A DNA stretch of 41,956 nt from a virus, in the IMG/VR virus record IMGVR_UViG_3300046675_000209, positions 1 to 41,956 of that record, one strand, 5' to 3'. The notes under the pieces were generated by a model. That model saw only the letters and a list, made by a program, of their open reading frames with translations. It did not search any database and was not told the DNA's origin. Positions 1-41,956 of the stretch are shown here, piece by piece. Position 1 is the first letter of the stretch. Every line of letters starts with the position of its first letter. A program made the translations under genes and the position numbers.

Positions 1-438
1 CTTCGGGGTTGCCTTGACCACGCCAGGCTTGAAATACGGGTTAGTGGCCTCGACCGTTGCCTTGTACCGGTTCTGATAGCCACCCTCGCCGCCCGCCATG
101 ACCACAGCGGACCATGCGGCGACACCCTCACCGCGAGCGCGCCGACTCGTGCGAATCGACTGGTACAGGCTGCCGGTCAAGCGCCCCGGCCCTCCACCGC
201 GCGGCATGTGGTCCGGCGTACGGTGCCGGTTGATGGGAGGCTGGCCGGTCGTCTTGTCGCCACCCTTGTGTGCCCATCGGGGAGTGCCGCGCATGCTGCC
301 CCGGATGCGTGTCTTGGTGTAGGAGGTTGCCTTTCTCAGCGCCACACGGGTTGCCTCATTGGTGGCTACCTGCATTTCGCCCAGCACGGCGCCAACCTCT
401 TTGACGCCCTCGATCATTGCGCCGAAACCCTCAGCCAT
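1..438 (-). CDS. HK97 gp10-like tail/neck protein, 5' part (continues at 41956-41915)
   Basis: The protein starts at an ATG at 438 with MAEGFGAMIEGVKEVGAVLG and reads 146 codons to the first base of the window. Exactly on a codon boundary it can continue from 41956 with AWGAAVNGKKIGR and a stop at 41915, giving 159 residues. The basic, mixed alpha/beta sequence with GRLTGSLYQSI and an end near NPYFKPGVV resembles the HK97 gp10-like family of small head-tail/tail completion proteins; that assignment comes from general pattern, not a search. The ATG overlaps the end of the second tail-chaperone frame (stop at 431), and the gene is followed directly by the tape measure. Location after the chaperones rather than before the tail tube is slightly unusual for gp10-like proteins. 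Confidence 0.75.
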   Translation of the reverse strand, partial: MAEGFGAMIEGVKEVGAVLGEMQVATNEATRVALRKATSYTKTRIRGSMRGTPRWAHKGGDKTTGQPPINRHRTPDHMPRGGGPGRLTGSLYQSIRTSRRARGEGVAAWSAVVMAGGEGGYQNRYKATVEATNPYFKPGVVKATPK

Positions 439-694
439 TGCTCGCACGCTCCTCGACGATCCGGCGCGCCTTATCAACGGCGTCATCAACGGCCAGCACC
501 CAATCAAGGGTCACGGCGGATTCGTCGTCGAGCTCGGACGGGCGACAGTGCAGCAGCGTGCAAAGTCGCCACGTCCGGTACTCCTCGCTCGGGAGTTCAT
601 CCGCCGTGTAGTTACTACCGCCTTGGTGAGAAAGAGCCCCCGTTAGGCGACGGAGGCTCCGGTAGGGGAATCGGCCGCCGGGTTGGGGTCGAAG
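431..694 (-). CDS. Tail assembly chaperone, frameshifted C-terminal part
   Basis: This frame lies -1 relative to the first tail chaperone gene and is open from just after a TGA at 697-695 to a TGA at 433-431. It encodes ...DELPSEEYRTWRL... followed by an acidic helical segment ending VDKARRIVEERASNG. It has no credible start codon of its own and no Shine-Dalgarno sequence in the right place. In long-tailed phages the gene between the tail-tube gene and the tape measure is normally made as a short form and a -1 frameshifted long form (G/GT in lambda). The size, position and open overlap fit that scheme. The stop overlaps the next start at 438. Confidence is fairly high that it is expressed as a fusion; the exact slip point is uncertain. 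Confidence 0.65.
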   Translation of the reverse strand, partial: LRPQPGGRFPYRSLRRLTGALSHQGGSNYTADELPSEEYRTWRLCTLLHCRPSELDDESAVTLDWVLAVDDAVDKARRIVEERASNG

Positions 695-1074
695 TCAGGG
701 TTGAGCTGTTCGAGGTACGGAGAGACCGCCTCGCGGAGCGCGTCAAGGTCCCTGCTCGGGAGATCCTGGCAAGCATCGGCGGAGACGGCGAACGCGTACG
801 ACCAACCGGCAGTCAGCGCGACGACGAGAGCGTCGTTCAGCTCTTCCAGGAGATCGAACGCGTCGCCCATACCGGCCGCGATCTTGAGCTGCTGTTCCGG
901 CGTGAGCTCCGAGCCGTCCGACTGTGACTGCGCCTCGGCCACGGCGTTGACGAACGCGGGCAGACCGGCGAGCTTGGTCTGAATTCGCTTGATCGGTCGG
1001 CGCTGTCGCTCGGTGACGTCCGCAATCTCGCGGAGATCGGCAGTCGCGCCGGAGGGAAGGGTGATGTGCTTCAT
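643..1074 (-). CDS. Tail assembly chaperone (short form)
   Basis: A 143-residue protein starting MKHITLPSGATADLREIADV. The ATG at 1074 overlaps the TAA of the tail-tube gene (TAATG), indicating translational coupling; a longer in-frame extension upstream would run through the tail-tube gene and is rejected. It is mostly helical, with a conserved-looking region TERQRRPIKRIQTKLAG and a central ELTPEQQLKIAAG segment. Position between the major tail protein and the tape measure, plus the overlapping -1 frame (431-694), identifies it as the lambda gpG-like chaperone that coats the tape measure during tail assembly. The C-terminus after residue 130 (NPAADSPTGASVA) is replaced when frameshifting occurs. 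Confidence 0.8.
   Translation of the reverse strand: MKHITLPSGATADLREIADVTERQRRPIKRIQTKLAGLPAFVNAVAEAQSQSDGSELTPEQQLKIAAGMGDAFDLLEELNDALVVALTAGWSYAFAVSADACQDLPSRDLDALREAVSPYLEQLNPDFDPNPAADSPTGASVA
664..670 (-). promoter_or_regulatory. Candidate -1 frameshift slip site
   Basis: Within the stretch where both chaperone frames are open (694-643), the minus strand reads TTCCCCT with zero-frame codons TCC CCT. A -1 slip would re-pair as TTC CCC. It is not a classical X XXY YYZ heptamer such as GGGAAAA, so it is offered only as the best local candidate; CCCAACC just upstream (about 684-678) is an alternative. Confidence 0.3.
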
Positions 1075-2036
1075 TACTTGTACGTCCCGGAGGTTACGGC
1101 GTTCTGGACAGTGACCTTGATCGGCGAGTAACCAGCCGACGCACCGATATCGGTAACGTTGGCGAGCGCCGTCCACGTGATCGGGACTTCGATAAAGTCC
1201 TTGCCACGGGTGATGTCCGCAGCGCTGATAGAGCACTTGGACATGTGGAGCTTGAGCTGAACGGCCGTAGCGCCGACGCCCGAAGTGAAGTTGAAGTCAA
1301 TGGCAGGCTTAGCGCCCGTGAGGTACTGCGTGAGCACCGTGTCGTCCTCCATGACAAGGGTTGCCTTGCCATCGACGGACACCGGGCCGGACCACAGCTG
1401 AACGGGCGACTGAGTGCCGTCGACCGAGTTGATGATGGTCACCGCTCGCTTGATCGTCACCTCGCCGTCAAGGAGACCGCTCTGAGTCGTACCGCCGATC
1501 TGCGCGACACCCGCCCAGCCGACGAGCGGCGGAATGGTCGTGAACGACGTGGTCGGCGCCGCAGCAGTAACCGAGCCGTAGGACGTGGCCTTGGCGCTGT
1601 ACGTGAGCAGGCCATCGGCCGAGAACTTGATCGAGAGCTCAGAGAAGCGAGCCGCCGCGTACTGCCGGTTTCCCGCAACGTAGTTGTCGTTCAGCGTGTA
1701 CGAAATCGGCTGGCCCGTACCGGAGTTGAGCACGGCGAACGTGTGCGTGACCGGAGTTGTTCCGGTAGTCACCACATCGCCGAGGACACCAGCCAGCGGC
1801 CAGCCGATCGTGTCCGGGAAAACGTCGCCGTCGAAATCGACGGTTGCCGAGGTGACACCGGCGATCTGGTCATAGACCTCGACCTGTGATCCCCGGAACC
1901 CCTTGTCGTCGAGCAGCGCCACCGAGTCCTTCGGCGTGATCTGCGTGACGGGGATGAACGCAGACGACGCGACGGGAGTTCCGGGCGTCACTTCCTTGGC
2001 AATGCCGAGGAACGAAAGTTGAGTTGCCTTGGGCAT
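1074..2036 (-). CDS. Major tail (tube) protein
   Basis: A 320-residue, beta-rich, Ser/Thr/Gly-rich protein starting MPKATQLSFLGIAKEVTPGTPV. The N-terminal 'GIAKEVTPGTPV...FIPVTQITPKDSV' pattern is typical of actinophage tail-tube subunits, which form the stacked hexameric rings of the siphovirus tail. It follows two connector-type genes and precedes the chaperone frameshift pair, the standard order. Its ATG at 2036 overlaps the stop of the preceding small gene (TAATG), and its own TAA overlaps the chaperone start, so the four genes form one translationally coupled block. No Ig-like C-terminal decoration is evident. Confidence 0.88.
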   Translation of the reverse strand: MPKATQLSFLGIAKEVTPGTPVASSAFIPVTQITPKDSVALLDDKGFRGSQVEVYDQIAGVTSATVDFDGDVFPDTIGWPLAGVLGDVVTTGTTPVTHTFAVLNSGTGQPISYTLNDNYVAGNRQYAAARFSELSIKFSADGLLTYSAKATSYGSVTAAAPTTSFTTIPPLVGWAGVAQIGGTTQSGLLDGEVTIKRAVTIINSVDGTQSPVQLWSGPVSVDGKATLVMEDDTVLTQYLTGAKPAIDFNFTSGVGATAVQLKLHMSKCSISAADITRGKDFIEVPITWTALANVTDIGASAGYSPIKVTVQNAVTSGTYK

Positions 2037-2248
2037 TACGCGCCCACCTCCGGAGTAGTGGTGTCGTCTACATCAGGTTCCTGCGGGGCAGGATCGGGAA
2101 CGCTCGGGACGAATGGCCGGTAGCCAGCGAGAGCGAATCGGCCGTCCCCCGGATCGTCGGCCAGCGCCACGGTGTCACCCGGCTCGACGAGCAGACCGAG
2201 CGACGGGTAATAGCGGGTCTCGTCGCCGCTGTATGTGAAGTCAGACAT
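2036..2248 (-). CDS. Small protein between connector and tail tube
   Basis: A 70-residue protein starting MSDFTYSGDETRYYPSLGLL, beginning at an ATG whose first bases overlap the stop of the upstream gene (TAATG at 2250-2246). It contains a compact beta-type N-terminal segment with LGLLVEPGDTVALADDP and an acidic, Pro-rich tail (VPDPAPQEPDVDDTTTPEVGA). Similar small proteins are common in actinophage tail modules directly before the tail-tube gene, but their function is not established. A minor role in the head-tail joint or as a tail accessory is inference from position only. Confidence 0.75.
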   Translation of the reverse strand: MSDFTYSGDETRYYPSLGLLVEPGDTVALADDPGDGRFALAGYRPFVPSVPDPAPQEPDVDDTTTPEVGA

Positions 2249-2715
2249 TAGATCCTCGTAACGCATTCGATTTCGACAATGACAGTGGCGAGCTTTCCGC
2301 CGTGCTCGGGGTCCCAATTCACCTCGGCGTCATCGCCCTTGGGCTGCGCCCGCACCACATTCCCGCCGAGCGAGAGATCCGACCGGACGATCGCGATCAC
2401 GGAATTCGCAAGATCCATGGCGCGCGAGTAGGCAACCTGCCCGCTGTCGCTGGCCCGGAACACGTCGATGACGATCTCGACCGTGTACGTCTCGTCGAGC
2501 CATCCCGCCCCGCCCCCACCGACCATGGCGCCCGGAGCGAGGGTGCGCCGAACCTTGCCGACGGCAACAATGTCGTCCGGCTCATTCGGCCCCGGAGCGT
2601 CAAAGCAGACGAGCAGCGAAGCATGCGCGTTCAGCGGATCCGGCGCGAGGAGCTTTGTGCACTGATCGAACAGCCATTGCCTCACCGCCGGGGCAGTCGA
2701 GTTGGGAATGGTCAC
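2248..2715 (-). CDS. Tail terminator / head-tail joining protein
   Basis: A 155-residue protein read from a GTG at 2715 that overlaps the stop of the connector gene (GTGA). The sequence begins TIPNSTAPAVRQWLFDQCTKLLAPD after the initiator and ends LATVIVEIECVTRI. A helix followed by beta strands, with a YTVEIVIDVFRASDSG segment, is consistent with gpU-like tail terminator/completion proteins, which cap the tail tube and bind the neck. It sits immediately before the small protein and tail tube. A longer start at 2748 would overlap the connector by 37 bp and is not preferred. Family assignment is by position and fold impression. Confidence 0.65.
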   Translation of the reverse strand: MTIPNSTAPAVRQWLFDQCTKLLAPDPLNAHASLLVCFDAPGPNEPDDIVAVGKVRRTLAPGAMVGGGGAGWLDETYTVEIVIDVFRASDSGQVAYSRAMDLANSVIAIVRSDLSLGGNVVRAQPKGDDAEVNWDPEHGGKLATVIVEIECVTRI

Positions 2716-3590
2716 GCGATCCCCGGCCCTCGATAGAACGGCTGCCACAGCTCAAGCACGCGAGACGGAATGGCGAACCCTGTGTGAACCACACCCTCCC
2801 CGCCGTCGTACGCCCCGCCGTTGAACTTGGGCCGCCCGCCACCCTGTTGAGTCATCTGCCACAGGTGCCGGATGAGTTCGAGGACGCCGAGTCGCACGGT
2901 GTACGGGACCTGCCCGCCTCGCCCCGCCGTGTACACGACCTTGATGTTCTTGGCGCCGTCGGCGAACACGCCCGCCCCGCCACCCATCGACCGCCGGGTG
3001 ATCTCCCCTGTGTCGTAGTCGGCAGTGAACGCGAACGCGCTCGTCTGGCCGGTCAGCGGTTGCTCAGTCAGCGGGATGCCGCTCAAGCCGTAGACCTCGG
3101 TCACGCTGAGCACGCTCGTAATCGGCGTCACGTCCGGGACGATCGTCGCCCGACCACCGTCAAACCACTGAGTGTGGGTCTCCGGCAGGAACGGCCCGCA
3201 ATGGTTCCGGGCGATCTCCGCCGCAGCGAGGACGAAACCCTGTAGCTCGTCATCCTGCCGCGAGTCGTTCGACGGAATGCCCAGATGCGCCTTGACGCTG
3301 GCCAGGTCGACGAGCTGTTCTACGCCGGTCGCGCGGACCTGAAATTGCGTCTCGTACACATAGCCAGGGGCAGACCAGCGGACCAGCCAGACACCCGGCG
3401 CGCTCACAGAGCTCACAACGGCGCTGTACGCCCCGCTAAGAGGCCCGGAGACCGTTGGGGTACTCGGAGACCCAGTGGGCCCCGTGACGGTCACAGAGAG
3501 GCCGCTCAGGCCCGTAAGGGGGTTACCGCTGTCGTCGGTCGGCTTGACAGTGAGCGGAACATCCTGCCCGACAAAGTAGATCAGCGGCAT
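2712..3590 (-). CDS. Head-tail connector with N-terminal Ig-like domain
   Basis: A 292-residue protein. Residues about 85-292 (from VEQLVDLASVKAHLGIP through PYTVRLGVLELIRHLWQMT) match the gp6-like head-tail connector pattern, which docks onto the portal ring as the adaptor. Residues about 5-85 (VGQDVPLTVKPTDDSGNPL... VWLVRWSAPGYVYETQF) look like a separate beta-sandwich, Ig-like domain of the type found decorating phage virion proteins. Such an N-terminal fusion on the adaptor is not the usual arrangement. Start at 3590 is 9 bp after the stop of the upstream gene; its stop overlaps the next GTG start. Confidence 0.75.
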   Translation of the reverse strand: MPLIYFVGQDVPLTVKPTDDSGNPLTGLSGLSVTVTGPTGSPSTPTVSGPLSGAYSAVVSSVSAPGVWLVRWSAPGYVYETQFQVRATGVEQLVDLASVKAHLGIPSNDSRQDDELQGFVLAAAEIARNHCGPFLPETHTQWFDGGRATIVPDVTPITSVLSVTEVYGLSGIPLTEQPLTGQTSAFAFTADYDTGEITRRSMGGGAGVFADGAKNIKVVYTAGRGGQVPYTVRLGVLELIRHLWQMTQQGGGRPKFNGGAYDGGEGVVHTGFAIPSRVLELWQPFYRGPGIA

Positions 3591-3598
3591 GGGAGCCC

Positions 3599-3841
3599 CT
3601 ACTCAGTCGTCTTGGCGCTCGCGCGCTTGGTCTTGGTGGCTAGCGCGACAGCGGCAGCATCCTTGGCGTCGGCGAGCAGACCGGCCACGGCATCGCTCAG
3701 CCGCTCAGGGTCGAGCTTGTCGAGCTCCGCCGATGCCCACGTGAGCGAGTCACGGACGGCCGTCTCGCGCTCCTTGTCGCCGGTTTCCAGGGCGTACGTG
3801 AGCTCGACAGCTAGGCCGGTCGCATAGTTGATGGGGTTCAT
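3599..3841 (-). CDS. Small acidic/helical protein downstream of capsid
   Basis: An 80-residue protein, MNPINYATGLAVELTYALE..., predicted almost wholly helical with a Lys/Ala-rich C-terminus (ALATKTKRASAKTTE). It lies between the capsid gene and the connector. A strong inverted repeat and one copy of the palindrome lie just upstream, so it heads the next transcription unit. Proteins of this kind in the same position are often annotated as hypothetical head proteins; function is unknown. Start chosen at the ATG preceded by CCTTGGCTGAGAGGAATTC, with a GAGAGGA Shine-Dalgarno. Confidence 0.7.
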   Translation of the reverse strand: MNPINYATGLAVELTYALETGDKERETAVRDSLTWASAELDKLDPERLSDAVAGLLADAKDAAAVALATKTKRASAKTTE

Positions 3842-3859
3842 GAATTCCTCTCAGCCAAG

Positions 3860-3899
3860 GGCCGAGGGAGGCAGGTAAATTTACCCACCACCCTCGGCC
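3860..3899 (-). terminator. Hairpin after capsid gene with central palindrome
   Basis: GGCCGAGGG (3860-3868) and CCCTCGGCC (3891-3899) are perfect inverted arms centred on exactly the same point (3879.5) as GGTAAATTTACC. The result is a nested 40-bp dyad 14 bp downstream of the capsid stop. It could act as a terminator or attenuator in RNA and as an operator in DNA. No strong U-run follows. Confidence 0.55.
3873..3886. repeat. Palindrome copy 1 (AGGTAAATTTACCC)
   Basis: A member of the 15-copy GGGTAAATTTACCC family, with one substitution in the left arm. It lies between the capsid stop (3913) and the next start (3841), at the centre of a longer dyad. Confidence 0.9.
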
Positions 3900-3912
3900 A
3901 CTACGGGACCGC

Positions 3913-5238
3913 TTAGAACGTCGGGGTGACCAGGCCGAGGCCGTCGATAACCGCGATGCTCTTGGGGTATCGAGCAGGCTGGAAGGACATGTAGTTGTAC
4001 AGCCGCACGAAGATGCTGAGCTGGTTTGCGTACGTCTGCGGGAACGCTTCGGCCCGGACGTTGCCCTCCCATGCCATCAGGTCAGCCATGCGGGCGACGA
4101 TCACTCGGTCCTGGTTCGTTCCCGCACCCGTGTTGATCGGGATCAGCGAGTCGACGAACACGGGGAGACCCTGGATCGTACCGACGTAGCCCTGGGAGAC
4201 AACCTCGCCGGTCGTCGCCGGAGAGTTCATGGCCGACGCGTTCGGGACCACCAGCGGACGGCCGGTCGAGTCCGAGTCCGCGAGCAGAGACGCCCACCGA
4301 CGCGGGTGCATGATCACAGTGTCCGGGGGCAGATACCGGTTCGTGTGAATCGTCTGAATCGCGTTGGCGATGGCCTTGTACAGGTTCGCGCTGCCGACGG
4401 TCGACATCGTGATCGCGTTCGTGCCCGACAGCGTGAACAGACCGGTCGGGTTACCGCCAGCACCCGAGCCAGACAGGATCAGCGTGTTGTACTGCTGCGC
4501 GTACGCCCCAGCCAGGTCCGCCAGGATGACGTCATCGACGTTGAGCGGCGACTGTTCGATGAGCTGAAGAGAAACCGTCTGGCCACCCGCAATGGTCGTG
4601 ACGGTCGAGTTGACAGACGTAGTCGTAAGGTCCGTCTGCTGAACGGCCGTGTTCTGTGTGCCCTGGACAGCAACAGCGGTACCCGTCGCAACCTTGGGAA
4701 CGCTGATCGAGTCCGTACCGGCGGGCAGTGCCGAGGTAGGCACGAGATTGCCAGTGACTCGGCCCGGACGCGCGAGCTTGACGAACTCACGCTCAAGCCA
4801 CAGCGGAGGGACGAACTCACCACCCGCGCCGTTGACCGTGGTCAGCCCGGCACGCTCTTCAGCTCGACCCCTGTTGTTGCGCGCGAGTCGATCACCCGCG
4901 TCCCGGTCACCCTTGTACGTCGACAGGTGAAGGTCACGGAAGTACGAACGACCGCCGAGCCCGGACCGGTAGATCTCCGGCTCGGAAACGACAGTGACCG
5001 AGGGCGAGTAGCGGCGCGCCATTTCAGCAGCGGCATCGTCGGCGCGGACCGCCTCATCGAGTTCGGAAATGCGCGCGTCGTACGCCCGAATCGTGGCCTC
5101 GCCGGTGTCGAAAGCTGCTCGCTGCTCGTCGGTCATGCCGCCCTCGGCCGACCGCGCCTCGCCGAGCAGAGCATCGAGCTTGGCCCGCTCCGCCGAACGC
5201 TTGGCGACGAGTTCGGCAATGAGAGATCGCTTGTCCAT
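3913..5238 (-). CDS. Major capsid protein, HK97 fold
   Basis: A 441-residue protein. Residues 1 to about 75 (MDKRSLIAELVAKRSAERAK...ISELDEAVRADD) are charged and coiled-coil-like, matching the delta-domain scaffold that HK97-type capsids lose to the prohead protease. The rest carries the HK97 core: GGEFVPPLWLEREFVKLARP, the DTVIMHPRRWASLLADSD segment and the C-terminal NQLSIFVRLYNYMSFQPARYP. The protease gene lies directly upstream in the same direction, as expected for the shared assembly pathway. The ATG at 5238 has a good GAAGGG Shine-Dalgarno about 8 bp upstream (AGAAGGGTCCCTAAATG). Confidence 0.93.
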   Translation of the reverse strand: MDKRSLIAELVAKRSAERAKLDALLGEARSAEGGMTDEQRAAFDTGEATIRAYDARISELDEAVRADDAAAEMARRYSPSVTVVSEPEIYRSGLGGRSYFRDLHLSTYKGDRDAGDRLARNNRGRAEERAGLTTVNGAGGEFVPPLWLEREFVKLARPGRVTGNLVPTSALPAGTDSISVPKVATGTAVAVQGTQNTAVQQTDLTTTSVNSTVTTIAGGQTVSLQLIEQSPLNVDDVILADLAGAYAQQYNTLILSGSGAGGNPTGLFTLSGTNAITMSTVGSANLYKAIANAIQTIHTNRYLPPDTVIMHPRRWASLLADSDSTGRPLVVPNASAMNSPATTGEVVSQGYVGTIQGLPVFVDSLIPINTGAGTNQDRVIVARMADLMAWEGNVRAEAFPQTYANQLSIFVRLYNYMSFQPARYPKSIAVIDGLGLVTPTF

Positions 5239-5275
5239 TTAGGGACCCTTCTAGGTTCGATTCTTAGGGAATCGC

Positions 5276-5298
5276 CCACCACTTTGTGTAGGTGGTGG
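5276..5298 (-). terminator. Small hairpin in capsid leader
   Basis: CCACCAC (5276-5282) and GTGGTGG (5292-5298) form a 7-bp stem with a 9-nt loop, 38 bp before the capsid start. It may be an mRNA-stabilising 5' hairpin or an attenuator. The rest of the 5239-5390 gap holds palindrome copy 2 and two short direct repeats of TACGCCGGA on the minus strand, but no convincing promoter. Confidence 0.4.
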
Positions 5299-5366
5299 CC
5301 TAGGTGGTGCCCCATGTTGCTCAGGGTCCGGCGTAGGCTCCGGCGTAAACCGGGCGGGCAGCGAGT

Positions 5367-5380
5367 GGGTAAATTTACCC
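5367..5380. repeat. Palindrome copy 2 (GGGTAAATTTACCC)
   Basis: A perfect copy, flanked as TGGGTAAATTTACCCA, 10 bp after the protease stop and about 130 bp upstream of the capsid start. Confidence 0.95.
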
Positions 5381-5390
5381 ACCAGCGGAG

Positions 5391-6110
5391 TTAGAGATTC
5401 AGTGCACGCAGTCGCGCGTCGTACAGGGGGAGATCGGCGGATCGGGGCGCATCCTCGACGACGTTCGTAGGGTTGTCGGCCAGCATGTCGGCAATACCCG
5501 GAACCGAGCGCAGGAGCTCGGCCAGCCTCTCACGCGGAACGGTGCCGTCAGCCAGCGCGCTACGGAGCGAAGTGAGCCCGGAAGTGTGCGGGTTGGCGCC
5601 GTAGTTGACGATCGACACATCACCCTTGTTCAGGTTCACCTCGGTGATGTCGCGCTGTGACCAGTCCGGTGACCACTCCTGCCGTGTTACTCGGAACGCA
5701 AAGGACATCTCGTCGAGATCGCCCCGCTCCATAGCGCTGCGGATGTCAGCGACCTGCCCGTTCCCGGGATCGAGATCCGCCTCGACATGCAGGCCGGTCG
5801 AGTCCTCGGCGAGTCGCATAGTGCCCGACTTGGTGCGAGCCAGCGTCATACCGTCATGGTTCAGTTTGAACGGCACATCAGCGCCCTCGGCCAGGGTCTT
5901 GGAGAACGCGCCCCGGCGGACCACCTCGGAGTAATCGCCGAGCCAGTCACTCATTTCGTAGGCCGACTCGGTCACGCTGGCATAGCCAGTGAAGCGGAGC
6001 AGCGAGCCGCCGGAGCCAGTCTCGATCTCCCGTAGCTCCATACCCTCGAACGGGCGGGCTCGGTCCTCGCGCACATTGCGCCGCTGGCCACGGCTCGAAA
6101 AATCGGTCAC
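5391..6110 (-). CDS. Prohead protease, HK97 family
   Basis: A 239-residue protein of the HK97 (U35) prohead protease family, which cleaves the capsid delta-domain during maturation. Visible marks are the N-terminal FTGYASVTESAYEM, the EVVRRGAFSKTL segment, the candidate catalytic histidine in KLNHDG, a DEMSFAFRV segment that probably carries the serine, and the conserved VSIVNYGANPHTS end of the domain. It begins at a GTG at 6110 that overlaps the portal stop (GTGA). The C-terminal 50 residues (ALADGTVPRERLAELL... onward) form a separate helical tail. Next gene downstream is the capsid. Confidence 0.9.
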   Translation of the reverse strand: MTDFSSRGQRRNVREDRARPFEGMELREIETGSGGSLLRFTGYASVTESAYEMSDWLGDYSEVVRRGAFSKTLAEGADVPFKLNHDGMTLARTKSGTMRLAEDSTGLHVEADLDPGNGQVADIRSAMERGDLDEMSFAFRVTRQEWSPDWSQRDITEVNLNKGDVSIVNYGANPHTSGLTSLRSALADGTVPRERLAELLRSVPGIADMLADNPTNVVEDAPRSADLPLYDARLRALNL

Positions 6111-7345
6111 AGTACCGCCCCCAGCGCGTCAGCCTTTGGCGCCGTACTCGACGCGTCATTGTCCTTCATTTTGGGTGCCGAGGAATTCAGCGGCGACGTG
6201 ATCTCGTCTCCGCCGTCCACGGGCCCGTAATTCTCAAGCGCACGGATCTCGTTCGTCGTGAGAATTCCGGCCGACCGGGCAGCCATGTAAACGGCGTACC
6301 GTCCGGCAGTATCGGTACGGAGCAGCGCATCGGCATTGAAGCGCGCCGACTGTGGCCGGGGCAGCATCGTCGACCATGCATCCTCGAAACGACCGAGCCA
6401 TGCCGACAGCGTGTAGGCGAGAAACCCGAGCCCCTGCTGTTCAATGCCGGTGCCCCATGAGGTTGTCTTGTCCACCTGACCGAGCATGTGAGGCGGCACG
6501 CCGAAGATCATGGCGATATCGAGATTCTGCGCCGCGCGGGTGCCGAGGAATTGAGCATCCTCCGGCGTGACGCTGATTGGCTTCCACTTGGCACCACCGG
6601 ACAGAATGCCGACCGTGTGAGAGTTCTTTAGCCCACTGTGCGACGCGCTGAAATTCTCTTTGATGCTCCGCGCGCGACCAGCGTCTAGGTCAGCATCAAT
6701 CTCGACAACGCCCGTCATGTGGGCGCCCTCGCCGAAGAACCTCGCCCCGAACTCCTCGGCAGCGAGCCCGAGCCCGATTGCCTGCCGCGCGTACGACACA
6801 ACACTCATGCCCGTTGCAGCTTCCGGGTGCGCCATACCCGTGAGGTGGATGATCTGCTCAGCGGGAACGACTTGCCGATTTACCTTGTACGCGCGCCGCC
6901 CATCCTTGCCCCACTCGCACGACACCCGGTCGGGATGCAGCACAGCGAGGCGAGCGGGACGCCCGACAGAGTCGACAGACACCACGAGACAGTACGCGTT
7001 ACCCCGGAGCAGCAGCGAAACCATCATCTGAGAAATGCCCTGCCGACGCGTAGGCAGCCCACTGGTTACCGCGCCACCGAACGGGTCAGCAACGATGGCC
7101 GGAGCAGGCTCAACCGTCTCCCTGATCTCACCCTTGGCCCGTACGGCGTCAAAGGGGAGACCGGAAACCGCATCGCTCAGCAGGCGAACCGAGGCAGCCA
7201 CCGCGAGTAGCTGCATGGCCGATTCCTCGGTGACCGGCACACCGGCCGACGTGTAGGCAGCGAGCGAGCCGTTCGAGGGGATCGCCCACGGATCGCCGGA
7301 GCCTGCCGACACATGGAACCGCTTGTCCATGGCACGTCTAATCAC
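6107..7345 (-). CDS. Portal protein, HK97 family
   Basis: A 412-residue portal protein, the dodecameric ring at the packaging vertex through which DNA enters and leaves. Characteristic regions are AVAASVRLLSDAVSGLPFDAV, LLLRGNAYCLVV, HPDRVSCEWG, the AKWKPISVTPEDAQFLGTR segment and IAMIFGVPPHMLGQ. It follows terminase large subunit and a small membrane gene and overlaps the protease start. Start is either the GTG at 7345, overlapping the stop of the upstream gene, or the ATG at 7330 (MDKRFHVSAGSG); the GTG is listed because of coupling, but the ATG is equally plausible. Confidence 0.9.
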   Translation of the reverse strand: MIRRAMDKRFHVSAGSGDPWAIPSNGSLAAYTSAGVPVTEESAMQLLAVAASVRLLSDAVSGLPFDAVRAKGEIRETVEPAPAIVADPFGGAVTSGLPTRRQGISQMMVSLLLRGNAYCLVVSVDSVGRPARLAVLHPDRVSCEWGKDGRRAYKVNRQVVPAEQIIHLTGMAHPEAATGMSVVSYARQAIGLGLAAEEFGARFFGEGAHMTGVVEIDADLDAGRARSIKENFSASHSGLKNSHTVGILSGGAKWKPISVTPEDAQFLGTRAAQNLDIAMIFGVPPHMLGQVDKTTSWGTGIEQQGLGFLAYTLSAWLGRFEDAWSTMLPRPQSARFNADALLRTDTAGRYAVYMAARSAGILTTNEIRALENYGPVDGGDEITSPLNSSAPKMKDNDASSTAPKADALGAVL

Positions 7346-7541
7346 TGGTCACCCACCCGGTAAGGAGCAGCGCAGCACCGAGGGCGACGAGACCGATAAC
7401 CGGCTCCCACCACCAAGCAGCGCCGACGAGACAACCGAGCCCGCCCACGTCGAGTGCGTCGGACGCTGCGGTACGAGGTATCCGGGCCCGTAGGCCGCTC
7501 ACCCGCTGTCGCCACGTTGGCTTAGGCGTCTCGTCATCCAT
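7338..7541 (-). CDS. Small membrane protein between terminase and portal
   Basis: A 67-residue protein with a basic N-terminus (MDDETPKPTWRQRVSGLRAR) followed by two closely spaced hydrophobic stretches, roughly residues 28-45 and 47-63, including GCLVGAAWWWEPVIGL. The Shine-Dalgarno AGGAG overlaps the terminase stop (TTTAGGAGTGCCATG), so translation is coupled. Two transmembrane segments with a short turn are likely. Function is unknown; location inside the packaging module would be unusual for a holin. Confidence 0.75.
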   Translation of the reverse strand: MDDETPKPTWRQRVSGLRARIPRTAASDALDVGGLGCLVGAAWWWEPVIGLVALGAALLLTGWVTSD

Positions 7542-7548
7542 GGCACTC

Positions 7549-9063
7549 CTAAAGGTCTGCCCAACTGAAGAATTGGGGTTCCGGCGCTACCTCCGGTTCT
7601 TGGCAGGCACGTTCGAGCGCCATTACCGCGCTCACGGCGAGGTCGATTTTGCGTGGCGAATGCTTGCCGTCCTTGGACAGTCGCGAGCCGCGCGAATCCG
7701 TGCGGAGAACACAGTTACTCAAGTGCCGGGCCAGCCGCGCGTCACCGGAATGCGTGACCGTCTTGTTCAGCACCGCCTCATAGAACCGCTGAGTGGCCGG
7801 GATCATGCGCGCCGGAGACTGGGGAAACTCGACGACGGGCAAACCCTCATCTTCAAGCACCTGATATGTGCGCGCCCAGCGGTACGGGTCACACACGATC
7901 TCGCGCACCTGCCATCGTCGGCAGGCTTTCCGGATTTCGTCCTCGACATCAAAAATCGGCACGGCCCATTCGTTACCGGCATCCGTAGGCTTTTCCCAAG
8001 CAGCGACCACATCGACATGCGGCGCACTCTCGCCGTCCGGGCAGCGCACGACCACAAGCGCCGTGCTGTCATTGTTGAACGAGCCGTCAAACCCGAGCAC
8101 CACATCGGCGCCGTCGGCGATCCGCTCACCATCGGCCGCACACTCATCCCACGCACCGGCGGGCAGCCAGGCTTGCGCCGTCGACACCCACTGGTTCATT
8201 CGCTTGGTGCGGTACTCCGCTTCCGGCGTACGCAGCACCGATGAGTGGAAATCCTCGGCCGACACAATGTCGCCGAACCCCGGATTCGCGCTCGCCCACA
8301 CTTCAGGGTCTCGGTGATCGGCACCCTCCGGCGCACCCCACCAAGAAAAGAAGAAGGCGGGATCCTCGATCTCCCCGCTGATCACCTTCTGGCCGTACTG
8401 ATACATGCCGTAGCACAGCGAGTCGCCACCGGTCGAATCGGTCTTGACCCCGGCAGTCGTGATACCGATCATCATCGGCTCGACACGCGCGCCGGAAGCC
8501 AGCGACATGACGTCCCATAGCTCACGGGTCGGCTGTGCGTGAACCTCGTCGGCAATCGTCAGGTGAGGGTTAAGACCTTCCTTGGTGAACGCCTCAGCGC
8601 TGAGCACGCGGTACACGCTGCCCGTTGCAGGTAGCTCGATGGCGTCCCGGTAGACGTTGAACGAGTTGGCCATTTCCGGCGCCATCTCGATCATTTTCTT
8701 GGCCGTGCCAAAGACGATGCGCGCCTGTTCCTTGTCGGCAGCGATTGAGTAGACCTCGCCACCCCGAGGGCCGGACACCAGACCGTAAATGGCGATTGCC
8801 GCGCCGACCGCGCTCTTGCCGTTCTTCCGTGGCATGCCTATGAGCGCTTGACGGTGCCTGTAGCGGCCGTCTGGACGCCGGGCGAACAGTTGGCGCATGA
8901 GCTCGCGTTGCCAGTCTCTGAAGACGAGCAGGGAGCCACTGTCGCCGCCCACGGAGTCCTTGGTGATCCGGAGGAACGACTCGGCGAAGCTTACGAACCC
9001 CTCGCCGTCGCCACGCTCGACGTCCGCCGGAGGTACCGGGGTGAGCAGATAGGGACTACCCAT
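7549..9063 (-). CDS. Terminase large subunit
   Basis: A 504-residue DNA-packaging motor. The ATPase domain shows a Walker A-type motif GMPRKNGKS (residues 76-84) and a Walker B with acidic residues in LTIADEVHA; the nuclease domain includes VLGFDGSFNNDSTALVVV and the metal-binding acidic residues typical of RNase H-like terminases. It cuts the concatemer and translocates DNA through the portal. The ATG at 9063 has a strong GGGGGAGGCGGC ribosome site. It lies next to the small subunit but is separated from it by two plus-strand genes (9115-9781), an unusual interruption. Confidence 0.93.
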   Translation of the reverse strand: MGSPYLLTPVPPADVERGDGEGFVSFAESFLRITKDSVGGDSGSLLVFRDWQRELMRQLFARRPDGRYRHRQALIGMPRKNGKSAVGAAIAIYGLVSGPRGGEVYSIAADKEQARIVFGTAKKMIEMAPEMANSFNVYRDAIELPATGSVYRVLSAEAFTKEGLNPHLTIADEVHAQPTRELWDVMSLASGARVEPMMIGITTAGVKTDSTGGDSLCYGMYQYGQKVISGEIEDPAFFFSWWGAPEGADHRDPEVWASANPGFGDIVSAEDFHSSVLRTPEAEYRTKRMNQWVSTAQAWLPAGAWDECAADGERIADGADVVLGFDGSFNNDSTALVVVRCPDGESAPHVDVVAAWEKPTDAGNEWAVPIFDVEDEIRKACRRWQVREIVCDPYRWARTYQVLEDEGLPVVEFPQSPARMIPATQRFYEAVLNKTVTHSGDARLARHLSNCVLRTDSRGSRLSKDGKHSPRKIDLAVSAVMALERACQEPEVAPEPQFFSWADL

Positions 9064-9114
9064 GCCGCCTCCCCCGTGCTACCTTGATGCCCCAACACAG
9101 CGAGGGAGCAAGAA

Positions 9115-9255
9115 ATGAACACCAAGCCCAAGTGCGACTGCCCCGACGACGTGAGCAAGATCCGCGAGTTTTGCGCGGACGACTGCATGCACATTCGCCC
9201 CTGGGGCGCTGGCCGGTCACGCTATGAGAAGTGGCAGCGCGCCAACGCGAAGTAG
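9115..9255 (+). CDS. 46-residue Cys-rich protein, plus strand
   Basis: A short plus-strand gene encoding MNTKPKCDCPDDVSKIREFC and a basic tail ending RYEKWQRANAK. It has four cysteines and a histidine (CDC, C20, C24, H26), suggesting a small metal-binding or disulfide-containing fold. A GCGAGGGAGCAAGAA ribosome site precedes the ATG, and a classical intrinsic terminator follows the stop by about 20 bp, so it is a complete monocistronic unit divergent from the terminase gene. No family recognised. Confidence 0.7.
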   Translation: MNTKPKCDCPDDVSKIREFCADDCMHIRPWGAGRSRYEKWQRANAK

Positions 9256-9274
9256 GGCGCCCCGCAGGAACCAG

Positions 9275-9303
9275 ACCCCCGGTCAAGTGGCCGGGGGTTT
9301 TCT
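9275..9303 (+). terminator. Intrinsic terminator of the Cys-rich gene
   Basis: ACCCCCGG (9275-9282) pairs with CCGGGGG (9291-9297) and is followed by TTTTCT. This is one of the few textbook rho-independent terminators on the plus strand in the window. Confidence 0.85.
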
Positions 9304-9305
9304 GT

Positions 9306-9319
9306 GGGTAAATTTACCT
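9306..9319. repeat. Palindrome copy 3 (GGGTAAATTTACCT)
   Basis: Immediately downstream of the terminator and ending one base before an ATG of the plus-strand nuclease gene. A TATGCT sequence (9319-9324) that could serve as a -10 box abuts it. Confidence 0.9.
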
Positions 9320-9337
9320 ATGCTAAAGTGGCCGGTT

Positions 9338-9781
9338 ATGGAAACGAAGAAATGCAGCGAGTGCGGCAAAGTGAAATCGACGGGCGAATTTCACAAAAAA
9401 GCTGCGGCGGCCGATGGCCTGACGGGCAAGTGCAAGGACTGCCGGAATGCTGCCCAGCGCAAGCGAGAGACCGAGTACAGCCGCACGCCCCCACCCTCGC
9501 GCCTCAACCGCAAATCTCAGGCGTACGACCCGGTAAAGGAACGAGTCGCATCGGCCCGGAGGCTCGCGAGGGAAGCGGGAATGTCAGAGGCGGCATATGA
9601 GGCTCGCCGGTCCCTCCCGTGCGATATCTGCTACACAAGCGGCGATCCGCTGAGCCCCTATAAGGGACACGGCGCGAAAGTGCTCGGGTGGATCTGCCGG
9701 AAGTGCAACCGAGGATTGGGGAACTTCGCCCACGACCCCGATTGCCTCCGCCGGGCCCTCGCCATGTACGACGGTGAGTAA
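9338..9781 (+). CDS. Endonuclease VII-like / HNH-type zinc protein
   Basis: A 147-residue plus-strand protein. The N-terminus METKKCSECGKVKSTGEFHK is the short zinc finger seen in many phage HNH proteins; a second CxxC/CxxC pair occurs in CDICYTSGD and ICRKCNRGLGNFAHDPDCLRRAL, the hallmark of recombination endonuclease VII-like proteins. The usual HxDHDH-like catalytic stretch between the two CxxC pairs is replaced here by SPYKGHGAKVLGW, so catalysis is doubtful. An alternative ATG at 9320 adds six residues; neither start has a clear Shine-Dalgarno. The TAA stop (9779-9781) lies within palindrome copy 4, shared with the convergent small terminase gene. Confidence 0.8.
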   Translation: METKKCSECGKVKSTGEFHKKAAAADGLTGKCKDCRNAAQRKRETEYSRTPPPSRLNRKSQAYDPVKERVASARRLAREAGMSEAAYEARRSLPCDICYTSGDPLSPYKGHGAKVLGWICRKCNRGLGNFAHDPDCLRRALAMYDGE

Positions 9782-9789
9782 ATTTACCC
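9776..9789. repeat. Palindrome copy 4 (GAGTAAATTTACCC)
   Basis: A convergent-gene junction. The plus-strand TAA at 9779-9781 ends the nuclease gene and the minus-strand TAA at 9786-9784 ends the small terminase gene, so one 14-bp dyad provides both stops. Confidence 0.95.
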
Positions 9790-10251
9790 ACCAGTCTTTT
9801 TAGCTAGGAAATCCTCGAACGCGTTGCGCGCCTTGACCTCGGCCAGCCCCATACGAGTGCGGTCGGTAGGCGTGAGACCCAGCGCGCTGAACAGCTTCGC
9901 TATCTCGGTCTCGATCGTCGACAGCATCCCGACGAGAGGATTCGGATAGGCATACATCTTGTCGGTGAACAGCACGAGCTCGGAACGCGAGAGCTGTTGT
10001 TTCATGAGCTCGCGCCGGTCGACTTTCTCGCACAGCAACTCAAGGGTCGGCTTATCGGTCTCGGCCAGCCAGGCAGCGCCGTCGACGATCCGCCGGAACA
10101 TGGCCTCGCCGGACGGGCCGAGGCGAGCCGGGGCGACTACAGCGAGTGGCGCGACAGCGTGAACGGAAGCAGCATCCGGCATGGGTCGCTGGCCGGGATT
10201 TCCCAGCTTTCGCTTACGTTCCGCCGGTACAGGGGGACGGCCAGCGGCCAT
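9784..10251 (-). CDS. Terminase small subunit, P27 family
   Basis: A 155-residue protein starting MAAGRPPVPAERKRKLGNPG, the characteristic GRPP...NPG(K/Q)RP leader of P27-like small terminases. The remainder is helical (AMFRRIVDGAAWLAETDKPTLELLCEKVD...), fitting a DNA-recognition oligomer that brings the cos region to the large subunit. It ends with KKTGG and a TAA that is inside palindrome copy 4. It is separated from the large subunit by two plus-strand genes. The ATG at 10251 has a GGAGGGGGGTTTC ribosome site. Confidence 0.88.
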   Translation of the reverse strand: MAAGRPPVPAERKRKLGNPGQRPMPDAASVHAVAPLAVVAPARLGPSGEAMFRRIVDGAAWLAETDKPTLELLCEKVDRRELMKQQLSRSELVLFTDKMYAYPNPLVGMLSTIETEIAKLFSALGLTPTDRTRMGLAEVKARNAFEDFLAKKTGG

Positions 10252-10275
10252 GAAACCCCCCTCCGATTGCGTGTC

Positions 10276-11601
10276 CTACGGCAGAATTGCCGCGTAGATA
10301 GGGCTTAGGTCCCCGGTCAATGCGCCGTCCGTGAGCGATGCGGGCAAGTCTGCCTGCCCGGTAATGACGCCCGTAAGTCGTGGCGCGATTGCCATTTCCG
10401 AGAACATGGCGTTTCCGGCGATTCCAGCGCCGACAAAAGTGGGTAGCGCAGCCGCACTAACGACGATGATACCGAGCGCGTACCGCTGGTTAGCTGTGAC
10501 AGCGACGGACGATGAAAAGCTCTTCGTGTAAGCAGTGCTCGCCGCAGCGAATAGCGTCGTGTCGTTCGGAGTCGACGCAACGAGCGTCAGGTTTCCGTTC
10601 GCACCATTGACGGAGTACAGCCCGATTCGACAGAGCGTCGGCGTAGCGCCTGCCGCTGTCGAGCCCGTTACTGTGCGCACCTGCGTAAGTGTCTGCGAGG
10701 ACGGGGCGGTGAAGTAGGTAAGGCGCAGCGAGCCGGACGTACCCAGCACGAGCGATTGTGAATTCACGAGCAGGCGCGGGATGCTCGTCATTCCGGTAAC
10801 CAGCGCGGTTGTGTCAGTTCCCTTGATGTTGAGAATCGGGGAACCCCAGCCAACGGCAGAACGCTGGTAAATGTCGCCGCTGTCCGTGCGCAGCAGTAGG
10901 TCACCCTGGATTGATCCGACAGCGGTAGTGCTTCCACTATTCGCATACCAGGTAGCGCCCTTTAGGGGCGTGGCGTAGGGCGTCCAGGCACCAGCGGCGC
11001 GCGTGTAGACCGTGATGGTCGTCGCCGGAATGGTGAAAAGCGTCGTGGACGAATACTGGAGATAGACATCCCCATCATTACCGACCGTGCCATCAGGAAC
11101 AGCAGTACCAGAGAGCACCGAGTAACCGGTGAGCCCCTGGATTCCCTGGATTCCCTGCGGACCCGTAAGCCCTACCGGACCGGCCGGACCCGTGGGACCC
11201 GGGACGCTGGAAGCCGCACCCTGCGGACCGGCCGGACCGGTGATCACGGTGAACGTGCCGGACGCCGGGGACGCCGGAGCAACCGCGCTGAGAGCCACTG
11301 TGGGCGCCGCGTAGGGCAGCGACAGCGGGTACACGCGCTTGAGGCGCCCCGTGATGTCCTCGGTCACTGTGTAGGTCCACCCGGACGGCGATACGGCAGG
11401 CTCGTCGGTGGCGAGCAGCGCGGCCGAGAACGAGCCGGTAGCGTCGAGCGTCACCGACACCCGGCCGGACACGATTACGTCACTCGACGTGAGCACCGTG
11501 GGCGCTGGATCAAAGGTAACCGTGCCCGTCTGCGGGATGCCGTCCGGCGTCTCAAACCGACCCGTAACGGTCACCGTGTGCAGAGATGCGGGCAGGCTCA
11601 C
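10276..11601 (-). CDS. Collagen-like tail/virion fibre protein
   Basis: A 441-residue protein in three parts: a beta-rich N-terminus (VTVTGRFETPDGIPQTGTVTFDP, about residues 1-110) that resembles an attachment domain; a short collagen-like Gly-X-Y region (ITGPAGPQGAASSVPGP... to GIQGIQGLTG, about 117-158); and a beta-rich C-terminal domain ending with GDLSPIYAAILP. This pattern is typical of trimeric virion fibres or receptor-binding proteins. It is encoded far from the other tail genes, directly upstream of the small terminase gene and next to the probable cos region. The start is a GTG at 11601 with GGGGGA upstream. Confidence 0.75.
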   Translation of the reverse strand: MSLPASLHTVTVTGRFETPDGIPQTGTVTFDPAPTVLTSSDVIVSGRVSVTLDATGSFSAALLATDEPAVSPSGWTYTVTEDITGRLKRVYPLSLPYAAPTVALSAVAPASPASGTFTVITGPAGPQGAASSVPGPTGPAGPVGLTGPQGIQGIQGLTGYSVLSGTAVPDGTVGNDGDVYLQYSSTTLFTIPATTITVYTRAAGAWTPYATPLKGATWYANSGSTTAVGSIQGDLLLRTDSGDIYQRSAVGWGSPILNIKGTDTTALVTGMTSIPRLLVNSQSLVLGTSGSLRLTYFTAPSSQTLTQVRTVTGSTAAGATPTLCRIGLYSVNGANGNLTLVASTPNDTTLFAAASTAYTKSFSSSVAVTANQRYALGIIVVSAAALPTFVGAGIAGNAMFSEMAIAPRLTGVITGQADLPASLTDGALTGDLSPIYAAILP

Positions 11602-11822
11602 GGGTCCCCCAAAATTGAGCGTTTATGCAGAAAAATGTCCGTTTTGGAGCAGGCCCCCGGGGTCAGAAAATCGCAGCGATGTTTTCCCGAGGGGGGGCCG
11701 GGTCCGATAGGTATATCCGCCTATACATTGACATCCCCCCCTATACGTACTATGTCCGTTTCGGTGGGTTTCGATGGGGTTCGCACCCCGCTATGCGAGC
11801 CACCCTCAGCCCTGCCACATAG
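11602..11822. other. Probable cos / packaging-start region (non-coding)
   Basis: A 221-bp non-coding gap between the HNH gene and the fibre/terminase operon. It has a G-run (GAGGGGGGGCC around 11689-11699), an unusually AT-rich island with TATAC steps, two direct repeats of CCTATAC (11720-11726 and 11740-11746, 20 bp apart) and two ATGTCCGTTT sequences (11635, 11752). HNH-cos-terminase order is common in cos phages, so cos is inferred here; the cut site and overhang cannot be determined by eye. A minus-strand promoter for the packaging operon must also lie here, but no clear -35/-10 pair was fixed. Confidence 0.45.
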
Positions 11823-12161
11823 CTACAGAGCGTCACGCTTGCGCGAATTGCAGCGCCGACACAGCACCGCCAGGTTGCTCCGGTCATGGGTACCACCGCG
11901 AGCCAGCGGAATGACGTGATCGACAGTCAGATCGGCGGAGCCATGCGGAGGGACCTGCCACCCCGGACACCGCTCACCGTTGCTCGCTCGGTACTCACTC
12001 AGCACCTGCCTAGCTAGTACTCGGTACTGCTGTGTGTATCCCCTACTGTGCGCACTGCCACGCTGCCGATCCCTCTGCTTGGCGTACTCCGCAGCATGCA
12101 CATCACAGCGTGACGGATTAGACGTGAGCCGAGCACACGTGAGGCACGGCCGCCGGGCCAC
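11823..12161 (-). CDS. HNH endonuclease near cos
   Basis: A 112-residue protein with a full HNH motif: [20 protein letters not shown] followed by [10 protein letters not shown], plus N-terminal zinc ligands ([17 protein letters not shown]). HNH proteins encoded beside the terminase genes assist cos cleavage in several phages, for example HK97 gp74. The GTG start overlaps the upstream stop (TAGTG), so it is coupled to 12161-12451. The probable cos region starts immediately after its stop. Confidence 0.88.
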
Positions 12162-12451
12162 TACCAGCCATCCGGCAGGGCAGGAGCAGGCTCAGGCACA
12201 GCCACAGGGGCAGGCTCCGGGGTGCAGTCACAGTTAGGCAGTGCAGCGCCCATAGGGCCCGAGCAATGGGCCTGATGGACCAGCGAGCCAAGCTCACCGG
12301 ATATGGCATGTGAACCACACGCATACACGGCCGACCATGCGTCAGGATCAGGCCCGCCAAGATGCTCCGGGATCGCCGCGATTTCCTCGGCCGTAGCACG
12401 TCGTCGCCACTGAACCAGGGCAGACGAACCGCATGCTTCACACGCGCTCAC
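12161..12451 (-). CDS. Cys-rich hypothetical protein
   Basis: A 96-residue protein from a GTG at 12451 (GGGG six bases upstream); a TTG at 12463 would add four residues and overlap the previous gene. It shows CEACGSS near the start and an [18 protein letters not shown] segment, followed by a Pro/Ala/Val-rich tail ([19 protein letters not shown]). The cysteines suggest zinc binding. It sits between the amidase-like gene and the HNH gene in one coupled operon. Function is unknown. Confidence 0.7.
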
Positions 12452-12452
12452 A

Positions 12453-12950
12453 TCACGCCCCAATCAGCCTTGCCAGGTCACCCGGCGCCACACTGCCCGG
12501 AATGCGGCCCGGAAACAGCTCGATCCCAGCGCGCCGATAACACTCGTCGACAAGCTGAGAACAGATCATGTGCCCACTGTCGGACACGTACTTTTCGAGC
12601 CGATCACTGTGCAGAATGCGCGATTCAGCGATGGCCAGGAAGTCGAGAAACGAGTACGGCGTCCGCAGCAGCAGACGAGCAGCGAGGACGATATTCTCGC
12701 GCTGTCGGTCAACGAGGTTGAAGTCGCTGAACGCAACTCGCTTGCGGCCGTCCATAGCCTCGGCCAGAAGCACCTTTTCGGCTCCGCCGGGCTGCGCCTG
12801 GATTACCTCGCCGCCGCCCACATAGACAAACGCGTGAGTGAAATACGATCCCGAGCCGATCAGCCGTTGCCCAGCGGATACGGCGAGACCCGTGATGCCG
12901 CGAATGTGGCACAGGCCAAAGTCACCCGGAAGCGGGTGGGAATCCTTCAC
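12453..12950 (-). CDS. Papain-like amidase/peptidase (NlpC/P60 or YiiX type)
   Basis: A 165-residue protein from a GTG at 12950, preceded by GGGTGGTGAC. Another GTG at 12977 would begin inside palindrome copy 5 (reading SKFTQ) and is less likely. The HPLPGDFGLC start, SYFTHAFVYVGGGEVIQA segment and GHMICSQLVDECYRRAG segment give the His and Cys of a circularly permuted papain-like fold, as in YiiX-like NlpC/P60 proteins. These act on peptidoglycan or protein amide bonds. It is 20 kb from the lysin/holin cassette, so a role in entry, superinfection or host modification is possible. Confidence 0.75.
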   Translation of the reverse strand: MKDSHPLPGDFGLCHIRGITGLAVSAGQRLIGSGSYFTHAFVYVGGGEVIQAQPGGAEKVLLAEAMDGRKRVAFSDFNLVDRQRENIVLAARLLLRTPYSFLDFLAIAESRILHSDRLEKYVSDSGHMICSQLVDECYRRAGIELFPGRIPGSVAPGDLARLIGA

Positions 12951-12961
12951 GTCACCACCCT

Positions 12962-12975
12962 GGGTAAATTTACTC
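12962..12975. repeat. Palindrome copy 5 (GGGTAAATTTACTC)
   Basis: Between the 3' end of a tRNA-like sequence and the start of the amidase-like gene; one arm base is changed. Confidence 0.9.
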
Positions 12976-12977
12976 AC

Positions 12978-13043
12978 TGGAGCCCGTAGCGGAATCGAAC
13001 CGCACCCGGAGATGCATGCAACCGGGACAAACCTGATAGGGCC
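12978..13043 (-). tRNA. tRNA-like sequence, atypical or degenerate
   Basis: The minus strand ends with a convincing T arm (GCGG-TTCGATT-CCGC) and ACGGGCTCCA 3' end. An anticodon-like arm has the stem CCCGG/CCGGG, but its loop is 12 nt (contains TGCATGCA), and no normal D arm is visible. A 5' GGCCCTA can pair only partly with the 3' side. It is either a decayed tRNA, an unusual truncated tRNA or a tRNA mimic. Anticodon cannot be assigned. Confidence 0.4.
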
Positions 13044-13142
13044 GTGACTGACTTCACGGATGCCGCAAGCCAGAGATTTTGGGTTACTCGCCGCCCGTTT
13101 CGCACGCTGACTAGGCGCCTACTCGGGGCCGGTTTCACCCAC

Positions 13143-13185
13143 GGTGCAGGCAGACATGCCCAGTCGCGGCCATACGGCCTGCACC
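13143..13185. repeat. 9-bp perfect inverted repeat between tRNA-like genes
   Basis: GGTGCAGGC (13143-13151) and GCCTGCACC (13177-13185) enclose 25 nt that include another small GGCC dyad. It may form a stable RNA stem between the two tRNA-like sequences, possibly a processing signal or a terminator without U-run. Confidence 0.6.
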
Positions 13186-13189
13186 TACG

Positions 13190-13260
13190 TCGACGCTCCG
13201 GGAATCGAACCCGTTACCCCCCGACCACCGCCGGGCGCTCTACCAATGAGCTACACGCCG
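13190..13260 (-). tRNA. tRNA, possibly His(GTG), with unusual anticodon loop
   Basis: The minus strand has D-arm TAGCTCATTGGTAGAGC, a T arm GGG-TTCGATT-CCC and an acceptor CGGCGTG that pairs with AGCGTCG using two G-U pairs and one mismatch. The anticodon arm is CCCGG-CGGTGGT-CGGGG; the alignment to actinobacterial tRNA-His puts GTG at positions 34-36, but position 33 is G instead of the near-universal T and one stem pair is mismatched. CCA is not encoded. It is clearly tRNA-derived; decoding capacity is uncertain. Confidence 0.65.
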
Positions 13261-13389
13261 TAGCGCGCCCCGCTCAACCTCCGGGAGAGGGAAGGGAGCG
13301 GGAACGCGTGCGAGGGAGATCTCAGACCGCCACAAGGGCCGACCGGCCGGATGGGGTGCGCGGTATTCCCGCCTCTACCCTTACTAGGT

Positions 13390-13403
13390 CGCGAACACTT
13401 CCC
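13390..13403 (-). promoter_or_regulatory. Early motif copy A (minus: GGGAAGTGTTCGCG)
   Basis: A member of the GGAAGTG family, followed on the minus strand by ACCTAGT. It shares the GTTCGCG variant only with copy at 30595. It is the only copy not directly followed by a clear protein start; the tRNA-like genes are downstream. Confidence 0.6.
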
Positions 13404-13650
13404 GCCCGATGTGGATTGCGCGGGAAAAGCAACAGGGGCGCGGTAACGGTTCGGCAAAGGCTGAGCGCACAGCGAGGAGCGGCCCGGAGTGACGTTTCGC
13501 CGAAGGAGTGGTGAAGAGAGGCCCGTTTCACCCTTTCTCCTTATGTTCATGACGTGAGATTGGGGAGAGAGGCCTCAAACGTCACCGCTGTCGCGTTTCT
13601 GCAGGTCAGGGGCTCGGCGCTGTGGGCCGTTCACCACCCGGCGTGGCGAG

Positions 13651-13676
13651 GTTATCCACAGGCACCTGTGGATAAC
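13651..13676. repeat. Paired inverted DnaA boxes, candidate origin
   Basis: TTATCCACA (13652-13660) and its exact inverse TGTGGATAA (13667-13675) lie within perfect 12-bp arms (GTTATCCACAGG and CCTGTGGATAAC) separated by CA. TTATCCACA is the consensus DnaA-binding sequence. Two back-to-back perfect boxes are very unlikely by chance in a GC-rich genome and suggest recruitment of host DnaA. Confidence 0.7.
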
Positions 13677-13807
13677 TACACGGGGCGACTGGTGCTCACG
13701 CTATGCAGCGAAGCTTTCAGCGGCTTTCTCCGGGCCGAGGGCGGGCCGGGTGGTACTCGGGGGCCGCTACGTGCTCCCGGGCGCTCACAGGGCCGCTCAG
13801 GCATGCC

Positions 13808-13842
13808 AGTGCCCCGGCAGGATCTCTCCCGTCCGGGGCACT
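13808..13842 (-). terminator. Integrase terminator hairpin
   Basis: AGTGCCCCGG (13808-13817) and CCGGGGCACT (13833-13842) form a perfect 10-bp stem with a 15-nt loop, 15 bp after the integrase stop. No U-run; probably still a terminator in this GC-rich context. Confidence 0.65.
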
Positions 13843-13856
13843 TGGTGTCAGGCATG

Positions 13857-15692
13857 TCACATGCTGGCTAGCTCCGCCTCGCTCGCCTCGCTGTCGTCCT
13901 CGCTGTCACGGGCGGGCAGTCGCCGCCATTCGAGCGTGACTCGGTCTTCAATGGCGATGTATTTCTTACTCACCGGGTCCCGGCCCGGTCCGATGCTCAC
14001 TCCCGTGAGGAACAGGCTCAGGAAGTTGCGCCGCTCGAACACATCCCACTCGGCCCACTTTGAGCCCGGACCAATCGGGTCGGCCGCCTCGGCGTCAATG
14101 TTCGGCGCGAACCATTCCGCAGGGAGCCGGGTAACCTCCGCCGTCTGTGAGTCCAGCACGGCGAGCCGGGACACACATTCCGTCTCGTACTCCCGGTACT
14201 GCGTGATCGTCGCGCGCCACATGTCTAGCTCGTCGCGTCCCCGGTACATGCCTGCCCTACGGTCCGCTTGCAGCTCTGTGATGCTCGTACGCACGTGGTC
14301 GAGGTGGGCCCGAGTCTCGCGCTGCTCCTCGGCCACTCCGGCGAGATCCGTCTGAGCGGCGAACCGGAGCGCTGCTGCTGCCACCCATTCGCGGTCGTCG
14401 GCATCGTCCATGTCGGCGTTTGCCAGCCGTGCCCACACCCGCCGGGCGACGTGATCGTCGGCGATGTCTCGGCGCACTGAGAGGCCGCCGTGCCCCTTCG
14501 GGTTGCTGCACATGTACGCGGTGCCGTTCCGGGAGCCTTGCCCCCCTGCTTTCGCGCCGCCGTTCGTCTGGCCTACGGCGCCCCGGCACGCTCCGCACGT
14601 GGTGAACCGCCACCCGCTCAGGAGTGTTGCCTCAGCCTCCCCAGCGAGCCGTCTCTGTGGCTGTGAGCGGGCCTTGCGGAGCTCCTGGAGAGCCAGCCAC
14701 TCAGCGCCGGAAATGATGCCCGTGTGGGGTGCCAGCGGCTTTCCGGTCTCATCCCGCGCGATCACGTTGTCGTACGCGCCGCCACGCTTCACGCGCTCGA
14801 CGGCGAAACCTCCGATAGCGGGATGCCGGAGCAGCGAGCGCACGGTCTGAGGGAGCCAGCGGAAGTCGGCATCGTCCCGGAGGATGCGTCGCGCCTTGAG
14901 CTGTGCCAGCCGCTTTTCGGTACCTCGCTGCTCGGTCGCTCCGGGCGCCGTGACTCGGTCGGCTGTGAGCTTGGCCGCTATGGCGTTATCGCTCATTCCC
15001 TCGGTGCTCATCTTGATCATGTCTTTGACGGTTTCCACGCGCTCGGGGTGCTCGTCGTCGGGCACTAGCACGCTGACTGTCAGCGGTCCTTTCTTCACAC
15101 GCTCGGCCTTGAGACCGAATGGAGGTTGCGAGGAGTGCCAGCCGCCCACGGATGCGATTTGCTCTTTTGCACCCTTGAGTCGTTCCGCCTTGATATCCGA
15201 GTCCTGCTTTGCCAGGGCCGCGATAAGAGCGAAGATCGCTACGCCAATTGCATTGCTCGTGTCGAGGAACGGCTCGTGCACGGAAATGAAGCGCACGCCG
15301 TATTTTTTGAATTCTTTGTCAATTGCCAGCGCTTCGTGTGCGCCTTGGCGTGTGAGCCGGGAGAGTTCGTTGCAGATCACTACGTCGACTTCTCCGGCGC
15401 GTACCGCGTCCATCATCTTTTCGAATCCGGGCCGGATGACGGACGGGTCCCACCCGGAGCGGCCGACGTCCTTGAACGTACGCTCCGGGGTCACCTCCCA
15501 CGTAGGCTGGCCGGGCACCGTCGAGCGCGCTGCTGCTTGCGCGGTACCCGCCGCTATCTGCGCTTCTGGCGACGCTTCGGACGCGTCCTGGCGAGCCTTG
15601 GACTGCCGAGCGTAGATCGCTACGCGTACGACGTCGAGCTTGTGTGTCTCGATGGTCGAGAGGAAGGGTGACATCCCTTGATCATGTCGCAT
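13857..15692 (-). CDS. int: Large serine integrase (phiC31-type recombinase)
   Basis: A 611-residue large serine recombinase that integrates and excises the phage at attP/attB. The N-terminal resolvase domain has the nucleophilic serine in VAIYARQS (Ser31), then RTFKDVGRSGWDP, the VICNELSRLTRQG segment and ALAKQDSDIKAERLKGAKEQ. The recombinase domain follows (GGFAVERVKRGG, GIISGAEWLALQELR), then a zinc ribbon with cysteines in FTTCGACRGAV and YMCSNPKGHGG, a coiled coil (about 455-520) and a C-terminal tail including WDVFERRNFLSLFLTGVSIGPG. Length is typical of phiC31-like integrases. Start ATG at 15692 has AGGGCCCC upstream. It is monocistronic, with a candidate attP just upstream and a terminator just downstream. 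Confidence 0.95.
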   Translation of the reverse strand: MRHDQGMSPFLSTIETHKLDVVRVAIYARQSKARQDASEASPEAQIAAGTAQAAARSTVPGQPTWEVTPERTFKDVGRSGWDPSVIRPGFEKMMDAVRAGEVDVVICNELSRLTRQGAHEALAIDKEFKKYGVRFISVHEPFLDTSNAIGVAIFALIAALAKQDSDIKAERLKGAKEQIASVGGWHSSQPPFGLKAERVKKGPLTVSVLVPDDEHPERVETVKDMIKMSTEGMSDNAIAAKLTADRVTAPGATEQRGTEKRLAQLKARRILRDDADFRWLPQTVRSLLRHPAIGGFAVERVKRGGAYDNVIARDETGKPLAPHTGIISGAEWLALQELRKARSQPQRRLAGEAEATLLSGWRFTTCGACRGAVGQTNGGAKAGGQGSRNGTAYMCSNPKGHGGLSVRRDIADDHVARRVWARLANADMDDADDREWVAAAALRFAAQTDLAGVAEEQRETRAHLDHVRTSITELQADRRAGMYRGRDELDMWRATITQYREYETECVSRLAVLDSQTAEVTRLPAEWFAPNIDAEAADPIGPGSKWAEWDVFERRNFLSLFLTGVSIGPGRDPVSKKYIAIEDRVTLEWRRLPARDSEDDSEASEAELASM

Positions 15693-15726
15693 GGGGCCCT
15701 GACCTGCTCCTTCTTTGGGGAAACTG

Positions 15727-15780
15727 GTGACCTAGTTAGTTTCGCATGGACCTGAGTCCAAAGGCAACTAACTTGCTCCC
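15727..15780. other. attP: Candidate attP site
   Basis: A long imperfect dyad 35 bp upstream of the integrase start. GTTAGTT (15735-15741) pairs with AACTAAC (15766-15772) and TGGAC (15747-15751) with GTCCA (15756-15760); both pairs have exactly the same centre, at 15753/15754. Extra outer matches extend it to about 54 bp. Serine-integrase attP sites are ~50-bp imperfect palindromes with a central dinucleotide crossover and often lie beside int, as in phiC31. The central dinucleotide here is TG on the plus strand. No host attB can be seen. Confidence 0.7.
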
Positions 15781-15833
15781 TGGGGCGCGCGCCTGAGCTG
15801 CAAGGACTCACCCACAAGCCTAGGCTGGCCAGC

Positions 15834-16037
15834 ATGAAGGAGTACCGCCGGATCACCGGGTGTATGGCACGGCCAGCGGCCGACAAGCTGTGGCATGAGC
15901 TGGCCGCGTTCCGCCGTGCGACCGGCCAGCCGCGCACCTTCACCCGCCGGAAGTACGGCACCGGGTACGCCCTGTACGAGGTCACAGAAATGCCCCGCCC
16001 GGAGGATGATCCGGACGGGGCAGATGCTGCTTCCTAG
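15834..16037 (+). CDS. Small basic protein divergent from integrase
   Basis: A 67-residue plus-strand protein, MKEYRRITGCMARPAADKLW..., with a basic N-terminal two-thirds (RRATGQPRTFTRRKYG) and an acidic C-terminus (RPEDDPDGADAAS). Codons are strongly GC-biased at position three, supporting a real gene. It has no clear Shine-Dalgarno, but TAGGCT (15821-15826) would be a -10 box placing the transcript start almost at the ATG, so a leaderless message is possible. It is divergent from int with attP between them, and its last codons overlap the terminator of the opposing operon. No family recognised; a regulator or recombination accessory role is only inferred from location. Confidence 0.6.
   Translation: MKEYRRITGCMARPAADKLWHELAAFRRATGQPRTFTRRKYGTGYALYEVTEMPRPEDDPDGADAAS
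15991..16022 (-). terminator. Strong terminator for the 16865-16034 operon
   Basis: TGCCCCG and CCGGA (15991-16003) pair with TCCGG and CGGGGCA (16010-16022), giving a 12-bp interrupted stem. On the minus strand it is followed by TTTCTGT. It lies inside the C-terminal coding region of the convergent plus-strand gene. Confidence 0.7.
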
Positions 16038-16210
16038 CGTGCCGCTACTGGCTTTCCGATACGTGCTCGCCGACAGGCCCTGTACAGCCGCTGGCCGTCC
16101 TCGCAGCCTGCCGAGGGGGCCGGAGTGCTCACACACACGGGGCACGGCTTACAGGCCGGATCACGCGGGCTCAGATGGTTGAGGTACACCACCCACCATT
16201 CCGGGCTCAC
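16034..16210 (-). CDS. 58-residue Cys-rich protein
   Basis: Starts at a GTG at 16210 that overlaps the stop of the upstream gene (GTGA) and ends at 16034. The sequence begins SPEWWVVYLNHLSPRDPACK after the initiator, then CPVCV, a later cysteine pair (GCEDG and YRACRR) and a basic end RARIGKPVAAR. Four cysteines in CxxCxxC-like spacing indicate probable zinc binding. It is coupled to 16207-16539. Unknown function. Its stop region overlaps the end of the opposing plus-strand gene by four bases. Confidence 0.65.
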   Translation of the reverse strand: MSPEWWVVYLNHLSPRDPACKPCPVCVSTPAPSAGCEDGQRLYRACRRARIGKPVAAR

Positions 16211-16539
16211 AGCGATACGCCCTCGACGAATTCCTCGAAGATCCGCACTTGCTGCGCAACCTTGGCGGCCAGCGTCGGCCAGGTAGGCGCGTCTACGGTC
16301 TGTTCGAGCTTTCCGACGTAAGGCCGGTCGTAGTCGCTGGCATTCGCCTTGATCCGGTCGACGTGCCATGGCGCCGTTGCGTACCAATGCGCACCACTCT
16401 CCGAGAACACGGGGTCGGGCACAGATTGGAACGAACGCCACCCGTCCGGCAGGGACTCACAGTCGGTCGCTGAGCCCTGCCCACGGGTGGGAGAGGCAAG
16501 CGACATTCGCAGCGCCGGAGCGCTGTCCGCTTGGGTCAT
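16207..16539 (-). CDS. Hypothetical protein
   Basis: A 110-residue protein starting MTQADSAPALRMSLASPTRG. The middle region SFQSVPDPVFSESGAHWYATAPWHVDRIKA is followed by an amphipathic helix (PTWPTLAAKVAQQVRIFEEFVEGVSL). No family recognised. The ATG at 16539 has only a distant AGGA; an internal ATG at residue 12 is possible. It is in an operon with the Cys-rich protein downstream. Confidence 0.65.
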   Translation of the reverse strand: MTQADSAPALRMSLASPTRGQGSATDCESLPDGWRSFQSVPDPVFSESGAHWYATAPWHVDRIKANASDYDRPYVGKLEQTVDAPTWPTLAAKVAQQVRIFEEFVEGVSL

Positions 16540-16598
16540 TTTTCGATTGTCCTAACGGGGTGTCAGGTGCCCCGGCGAGTACCGGGCGCACTGCCAGG

Positions 16599-16835
16599 CT
16601 AACGCTCCGTGTGATCCCCGTCACCGGTTTCGCCAACTGTGTACGTCGTGTGGCCGACCTGGACGCAGCACGCCCCCGCCTCAAGGCTGTTCGCCGCATC
16701 CTCGGCCCGTGCGCTGAGTTCGTCCTTGCACAGGAAGTACCAGCCGGTCGCGAGCCGCCGGAGCTCCGCGACTAACTCGGTACGCGTGCCGCTCTCGGTC
16801 ATGTGCTGGCCGATCACCGTCTGAGTGCATGTCAT
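16599..16835 (-). CDS. Hypothetical small protein
   Basis: A 78-residue protein starting MTCTQTVIGQHMTESGTRTE. A helical centre (LVAELRRLATGWYFLCKDELSARAEDAANSLE) is followed by a short beta segment (CCVQVGHTTYTVGE). Longer starts add a doubtful MPALADTLCG. No family recognised. It is about 60 bp upstream of the next gene in the same direction, probably in the same transcription unit. Confidence 0.55.
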   Translation of the reverse strand: MTCTQTVIGQHMTESGTRTELVAELRRLATGWYFLCKDELSARAEDAANSLEAGACCVQVGHTTYTVGETGDGDHTER

Positions 16836-16919
16836 GCCACAGAGCGTATCGGCCAGCGCTGGCACCCTGGAAGGGTCTTAGGGCCCACCAAAGGTCCCGG
16901 CGGAGCCCTGTGCGCCTCT

Positions 16920-17420
16920 CTAAGCGCCTCTCGTGTACTCGCCGGGCAACTCCCCCGGTCCGGCCGTCCCCGGCTCGTCAAGGCTCAGCCTGAACCTCAG
17001 CGTGGCTACGTCGAGCTCGCCGGTATCGATGAGCTTGTGATCGTCGTGTTCCCAGTAGCGGGGTACGACGAGCTGTGCGGCGAACGGGATGGACTCCCAC
17101 GCCGGGAAGTGAACCGAGGGCTCACCCAAGGGCGCACCGCCCGCCCATTCCTGCTCGCCTAGCCAGCGGTCGTGGCCGAAGCGTCCTCGCGCTGTGACTC
17201 GCACGTGGGCGCCGCCGGTAAGCCTGCTCGCGCACAACCCGTAAGTCCGGAGTGCCTTGATCAGTTCGGAACGGTCTAGGACCACCTCGCACACGGGACC
17301 ACATTGGTACGGCTCCCAGTGCCAGGCCTGCCACCCGCTCCGGTAGTCGACGAACGCACCTTGTGAGGGATCGTCGTACCGGTAGTCGATGAAGATGTTG
17401 ATCGTAGGGTGGTAACTCAT
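16920..17420 (-). CDS. Hypothetical protein
   Basis: A 166-residue protein starting MSYHPTINIFIDYRYDDPSQ, rich in aromatic residues (RSGWQAWHWEPYQCGPVCEV, EHDDHKLIDTG). It is probably a mixed alpha/beta soluble protein. No motif recognised. It is preceded by an unusually AT-rich leader with a repeated operator-like sequence (17504-17550), so it is likely individually regulated. The ATG at 17420 is the only good start. Confidence 0.6.
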   Translation of the reverse strand: MSYHPTINIFIDYRYDDPSQGAFVDYRSGWQAWHWEPYQCGPVCEVVLDRSELIKALRTYGLCASRLTGGAHVRVTARGRFGHDRWLGEQEWAGGAPLGEPSVHFPAWESIPFAAQLVVPRYWEHDDHKLIDTGELDVATLRFRLSLDEPGTAGPGELPGEYTRGA

Positions 17421-17503
17421 ATCTATGCGCCGCTCCGCATGTTGTGGGGGGTGTACTCACCATAAGCGGACATTTGCATTCCGCCTAACATGAGCCTGCC
17501 TAA

Positions 17504-17550
17504 TGAATATCTACCGGCCGGTAGTATTCAGTACCCGCAAGTAGTATTCA
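17504..17550. promoter_or_regulatory. Operator-like cluster upstream of 16920-17420
   Basis: GTAGTATTCA occurs twice (17521-17530 and 17541-17550), exactly 20 bp apart, and an inverse TGAATATCTAC lies at 17504-17514. The first copy overlaps a perfect 14-bp palindrome CTACCGGCCGGTAG (17511-17524). Three similar half-sites on the same face of the helix suggest a transcription-factor site distinct from the 15-copy palindrome. A TTGACC at 17562-17557 on the minus strand may be a -35 box. Confidence 0.5.
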
Positions 17551-17574
17551 CCGCTAGGTCAAGGGAACGCAAAG

Positions 17575-17602
17575 AGGGGCGTAGCCCGTAGGCCACGCCC
17601 CT
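17575..17602 (-). terminator. Terminator after 17619-18215
   Basis: AGGGGCGT (17575-17582) and ACGCCCCT (17595-17602) form an 8-bp stem. On the minus strand it is followed by CTTTGCGTT. It starts 4 bases beyond palindrome copy 6. Confidence 0.65.
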
Positions 17603-17606
17603 TAGT

Positions 17607-17620
17607 GGGTAAATTTACTC
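17607..17620. repeat. Palindrome copy 6 (GGGTAAATTTACTC)
   Basis: Overlaps the TGA stop (17621-17619) of the zinc-ribbon protein gene and directly precedes its terminator. Confidence 0.9.
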
Positions 17621-18215
17621 AGTAGACCAACGTGGCGCCCGGGTACTGCGCCGCAATCTCCGCCCATATCTGACGCGTGATCGCTCCGTTGTGGCGACGC
17701 ACCCGCACACTCGGATGAATGAGCGCTCCGGCAGCCTTTACGTGGAGCTTGCCATCCCGCTTGTACGCCTCGCCGAGTGCGATGTCCCCATACCGCGCAC
17801 CCAGTCGCTCATCACACATCCGCTCGTAAGCAGCCTCAGCCTCTTTGCCCGCTTGCGTCGACAGGACTCCGACCCCTCCGCACTGGAAGCACCATCCGCC
17901 AGCAACCTTGCCCCACATCGGGTTACGGCGCTCACCGTCGCAGCGACCGCAGGTGACAGTCCCGAAGCGGATCGAGCGAGGCTTGAGCGGCGCAACCTCC
18001 GGCGCGACATCCTCGGTCACCGTCACGGCCTGCTCGATGATGCGGCTCACTCCGGTGCGGTACTCGACACCCTCAGCATCGATGATGATCACGTCGACAA
18101 CGTAGTGGTTCGGGCCGATGTTGCGGGTGACGTACTCGACGAGCGTGCCAGTGGCCACCTTGTACGTGCCGGTCTTTGTGCTGCCCGTGTGCGCCGTAAC
18201 CGTTGTGGTGACCAT
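17619..18215 (-). CDS. Zinc-ribbon hypothetical protein
   Basis: A 198-residue protein starting MVTTTVTAHTGSTKTGTYKV. After an N-terminal beta region (YVTRNIGPNHYVVDVIIIDAEG) it has a zinc-ribbon with TCGRCDGERRNP and WCFQCGGVG, then a helical, basic C-terminal domain (AAYERMCDERLGARYGD, RVRRHNGAITRQIWAEIAAQ). It may bind nucleic acid, but no family is certain. A GCAGGGAGCGGGAA ribosome site precedes the ATG. A TTGTGC-N18-TAGTGT pair lies in the hairpin just upstream. Confidence 0.7.
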   Translation of the reverse strand: MVTTTVTAHTGSTKTGTYKVATGTLVEYVTRNIGPNHYVVDVIIIDAEGVEYRTGVSRIIEQAVTVTEDVAPEVAPLKPRSIRFGTVTCGRCDGERRNPMWGKVAGGWCFQCGGVGVLSTQAGKEAEAAYERMCDERLGARYGDIALGEAYKRDGKLHVKAAGALIHPSVRVRRHNGAITRQIWAEIAAQYPGATLVY

Positions 18216-18254
18216 TTCCCGCTCCCTGCTGTGTGTGTCGTACTAACAGGCCAA

Positions 18255-18284
18255 ACACTAAGGGGGCTGCGCCCGTAGGCACAA
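18255..18284 (-). promoter_or_regulatory. Candidate promoter for 17619-18215
   Basis: On the minus strand, TTGTGC (18284-18279), 18 bp, TAGTGT (18260-18255). The palindrome copy 7 is 10 bp upstream of the -35. It overlaps a terminator stem, so the element is compact. The -35 is weak compared with 19078 and 19405. Confidence 0.4.
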
Positions 18285-18291
18285 CCCCCTT
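18260..18291 (-). terminator. Terminator after 18313-19017
   Basis: AAGGGGG (18260-18266) and CCCCCTT (18285-18291), with an inner GCGCCCGTAGGC loop. It begins just after palindrome copy 7. Confidence 0.65.
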
Positions 18292-18294
18292 GGT

Positions 18295-18308
18295 GGGTAA
18301 ATTTACCC
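18295..18308. repeat. Palindrome copy 7 (GGGTAAATTTACCC)
   Basis: A perfect copy 4 bases after the TAG stop of 18313-19017 and before its terminator. Confidence 0.95.
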
Positions 18309-18312
18309 GGCT

Positions 18313-19017
18313 CTACTCCGCAGCCTCGGCCGGAACGACTCGGAACGTGCTCGTCGGCAGGTCGCGCCCCTCGAACTCCCGGGCACCCTTGAGCGCGTTC
18401 TCGTGACTCTGGGACCAGCGAACGACGCTGTACGTGTACTGCGGCCCGGCCTCTTCCTTGTCTGCCTCGCGGTCAAAGGTGCTGGCCAGACTGTCGGAGT
18501 CGGCCAGCCATGCACGCACGGCGCCCTTGCGATCCAGCGGCGCATCCTCCGTATGGGATCCGAGCCACCATTCCTCGCCACCCTCGCCGAGCAAGTACAC
18601 GACGTCGAAGAACTTGGAGTCGCTGCGCACTGCAATCCGGCCAGCCCGGACAGCCGCGATGAACCGGACTTTCTCCGCCCGGTGCCCGAATGCCTGCTGC
18701 CGGTGAAGCTTGGCCGTCGCCCACATATCCTCGCGCTGCTCGACCGCATACGTGTAGATCGCGTTCGCGCTGTTACGCGTGCTCACCGTTCCGTCCGGGT
18801 GGGTGACTGTCGTCTTGCGTGCCATTTCGTCCGCTCCCTCGCTGTCAATCGACCGCAGCACGTTACCACACATGTCCAGGTTTTCACCGTAAGCGTCGAA
18901 TTCGACCATGTACCGGTCCGGGCCACGCTCGCCCGGTCCCTTCACGGTCCCTCGCCACCCCTTGGCTTCCACCACGGGTCCGACGTACTCGACTCGGTCA
19001 CCCGCGCTGTGCGTCAT
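18313..19017 (-). CDS. Hypothetical two-part protein
   Basis: A 234-residue protein. Residues 1-63 (MTHSAGDRVEYVGPVVEAKG...) look like a small KOW/SH3-type beta barrel (WRGTVKGPGERGPDRYMVEF). The rest (MARKTTVTHPDGTVSTRNSA...) is a separate domain with YTYAVEQREDMWATAKLHRQ and a second region ending FRVVPAEAAE. An internal ATG at residue 65 has a strong GAGGGAGCGGACGAA ribosome site, so a shorter second product may be made. No function recognised. It has its own TTGACA promoter and a terminator. Confidence 0.65.
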   Translation of the reverse strand: MTHSAGDRVEYVGPVVEAKGWRGTVKGPGERGPDRYMVEFDAYGENLDMCGNVLRSIDSEGADEMARKTTVTHPDGTVSTRNSANAIYTYAVEQREDMWATAKLHRQQAFGHRAEKVRFIAAVRAGRIAVRSDSKFFDVVYLLGEGGEEWWLGSHTEDAPLDRKGAVRAWLADSDSLASTFDREADKEEAGPQYTYSVVRWSQSHENALKGAREFEGRDLPTSTFRVVPAEAAE

Positions 19018-19048
19018 GCTGCCCTCCCTTGCTCTCGTACTGTGGGCA

Positions 19049-19078
19049 AAGCTATGGGCCCGGCGGAGTGCATGTCAA
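19049..19078 (-). promoter_or_regulatory. sigma70-type promoter for 18313-19017
   Basis: On the minus strand TTGACA (19078-19073), 18-bp spacer, TAGCTT (19054-19049), ending 31 bp before the ATG. Palindrome copy 8 lies exactly 19 bp upstream of the -35 box. Confidence 0.6.
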
Positions 19079-19094
19079 CACTCACGCCGGACCC
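19056..19094 (-). terminator. Hairpin after 19106-19333, overlapping a promoter
   Basis: GGGcCCGGCG (19056-19065) pairs with CGCCGGaCCC (19085-19094) with an inner AGTG/CACT pair. The loop contains the TTGACA box. In the minus direction it would terminate 19106-19333 while the DNA also starts the next transcript. Confidence 0.5.
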
Positions 19095-19097
19095 AGT

Positions 19098-19111
19098 GGG
19101 TAAATTTACCC
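19098..19111. repeat. Palindrome copy 8 (GGGTAAATTTACCC)
   Basis: A perfect copy. Its internal TAA (19108-19106 on the minus strand) is the stop codon of 19106-19333. Confidence 0.95.
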
Positions 19112-19333
19112 GGTGACCCACACGCGGACGACGCTGTCAGCGAGGAACGTGCGCGTGCTGGACAGGCCGTCACCCTTGTCCCGTACCTCGATCCGGTCCT
19201 GAGCACCGGGCGCGTTCACCTCGATCAGTCGGACGGCCGCTATCTCGGCGAACGCCAGGTCACCCACTCCGCAACGCGTGTCGTACCGGTCGCCCGGGAT
19301 CAGTTCGTCCGCCCGCATCTCAATGATGACCAT
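19106..19333 (-). CDS. Hypothetical beta-rich small protein
   Basis: A 75-residue protein, MVIIEMRADELIPGDRYDTR..., with an SH3/KOW-like look (AEIAAVRLIEVNAPGAQDRIEV, then SVVRVWVTG). ATG at 19333 has a GCGAGGAGCAAGAC ribosome site. The last codon is GGG and the stop TAA is provided by palindrome copy 8. It has its own promoter at 19405-19376. Unknown role; it resembles other small proteins with ADELxPGD motifs in phages that may bind DNA or RNA, but this is uncertain. Confidence 0.65.
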   Translation of the reverse strand: MVIIEMRADELIPGDRYDTRCGVGDLAFAEIAAVRLIEVNAPGAQDRIEVRDKGDGLSSTRTFLADSVVRVWVTG

Positions 19334-19375
19334 GTCTTGCTCCTCGCTGCGCTGCCGTTGTGCTTACGACGGCGG

Positions 19376-19405
19376 ACAGTAGGCGCATGCCGCACGGCCG
19401 GTCAA
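19376..19405 (-). promoter_or_regulatory. sigma70-type promoter for 19106-19333
   Basis: On the minus strand TTGACC (19405-19400), 18-bp spacer, TACTGT (19381-19376). Palindrome copy 9 is exactly 19 bp upstream of the -35, the same spacing as at the neighbouring promoter. Confidence 0.6.
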
Positions 19406-19424
19406 CCGTTCCGGCGGATCCAGT

Positions 19425-19438
19425 GGGTAAATTTACCC
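19425..19438. repeat. Palindrome copy 9 (GGGTAAATTTACCC)
   Basis: A perfect copy upstream of the promoter at 19405-19376. The gap 19439-19553 has two CCGGATGAGC repeats on the minus strand and no supported gene. Confidence 0.95.
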
Positions 19439-19553
19439 GGCTCATCCGGGCGAACGGGCGCCTGACCAGGGGATGTAACGAATCGGCATACGCTACGCCC
19501 GTAGACGTCGCGCGCTGCTCATCCGGACGTGCCAGCCTCCAAGTAATGAACGA

Positions 19554-19592
19554 GCGGAGGGGAAGGCTTGACCAGCGCCAGTCCCCCTCCGC
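19554..19592 (-). terminator. Terminator after 19602-19775
   Basis: GCGGAGGGG (19554-19562) and CCCCTCCGC (19584-19592) form a perfect 9-bp stem, 10 bp after the stop codon. Confidence 0.65.
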
Positions 19593-19601
19593 CCGAGCTC
19601 G

Positions 19602-19775
19602 CTACGCGGATTCCCGCCGGAGGTTTGCGATCAGCGGCACGGCGTCGGCCAGCGAATGCCGCACGGTGCTGATTACCTCGCCCTCGGCATTCGCCGTGAC
19701 GAATTCGACGTTGAATCCGGTACGCATGCGGGTGGCCGTGACGGTGTGGCCGGAGCGGAGCTTGAAAGTCTGCAT
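19602..19775 (-). CDS. 57-residue hypothetical protein
   Basis: A short protein, MQTFKLRSGHTVTATRMRTG..., continuing with FNVEFVTANAEGEVISTVRHSL and ending with NLRRESA. It seems to be a compact beta-hairpin protein with a C-terminal helix. The ATG at 19775 has a strong GGAAGGGAACCCGAC ribosome site; stop is 10 bp before a perfect terminator hairpin. It follows the sigma-like gene by 32 bp and is likely cotranscribed with it. Function unknown. Confidence 0.7.
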   Translation of the reverse strand: MQTFKLRSGHTVTATRMRTGFNVEFVTANAEGEVISTVRHSLADAVPLIANLRRESA

Positions 19776-19807
19776 GTCGGGTTCCCTTCCTGGTTACGGC
19801 GGATGAC

Positions 19808-20629
19808 TTAAGCGGCGAACGCCAACTCGGCCACGGCCAGCGCACCGGCGAGGTACAGCTCCCGGAAGCGCTCTTTGCCCTTGCAGCGAATGACGGTGAT
19901 CCGGGACTCGGCCACGCCCAGCGCCTCGGCGATCTCCGCGTCACGTTCCATGTGGGGCACCGGCGAGATGCCGTAGGTCGCGCGGAGCGTGAAAGCCTGC
20001 TGACGGCCCATACGAGCCAGCGTGGCGTGCACGGCGTCCCGGATTGCCCGGCGGCGTTCCTGGTTCATGTCAGAGGCTTCTATGAGCTCTGCGGGCATCC
20101 CCAGGGTGTCGGCCAGCATGTCGGCCAGCGTCGCGCCATCCCCGCTCGGGGCCGGTGCGTCGAGGTGGGTGACTCCCTGCCATGCCATGCGCGCTGCGTT
20201 GGCCATGTCCGGTGTCATGCGCTCGCGACCGAGGACACCGTCCGGTCGGACCGCTTCCCGCTCAGCCGCGTACGGGTCTCCCCCGGTCTCGGCGAGGCAC
20301 TGCTCAAACCGGCGTGACGTCGACTCGCTGACACCCTGCCGAGTCTCGGCCCGTCGGTGCTCACCCATGTCGCCGCTCACGTACCGGTCGACGTATGAGA
20401 AGAACTCCCCCACCGATCCGCCCCGGAAGGTCTCAAGGCACTTCCAGACGCGTATCCGGCCTACCTGTGCCAGGTCCTCGGCGAGGTCTGCGTCGCGCGC
20501 CCCGCTGGACGTCGCGTGCTTGCTGGCGAGCTGGCCGATGCGCGGTTCGAGTGCGGTGAGTACGTCGGCGATGGCGCCGAGGTCGTTTGCTGCTGCTGCG
20601 TTGATCTGCTCGATCGTGATGTCGATCAT
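19808..20629 (-). CDS. Sigma-factor-like transcription protein
   Basis: A 273-residue protein starting MIDITIEQINAAAANDLGAI. Residues about 48-95 (LAEDLAQVGRIRVWKCLETF, then EFFSYVDRYVSGDMGEHRRA) resemble sigma-70 region 2 (AxDLxQEGxIxLWxxxxxFD...FxxYxxxxIxxxM), which binds core polymerase and the -10. Residues about 228-256 (DAEIAEALGVAESRITVIRC onward) form a clear sigma region 4-like HTH. The middle is long and acidic (VTHLDAPAPSGDGATLADML). A start at 20782 would run through the promoter and is rejected; the ATG at 20629 has CGGAG upstream. A copy of the early motif lies 41 bp upstream, so the gene may be in its own regulon. It might instead be a DNA-binding protein that only borrows the sigma fold. 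Confidence 0.75.
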   Translation of the reverse strand: MIDITIEQINAAAANDLGAIADVLTALEPRIGQLASKHATSSGARDADLAEDLAQVGRIRVWKCLETFRGGSVGEFFSYVDRYVSGDMGEHRRAETRQGVSESTSRRFEQCLAETGGDPYAAEREAVRPDGVLGRERMTPDMANAARMAWQGVTHLDAPAPSGDGATLADMLADTLGMPAELIEASDMNQERRRAIRDAVHATLARMGRQQAFTLRATYGISPVPHMERDAEIAEALGVAESRITVIRCKGKERFRELYLAGALAVAELAFAA

Positions 20630-20667
20630 GGGAAAGCTCCGTTTTCTCAGGTGGTGTCTTGGTGGGG

Positions 20668-20683
20668 GACCAAGCACTTCCTG
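20668..20683 (-). promoter_or_regulatory. Early motif copy B (minus: CAGGAAGTGCTTGG)
   Basis: Reads CAGGAAGTGCTTGGTC on the minus strand, about 52 bp from motif to the sigma-like gene's ATG. The usual CTAG is absent; CCCCCACCAAG follows. Confidence 0.6.
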
Positions 20684-21001
20684 AGCGGAGCGGCCACGCG
20701 CATGACCTAGGTCACATGCAGTTCGGGACACAAGCGCGCCCCACCAGGAAGTAATCCCGATGGGGCGTGGCCACGCATCCATCGTTGGATGTGGCGTGAA
20801 CGTATGCCTGTGGTGGAGGTGAATGGAAGGTGAACGGAGTGTGCGTTTTTGCAGGTCAGAGACGTAAAGTGATCTTCACAAATCACGTTCCATGGTCATC
20901 CGGCGCTATCGGCAGCGAATCTAAAGGCGCAGCGAGGAGGTAGGACGTCCTAATCCACGGGTGGCCGGTAACCGGCATGCGACGGCGCGTCAGAATAAAG
21001 T
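20684..21001. other. Intergenic region upstream of sigma-like gene
   Basis: About 320 bp without a supported gene. It contains the perfect palindrome TGACCTAGGTCA (20702-20713), a GCGCCCC/GGGGCG hairpin (about 20728-20767), a second dyad built on GCCACGCATCCA, the sequence GCGTTTTTGCAGGTCAG (20843-20859) repeated from 13593, and GTGAT...ATCAC near 20879-20895. This is likely another control region; a 37-codon plus-strand frame from a GTG near 20831 was not considered convincing. Confidence 0.45.
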
Positions 21002-21319
21002 TCACGCAACGAGGTGGGTAAAATTACCCACCGTGTCATCCGTGACGCCGAGCGACCGAAGGTACTCCCAGGGGTCACGGTCTGCTTTCGTTACATTACA
21101 GAGCGCACATGCGGGCCAGAGATTCGAGAGATCGTCCGTACCTGAACGGGCCAGCGGCCAGAAGTGCTCAACGTGCTCCCATGGCGCCCCGCAGTAGACG
21201 CACGCCCACGCGTCCCATTCGGCCCACATTGCGTAGATCTCGTCACGTGTGGGAGTGATGCGCGTCCGCTTCCGGCGGTAGAACACACCACTCCCCCGAC
21301 GCTTACGCGGCAGCGCCAT
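21002..21319 (-). CDS. HNH endonuclease
   Basis: A 105-residue protein starting MALPRKRRGSGVFYRRKRTR. The HNH core is CVYCGAPWEHVEHFWPLARS, then DDLSNLWPACALCNVTKADRDP, with two CxxC pairs and the His in HVEHFWPL (HxxH instead of the commonest DH). The ATG at 21319 lies within the end of the polymerase gene (17-bp overlap). The C-terminal codons VGNFTH contain a palindrome variant (copy 10). It is one of four HNH/Endo VII-like genes in the genome and may be a free-standing homing-type nuclease linked to the polymerase. Confidence 0.85.
   Translation of the reverse strand: MALPRKRRGSGVFYRRKRTRITPTRDEIYAMWAEWDAWACVYCGAPWEHVEHFWPLARSGTDDLSNLWPACALCNVTKADRDPWEYLRSLGVTDDTVGNFTHLVA
21016..21029. 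repeat. Palindrome copy 10, variant (GGGTAAAATTACCC)
   Basis: The only copy within a reading frame (codons GGT AAT TTT ACC of the HNH gene) and the only one with a changed central base, breaking the perfect symmetry. Confidence 0.75.
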
Positions 21320-23150
21320 ACAGGCTGCCCCAGCTTCGGCCGCCGATTTCTGCCTCAGCCTCAATGCGGACTCCGGCGAGCTCGAACGTCATGCAGGCCT
21401 CAAACTCACGGGCGATGTCGGCCGCATCCTCCTTCGGTGCGCTGGCCAGGATTTCGTCATGGATCGGGAGCCGCATGAGGGGCAACAGGCCACGCTCGCG
21501 CGCCATGATCAGCGCGTTGCCGAGGCAGTCGCGAGCCGTGCTCTGTACCACGTAGTTGACGATGGCGTAGGTGCGGTTGCGGTCGAGCGGCAGGTTCCGG
21601 CCGGTCGCGCTGAGACCGACGTACCCGTTCGCCCTCGCCTCGCGCTGCATGCGGTTCGAGAAACGCTTGATCTCCGGGTACACGCGGTCGTACTCGGCCA
21701 TGGACCGGCGTACATCGTTCTCGTCGGTGCCGGTCTGCCGTGCGGTCGTCGCTGCCCCGCCACCAAAGATCTTGCTCAGGCCAATCCCCTTGGCCGTTTT
21801 CCGGTCCTTCTTGGTGAAGTTGGTCCCGAACATGAGAGCGGCCGTGAAGTCGTGCAAGTCATGCCCGCTGGCTATCGCCTCGCGCATCTTGCGGACACTG
21901 GCCAGCGCCGCGAGAACACGCATTTCGACGGCGGTGAAGTCGGTCGAGACGATCACGTGCCCCAGTTCCGCGAGCAGCGCGCGGCGAACAACCCAGTCAC
22001 CGGCGGGCAGTGTCTGGAGTGCCGGGCGCGTGATGCTCATACGGGCCGTGCGTGCTTGCAAGCTGTTCACGAACGGATGAATCCGACCGTCGGCGTCCGC
22101 GCTCTCAAGGAACGTGTCGGCGTACGCCGTGCGCCACTTACCGGCACGCTTGGCACGCATGACGGCATCGGCCAGCGGGTTGGGTGTGCGCGCCCCTACG
22201 CGCTGCCAATCCTTGTCGAGGTCAGCGAGCGCGAGCAGGACAACCTTGTCGACCTGCACCGCCCCGGACGCTGTACGGGCCGTCAGGGTCTCCCCCATGC
22301 CGAGTAGCGCGTCGGCGAGCTGTGCCGTGCTGTTCACGTTGCCCACGCCGTAGCGCTCCGCCTTGGCCCGGAACTCCTCCTCCTCGGCGCTCAGGCGAAC
22401 TGACAGGCCACGCGTGTATTCCATGTCGAGGGCGAACCCCGTGCGCATCATGTACGTACAGATGAACGCTAGTTCGTGCTCGTACGGCTCAAGTGCCGGG
22501 CGCACGCCCCGCCTTGACATCTCAGCGCGTAGGGCAGGCTCAAGGCGGGCGGTGAGGATGACGTCAAGCCCGGCGTACAGGAGGTATGTCGGATCCCGTA
22601 TATCTATACGGGCAAACCCCGTCGCCTTGGTCAGGCCCATGCCCCGGAAGATCGCTGTCAGATCGCCTTGGGTGTCCGGCGCCGACGGGTCGACGTAGTG
22701 CGCGCTGAGCGGCTTGAGACCGGTCCCGATCCCGCCATCCTGCGGTTGCCGAGGGTCGATCAGCGCAGCGAGCAGGCGAGTGTCAGTGGTCTTGGGGTAG
22801 AGATCTTCCAGGCTCACGCCCGCATGTCGGTCGAGGACAAGCCAGTCGAACGACGCGTTGTGGATCAGGAAGCGGCGAACGCGCCGGAGCGCCCACAATG
22901 CCGCCTCGGCGAATCGGCCGCCCCACTCCCAGCAGATCACCCATGCGGTGCGCGCGTCACCGAACTGAACGGTACGGAGCGCGTATCCGGGGCGGAAGAT
23001 ATCCAGCCCGCTGGTTTCCGTGTCCAGGGCGATCGGTCCGCGAGCGTCGGCGTCGCCAATCCATGCGAAGAACTCTCGCAAGTCGTCGGCAGACTCCGGC
23101 ACATGCACAGCGACGGGGTCACCCGCTACGGAGTAACTGAAAGTCCTCAT
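21303..23150 (-). CDS. DNA polymerase A family (Pol I-like) with 3'-5' exonuclease
   Basis: A 615-residue replicative polymerase. The exonuclease domain has the DxE motif in ALDTETSGLD (residues about 41-50) and IHNASFDWLVLD. The polymerase domain shows motif A VSTDFTAVEMRVLA (about 402), motif B KKDRKTAKGIGLSKIFGGGA and motif C LPIHDEIL (about 560). A typical phage T7-like/Pol A without 5' nuclease. The ATG at 23150 has AGGAGGTACAC; the earlier start at 23183 would pass through a hairpin and early motif. It lies downstream of the primase-helicase and a 32-residue membrane protein, and overlaps an HNH gene at its 3' end. Confidence 0.92.
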   Translation of the reverse strand: MRTFSYSVAGDPVAVHVPESADDLREFFAWIGDADARGPIALDTETSGLDIFRPGYALRTVQFGDARTAWVICWEWGGRFAEAALWALRRVRRFLIHNASFDWLVLDRHAGVSLEDLYPKTTDTRLLAALIDPRQPQDGGIGTGLKPLSAHYVDPSAPDTQGDLTAIFRGMGLTKATGFARIDIRDPTYLLYAGLDVILTARLEPALRAEMSRRGVRPALEPYEHELAFICTYMMRTGFALDMEYTRGLSVRLSAEEEEFRAKAERYGVGNVNSTAQLADALLGMGETLTARTASGAVQVDKVVLLALADLDKDWQRVGARTPNPLADAVMRAKRAGKWRTAYADTFLESADADGRIHPFVNSLQARTARMSITRPALQTLPAGDWVVRRALLAELGHVIVSTDFTAVEMRVLAALASVRKMREAIASGHDLHDFTAALMFGTNFTKKDRKTAKGIGLSKIFGGGAATTARQTGTDENDVRRSMAEYDRVYPEIKRFSNRMQREARANGYVGLSATGRNLPLDRNRTYAIVNYVVQSTARDCLGNALIMARERGLLPLMRLPIHDEILASAPKEDAADIAREFEACMTFELAGVRIEAEAEIGGRSWGSLYGAAA

Positions 23151-23161
23151 GTGTACCTCCT

Positions 23162-23194
23162 GGGGCGAGGGGGAACCAGACACTCCCTCGCCCC
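23162..23194 (-). promoter_or_regulatory. Hairpin with early motif copy C before polymerase
   Basis: GGGGCGAGGG (23162-23171) and CCCTCGCCCC (23185-23194) are a perfect 10-bp inverted repeat. On the minus strand the same segment has GGGAGTGTCTGGTTCC, a divergent member of the GGAAGTG family, and ends one base before the polymerase AGGAGG ribosome site. Palindrome copy 11 is 7 bp upstream. Terminator, promoter and operator signals are superimposed. Confidence 0.55.
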
Positions 23195-23201
23195 GAGTAG
23201 C

Positions 23202-23215
23202 GGGTAAATTTACCT
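23202..23215. repeat. Palindrome copy 11 (GGGTAAATTTACCT)
   Basis: Its minus-strand TAA (23212-23210) is the stop of the 32-residue membrane protein. Confidence 0.95.
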
Positions 23216-23308
23216 ACCTAGCAGGAACTCAACGGTCAGCGCGAGCGGCATCAGCGCACCGAATGTGAGCAGCAGCGAGGCGACGAACAGCCGTACGAGA
23301 TAGCTCAC
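23210..23308 (-). CDS. 32-residue single-pass membrane protein
   Basis: Starts at GTG 23308, which overlaps the stop of the primase-helicase (GTGA), and encodes MSYLVRLFVASLLLTFGALM followed by PLALTVEFLLGR. Nearly the whole protein is one or two hydrophobic segments. The stop TAA is supplied by palindrome copy 11. Tight coupling and the clean hydrophobic profile support a real gene; function is unknown. Confidence 0.6.
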   Translation of the reverse strand: MSYLVRLFVASLLLTFGALMPLALTVEFLLGR

Positions 23309-25728
23309 TTGGCGCCACCGAAGATGCCGGGGCCGATCGGTTCTGCCGCCTCGGCCAGCCGCACGCCGACCAACCCGACGCCTTTGTTCGTGGCTTTCTT
23401 GTACACGCCCCGCTCCTCCATTGCGCTGTAGAAACCTCGGCGTGTCCAGCGTTCCTTGGCGGGCAGGTTCTCGGCCTCGCACCAGTCGAGATAAGCGCTG
23501 AACGCGTCGCCGCCCGCCATGCTCGCGCTGTTGTCCTTGACGAGTACGCCCGGATAGAAACCGGCGAGCGCGTCGGACGTCTCCCGGTACTCCTGTGTCG
23601 CTGCCCGGATGCACTCAGGCTCACCGAGTCCGCGCGCGTACCATTCCGCTGCGCCTCGCACGGCCCATGCTGCGATTCCCTCGGCCTCGGCCAGTAGCTT
23701 GCGGTCGAGTTCGTAGTCGCGCTCGTGCGGGGCGAACCAGCGGCTGAACGGGATGAGCTTGACGCGCCGCCACAGCCCCTCATCCTGACCCTTGAAGCGC
23801 GGCTTGTGATTGGTGGCGAGCAGGATCAGGAATTGCGGCCGGAACTCGAAGAATTCTTTGTGCAGAAACCGCGCGAGCATCATTTCCTTGCCCGTGGCGC
23901 GCTTGAGTGTCGCCTCGGACATCACCTTTCCGGACTCCCCCTCGCTGGCCATAACCAGGCGCGATCCGCGCAGTGCCGCAATATCGTTGGGAATCCCGCC
24001 GTTCGCCTTTTCCTCGAACGTGGCAAATCCGGTCGTCCGGGTGATGTCGCGGAATACGGAAGTGAGCGTGTCGGTAAAAACTGACTTGCCGTTAGCTCCC
24101 TTGCCCCACAGCACGGCGAACGACTGCTCGGACACGTCGCCGGTAATGCCGTAACCGACCATGCGGCGCATGTACGCCGGAAGATCAGGGTTGTCCGGGA
24201 AGATCTCATCAAGGAACCGTTCCCAGCGCGGTGCAGTCGCTGAGGGCACGTAGTTGATGCCGAGCATGGTCGTGATCAGGTCCGCCGGGTTGTGCGGCCG
24301 GAGTTGGCCCGTGCGCAAGTCGACGGTGCCGTTCCGGAAAGTCAGCAGGTGCGTGACCGAGTCGAACTTGTGCGCTGCGACGTGCACGCTCGGGACGCTC
24401 TTGAGCTCCTTGAGAATGCTGTCGATGCCCGTTGAGTTCAGGAACGACCGGGCAGCCAGCGTCTCCCCCGCGAGGGCAAGAGCCGCGCCCATGCGGTGTA
24501 TCTCCTGCCGGACCTTGGTCGCGCTGCGCTCCCACACCTGCCCGTTCCACACGAGGAAACCAAGCTCCGGCGCGTGCCTGATTCGGCCGTCCGTCCAGGC
24601 GACGAGTGCGTACGCGCTGATTGCGTGCGACTCGCCGTACTGCTTGGTGAGTTCGCCGAGCATGCGGGCAGCCTCGACGCCCTGATCACGCGACACAAAG
24701 TCTGCCCCGGTGCGCTCAGCGAGAGACTGCGTTGCGTGCTCGGCAACCGCCTCATGGTGGGCGAGCACGGGCATCGCTGCCTTGACGGCGCTGTGCAGTG
24801 CGGCAGGGAACTCTCCGGCGGATGCCTCGCGCCATTCGGTGAGATCTCCGCCCCGCCCGATGGTCAGCGTGTAGACCGTGATCCCGTACGGCTTGAGTCC
24901 GTCGGCCAGCCGCCGGTTGAACTGTCGCCCCGCGTCGTCGTCGTCACCGGCCGCGATCACCTGCGAGCCCTTGAGTCCTTCGGCGAGCTCGCGGAGTAGA
25001 TCCGGGTTGCCCGCAAGGGCCGCGCCACGGATGCTCACCGCGTCGTACCCCACGGCAGCCGCTGTAAGGCCGTCTCCCGGCCCCTCAGAGACGATGGTGA
25101 CCCCGTAGCCACCCTGCCCCGGAAAGACGCCGTACGCGGCCCACCGGTGCCCTTCCGGGTTGCTCAGCGATACCCAGCGACCGGGGCACGAACCGGAGAG
25201 GTCTCGGCCCTGTAGTCCGCGCGGCCGACCGGCGAAGTCCTTGAGGGGGACGATCAAGCGCGGGTATGCGGTGAACGCGCGGGACGCATACCGGAATTCG
25301 ACCCCGGCGGGTGCGTACCCGAGTTCGAGATCAGCGGCGAGATCATCGCTGATTCCGAATCGGCCGGTGATGTACCGGCGAGCACCGTTGGCGCCGTCGT
25401 CTGCGTAGTCGAATAGCGCTGCCTGCCGGGTGTCGACGAAATAGGCCAGCGCTGCGACATGGCCAGCGGCGACGGGTGCGGGTGGCTCGCTGGGCACGGT
25501 CACGCCCGGTCCCTCGGCGTCGAACAGGTCGCGCCATGTGAGTGCGGCAGCGTCCACTACGGCTTTCGTCTCGCAGCCTGCCCGGCACTTGAGGCGTACC
25601 CGTCCGTCCTCGCCGTACCACACACGGAGTGACGGGCGCGAATCGGAGTGCGCGGGGCAGGCTGCGAGATAACCGTCGTTCGTTTCGCAAACGTCGGTGA
25701 ATCGGCTCAGGATGTCTTGGAATTTCAA
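23305..25728 (-). CDS. Primase-helicase (CHC2/Toprim primase fused to D5-like SF3 helicase)
   Basis: An 807-residue fusion. The N-terminal zinc finger has Cys/His ligands in CPAHSD (C24, H27) and CRAGC (C48, C52); the Toprim domain has VSEGPGDGLTA (about 212-222) and AAGDDDDAG (about 259-267). The C-terminal half is a D5/SF3 helicase with Walker A LWGKGANGKS (about 540-548), a B-type MASEGESG and a FLILLATNHKPRF arginine/sensor region, ending with a winged-helix-like segment. It would prime and unwind phage DNA. The start is a TTG at 25728 with GAGAGGAGAAAACC upstream. A copy of the early motif is 33 bp upstream, and a 32-residue membrane protein is coupled downstream. Confidence 0.92.
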   Translation of the reverse strand: MKFQDILSRFTDVCETNDGYLAACPAHSDSRPSLRVWYGEDGRVRLKCRAGCETKAVVDAAALTWRDLFDAEGPGVTVPSEPPAPVAAGHVAALAYFVDTRQAALFDYADDGANGARRYITGRFGISDDLAADLELGYAPAGVEFRYASRAFTAYPRLIVPLKDFAGRPRGLQGRDLSGSCPGRWVSLSNPEGHRWAAYGVFPGQGGYGVTIVSEGPGDGLTAAAVGYDAVSIRGAALAGNPDLLRELAEGLKGSQVIAAGDDDDAGRQFNRRLADGLKPYGITVYTLTIGRGGDLTEWREASAGEFPAALHSAVKAAMPVLAHHEAVAEHATQSLAERTGADFVSRDQGVEAARMLGELTKQYGESHAISAYALVAWTDGRIRHAPELGFLVWNGQVWERSATKVRQEIHRMGAALALAGETLAARSFLNSTGIDSILKELKSVPSVHVAAHKFDSVTHLLTFRNGTVDLRTGQLRPHNPADLITTMLGINYVPSATAPRWERFLDEIFPDNPDLPAYMRRMVGYGITGDVSEQSFAVLWGKGANGKSVFTDTLTSVFRDITRTTGFATFEEKANGGIPNDIAALRGSRLVMASEGESGKVMSEATLKRATGKEMMLARFLHKEFFEFRPQFLILLATNHKPRFKGQDEGLWRRVKLIPFSRWFAPHERDYELDRKLLAEAEGIAAWAVRGAAEWYARGLGEPECIRAATQEYRETSDALAGFYPGVLVKDNSASMAGGDAFSAYLDWCEAENLPAKERWTRRGFYSAMEERGVYKKATNKGVGLVGVRLAEAAEPIGPGIFGGAK

Positions 25729-25756
25729 GGTTTTCTCCTCTCGACATCCCTAGGGG

Positions 25757-25770
25757 GCAAGCACTTCCTG
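25757..25770 (-). promoter_or_regulatory. Early motif copy D (minus: CAGGAAGTGCTTGC)
   Basis: Followed on the minus strand by CCCCTAGGGA. It is about 41 bp upstream of the primase-helicase TTG start. Confidence 0.65.
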
Positions 25771-25784
25771 TCACGGAGCGTGAG

Positions 25785-25848
25785 AACCGCGGAAGTCCCT
25801 ATGTCCGTTTCTGTCCGTGCTTGCCCGGAGCCGGCATTTACCGCGGTT
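25785..25848 (-). terminator. AACCGCGG/CCGCGGTT inverted repeat after HNH gene
   Basis: Arms at 25785-25792 and 25841-25848 enclose 48 nt, including two TGTCCGT copies 10 bp apart (25802, 25812). It lies between the HNH stop (25860) and the early motif. May be a terminator or regulatory site; loop is long for a classical terminator. Confidence 0.4.
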
Positions 25849-25859
25849 TTTACTGAGAG

Positions 25860-26285
25860 TCAGAAAGGAGGCGGCTCCGGCCCGAACGTCTCAGCCCACT
25901 CCGCGAGCGTCTTTGCACCCTTGCTCAAGTTGCAGGGAGCACACGCCGGAACGATGTTCGCCTCGACGTCCGCCCCGCCCCTCGACAGCGGGTGCACATG
26001 GTCAAGGTGAGTGGCCACGCCGTTGCAGTAGGCGCATGCCCGCTTCCACCGGGCCAGGATCGCCGTCCGGCTGTACGGCACATGAGCTACGCCGTACTGC
26101 TTGGCTCGCCGCGCGTGCGTCACCTCATGCCGCTTGTCCGGGGGCAGGCTCGCGTAATAGCGGCTCCGATGCTGCGCTGCTGCCTTTCTCCGGCAGGTCG
26201 AGCAACTACCCGATACACGCTGCGCCTTACCCGCCAAGAAAGCCTCAGCAGGCTTCGCACGGCCACACTGCCGACACACTTTCAC
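25860..26285 (-). CDS. HNH endonuclease
   Basis: A 141-residue HNH protein read from a GTG at 26285 that overlaps the stop of the preceding 27-codon gene (GTGA). It has an N-terminal zinc finger (KVCRQCGRAKPAEAF, then CSTCRRKA) and the HNH core CAYCNGVATHLDHVHPLSRG followed by EANIVPACAPCNLSKG. It is located just upstream of the primase-helicase. Longer starts at 26348 would overlap the membrane ORF in another frame and are not supported by a ribosome site. Confidence 0.85.
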   Translation of the reverse strand: MKVCRQCGRAKPAEAFLAGKAQRVSGSCSTCRRKAAAQHRSRYYASLPPDKRHEVTHARRAKQYGVAHVPYSRTAILARWKRACAYCNGVATHLDHVHPLSRGGADVEANIVPACAPCNLSKGAKTLAEWAETFGPEPPPF

Positions 26286-26365
26286 CGCGCACTCCGGACG
26301 ACGATCACGACGAACACGGCCAGCCATACGCCGGTGCTCACGCCCCACACGAAATCTGAACTCAT
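26282..26365 (-). CDS. 27-residue membrane protein
   Basis: A very short coupled gene: ATG at 26365 overlaps the upstream stop (ATGA), and its TGA overlaps the GTG of the HNH gene. The protein, MSSDFVWGVSTGVWLAVFVV then IVVRSAR, is a single transmembrane helix with a basic C-terminal end. Double overlap and clean hydrophobic profile argue for translation; function unknown. Confidence 0.55.
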   Translation of the reverse strand: MSSDFVWGVSTGVWLAVFVVIVVRSAR

Positions 26366-26541
26366 CTCATCCACTCCACTCCCGCGCCACGGCTCACCGC
26401 ATGCGCTATCGCGTCGACATAACGTGGCCAATCCGCGCGCTCATTGGCACGCGGAGCCAGTAGAACGGTGTCACCTGCGCCGAGGGCTCGAATGTCCCCG
26501 AGCGCCGACGCCCATACCGCTGTCACTCCTTTTTTTGCCAC
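26362..26541 (-). CDS. 59-residue hypothetical protein
   Basis: Starts at GTG 26541 (AGGGAGCT just upstream) and encodes MAKKGVTAVWASALGDIRAL, then GAGDTVLLAPRANERADWPRYV and a helical end with VEWMR. The stop overlaps the next ATG (ATGA). A mixed alpha/beta fold is likely. A shorter start at the GTG of codon 6 (AAAAGGA directly before it) cannot be excluded. Operon with the 27-residue membrane protein and HNH gene; function unknown. Confidence 0.6.
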   Translation of the reverse strand: MAKKGVTAVWASALGDIRALGAGDTVLLAPRANERADWPRYVDAIAHAVSRGAGVEWMR

Positions 26542-26560
26542 AGCTCCCTAAACGAGAAAG

Positions 26561-26599
26561 GCCCGCCAACTGCCCCTGTCAGGTAGGCAGTTGGCGGGC
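26561..26599 (-). terminator. Strong terminator after 26611-26886
   Basis: GCCCGCCAACTGCC (26561-26574) and GGCAGTTGGCGGGC (26586-26599) form a perfect 14-bp stem with an 11-nt loop. On the minus strand it is followed by CTTTCTCGTTT. This is the longest perfect terminator in the window. Confidence 0.85.
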
Positions 26600-26610
26600 G
26601 GTAGACCTAC

Positions 26611-26886
26611 CTAGTAAGCGATCTCCTCGGCCGTCGCGATCAGCCGTACATGCTCCGCCGCAACCCACACAGCGCGCCGAGTCTTACGCCGGGCAAACCC
26701 GCTCTCGCTGCCGGTCGGCTTGACGAGCAGCACGGGGAAGATGCGGCCAGCGGCACGGCGAACGGTGACCCGCTGAATCACGGCGTCGGTCATGCGGACC
26801 CGGTTTTTCCGGCGCGTTGCGTACGCGATCAGGTCACCCTCGAACAGCTCATCCCCGGCGTAGTCCGTGACGCTGCCCTTGCTCAT
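26611..26886 (-). CDS. Hypothetical small basic protein
   Basis: A 91-residue protein, MSKGSVTDYAGDELFEGDLI..., beta-rich and basic (ATRRKNRVRMTDAVIQRVTVRR, FARRKTRRAVWVAAEHVRLI). It resembles small KOW/SH3-like barrels that bind nucleic acids, but no family was recognised. The ATG overlaps the stop of 26883-27173; the gene ends before the strong terminator and is the last of an operon starting near 27624. Confidence 0.65.
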   Translation of the reverse strand: MSKGSVTDYAGDELFEGDLIAYATRRKNRVRMTDAVIQRVTVRRAAGRIFPVLLVKPTGSESGFARRKTRRAVWVAAEHVRLIATAEEIAY

Positions 26887-27173
26887 GCCGGGTACGCCGC
26901 GAACGAAACCATGCCGCTGATCAGCATCGCCGGATGATCGGGCGGTAGGGACACCGTAGCGACCTCGAACGGACTCCCGAGCCGCCGGAGTACCTGAGCT
27001 TCCCGTAGCGCGTTCAGGACAGCGACAGCGTGCTCACGGGGCGAGTTACTGCGGTTGCCCTCGACGGACGACAGGACAGCGGCCAGCGTGCGCGCCTCAT
27101 CCTCGCTGAGCTTGAGAACGATTGTTACGTCCTCGACTACTCGCCGCTCGACTTGCCTTTGTGCTTCAGCCAT
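26883..27173 (-). CDS. Hypothetical helical protein
   Basis: A 96-residue protein from ATG 27173, MAEAQRQVERRVVEDVTIVL..., with a helical segment KLSEDEARTLAAVLSSVEGN and a C-terminal VATVSLPPDHPAMLISGMVSF. The ATG lies in the end of the upstream gene (overlap of 8 bp). No function recognised. The earlier candidate start at 27227 would overlap far into the upstream gene. Confidence 0.65.
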   Translation of the reverse strand: MAEAQRQVERRVVEDVTIVLKLSEDEARTLAAVLSSVEGNRSNSPREHAVAVLNALREAQVLRRLGSPFEVATVSLPPDHPAMLISGMVSFAAYPA

Positions 27174-27366
27174 TGACGCGCTCTCCCTCGCTGTCGATGT
27201 CCCACTTAAACCGCCGTCGGCGCTCATGCTTTACCGCCTTGCACGCTTCCGGCGGGAATTCCCACAAGGGGCGCCGGATATCTCTATCCGGCGCATCCCT
27301 CAGAGCTATTGCCCACAGGAGCGCGCGATCGGCGCAGAATGCCGCAAGTCCCGCACGCTCGATCAC
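27166..27366 (-). CDS. Hypothetical small basic protein
   Basis: A 66-residue protein from a GTG at 27366: IERAGLAAFCADRALLWAIA after the initiator, then LRDAPDRDIRRPLWEFPPE and a basic end (HERRRRFKWDIDSEGERVNG). It begins 7 bp after the stop of the preceding gene, with the stop overlapping the next start. Unknown function. Confidence 0.6.
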   Translation of the reverse strand: MIERAGLAAFCADRALLWAIALRDAPDRDIRRPLWEFPPEACKAVKHERRRRFKWDIDSEGERVNG

Positions 27367-27372
27367 TTGCGC

Positions 27373-27624
27373 CTACTCGCCGACGTACGCGGTCGACTCG
27401 GTGCCGCTCGCCTGCTCCGGCGTGGTGACGTCGTACCACTCCTCGATGGCCGCGAGAACCTTCACGCCCTCGCCTCGCCCGTCCGGGATGCGCTCCGCCG
27501 TGCTGTTCTTGTCGGTGAAACCGAGGTGACTCACAGCGGCGATTGCCTGCCGGACACCGTGGGCGCGGACGACAGCGGACGCGTAACCGTGCGACTCGCT
27601 GCGGTGAACCTCATAGAAAGCCAT
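27373..27624 (-). CDS. Hypothetical protein
   Basis: An 83-residue protein, MAFYEVHRSESHGYASAVVR..., with an AAVSHLGFTDKNSTAERIPD region and acidic C-terminus. It follows the candidate RDF gene by 12 bp and shares its operon. A GGAACTCCCCGC ribosome site precedes the ATG at 27624. No family recognised. Confidence 0.65.
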   Translation of the reverse strand: MAFYEVHRSESHGYASAVVRAHGVRQAIAAVSHLGFTDKNSTAERIPDGRGEGVKVLAAIEEWYDVTTPEQASGTESTAYVGE

Positions 27625-27636
27625 GCGGGGAGTTCC

Positions 27637-28350
27637 TTACTCGGAGATCGCGTCGGACCACGACTTGACGACGGTTATCACAGGCTTCCGGTACTCGACC
27701 GCGCGGCCCGCCTTGGTGGTGTACGAGACGAGTTCGAGGGACAGTTCGCACAGCGCCTCGCCGCCGACCGCCTCAAGATCGTTGCGCACCTGATGGAGAA
27801 CGGTGAGCAGGTCCCATGACGTCGTCGTGAACTGTCCGACGCCGAGTTCGTAATCCTCGGCGAGCCGGAACGAGACTGTCGTGTGCGGAGCGGGACCCCG
27901 GCCGGAACGCGCCTGAGCCTTTCGCTCAGCGAGCAGCGAGGGGCACCCGCACGGCGAGCCCGCATCCTCCTCGGGCGACAGGAAGTACATCCCGTCGCAT
28001 TCGTGGATCGGGCCCGAACGCCCCCACAGCACGAGCTTGTCGCGGATGGCGTCCGGCCCGGACATGACGATCTGAACGGTGTCCGACGTCGTCAGCACCT
28101 GAAGACAGTCATCCTTGGGTGTGTCCCACTCCTCGGGAGCACCGCCGAGCAGCTGGGCGATTGCATCCGCCGTGTCGGGGTCCCCGGTCGTCACGCGCCA
28201 TTCGGCGAGGGAAGTCGGCTCCATTTTCTTGGTGCCCGGATTGAGCACCTGCATGCCGGAGCGGAACACGAATGCAGCGTCCGCCTTGTTGTACGTGGGT
28301 CGCTGCTTGGGCTTTGCATCGGGGTCGGTTTCGAAGATGCGAGTGGCCAT
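27637..28350 (-). CDS. Candidate recombination directionality factor (phiC31 gp3-like)
   Basis: A 237-residue protein starting MATRIFETDPDAKPKQRPTY. The arrangement FRSGMQVLNPG, SLAEWRVTTGDPDTADAIAQLLGG, PEEWDT, LVLWGRSGPIHECDGMYFLS, SPCGCPSLLAERKAQA and TVSFRLAEDYELGVGQF is the pattern I associate with phiC31 gp3-like proteins, which bind the serine integrase and switch it to excision. The family call is from memory and needs a profile search. A CGCxC pair may bind zinc. The early location matches phiC31, where the factor is made in lytic growth. The ATG at 28350 has AAGGATT upstream; palindrome copy 12 and an early motif precede it. Confidence 0.6.
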   Translation of the reverse strand: MATRIFETDPDAKPKQRPTYNKADAAFVFRSGMQVLNPGTKKMEPTSLAEWRVTTGDPDTADAIAQLLGGAPEEWDTPKDDCLQVLTTSDTVQIVMSGPDAIRDKLVLWGRSGPIHECDGMYFLSPEEDAGSPCGCPSLLAERKAQARSGRGPAPHTTVSFRLAEDYELGVGQFTTTSWDLLTVLHQVRNDLEAVGGEALCELSLELVSYTTKAGRAVEYRKPVITVVKSWSDAISE

Positions 28351-28377
28351 GCGGTGAATCCTTGTCTCTGATTCAGT

Positions 28378-28391
28378 GGGTAAATTTACCG
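28378..28391. repeat. Palindrome copy 12 (GGGTAAATTTACCG)
   Basis: Lies between early motif copy E and the start of the candidate RDF gene, so a bound protein would block the transcript just after initiation. Confidence 0.9.
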
Positions 28392-28410
28392 ACTGCGCTC
28401 TCTCTGGGGA

Positions 28411-28424
28411 CCAGGCACTTCCCC
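28411..28424 (-). promoter_or_regulatory. Early motif copy E (minus: GGGGAAGTGCCTGG)
   Basis: Located two bases after the TAG of 28427-28804 and 61 bp upstream of the RDF-like start. Followed by TCCCCAGAG; no CTAG. Confidence 0.55.
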
Positions 28425-28426
28425 TG

Positions 28427-28804
28427 CTAGTCGTCGAGCGCGTCGGCCAGTGCCTCGCCCCACGGGGCCCCCTGGTCTTGCAGGTACTGCGCGGTGGACA
28501 GCGCCTGTGCAGCGTCCACGTCCCGATCACCGAGGATGCACAGCAGGCTGTAAACGGGCGAGCTCGCCCCCGTTCCCTCGAACCGCTCAAGGTCCGACAG
28601 CGGGACGCCGAGCCGATGCAGCACGTGGCCGACGAGACACCCGGGCTCCGCTACGTCACCTGTGCGGTGGACGTAGAAGCATGTCCCCGAGTACTCGCTC
28701 TTGACCATGTGGTCCGGCGCTGCGTACACGTAGTCAGGCTGCTCCGCGACGACCGCCCGGAGCGTGCTCAGTACGGTCTCGTCGGTGACGTTGATCTGGT
28801 CCAT
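28427..28804 (-). CDS. Conserved-type hypothetical protein
   Basis: A 125-residue acidic protein, MDQINVTDETVLSTLRAVVA..., with a CFYVHRTGDVAEPGCLVGHVL central part and a helical C-terminus (AAQALSTAQYLQDQGAPWGE). The style is common among small actinophage early proteins, but no function is known. The ATG at 28804 is preceded by CCGGAGATTGGGGCCCGC and, further up, early motif copy F. Confidence 0.65.
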   Translation of the reverse strand: MDQINVTDETVLSTLRAVVAEQPDYVYAAPDHMVKSEYSGTCFYVHRTGDVAEPGCLVGHVLHRLGVPLSDLERFEGTGASSPVYSLLCILGDRDVDAAQALSTAQYLQDQGAPWGEALADALDD

Positions 28805-28850
28805 GCGGGCCCCAATCTCCGGTGTTTTCTTCTCTCGGCTGTGCTAGGAA

Positions 28851-28864
28851 CCAAGCACTTCCTG
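28851..28864 (-). promoter_or_regulatory. Early motif copy F (minus: CAGGAAGTGCTTGG)
   Basis: Followed on the minus strand by TTCCTAGCAC. The start of 28427-28804 is about 47 bp downstream. One of the best matches to the consensus. Confidence 0.65.
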
Positions 28865-28880
28865 GGGCCCCTCCGGGCAC

Positions 28881-28925
28881 GAAAACGCCCCGGACAGCGG
28901 ACCAAGTGGCCAGCCATCCGGGGCG
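28881..28925 (-). terminator. Intrinsic terminator of the RNA ligase operon
   Basis: CGCCCCGGA (28886-28894) pairs with TCCGGGGCG (28917-28925); on the minus strand it is followed by TTTTC. It ends the 30555-28939 operon just before early motif copy F. Confidence 0.8.
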
Positions 28926-28938
28926 AGTTGGGGCAGTG

Positions 28939-29493
28939 CTACGCGCTGGCCTCCCACTTGCCAGCGTCGTTCGCGTCAAGGGTCACCTTGAACACGTTTC
29001 GAGTCTGAGTGTGGAACACGCACACTCCCTCCGGGCCCCTGAATCCAGGAGCGGCCACGGAACCGCTGATCCGCAGCTTGGACAGCTCAATGCGGATGCG
29101 CGTCTCACTGAACATGCCCTCGTACAGCACCGGCACCGGGCCCACAGGGACGCCCTCGACGACCGCGCGGAGCTCCGCGTGCGCTGCCGTGTTGAACAGC
29201 GAGAAACGGCGCTCAGCGAGCCCGTAGCCACGCTGAATGCCCCTCCCCCACCACTCGCCGAAGTGCACGCCGGGACCGAGCAGCGACCCGAGCGCCGACG
29301 CATTCTCGTACACCCATCGGGCAAACCCGTAGTTGTCTGCGGCCGGAGTGATGAGCCGGTTGCGAGACTGAGCAGCAACGGCGACGCCGGACGAGTCAAC
29401 GTGGATCGCCGCATTGGTGCCGTCGAGCTTTTCCGTGATCACGATGTCTCGGAAAAGGCGCTTGGTCTTGGGCCACGGGACGAATTCGGTCAT
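28939..29493 (-). CDS. RNA ligase-like nucleotidyltransferase
   Basis: A 184-residue protein of the covalent nucleotidyltransferase superfamily. The nucleotidylation motif is ITEKLDGTN with Lys22 as the likely AMP-accepting residue; further motifs are HFGEWWGRGIQRGY, PEGVCVFH and the Lys in FKVTLD. This is the adenylation domain of RNA ligase 2-like proteins with no extra domain, so it is short but complete. Such ligases repair nicked RNA (for example tRNA cleaved by host defences), which is relevant because this phage carries tRNA-like genes. The ATG overlaps the next upstream gene's stop. Confidence 0.8.
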   Translation of the reverse strand: MTEFVPWPKTKRLFRDIVITEKLDGTNAAIHVDSSGVAVAAQSRNRLITPAADNYGFARWVYENASALGSLLGPGVHFGEWWGRGIQRGYGLAERRFSLFNTAAHAELRAVVEGVPVGPVPVLYEGMFSETRIRIELSKLRISGSVAAPGFRGPEGVCVFHTQTRNVFKVTLDANDAGKWEASA

Positions 29494-29684
29494 CGCTGCT
29501 GCGCCTTCCCTGCGAACTCGGTGGTGACGTCCTCGGCGATCCCGATGCGGTGAACGCTGAACGTGGCACCCGGATACCGGCCGCGTAGCCCACCGAGAAT
29601 CGCCCTCGTGTGCCGCTTGTCGTTGCCCGCGCGGTGCTCGCTGTACCCGGTCCGGTACGTGGTGGTGATGATGAACTCAGGCAT
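29490..29684 (-). CDS. Hypothetical small protein
   Basis: A 64-residue protein, MPEFIITTTYRTGYSEHRAG, continuing NDKRHTRAILGGLRGRYPG and ending EFAGKAQQR. A beta-alpha-beta fold is plausible. The stop overlaps the ligase start (ATGA), so it is tightly coupled. It is 4 bp downstream of the nuclease gene's stop. Unknown function. Confidence 0.65.
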   Translation of the reverse strand: MPEFIITTTYRTGYSEHRAGNDKRHTRAILGGLRGRYPGATFSVHRIGIAEDVTTEFAGKAQQR

Positions 29685-29688
29685 GCGC

Positions 29689-30555
29689 TCACGCCCTTCG
29701 CTGAGTGCCGGTGATCAGGGCTCCGCCGGATCGTGCCAGCGGTTTTCCGAGAACTTCCTTGGACAGCGTCCGGTCCCAGTCGAAGATCTGACGCAGTGCC
29801 AGGAACACGGCGAACACTTCGCGATCGATGCGCACCGGCTTGAACGCCCACTCATCCGGCGTGATGTGCAGCACCGCAGCGCCGTCAAACTCCGGCATGG
29901 GCAGGTCGTTGCCCTCGGCGTCGATCAGCTTGTCGGCGTTCGCATATGCGCTCATCTGTAGCGCGACTTCCGGATACGTCGCCTTGGACGTTTTCCAGTC
30001 GACGATGAGCGTCACCGGCTCGCCGGACCGGTCCGGGGTGATGCGGCCAGCGTCGTCCACCCACACACGGAGGATGGCGTCGAACGATCCGGCGTACTCG
30101 TGCGTGTCGGACCATGCGATGTCCTCGGCGCGTACGAGCTCCGGATTCACAGCGGCCAGGAACTCGGCGAAGTGCTCGCGGTACGGGTCCATGTCCGGGT
30201 GCACGCGTACTGCCCAGTCTCCGCGCGGTGTGCGGGTGGTCAGGTTGCCCTCGCCCCGGATCATCCGCTCGAACATGTCATGCGCTGTGCTGCCGATGTC
30301 TGAGCGGATCTTGGTGTACCGGCGCGCGGCACCCTTGAGGTAGTCGACTGCACCCTGCCGGTCACGCGCTGCCATCTGCTCGACGAACGGCAGGGAATCC
30401 ACGGCGAGCTCCGCAACCATCTTGGCATTCCAGAAAGCCAGGAACGGCTTAGCCAGCATGCCGATTACCGACGTCACGCCGGGCACGGTGACCCGGGTTT
30501 CATGGTCGACGTAAAAGCGCGAACCAGCGCGCTGCACTGTACGAACCTTGGGCAT
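29689..30555 (-). CDS. PD-(D/E)XK exonuclease, RecB/Cas4-like
   Basis: A 288-residue nuclease. Marks of the PD-(D/E)XK fold are the early DIGSTAHDMFERMIRGE helix with His, EYAGSFDAIL (catalytic Asp), LIVDWKTSK (D/E-x-K) and the QxxxY-like ALQMSAYANA, in the right order and spacing. It would process DNA ends during replication or recombination. The ATG at 30555 has GGAAGGGGCTCACCGA as ribosome site, with a variant early motif 37 bp upstream. It heads an operon with the small protein and RNA ligase. Confidence 0.85.
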   Translation of the reverse strand: MPKVRTVQRAGSRFYVDHETRVTVPGVTSVIGMLAKPFLAFWNAKMVAELAVDSLPFVEQMAARDRQGAVDYLKGAARRYTKIRSDIGSTAHDMFERMIRGEGNLTTRTPRGDWAVRVHPDMDPYREHFAEFLAAVNPELVRAEDIAWSDTHEYAGSFDAILRVWVDDAGRITPDRSGEPVTLIVDWKTSKATYPEVALQMSAYANADKLIDAEGNDLPMPEFDGAAVLHITPDEWAFKPVRIDREVFAVFLALRQIFDWDRTLSKEVLGKPLARSGGALITGTQRRA

Positions 30556-30756
30556 TCGGTGAGCCCCTTCCAGCTAGGTACGGCTGTTAGGGGGCGCGAA
30601 CACTTCCCAGTGGGGCGAGTGGTGAATGTGGGCCCGAAACTCCTTTCTACCTAATCCCTATACGTGAAAACCCAAAAGAGCCTCACATTCACCACCCGGC
30701 GCGGGAATCGCCACTCTCCGGCGCTGCGAGGCGCTGTGCGCCGTTCTGCGGGCATG
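30556..30756. other. Control region upstream of exonuclease operon
   Basis: About 200 non-coding bp. GTGGTGAATGTG (30613-30624) and CACATTCACCAC (30691-30702) are a perfect 12-bp inverted repeat. Between them is a TATACGTGA-containing AT-rich core. The segment 30608-30665 is similar to 13503-13555, and both lie beside the GTTCGCG variant of the early motif. It is probably a regulated promoter/operator. Confidence 0.55.
30595..30608 (-). promoter_or_regulatory. Early motif copy G (minus: GGGAAGTGTTCGCG)
   Basis: Followed by CCCCCTAACAG on the minus strand and 39 bp upstream of the exonuclease start. Same variant as copy A at 13390. Confidence 0.6.
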
Positions 30757-30793
30757 AAAAAGCCCCTCCGGGCCCGGGGGACCAAGAGGGGCT
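30757..30793 (-). terminator. Intrinsic terminator after 30815-31531
   Basis: AGCCCCTC (30761-30768) and GAGGGGCT (30786-30793) form the stem; on the minus strand a run of five T follows. Good rho-independent terminator. Confidence 0.85.
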
Positions 30794-30814
30794 GTAAGGC
30801 GCTCAGAGGGGCAC

Positions 30815-31531
30815 TCAGGGGCGCGCAGGGGTCAATCCGAGGGCGCGCATGCAGTTCGCATGGTTCGGCCCGTCCGGGCTGCATTTGAACTGCCCGTCAG
30901 TCGTCCGCTCAAGCTGCTCGCGCTCGTCGAGCCGGTACTTACGCCCGCACCGGTAGCAGTACAGCGTCTCAGCGCTGGCCAGCGTCAGATCAGCGATAAG
31001 GGCCGTCAGGTTGCTGAACACGTCCGCCGGAATGGTCATGGCCGTATACCGGTCGACGTCCGTGAGCATCTGCTGTACGTCGCCCAAGTGCAGCAGCGCG
31101 CCCGCAATGGTCAAGCGTCCCGGCTCGCCACTCTCGACCGGTGCTTGCTCGGCAGCGTCCGCGATGGCGGCATGCTCGGCGCAGTAGTCGTCTCGGTCGA
31201 GCGGAGGATTCGAGCACGGCTCGCCTGGACCCTCCCACTCACACTGTGGCGTGAAACCCTCGGGTGGCAGTGCCAGCGCGAGCACCTTTGCCCCTGCGTC
31301 GCCCTTGACCGGTACCCGCAAGTCCACCCGGTCCGCCTCCTCGATCAGCCGCGCGGCGAGCTTCCGTGCATCCGCCGGAGACATGTCCGAGCGCAACGGC
31401 CGGTCATGCTGCGGACCCTGCTCGTCCACCCACCCGGACACCGTGACGTACTGCTGCCGCTTCCCGCTCGCCGTGCCGGTGATCCACCCTCGAATGTTGC
31501 CGATCCTGAACCCGTACTCAGCTTTCGCCAT
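30815..31531 (-). CDS. Hypothetical zinc-finger protein with duplicated N-domain
   Basis: A 238-residue protein. The N-terminal domain (RGWITGTASGKRQQYVTVSG to MSPADARKLAARLIEEADRV, about 14-68) is related to the neighbouring 31518-31823 protein. The middle has CEWEGPGEPCSNPP with DDYCAEHA, and the C-terminus has YCYRCGRKYRL and a late NHANC, so two zinc sites are likely. Function unknown. The ATG at 31531 overlaps the upstream gene by 14 bp. The last codons precede a good terminator. Confidence 0.65.
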   Translation of the reverse strand: MAKAEYGFRIGNIRGWITGTASGKRQQYVTVSGWVDEQGPQHDRPLRSDMSPADARKLAARLIEEADRVDLRVPVKGDAGAKVLALALPPEGFTPQCEWEGPGEPCSNPPLDRDDYCAEHAAIADAAEQAPVESGEPGRLTIAGALLHLGDVQQMLTDVDRYTAMTIPADVFSNLTALIADLTLASAETLYCYRCGRKYRLDEREQLERTTDGQFKCSPDGPNHANCMRALGLTPARP

Positions 31532-31823
31532 TTCCCTTGTCTCCCTCTGTGAGTCCGAGCAGGTCAGCCAGCCGACCCTTTGGCGCCTCGGGCACGGGTT
31601 CCGGCGCTGACTCCCTGCCCCCGTCGGCGTAGTCCGCCATTTTGATCAGCCCGGCCGCCCACTTGCGCGCCTCGGCCGGAGTCATTTCCAGACGGACCGG
31701 TCGGCCAGCGTCGGCAGCGTCCGTGATCTCGCCGTTGAGTACCACCAACGTGGATCGCCCCCTGTCCCACCCGCTAGTGCCGTGCCCGGTGATCTTGCCC
31801 GTGCGTACTTTCTTCACTGGCAT
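31518..31823 (-). CDS. Hypothetical protein, paralogue of neighbour
   Basis: A 101-residue protein, MPVKKVRTGKITGHGTSGWD..., whose beta region and helix MTPAEARKWAAGLIKMADYAD match MSPADARKLAARLIEEADRVD in the downstream gene, as after a tandem duplication. The C-terminus is acidic and low-complexity (EPVPEAPKGRLADLLGL). ATG at 31823 has GGGGAGGTAAC. Unknown function. Confidence 0.7.
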   Translation of the reverse strand: MPVKKVRTGKITGHGTSGWDRGRSTLVVLNGEITDAADAGRPVRLEMTPAEARKWAAGLIKMADYADGGRESAPEPVPEAPKGRLADLLGLTEGDKGNGES

Positions 31824-31844
31824 GTTACCTCCCCTAAGCAGGAA

Positions 31845-31872
31845 GGGGGCCCGGAGTGTTTCCCGAGCCCCC
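31845..31872 (-). terminator. Terminator after 31886-33007
   Basis: GGGGGC (31845-31850) and GCCCCC (31867-31872) form the outer stem; inner CGG/CCG pairs may extend it. It lies 14 bp after the stop codon. Confidence 0.6.
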
Positions 31873-31885
31873 GTCTGACGGTTGA

Positions 31886-33007
31886 TTAGATCTGTGCAGC
31901 CAGCGCGACGAGTTCCATCATCTTGGCCTTGAGGGCCGCCCGGTCCTCGTCGCTGAGTTCCCTGGCTGCCTTGACTGCCGCAGTCAGCGAACGCTCCGCT
32001 GATTGGATGTCAGCCGCGATGCGCTCCTGAACGGTCGCAGTCTTGATCTCCTCGACCTTTTCGGCCGCCTCGCTGTCACCCTCCTCGGCCTTGGCCTCAA
32101 GCTCCTTAAGCTTCGCGTTCTTGGCGCGCTGGTTCTCGGCCATCAGCTCGCGCTTGCTCAGTCGGGGGATGTCGTAGAACGTGAACACGGCCTCAGACGG
32201 CGTGAGCTCCGGGTGAGCGGCCAGCACCGGACCGTACAGCTCCTTGACCTCATCCGCCGAGGACGGATCGTCGAGCTGCCGGACGTATCCGACGAGCACG
32301 TCCGAGAACTGGTTACGGACCGACTGAGAGAACTTGTCGACGAGCGACTTGGCGTGATCGGCGTCACCCTCGGCAGCGAGCACGGTGCGCGCCTGCTCGT
32401 ACATGTCCTTGCGAGCCTTGAGCGTGGCCGGATCGGCACTCTTCAAGTCCGGGACGCCATCCTTAGTGATGATCCGGCGCTGGGCGTCGAGCAGCATTTC
32501 AGCGGCCTGCCGCGCGGTCTGCGACGTCTTGACGTGAAGCCTGACACCGTCGACGACGACGCCCGCACCCGCCTTGACTCGGTCCTCGACACCATCGAAC
32601 TTGGTGTAGTCGGCCGCCTCAGCCTCAGCCTTGGCCTTGAGCACCATTGCAGCCGTGGGGCGGTCGGTCTTGCCGGTGCGCTTGCTTTCCAGCGGCGACG
32701 CAGCCTGAGCCTGGCTCGCCGCCTTGAGCTCCGCCCGCATGCCCTGCTTGACCTTCGCCCACGCCGTGTCGCCGTGGCGCCCACGAGTCGGAAGCGAGCT
32801 GATCAGATCGTTGGTTTCCTTGTTGAGCTCGGCCAGCCCCTCCGCATTCTCGGCCTCGGCCAGCGACTTGGCGCGCTCGATGTTCGCCGTGATCTGCTCG
32901 ACCACCTCGGCGTGAGGGTCGGCCGGTGCCGCCTGCTGCTCGTCCTCGCCCAGCACGTCGGCAAGGCTCGTGTCGATTTCCTCGGTCGTGTTCTTCTTGG
33001 CGGCCAT
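31886..33007 (-). CDS. Coiled-coil protein, possible repressor candidate
   Basis: A 373-residue protein rich in Ala, Glu and Lys, starting MAAKKNTTEEIDTSLADVLG. It is mainly helical; residues about 20-110 and 290-373 look coiled-coil, while the centre (about 145-290) is more globular, with VDGVRLHVKTSQTARQAAEM and SEAVFTFYDIPRLSKREL. No motif is conclusive. It has its own TAGACA-N18-TAGTCT promoter with palindrome copy 13 six bp upstream and a terminator, so it is expressed separately. Autoregulation by the palindrome and helical composition would suit a phiC31 c-like repressor, but direct sequence evidence for DNA binding is absent. Confidence 0.6.
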   Translation of the reverse strand: MAAKKNTTEEIDTSLADVLGEDEQQAAPADPHAEVVEQITANIERAKSLAEAENAEGLAELNKETNDLISSLPTRGRHGDTAWAKVKQGMRAELKAASQAQAASPLESKRTGKTDRPTAAMVLKAKAEAEAADYTKFDGVEDRVKAGAGVVVDGVRLHVKTSQTARQAAEMLLDAQRRIITKDGVPDLKSADPATLKARKDMYEQARTVLAAEGDADHAKSLVDKFSQSVRNQFSDVLVGYVRQLDDPSSADEVKELYGPVLAAHPELTPSEAVFTFYDIPRLSKRELMAENQRAKNAKLKELEAKAEEGDSEAAEKVEEIKTATVQERIAADIQSAERSLTAAVKAARELSDEDRAALKAKMMELVALAAQI

Positions 33008-33037
33008 TTTGTCTCCCTGTGTTGTGGTGGTGACGTC

Positions 33038-33067
33038 AGACTAGGGGATGATCAAGCCCGGTGTCTA
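33038..33067 (-). promoter_or_regulatory. sigma70-type promoter for 31886-33007
   Basis: TAGACA (33067-33062), 18-bp spacer, TAGTCT (33043-33038) on the minus strand; 30 bp to the ATG. Palindrome copy 13 lies 6 bp upstream of the -35. Confidence 0.55.
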
Positions 33068-33073
33068 CCTGCT

Positions 33074-33087
33074 GAGTAAATTTACCC
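33074..33087. repeat. Palindrome copy 13 (GAGTAAATTTACCC)
   Basis: Just upstream of the promoter of 31886-33007 and just downstream of the kinase terminator. Confidence 0.9.
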
Positions 33088-33110
33088 ACCGTGGCGTGTC
33101 GCCAGACATG

Positions 33111-33153
33111 CAAAATCCCCCGCCTCCAGCCGCGATGGCCAGTGACGGGGGAT
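33111..33153 (-). terminator. Terminator of the dNMP kinase gene
   Basis: ATCCCCCG (33115-33122) and CGGGGGAT (33146-33153); minus-strand tail TTTTG. It starts 4 bp after the kinase stop. Confidence 0.8.
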
Positions 33154-33157
33154 GTCG

Positions 33158-33703
33158 CTACGCGTTCAGGAACTCGACCAACCCATCGGCGTGCGCCCGG
33201 AGTTGAGCCAGCGATCCAGTGTTCTCGATGATGCCGTCCGCGAGATGCGAGCCGAGCGCCGTTTCCGACTCATGCGCCATGTCGGCCACGCCGGGGCGTT
33301 CGATCCGCAGCACGGTGAAGCCAGCGCGGCGCATGGCATGCAGCTCGTTGGGGTACCGGACGTCAGTCACGACGATGGGGCCGCGCACCGTCACGGCTCG
33401 CCGGAGCAGCGCACGGACCCAAAACGCGCCGTCGAGATCGCGCACCCGCTGGCCCATCTCTTGGAGCAGGCGCCGCACTTCCGGGTATGTGTCCTTGGCG
33501 TACTCCCAACCGACGTCGGCAACCAGCGGTGCGAGCCGGACATAGACCCGGTACCCCGTGGGAACGATCGGGTTCACGGCGAGCGCCATTTCCTTGAGCG
33601 GGTCGGCGAACGCCAGCCGCGTGTATCCGTGGGCGCCGACAAGCTGTTCGGCGAAGCTGTCCTTCCCGCTACGCGCCCTGCCCATGAGTGCAATGTTCGG
33701 CAT
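33158..33703 (-). CDS. Deoxynucleoside monophosphate kinase
   Basis: A 181-residue P-loop kinase. The N-terminus MPNIALMGRARSGKDSFAEQL has the Walker A GRARSGKDS; ARLAFADPLKEMAL-like and VVTDVRYPNELHAMRRAG segments are characteristic of T4 gp1-like dNMP kinases, which phosphorylate dNMPs to supply DNA synthesis. The ATG at 33703 has GGAGGGGGCATTTCC; the longer start at 33745 would pass through the early motif. It is the first gene of the early block in transcription order. Confidence 0.88.
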   Translation of the reverse strand: MPNIALMGRARSGKDSFAEQLVGAHGYTRLAFADPLKEMALAVNPIVPTGYRVYVRLAPLVADVGWEYAKDTYPEVRRLLQEMGQRVRDLDGAFWVRALLRRAVTVRGPIVVTDVRYPNELHAMRRAGFTVLRIERPGVADMAHESETALGSHLADGIIENTGSLAQLRAHADGLVEFLNA

Positions 33704-33741
33704 GGAAATGCCCCCTCCGGTCGAGTTACCGACTAGAGGGG

Positions 33742-33755
33742 GCAAGCACTTCCTG
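33742..33755 (-). promoter_or_regulatory. Early motif copy H (minus: CAGGAAGTGCTTGC)
   Basis: Followed by CCCCTCTAGTC on the minus strand, 39 bp before the kinase ATG. It begins two bases after the holin-like gene's stop, so it marks the lysis/early boundary. Confidence 0.65.
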
Positions 33756-33756
33756 G

Positions 33757-34029
33757 CTACGCGTCCGGCGCCTGAGACACCGAACTGAACGGAACGCCGA
33801 GATCTTCAGCAACATCCTCGACGTCCGCCGCGAGCTCGCCAGCATCGACGCCGTGCTTCGCCAGGTAGCCAGCGGTGAACGTCACGGCAGCCGCTGTCAC
33901 TCCCTCGACGAGCCCCCGGACGTCACTCGGGACGCTGTGGCCGAACACGTGCGGGGCGAGGATGCCCGACACAACAGTCGTGAGCGATGCGGCGACAGTG
34001 GACGCCGTTACCTTGCCAGAGATGGCCAT
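33757..34029 (-). CDS. Putative holin
   Basis: A 90-residue protein, MAISGKVTASTVAASLTTVV..., with two hydrophobic stretches (about 8-28 and 43-60, including VEGVTAAAVTFTAGYLAK) and an acidic soluble C-terminus (DAGELAADVEDVAEDLG). The 'AAAVTFTAGYLAKH' region resembles actinophage holins that end their second helix with GYL. It is the second small membrane gene after the endolysin, the standard lysis-cassette position. Start ATG at 34029 with CAGGAGTAACCAC upstream; longer forms are rejected. Confidence 0.7.
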   Translation of the reverse strand: MAISGKVTASTVAASLTTVVSGILAPHVFGHSVPSDVRGLVEGVTAAAVTFTAGYLAKHGVDAGELAADVEDVAEDLGVPFSSVSQAPDA

Positions 34030-34033
34030 GTGG

Positions 34034-34333
34034 TTACTCCTGTGGTCGATTGCGGTATTCCAGACGTCCCGATGGGCCCGTCCGTCGAATGTCGGCGATT
34101 GCGTGCTCCGTCGTGTGCGCAGCCTGCCAATCGCGTACCTCGGAAATGTCGATGCGCAACTCGTCGATGCGCCCGTTGATGTGGCCGACAACCTCACTCA
34201 GCGCTTCACGGGTAAGTTCCCCTTGCTCCTGCGCTGCGCCTCTTGACCGGCGGGCAGCGATATACGCCGGGCCCGTGCTGACAGCGACGCCGAGCAGCCA
34301 CGCGAGACCCGGTGAGATCTGCGCGCCGTCCAC
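34034..34333 (-). CDS. Small membrane protein of the lysis cassette
   Basis: A 99-residue protein with one N-terminal transmembrane helix (SPGLAWLLGVAVSTGPAYIA, about 7-26) followed by a charged coiled coil (GELTREALSEVVGHINGRID). It starts at a GTG that overlaps the endolysin stop (TAGTG) and ends 4 bp before the holin. Such single-TM/coiled-coil proteins are common beside actinophage holins and may be a holin partner or an antiholin; this is inference from context. Confidence 0.7.
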   Translation of the reverse strand: MDGAQISPGLAWLLGVAVSTGPAYIAARRSRGAAQEQGELTREALSEVVGHINGRIDELRIDISEVRDWQAAHTTEHAIADIRRTGPSGRLEYRNRPQE

Positions 34334-35058
34334 TAGTGCACCTTGGCTTGCAGCGCCTTGACGTCCGCCTCAAGCGCGCTCACACGCTGCTCGATGGTCG
34401 GGGCAGGCTTGGGCAGGGGGACGGCCGGAACAGGGACGGGGACCGGCGGGGCGGGGTGCAGCGGGACGGCCGGAGCAGGCGCCGGAGTGAAGTGCGCGGG
34501 GACGGTGACCGGGTGGGCCCAACTCCGCAGCGCATCCGCTGACTTGAAGTTGGCGACGTTGCGGTCGATGCCACCCGCCCATGAGTACTGGTGAAACACC
34601 CATGCGTGGCTGATGTTCGGCTTGCCAGCGGGATGGTTCGGGTCGGCGATCCACAGGCCATCCATCGGCCCGCCGTTGTCGGTGTCCCGGTTACGCCAGT
34701 AGTCCGTGTTGCAGTACAGGACCACCTTGTGACCGGGCGCCTTGGCCTTGACGCGCGCCATGAACGCATCGCGCTGCGCCTGACTCACGCCCGCTGTTTC
34801 CCAGTCGAACGCGAGGATGTCACCGGCGGAAAGCTTGGCCTTGCTCAGGAAGTAATCCGCCTCAGCGGCGCCGCCTACCTTGGCGAAATGGTAGTGACCG
34901 ACGACCAGGCCAGCGGCGCGAGCATGCGCGACCTGCCCGGCATAGCGCGGGTTTACGTAAACGGTTCCCTCGGTCGCTTTGACGAACGCGAATGAAAGAC
35001 CCTTGGTCGGAAAAGCGACGGGCTGATAGCTCGACACATCTACGCCGAGAACGGCCAT
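34333..35058 (-). CDS. Endolysin, GH25 muramidase
   Basis: A 241-residue lysin. The GH25 catalytic domain (about 3-190) has the N-terminal Asp in GVDVSSYQP, AFVKATEGT, GHYHFAKV and the catalytic Asp/Glu in AFDWETAG, then YCNTDYW and WIADPN. It cleaves the MurNAc-GlcNAc bond. A Pro/Ala/Val linker follows (about 193-225) and a short coiled coil (RVSALEADVKALQAKVH) ends the protein instead of a known cell-wall domain. ATG at 35058 has AAGGAGCTGCACA. It is the first gene of the lysis cassette. Confidence 0.93.
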   Translation of the reverse strand: MAVLGVDVSSYQPVAFPTKGLSFAFVKATEGTVYVNPRYAGQVAHARAAGLVVGHYHFAKVGGAAEADYFLSKAKLSAGDILAFDWETAGVSQAQRDAFMARVKAKAPGHKVVLYCNTDYWRNRDTDNGGPMDGLWIADPNHPAGKPNISHAWVFHQYSWAGGIDRNVANFKSADALRSWAHPVTVPAHFTPAPAPAVPLHPAPPVPVPVPAVPLPKPAPTIEQRVSALEADVKALQAKVH

Positions 35059-35069
35059 TGTGCAGCTCC

Positions 35070-35606
35070 TTAACGCGCAACCCATGTTGCGCTCATGCCG
35101 GTATTCGTGTTGTTGGTCGTGAGGTTTCCGCCGGAGTTCTGCCACGCCTGCAATTCGAGGTAGTCGCCGACGTTCAGGTAAACGTGTGCAGCACCGGATC
35201 CGATCCAAGAGTTGGTGCCGTTGCACGCCGGGCCCTCGACCGACACGCCCCCCTGATTCAGCGCGGCCCCGTTCACCACAAGACGAACCTGCCGGTTACC
35301 CGTGGCGTTCGGGGCGAATGACACCGAGTACGACACGAGATACAGACCGGCGACTTGCGCCGTGTACCTACTCGTGTTCGTCGATGTGCTGTGCCCACCC
35401 TCGGTGTCGATGATCTCCTGATCCAGCGGGATGGACACCGACGTTGTACCAGTCGTGAACGTCGGTGTCGTCGCCGCGTAGCCAACGAACCGGGGAGGAT
35501 CCGTCACGAACGTGAGCGGGTCCCGTACCTGCGCATTCCACAGCGCGCTAGTCAGGAAGTTTCCCGTCGCCGCTGTGTACGGAACGGGTACCGGGAGTCC
35601 GGCCAT
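35070..35606 (-). CDS. Tail-tip protein with C1q/TNF-like jelly roll
   Basis: A 178-residue protein. After a short attachment-like N-terminus (VPYTAATGNFLTSALWNAQV RDP), it continues as an antiparallel beta-sandwich: ISIPLDQEI-like start, TSRYTAQVAGLYLVSYSVSF, RQVRLVVNGAAL, AAHVYLNVGDYLELQAWQNS. This is the C1q-like/TNF-like jelly roll found in phage receptor-binding or baseplate proteins. It lies between the large minor tail protein and the endolysin and begins 15 bp after the former. Host recognition is plausible but not proven. Confidence 0.75.
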   Translation of the reverse strand: MAGLPVPVPYTAATGNFLTSALWNAQVRDPLTFVTDPPRFVGYAATTPTFTTGTTSVSIPLDQEIIDTEGGHSTSTNTSRYTAQVAGLYLVSYSVSFAPNATGNRQVRLVVNGAALNQGGVSVEGPACNGTNSWIGSGAAHVYLNVGDYLELQAWQNSGGNLTTNNTNTGMSATWVAR

Positions 35607-35621
35607 CTGTCGTCACCTTCA

Positions 35622-38459
35622 CTAGTAGGCAAACACTGCCTTGCCGAACGCGTCGGCGCTGTCATAGGACGCTGGATCGGTTACGCCGGTCGGCAGAACC
35701 TCAGACACCGTCACTCCGGCGCTGTGTGCCTTGCTGAGCGTCCCGGAGAGCGTCACGGTCCCCGTGGACCATCCGGCGACTGTCGAGCCCACAGAGAGGA
35801 GCGTGACGGTTTCCTGATTGGCCGTGCCGAGACCGACGACCAACTGAGTTCCCTTGGGGAGTTGAGCGGCCAGCGGGTTGGCACTGTCGGCGCCACCTCC
35901 GGCGTTCAGGATGAGCGAGGCTCCGCCGACCGAGGTTGCCGTGTTCAGCGTCGTACGGAACGCGCCGAGGGCGACATACGGCACCGGGTCGGCAGGGCTC
36001 GCTTGCAGCGTCACGAACGCTTCGCCGTTGCTGTCCATGTCCCAAGTGATCTGCTCGACAAAGCAATCGAGCGAGACGAGCGGGGCACCGACCGGCCGCC
36101 GGTTGATAGTGATCCGGGTGCCGAGCTCAAGGGCGAGCAGCGTCGGCCACAGCGAGGGAGCCGCCGAGGGGTGAAGCTTCACGCTCTGGACACGCGACAT
36201 GGGCGCCTTGTACCGGGACAGCAGATAGGCCCCGGCATCCTGGCATTCGGACGTGCTCGCGGTGTTCAGCGTGCGTGACATGGGCCGTGCGAAGTACGCG
36301 GCGACACTCGCACTGTCGGTGGTCCGGAACATCTGACCGGATCCTTGGTGCGTCACCTCGACCACGTTCGCCAAGTGCGTGCTGTCGAAGTCGAGTTGAA
36401 GATCCTCGTAAGGCATCTCGCCCGGTCCGTCACCGAGTACGAGAGCGGGCGTGCGTGCGTTGTACCGGGCGCCCCGGCCGACGAACGTTACGGTTCCGTC
36501 GCCGGACACGAACTGATCGCCATTCTCGGTCGTCACCACGTTGCTAAGCGCCGTCATGACATCCGCACCTGCAAGATCACTCGCCGGTCCCATGGCCGTT
36601 GTCAGACCGGTGCCGATGCTGCTCGCTCCCTGAAACCCGGAGTACTCCAGAATGCGCGCGTACCTAGCGTTGCTGCTCTCACCTGCCGCACTGCTGCGCC
36701 ACGTCAGGTACAGATCGGCCATGTCCGCAGCGCCGAGCAGCGAGGGGAATTCGGTGACGAACGCCAGACTCCCCTTGAACACGTACTGCGCCGTCCGGAG
36801 ATACGGCGAATAGTTCGCCCCGAGGTAGTCGGACATTCCGCCGACAATGGGCATGAGGGAAGCCGATACCGTCGCTGTCGACGTGACACCGTCGAGCGAA
36901 AGACTCAGCGTGTTCGTGCTGCGGTCGACACCGAATATGGCGAGATGCCAATTCCCGTCGGCCACGTTCGAGGGACCACTGAACGGGGTCGATACCGTAA
37001 TCGAGCCAGTCGCATTCGTGTAAAGCCGTAGCGCTCCGGTGCTGTCGATGTACAGGGAAATGCTGCTCGCCGTACCGAACGCGCTCGCTATGCCGCTCCA
37101 GATGTACGAGAGATCCGTCGGCAGCGATCCGGCCGTGTAGCGGAAAGCGACCATGCGCGTCCATGCCGAGGTACCGGGACCGTTGAGGCCAGCGGAGCTC
37201 AGAGACAGCATCGTCGCCGGGCTGTTCGCGCTCGTACCGGCAGTCAGCGGCGAGGCCGTTACGACGGTGCCCGTACTGCCGGTGAATCCGCCGGTCGAGC
37301 TCGTCGCCGTGATCGTGTTCCCGGCGGTCCAGTTGCCCGAACCTGCCTTGCCGTAAAGGGTCTTGGCGTTCGGGTTGGATCCGGTCGCGTCGGCGAACTC
37401 GGTCGAGCCCGCAGGGTCACCGAGCGCGTAGCAGAATCGGGGGTTGTGGGATGCGATCTCCTCCGCGAAAACCTCGCCGAGCGTCACCTGTGACAGCAGC
37501 GCGAACGCATCCACGGCCGTAGGGCTCACCTGCCCGTACGTGCCGCTCTCGCCCCACACGGTCGGCCACCGCTCAGTGAAGCCGCTGAAGAGGGGATACC
37601 ACGTCCCGGGCAGCGTCCATGCAGTCGCGGAGGACGCCCGCTCGACCTGCCACCCGTCAACCTCAATGGCACAGTCAGCGGCGACGGTTGCGCCAATGGC
37701 TACGCCCGCACACATGCCGAACACTCCCCCGGTCGTCGGCGCTGTCGCCGTAACCGTGACAGTGGCCCACACGTTCGCCGTAGCGCTGCCCGTAAGGGGC
37801 GTCACGGTGCCGTACACGGAGGTGACCGGAGCGGCCAGCGGGTCGGGGCCGTAGAAAGCCAGAACAGCCTTGACGCTCGCCGTAGTTGAGGCCGTGACGT
37901 TGCGGACGCGCATGGAAACGGTGAACGTCTTACCGGGCGCGACGCCGACCCCGTCCGTGTAGCAGATACGCGAGCCAGCGGCAGCACCGTTGAGCGCGGC
38001 GAACCGGAACACGTTCGTACCCTGGTAGGCAGTCAGCGAGCCGCCGGGTACCGCGACCACTCCGCCGGACGCATCGGTCTGAGACTTGACGTTGAAGCTC
38101 GCCGGGATCGCCCCGGTGCTGTAACCCTCCCCCGCGCTGGCCTGAACGGCGGTCAGAAGGTTGGGAGTTGGAGGCCATTGCGCGCGACGCTGGTAGGGCT
38201 GGAAGGGCAGGATCTTCCCGCCGAACGGCCCTGCCGCATTCGTAGGGTCGAGAGCGCCATCCTGGCTCCCGAGCGTGATCGAGTAGTCGCCAGCCTGAGC
38301 CTGATCAAGTTCATACTGCTTGCCACGCTTCGCGCTCGCCTGTGACAGCGTACGGTCGACGACGTTCACCCAGCGGCCCGAAGGGATGCTCACGCCCGCA
38401 GCGCCCCACACAGGCCCCCACAGCTCGTCAATCACAGGGTAGTTCGGGTTAACGGCCAT
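35622..38459 (-). CDS. Large minor tail protein with LamG-like domain
   Basis: A 945-residue protein following the tape measure. The N-terminal part (VIDELWGPVWGAAGVSIPSG to SITLGSQDGALDP) and the C-terminal part (GPGEMPYEDLQLDFDSTHLA, VTHQGSGQMF) are typical of actinophage tail-tip proteins. Residues about 130-270 look like a carbohydrate-binding module, and about 390-600 like a LamG/concanavalin domain (TNATGSITVSTPF, DGNWHLAIFGVDR, LSLSLDGVTST). It probably combines distal tail and receptor-contact roles, since no separate Dit gene is seen. The ATG at 38459 has CCGGAGGGACC. Confidence 0.8.
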   Translation of the reverse strand: MAVNPNYPVIDELWGPVWGAAGVSIPSGRWVNVVDRTLSQASAKRGKQYELDQAQAGDYSITLGSQDGALDPTNAAGPFGGKILPFQPYQRRAQWPPTPNLLTAVQASAGEGYSTGAIPASFNVKSQTDASGGVVAVPGGSLTAYQGTNVFRFAALNGAAAGSRICYTDGVGVAPGKTFTVSMRVRNVTASTTASVKAVLAFYGPDPLAAPVTSVYGTVTPLTGSATANVWATVTVTATAPTTGGVFGMCAGVAIGATVAADCAIEVDGWQVERASSATAWTLPGTWYPLFSGFTERWPTVWGESGTYGQVSPTAVDAFALLSQVTLGEVFAEEIASHNPRFCYALGDPAGSTEFADATGSNPNAKTLYGKAGSGNWTAGNTITATSSTGGFTGSTGTVVTASPLTAGTSANSPATMLSLSSAGLNGPGTSAWTRMVAFRYTAGSLPTDLSYIWSGIASAFGTASSISLYIDSTGALRLYTNATGSITVSTPFSGPSNVADGNWHLAIFGVDRSTNTLSLSLDGVTSTATVSASLMPIVGGMSDYLGANYSPYLRTAQYVFKGSLAFVTEFPSLLGAADMADLYLTWRSSAAGESSNARYARILEYSGFQGASSIGTGLTTAMGPASDLAGADVMTALSNVVTTENGDQFVSGDGTVTFVGRGARYNARTPALVLGDGPGEMPYEDLQLDFDSTHLANVVEVTHQGSGQMFRTTDSASVAAYFARPMSRTLNTASTSECQDAGAYLLSRYKAPMSRVQSVKLHPSAAPSLWPTLLALELGTRITINRRPVGAPLVSLDCFVEQITWDMDSNGEAFVTLQASPADPVPYVALGAFRTTLNTATSVGGASLILNAGGGADSANPLAAQLPKGTQLVVGLGTANQETVTLLSVGSTVAGWSTGTVTLSGTLSKAHSAGVTVSEVLPTGVTDPASYDSADAFGKAVFAY

Positions 38460-38475
38460 GGTCCCTCCGGGGCGA

Positions 38476-38505
38476 GGGGCGGTGAGTAAATTTACCCACC
38501 GCCCC
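38476..38505 (-). terminator. Hairpin after tape measure with central palindrome
   Basis: GGGGCGGTG (38476-38484) and CACCGCCCC (38497-38505) extend palindrome copy 14 to a 30-bp dyad with one mismatch, 9 bp after the tape-measure stop. As at 3860-3899, operator and hairpin share the same centre. Confidence 0.6.
38484..38497. repeat. Palindrome copy 14 (GAGTAAATTTACCC)
   Basis: Between tape measure and minor tail gene, in the centre of a hairpin. Confidence 0.95.
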
Positions 38506-38513
38506 GACTGGGT

Positions 38514-41500
38514 CTAGCGCTTGTACGGGCGCCACGTGGTCGAGTTGCGCGCGCCCTGCCGGAACATTTCCCGCTCGATCATCTCGACAAAATCCTTGTC
38601 GGATCGGATCGAGCCGTGCACCTCGACATGCACGTGCTGAACCATCGTGTGGCCGGAGTTGCCCGCACCGCTCAGCGTGGGCATCCCGCCGGAGATCAAC
38701 GCCCCGGACATGCGACCAGCAGCAGCGTGAACATCGCGGTTACCGCTGTCGACACCGTTCACGAGACCAGCGGAAACCCACTGGCCGATTTCGTGAAACA
38801 CGCGCGACGGCGACTTGATCCCCAGCGCCTTCTTGATCGCATGAGTCATGGACTTGGCGATCTTCAGCATTTGCTTGTCAATGGCCTTTTCCTGAGACTG
38901 AAGTCCCTTGATCAAGCCCTTGGCAGCGTTGATGCCGTTCCGGTACATGCCATCGGCGACGAGCGAGCCCGTTGCGCTGGCCGTACCCTTGAGCTGCTGC
39001 TGCATGTCGTTGAGCTGCTTGATCTGCCCGGCATTCGCACCGAGCAGCGCCTGAGCGGTCGCACCCCCGCCCTCGACACCGGCCGAAGCGATCTGCTCCA
39101 AGAGGTCCCCTCGGAGCCCCTTGGCCTTGAGCGCCGATATCTCCGAAGCGAATTGCTTCGCCGCCGCGAGTTGGTCCTGCATGTTGGCGAGGACGTCGCC
39201 GGTAGTGATACCCGCGCCATCTTCCTGCGCCCCCATAACGACACTCGCGCCCTGCATGATGCCGCTCGCTATGTCGTCGCGGAGCGACTTCCATGCATCC
39301 TGGAGACCCTTGAGCTTGTCCTGAGCCGCCTTGATCTTGGACGCGAACGCCGCCCGCGTGACAGCGAGCCCGTGAAGTAGCTTTCCCTCCTTGGCTACGT
39401 ACTTCTCAAGCGACTTGACCGCCTTCTCGTGCGAGGCAATCCACTTGCGCATGCCGGAGCCCTTACGGCCCTTGGCCGCGTGCAGGTCGTGAATCCGGTT
39501 CATGGCCTGCATGAGCAGGGTCTCGGTCTTCTTGATCGCCGCCTTGACCTTGGACAGCGAGCCAGTCAGACCTTCGATCAGACCCTCGTGCACATAGATG
39601 CCGAGTGAACGGAACACCTTGGACGGCGAGTTGATGCCGAGTCGGGTCTTGAAGCTTCCGACCATGCCGTCCGCCGTCGAGTGCATCGCTGCCGTGACGT
39701 GGTGCGCATTCTGCGTGACGCCGAGGGCGAGGCCAGTAGGAATGGCCTTACCGATCTTGTCCCGGAACACCTTGGACGGGCTGTTGATATCCAGGATCGA
39801 CTTAATGCTGTCGACCGCATCGCTGCCGAGACCCTTGACAGTCGCGACCGCGATATCCTTCATCGACTTCACGCCGTCGATGAATCCGTGAATCAGGTCC
39901 TTGCCCGCCTGCACGAGCAGATCGCCGAAAGCGCTGCCGACGTTCTTGATCTCGGACCAGATGTCATGCATTCCTTGCTTGACGAGCTTCTTTGCGTCCG
40001 CCCAAGCTTTGCTCCAGTGCCCCGTGACCAAGTCGAGAATGACGGCGACGAGGTTGAGGATAAAGTGCATCCCGGTCGTGAATTCGCCGGAGATCAGCGC
40101 CCATCCAACCTTGAAAACGTTGAGCAGCAGATGCCATCCGGTAATGAAGAACGTCTTTGTCGACGTCCACATCGCCTTTAGCACCGCAAACGCGATCTTC
40201 GCTTGATCCTTGGTCACCGCCCAAAGGACCTTCCAGACAGCGGCGAGCTCCTTGCTGTGCCCCTTCCACCACGTGGTTAGATCCTTGAGCCGCCCACGGA
40301 CCCATGTCAGCACGTTCTTGTCAAACCACTTGACGGTGGCGTGCACGCCCTTCATCGCAGCGTCCCACATCACGTGGAATGCCTTGGTGGCACCCTTCCA
40401 CGCTGACTTGAACGCGTTCGCCACCGCCGGAATGTTCTTCTTGATCCACCCCCATACTTCCTTCCAGTGCAGGATGAGCATCACGAGTCCAGCGACGAGC
40501 GCCACGATTCCGGCGACGATCCACGTAATCGGGTTGGCCAGCAGCGAATCAGTGAACGACCATGAGGCGATGGATGCCGCAGCGAGACCGATCGTCACCA
40601 AACCGAGCGCGAGCGCAAACGACTTGAGATAGATGCTGTGGCTGCGCATGAATTCGAGCGCCTTGGAAAGCCAGCCGAGGAACTTAGTCGCGTACGGGAG
40701 CAGCTTCTGCCCGATGGCAATACCGATGCCCTCGGCGCTGCCCTTGAATTCCGCCATCTTTTGGTTGAACGTCCCTTGAACGTCCGACCAGCCCTCGATG
40801 TCCTTCCCACCGTCGCGGACATGCTTACCGATTCCGTCCACGTTCTTCTTGAAGGTGTCCATGTGCGGCCCGGTGAGCATCAACGCACCCATCATCGACT
40901 TGGTGCCGCCGACCATCTGAGACAGCGCGCCAATGTAGGTCTTCTGCGTCGGCGTCATCTTCTCTAGCGCCGACTGAAAGTCCTTGCCCTTTTTCGCTGC
41001 CTTTTGCAGCGAGTCGATGAGGACCGTTCCGCCGGGACCCATCTTCTTTTTGATGGCGTCCGTAAGCGTCGTCAGGGTCGCGGCCAAACCCTCTTTACCG
41101 AGCTGCTTGGACACCTTGAGGGAGCTCAGACCGAGCCCCTTCATGGTCGCCGCCGCCTTGGACGACGGGTTGGAAAGCTGCCCGATCGTCTGCCGAAGAT
41201 ACGTCGCCGCAACGCGCGCGTCCGAACCCTGGGAGGTCATCGTCGCCATGGCGCCCAATACCTCATTGAGCCCTACGTGAGCCGCCGCAGACACAGGCAG
41301 GATGCCGGACATTGATCCGGCCAGCGCCTCAAGGTTGGTCTTGCCCTCAGCCTCAGTGCCGACAAGCGCGTTCATGACGTCCGTCGTGTGCTGCGAATTG
41401 ATCGCCGCATCCTTGGACCCCAGGCTGTACGCGTTCATTGCAGTCGTGACAGCGTCGGTAACCGTGGCGAGATCCGCCGCACCCACCTTGGCACCCTGCG

Positions 41501-41906
41501 CCGACACACGCAGCACGTCGAGCGCCTTCTGCCCATGGAAGCCAGCGGACTCGACCATGTACAGACCGGCCGTCAAATCCTTGGTGGACTCCCCCACCTT
41601 GCCCGCCATGGCAAGCACGCCGTTACCGACGAGCCCCATGTTCTTCGCGGACTCACCGGCGCCGGTGCGAACACGCGTCATCTGCGTCTGGAAGTCAGCG
41701 GCCATGTGCGTTGTCTTGACAGCAGCAACAGCAGCAGCGACACCGATTCCGAGGAGCGCAGCTTTCGCCACACCCCCCAGCTTGCGCATGTTCCCGCCGC
41801 CCTGAGCCTCAACCCGGCCGAGCTCGGTACGGACACCGCGCGACGTGGCCATAAAGCCAGTGGAGTTGCCAAGGAACTTGATAAATACGGGAGGCAAAGC
41901 ACCCAT
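38514..41906 (-). CDS. Tape measure protein
   Basis: A 1130-residue protein that sets tail length; at the usual 1.5 angstrom per residue it predicts a tail near 170 nm. The N-terminal region has the TMP motif (AAVAAVKTTHMAADFQTQMT, then VMNALVGTEAEGKTNLEALA), a hydrophobic section about 440-500 (FALALGLVTIGLAAASIASW, ITWIVAGIVALVAGLVMLIL) and a repeated INSPSKVF/IKSPSRVF motif in the C-terminal half. ATG at 41906 is directly next to palindrome copy 15; AGGTAGG is the best ribosome site. Confidence 0.93.
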   Translation of the reverse strand: MGALPPVFIKFLGNSTGFMATSRGVRTELGRVEAQGGGNMRKLGGVAKAALLGIGVAAAVAAVKTTHMAADFQTQMTRVRTGAGESAKNMGLVGNGVLAMAGKVGESTKDLTAGLYMVESAGFHGQKALDVLRVSAQGAKVGAADLATVTDAVTTAMNAYSLGSKDAAINSQHTTDVMNALVGTEAEGKTNLEALAGSMSGILPVSAAAHVGLNEVLGAMATMTSQGSDARVAATYLRQTIGQLSNPSSKAAATMKGLGLSSLKVSKQLGKEGLAATLTTLTDAIKKKMGPGGTVLIDSLQKAAKKGKDFQSALEKMTPTQKTYIGALSQMVGGTKSMMGALMLTGPHMDTFKKNVDGIGKHVRDGGKDIEGWSDVQGTFNQKMAEFKGSAEGIGIAIGQKLLPYATKFLGWLSKALEFMRSHSIYLKSFALALGLVTIGLAAASIASWSFTDSLLANPITWIVAGIVALVAGLVMLILHWKEVWGWIKKNIPAVANAFKSAWKGATKAFHVMWDAAMKGVHATVKWFDKNVLTWVRGRLKDLTTWWKGHSKELAAVWKVLWAVTKDQAKIAFAVLKAMWTSTKTFFITGWHLLLNVFKVGWALISGEFTTGMHFILNLVAVILDLVTGHWSKAWADAKKLVKQGMHDIWSEIKNVGSAFGDLLVQAGKDLIHGFIDGVKSMKDIAVATVKGLGSDAVDSIKSILDINSPSKVFRDKIGKAIPTGLALGVTQNAHHVTAAMHSTADGMVGSFKTRLGINSPSKVFRSLGIYVHEGLIEGLTGSLSKVKAAIKKTETLLMQAMNRIHDLHAAKGRKGSGMRKWIASHEKAVKSLEKYVAKEGKLLHGLAVTRAAFASKIKAAQDKLKGLQDAWKSLRDDIASGIMQGASVVMGAQEDGAGITTGDVLANMQDQLAAAKQFASEISALKAKGLRGDLLEQIASAGVEGGGATAQALLGANAGQIKQLNDMQQQLKGTASATGSLVADGMYRNGINAAKGLIKGLQSQEKAIDKQMLKIAKSMTHAIKKALGIKSPSRVFHEIGQWVSAGLVNGVDSGNRDVHAAAGRMSGALISGGMPTLSGAGNSGHTMVQHVHVEVHGSIRSDKDFVEMIEREMFRQGARNSTTWRPYKR

Positions 41907-41920
41907 GGGTAAATTTACCT
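41907..41920. repeat. Palindrome copy 15 (GGGTAAATTTACCT)
   Basis: Abuts the tape-measure ATG. Its minus-strand TAA (41917-41915) is the stop of the gp10-like gene that crosses the window ends. Confidence 0.95.
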
Positions 41921-41956
41921 ACCTATCTTTTTGCCGTTGACAGCCGCACCCCACGC
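41915..41956 (-). CDS. 3' end of gp10-like gene (start at 438)
   Basis: Thirteen codons, AWGAAVNGKKIGR, and a TAA that is part of palindrome copy 15. Joined to the 146 codons at 438-1 in the same frame if the window is circular. Alone it has no start. Confidence 0.7.
   Translation of the reverse strand, partial: AWGAAVNGKKIGR

Follow-up and report, generated by a model that had tools for sequence, protein, structure and literature searches.

A compact lytic promoter motif in a phiC31-like Streptomyces phage and its covariation with a phage-encoded sigma factor

Promoters of unusual sequence that are used in lytic growth only have been on record for phage phiC31 since the 1990s, and phage sigma factors that redirect the host RNA polymerase are known from Bacillus phage SPO1 (gp28) and from T4 (gp55). 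In phiC31 itself, gp12 is annotated as a sigma factor by similarity only. Our literature search, in which coverage of phiC31 was limited, returned nothing relevant on its early promoters or gp12 and no published statement on the reader of its lytic promoters. The GenBank records X76288 and AJ006589 are without promoter features, as is X12865, whose annotation around the repressor gene is confined to repeats, one ribosome-binding site and one terminator. Here we analyse a 41,956-nucleotide stretch of the IMG/VR virus record IMGVR_UViG_3300046675_000209 (the window), which is a phiC31-like Streptomyces phage. Its relevant features are collected in Table 1.

Table 1 Features of the window; the 5′ G of each promoter copy is the higher coordinate
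Feature	Sequence	Position	Strand	Context
Promoter copy	GGAAGTGTTCGCGACCTAG	13384..13402	-	142 bp before tRNA-His; equivalent of phiC31 late promoter
Phage sigma factor, phiC31 gp12 homologue (273 aa)		19808..20629	-	Proposed promoter reader
Promoter copy	GGAAGTGCTTGGTCCCCCA	20663..20681	-	52 bp to ATG of phage sigma gene
Dyad	TGTGACCTAGGTCATG	20701..20716	-	Upstream of sigma promoter; Streptomyces Crp consensus with one mismatch
Promoter copy	GGGAGTGTCTGGTTCCCCC	23169..23187	-	37 bp to ATG of DNA polymerase
Promoter copy	GGAAGTGCTTGCCCCCTAG	25750..25768	-	40 bp to TTG of primase-helicase
Promoter copy	GGAAGTGCCTGGTCCCCAG	28404..28422	-	72 bp to ATG of RDF homologue
Promoter copy	GGAAGTGCTTGGTTCCTAG	28844..28862	-	58 bp before phrog_572 gene
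Promoter copy	GGAAGTGTTCGCGCCCCCT	30589..30607	-	52 bp before Cas4-like exonuclease
c-type repressor		31886-33007
Promoter copy	GGAAGTGCTTGCCCCCTCT	33735..33753	-	50 bp before deoxynucleoside monophosphate kinase
Ninth, weaker candidate copy	GGCAGTGTTTGCCTACTAG	35622..35640	-	Late region, 34 bp before virion gene

The original prediction listed eight minus-strand copies of a motif, GGAAGTGyyyG...CC...TAG, and all eight are present. The pattern GGRAGTGYYYG has nine matches in the window, every one of them on the minus strand, where 0.65 would be expected and none of 100 shuffles gave more than three; the ninth match, at 37718, is intragenic and has a noise-level score. The core of the predicted motif held up to the CC and is invariant among the copies as GGRAGTG-Y-Y-Y-G-NNN-CC, but the 3′ TAG did not, being found only in the tRNA, gp2-like and primase copies and, shifted, in that of the kinase. 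In leave-one-out scans with a weight matrix of seven copies, the omitted copy was the top match of its own strand in seven of eight cases (the polymerase copy ranked second), and no position on the plus strand scored as high as the omitted copies. Every copy lies on the coding strand, and at the seven protein genes its first G is 37–72 bp away from the start codon, both as predicted.

The further claim that the late region is free of the motif was wrong. The copy at 13390 (5′ G at 13402) precedes packaging and head genes as well as the tRNA gene, and in a matrix built from all eight copies, which themselves score 18.7–27.1 bits, the next-best match is an additional copy at 35640 (16.7 bits), before a virion gene, below which the noise reaches 8.6 bits on this strand and does not exceed 9.8 bits on the opposite one. 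Comparable with this candidate, phiC31 (at 12975) and TG1 (at 12301) each have a tail gene preceded by a copy in the dialect of that phage.

In phiC31, a different repeat, GGTTGCCGACTnCCTTAC, precedes the exonuclease, gp2, RDF, primase, polymerase, sigma, kinase and tRNA orthologues, and one copy, TCAGGTTGCCGACAACCTTCA, coincides exactly with the feature annotated as ‘promoter, late lytic’ in GenBank X91149 (174–194). This copy precedes tRNA-Thr, as its counterpart in the window, at 13402, precedes tRNA-His. As the phiC31 repeat lies before the same orthologues and one of its members is an annotated promoter, the motif of the window is best seen as the lytic promoter of phiC31 in a diverged dialect, and that it is a promoter of this kind we regard as close to certain. 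The two sets share the orthologous genes they precede, the strand, a similar distance to the start codon and a compact element of 19–21 bp with copies before early and late genes; they differ in their letters, GGTTGCCGACTnCCTTAC against GGRAGTGYYYGnnnCC, which are alike only in the GG start and the C-rich CT(T/A) end. Membership in the phiC31 type thus follows from position and architecture, with the same phage gene set and a site at the annotated phiC31 promoter, and not from sequence identity. The suggested kinship with the phage-specific promoters of phiC31 therefore stands for gene positions and architecture, whereas its early-only character and a common consensus do not. Relatives with intermediate dialects exist, and as the letters vary from phage to phage, the mismatch to phiC31 reduces sequence identity but not positional orthology.

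Searching phiC31, TG1 and Shawty directly for the letters of the window motif gave no orthologous sites; since the dialects are too different for such a search, motif discovery was carried out in each phage separately. Our comparison set comprised 45 phiC31-like phages and 15 Streptomyces prophages (about 60 in total). Each of the 45 phages has a phage-specific dialect, which lies before the exonuclease and sigma genes in all 45, the kinase and RDF genes in 44 each, the primase gene in 43 and the polymerase gene in 18.

Judged by the spacing to the start codons, the motif would span roughly −28 to −10 and lack a −35 box. At the polymerase site only ~20 bp are left before the ATG, the Shine-Dalgarno sequence included, so the motif cannot itself be a −35 box. 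As had been noted from the sequence, it does not match the usual −35/−10 boxes, and no TTGACA-N17-TATAAT-like pair occurs at any copy. Such a pair, as expected for the housekeeping sigma-70/HrdB, occurs once in 20 kb, away from the copies, where 2.1 are expected. The sigma-54 pattern TGGCAC-N5-TTGCW is weakly matched 13 times, where 17 matches would be expected, and the single one that overlaps a copy is on the opposite strand. Housekeeping and sigma-54 readings were accordingly rejected. Promoters of ECF sigma factors have the form GGAAC ... CGTC, and the window motif resembles them in its GGAA-like 5′ box, but its 3′ element lies ~8 bp closer, and the ECF reading was rejected on this geometry. 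A single-subunit RNA polymerase was weighed as an alternative reader, but none is present among the annotated large proteins.

The phage sigma protein of the window (phrog_15865) matches PF04542 (Sigma70_r2) in region 2 at 24.8 bits, against a cut-off of 24, and aligns by profile with regions 2–4 of RpoD/HrdB over residues 18–260 (E = 1.2e-8 with RpoD). Its best Foldseek matches are sigma factors, with a probability of 1.00 but low whole-chain TM scores. Region 2, regions 3–4 and the overall sigma fold thus all place it in the sigma-70 family, and unlike the ECF sigmas it has the RpoD-type layout of regions 2 to 4. A homologue is present in every relative whose record extends to the site.

Across the relatives, the distance between motifs follows the distance between sigma proteins (Spearman 0.67, partial 0.65, p = 0.0005, this being the permutation floor of a Mantel test, which may overstate significance where descent structures the distances), and hardly that between the kinase (0.20), exonuclease (0.17), RDF (0.14), primase (0.23) or polymerase (0.23) proteins. 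With 21 divergent representatives the values are 0.62 for sigma and at most 0.14 for the other genes, and when 11 ortholog groups were screened, sigma alone stood out (0.69 vs. ≤0.30). Most of the control proteins evolve more slowly than sigma, yet the repressor evolves faster still and gives little signal (0.27). In the 15 Streptomyces prophages, which were outside the main analysis, similarity of sigma again predicts the dialect (mean rho 0.46, against 0.15 for primase; Wilcoxon p = 0.0008). The signal peaks at sigma regions 2.4–3.0 and is weak in region 4. These comparative data indicate that promoter and phage sigma factor have probably evolved in concert, whereas the genes around them were exchanged among phages. 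The proposal that the phage sigma-like protein reads the motif gains support from this covariation, and we strongly infer, from sequence comparison, that the phage-encoded factor recognises it.

A compact, repeated motif unlike a normal −35/−10 pair could also be a phage activator box, comparable to a MotA box, that aids host HrdB polymerase while the sigma-like protein acts elsewhere. We consider this unlikely, as sigma alone covaries with the motif in the ortholog screen, the top covarying segments are the promoter-contacting regions 2.4–3, and the polymerase and primase sites leave no space for a separate downstream −10. An RNA leader element acting in translation, processing or antitermination would fit the position of the motif on the coding strand, at 37–72 bp before protein-gene start codons throughout, but it is very improbable, for one copy lies before an untranslated tRNA gene and corresponds to an annotated promoter of phiC31, and the covariation with sigma would be left unexplained.

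Temperate phages have repeated intergenic operators too, and the motif might on that ground bind the repressor or another DNA-binding protein. This is the least probable of the three readings, with hardly any weight, since the motif is non-palindromic and strand-specific and its distances are barely tracked by those of the repressor. A distinct palindrome, GGTAAATTTACC, is moreover found at 15 sites and is the probable counterpart of the repressor sites that X91149 lists for phiC31.

We therefore favour, with a probability of roughly 85%, a set of compact lytic promoters whose reader is a sigma factor of the phage, with the gene for this factor among its targets. The motif would be the core promoter of the lytic genes, ~19 bp of GGRAGTGYYYGnnnCC often ending in CTAG, with its 3′ end serving as the −10 element and its 5′ end near −28. 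Host RNA polymerase carrying the phage sigma-70-family factor would read it mainly through sigma regions 2.4–3. Once made, the factor would amplify its own synthesis and turn on the genes for kinase, exonuclease, RDF, primase and polymerase. Late genes would likewise be switched on, by way of the copy at 13390 and probably of that at 35640. In lysogens the c-type repressor probably silences the system via the GGTAAATTTACC operators. As in SPO1 (gp28) and T4 (gp55), a small phage sigma-family protein is paired with a phage-specific promoter class; unlike in those phages, the sigma gene lies under its own promoter class, which apparently lacks a −35 box, and one phage family contains more than 20 dialects.

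The covariation points to gp12 as the reader of phiC31-type lytic promoters. The family also offers many sigma factors with matched, apparently mutually distinct promoters. These could supply Streptomyces with orthogonal expression parts and form a natural experiment on the choice of DNA sequence by sigma regions 2.4–3.

As the sigma gene carries its own promoter class, a different first trigger is needed. A shared k-mer search of the 340–816 bp gap before the sigma gene found no clear host promoter, only repressor-type palindromes and short repeats. The dyad TGTGACCTAGGTCATG matches the Streptomyces Crp consensus of GTG(N)6GNCAC (PMC10033298) at all but one position. Automatic −10 placement was partly unreliable, and unambiguous groups alone are considered. 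A wider scheme, which we advance tentatively and at somewhat under even odds, would have a single family of Streptomyces phages hold more than 20 diverging sigma-promoter pairs, −35-less and read via sigma 2.4–3, with the promoter of the self-amplifying sigma additionally gated by host Crp and the lytic switch tied to the cAMP state of the host.

Among the relatives, GGCATTCGACTCACTAG is a further dialect besides those of phiC31 and the window. An operator-like palindrome (28379) sits between copy GGAAGTGCCTGGTCCCCAG and the RDF homologue, and the stretch of candidate copy GGCAGTGTTTGCCTACTAG doubles as the coding end of a conserved protein.

The window, a 41,956 bp IMG/VR virus record, belongs to the phiC31 (Lomovskayavirus-like) group. 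Its primase shares 60–64% identity with those of phiC31, TG1, Heather and Rowa, and its gene order is that of phiC31 (kinase, c-type repressor, exonuclease, RDF, primase, polymerase, sigma-like protein, integrase, tRNA), although in a circular permutation that places late genes at both ends of the record. Among the genes after the tRNA is an unusual cargo, matching an enoyl-CoA hydratase-like phage family. All eight copies of the motif (GGRAGTGYYYGnnnCC, ca. 19 bp) in the original prediction were present, scoring 18.7–27.1 bits with a weight matrix vs. a background of ≤9.8 bits in the window, whilst the final TAG of the predicted consensus was not general among them. The string GGRAGTGYYYG had nine matches in the window, all of them on the minus strand, vs. 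0.65 in shuffles. The weight matrix also detected a ninth copy, which doubles as coding sequence for the end of a conserved protein; despite this overlap the site is probably real, because phiC31 (12975) and TG1 (12301) carry their own versions of the motif before a tail gene.

Features discussed in the text (window coordinates unless a relative is named)
Feature	Position	Strand	Details
Ninth motif copy	35640		34 bp before virion gene at 35606; weight matrix, 16.7 bits
Dyad, imperfect copy	20701–20716	minus	upstream of sigma gene
Polymerase–sigma gene gap	20630–21302		
Late leader (late promoter to tRNA)	13260–13390	minus	
Enoyl-CoA hydratase-like gene	12453–12977	minus	
Phage_Repressor_c protein (c repressor homologue)	31886–33007		373 aa; PF25746, E 3e-50
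GGTAAATTTACC palindromes	3874, 5368, 9307, 9777, 12963, 17608, 18296, 19099, 19426, 21017, 23203, 28379, 33075, 38485, 41908		
Sigma gene under another label, L069 (phage Shady)	13336–14139		
Sigma gene under another label, L065 (Heather)	13535–14548		
Sigma gene under another label, L066 (Sebastisaurus)	13457–14461		

PhiC31 possesses a counterpart repeat, CCGGGTTGCCGACTnCCTTAC, whose copy number ranges from nine to fourteen according to the threshold, located before the exonuclease, gp2, RDF, primase, polymerase, gp12, gp13, gp25, kinase and tRNA-Thr; nearly all genes preceded by the motif in the window are also preceded by the repeat in phiC31. As GenBank X91149 labels the tRNA-Thr copy (TCAGGTTGCCGACAACCTTCA) 'promoter, late lytic', the motifs make up a family of promoters, in which the window copy at 13390, before tRNA-His, corresponds in position to the phiC31 late promoter. 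The leader following this copy is conserved in six phages, the window and five relatives (L001, L002, L003, L016 and L018), as GTAGAG..GGG...ACCGCGCACC and later TCTCTCCC.GGTTGAGCG, and is kept across phages whose versions of the promoter differ greatly; L016 and L018 have two promoter boxes in tandem here.

None of the motif sites coincided with a housekeeping or sigma-54 consensus. At the polymerase site the motif starts 37 bp before the ATG, with AGGAGG in between, and at the primase site 40 bp before the start codon. Read as a −35 element, the motif would place transcription initiation no earlier than the Shine-Dalgarno sequence or the start codon; its 3′ end must therefore represent the putative −10 element, with the 5′ end near −28. 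Both the transcription start site and the temporal order of events are inferred.

Each of the 45 phages with all genes available had its own version, or dialect, of the motif, found independently of the letters of the window (GGAAGTGCTTGCGCTCAAG, CGTAAACCCTTGCGCTCTA, GGCAACCCTTGCGCTCC, GGAATCCCCTCCGCTC, GGCATTCGACTCACTAGA, GGCAATCCACTCGCTAAC, CTTAACCAACTCACTCAC and GTCACCGACTCCCTT are examples), located before the exonuclease and sigma genes in 45/45, the kinase and RDF in 44/45, the primase in 43/45 and the polymerase in 18/45. Covariation of the dialect was exclusive to sigma: distance between dialects correlated with protein distance (Spearman) at 0.67 for the sigma-like protein vs. 0.14–0.23 for the kinase, exonuclease, RDF, primase and polymerase, and the sigma partial correlation given all other proteins was 0.65 (p = 0.0005, the lowest value that 2,000 permutations can give). 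For the repressor, a protein with a higher evolutionary rate than sigma, the value was 0.27. Among 21 representatives with sigmas >35% different, sigma retained 0.62 (others ≤0.14), and in a screen of 11 ortholog groups it scored 0.69, the next 0.30. Recombinant pairs exhibited the same pattern: L024 and L003 are 27% apart in flanking genes and 66% apart in sigma, and have unlike dialects, whilst L050 and L052, 49% and 41% apart, respectively, have alike dialects. L007 shares only 55% identity with the window in the polymerase protein but 72% in sigma; the motif sites before its sigma and polymerase genes nearly match those of the window. At 15 prophage loci, taken from Streptomyces genomes new to the analysis, the fit of the phage matrix followed protein similarity with a mean rho of 0.46 for sigma, vs. 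0.15 for primase, 0.12 for polymerase, 0.16 for exonuclease and 0.06 for RDF. The phage sigma would thus read the motif directly.

The sigma-like protein of the window has a sigma fold. It contains a Sigma70_r2 domain above the Pfam cut-off, the profile of its family can be aligned to RpoD and HrdB across regions 2 to 4, and its AlphaFold model (pLDDT 86) matches PDB sigma factors with low whole-chain TM scores, as would be expected if the domain arrangement differs in the free model. With region boundaries taken from our reading of the alignment to RpoD, covariation with the dialect peaked in regions 2.4–3.0 (0.70); region 3 (0.62) and the N-terminus (0.61) came next, whilst region 4 gave lower values (0.40–0.46, partial about zero). 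Several public records label the phage sigma factor 'RNA polymerase subunit alpha', 'DNA binding protein' or 'hypothetical'.

As the sigma gene itself carries the motif in every phage, sigma would act on its own promoter in positive feedback. This promoter alone has an upstream dyad, TGTGA-N6-TCACA (carriers include L001–L005, L007, L008, L016, L022, L027, L038 and L044, among others). GTG(N)6GNCAC, given as the Crp consensus of S. coelicolor (Gao et al. 2012, as cited in PMC10033298), occurs in 22/45 sigma upstream regions vs. 0.6 in shuffles and 0–3 of 44–45 for other genes; the longer dyad (≤2 mismatches) was found in 27/46 phages at spacing 6 vs. 0–8 at other spacings. Its centre lies ~32.5 bp upstream of the −10 in phiC31, TG1 and Shawty, 43.5 bp in the window and close relatives, and 52.5–54.5 bp in most others, steps of approximately one helical turn. 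A reasonable reading of the match to this cited consensus suggests a host cAMP-Crp input to the lytic master switch, though a regulator other than Crp could use the dyad. The gap between the polymerase and sigma genes (340–816 bp) is kept in 45/45 phages; in the window it contains an HNH-like reading frame, as well as a palindrome resembling an operator, and no recognisable host promoter.

In phiC31, the c repressor binds conserved inverted repeats (CCTACTCACGTGAGTAG). The window encodes a c repressor homologue, which would presumably control the system, and the GGTAAATTTACC palindromes probably substitute for the phiC31 repeats; fifteen copies are present, mostly flanked as TGGGTAAATTTACCCA.
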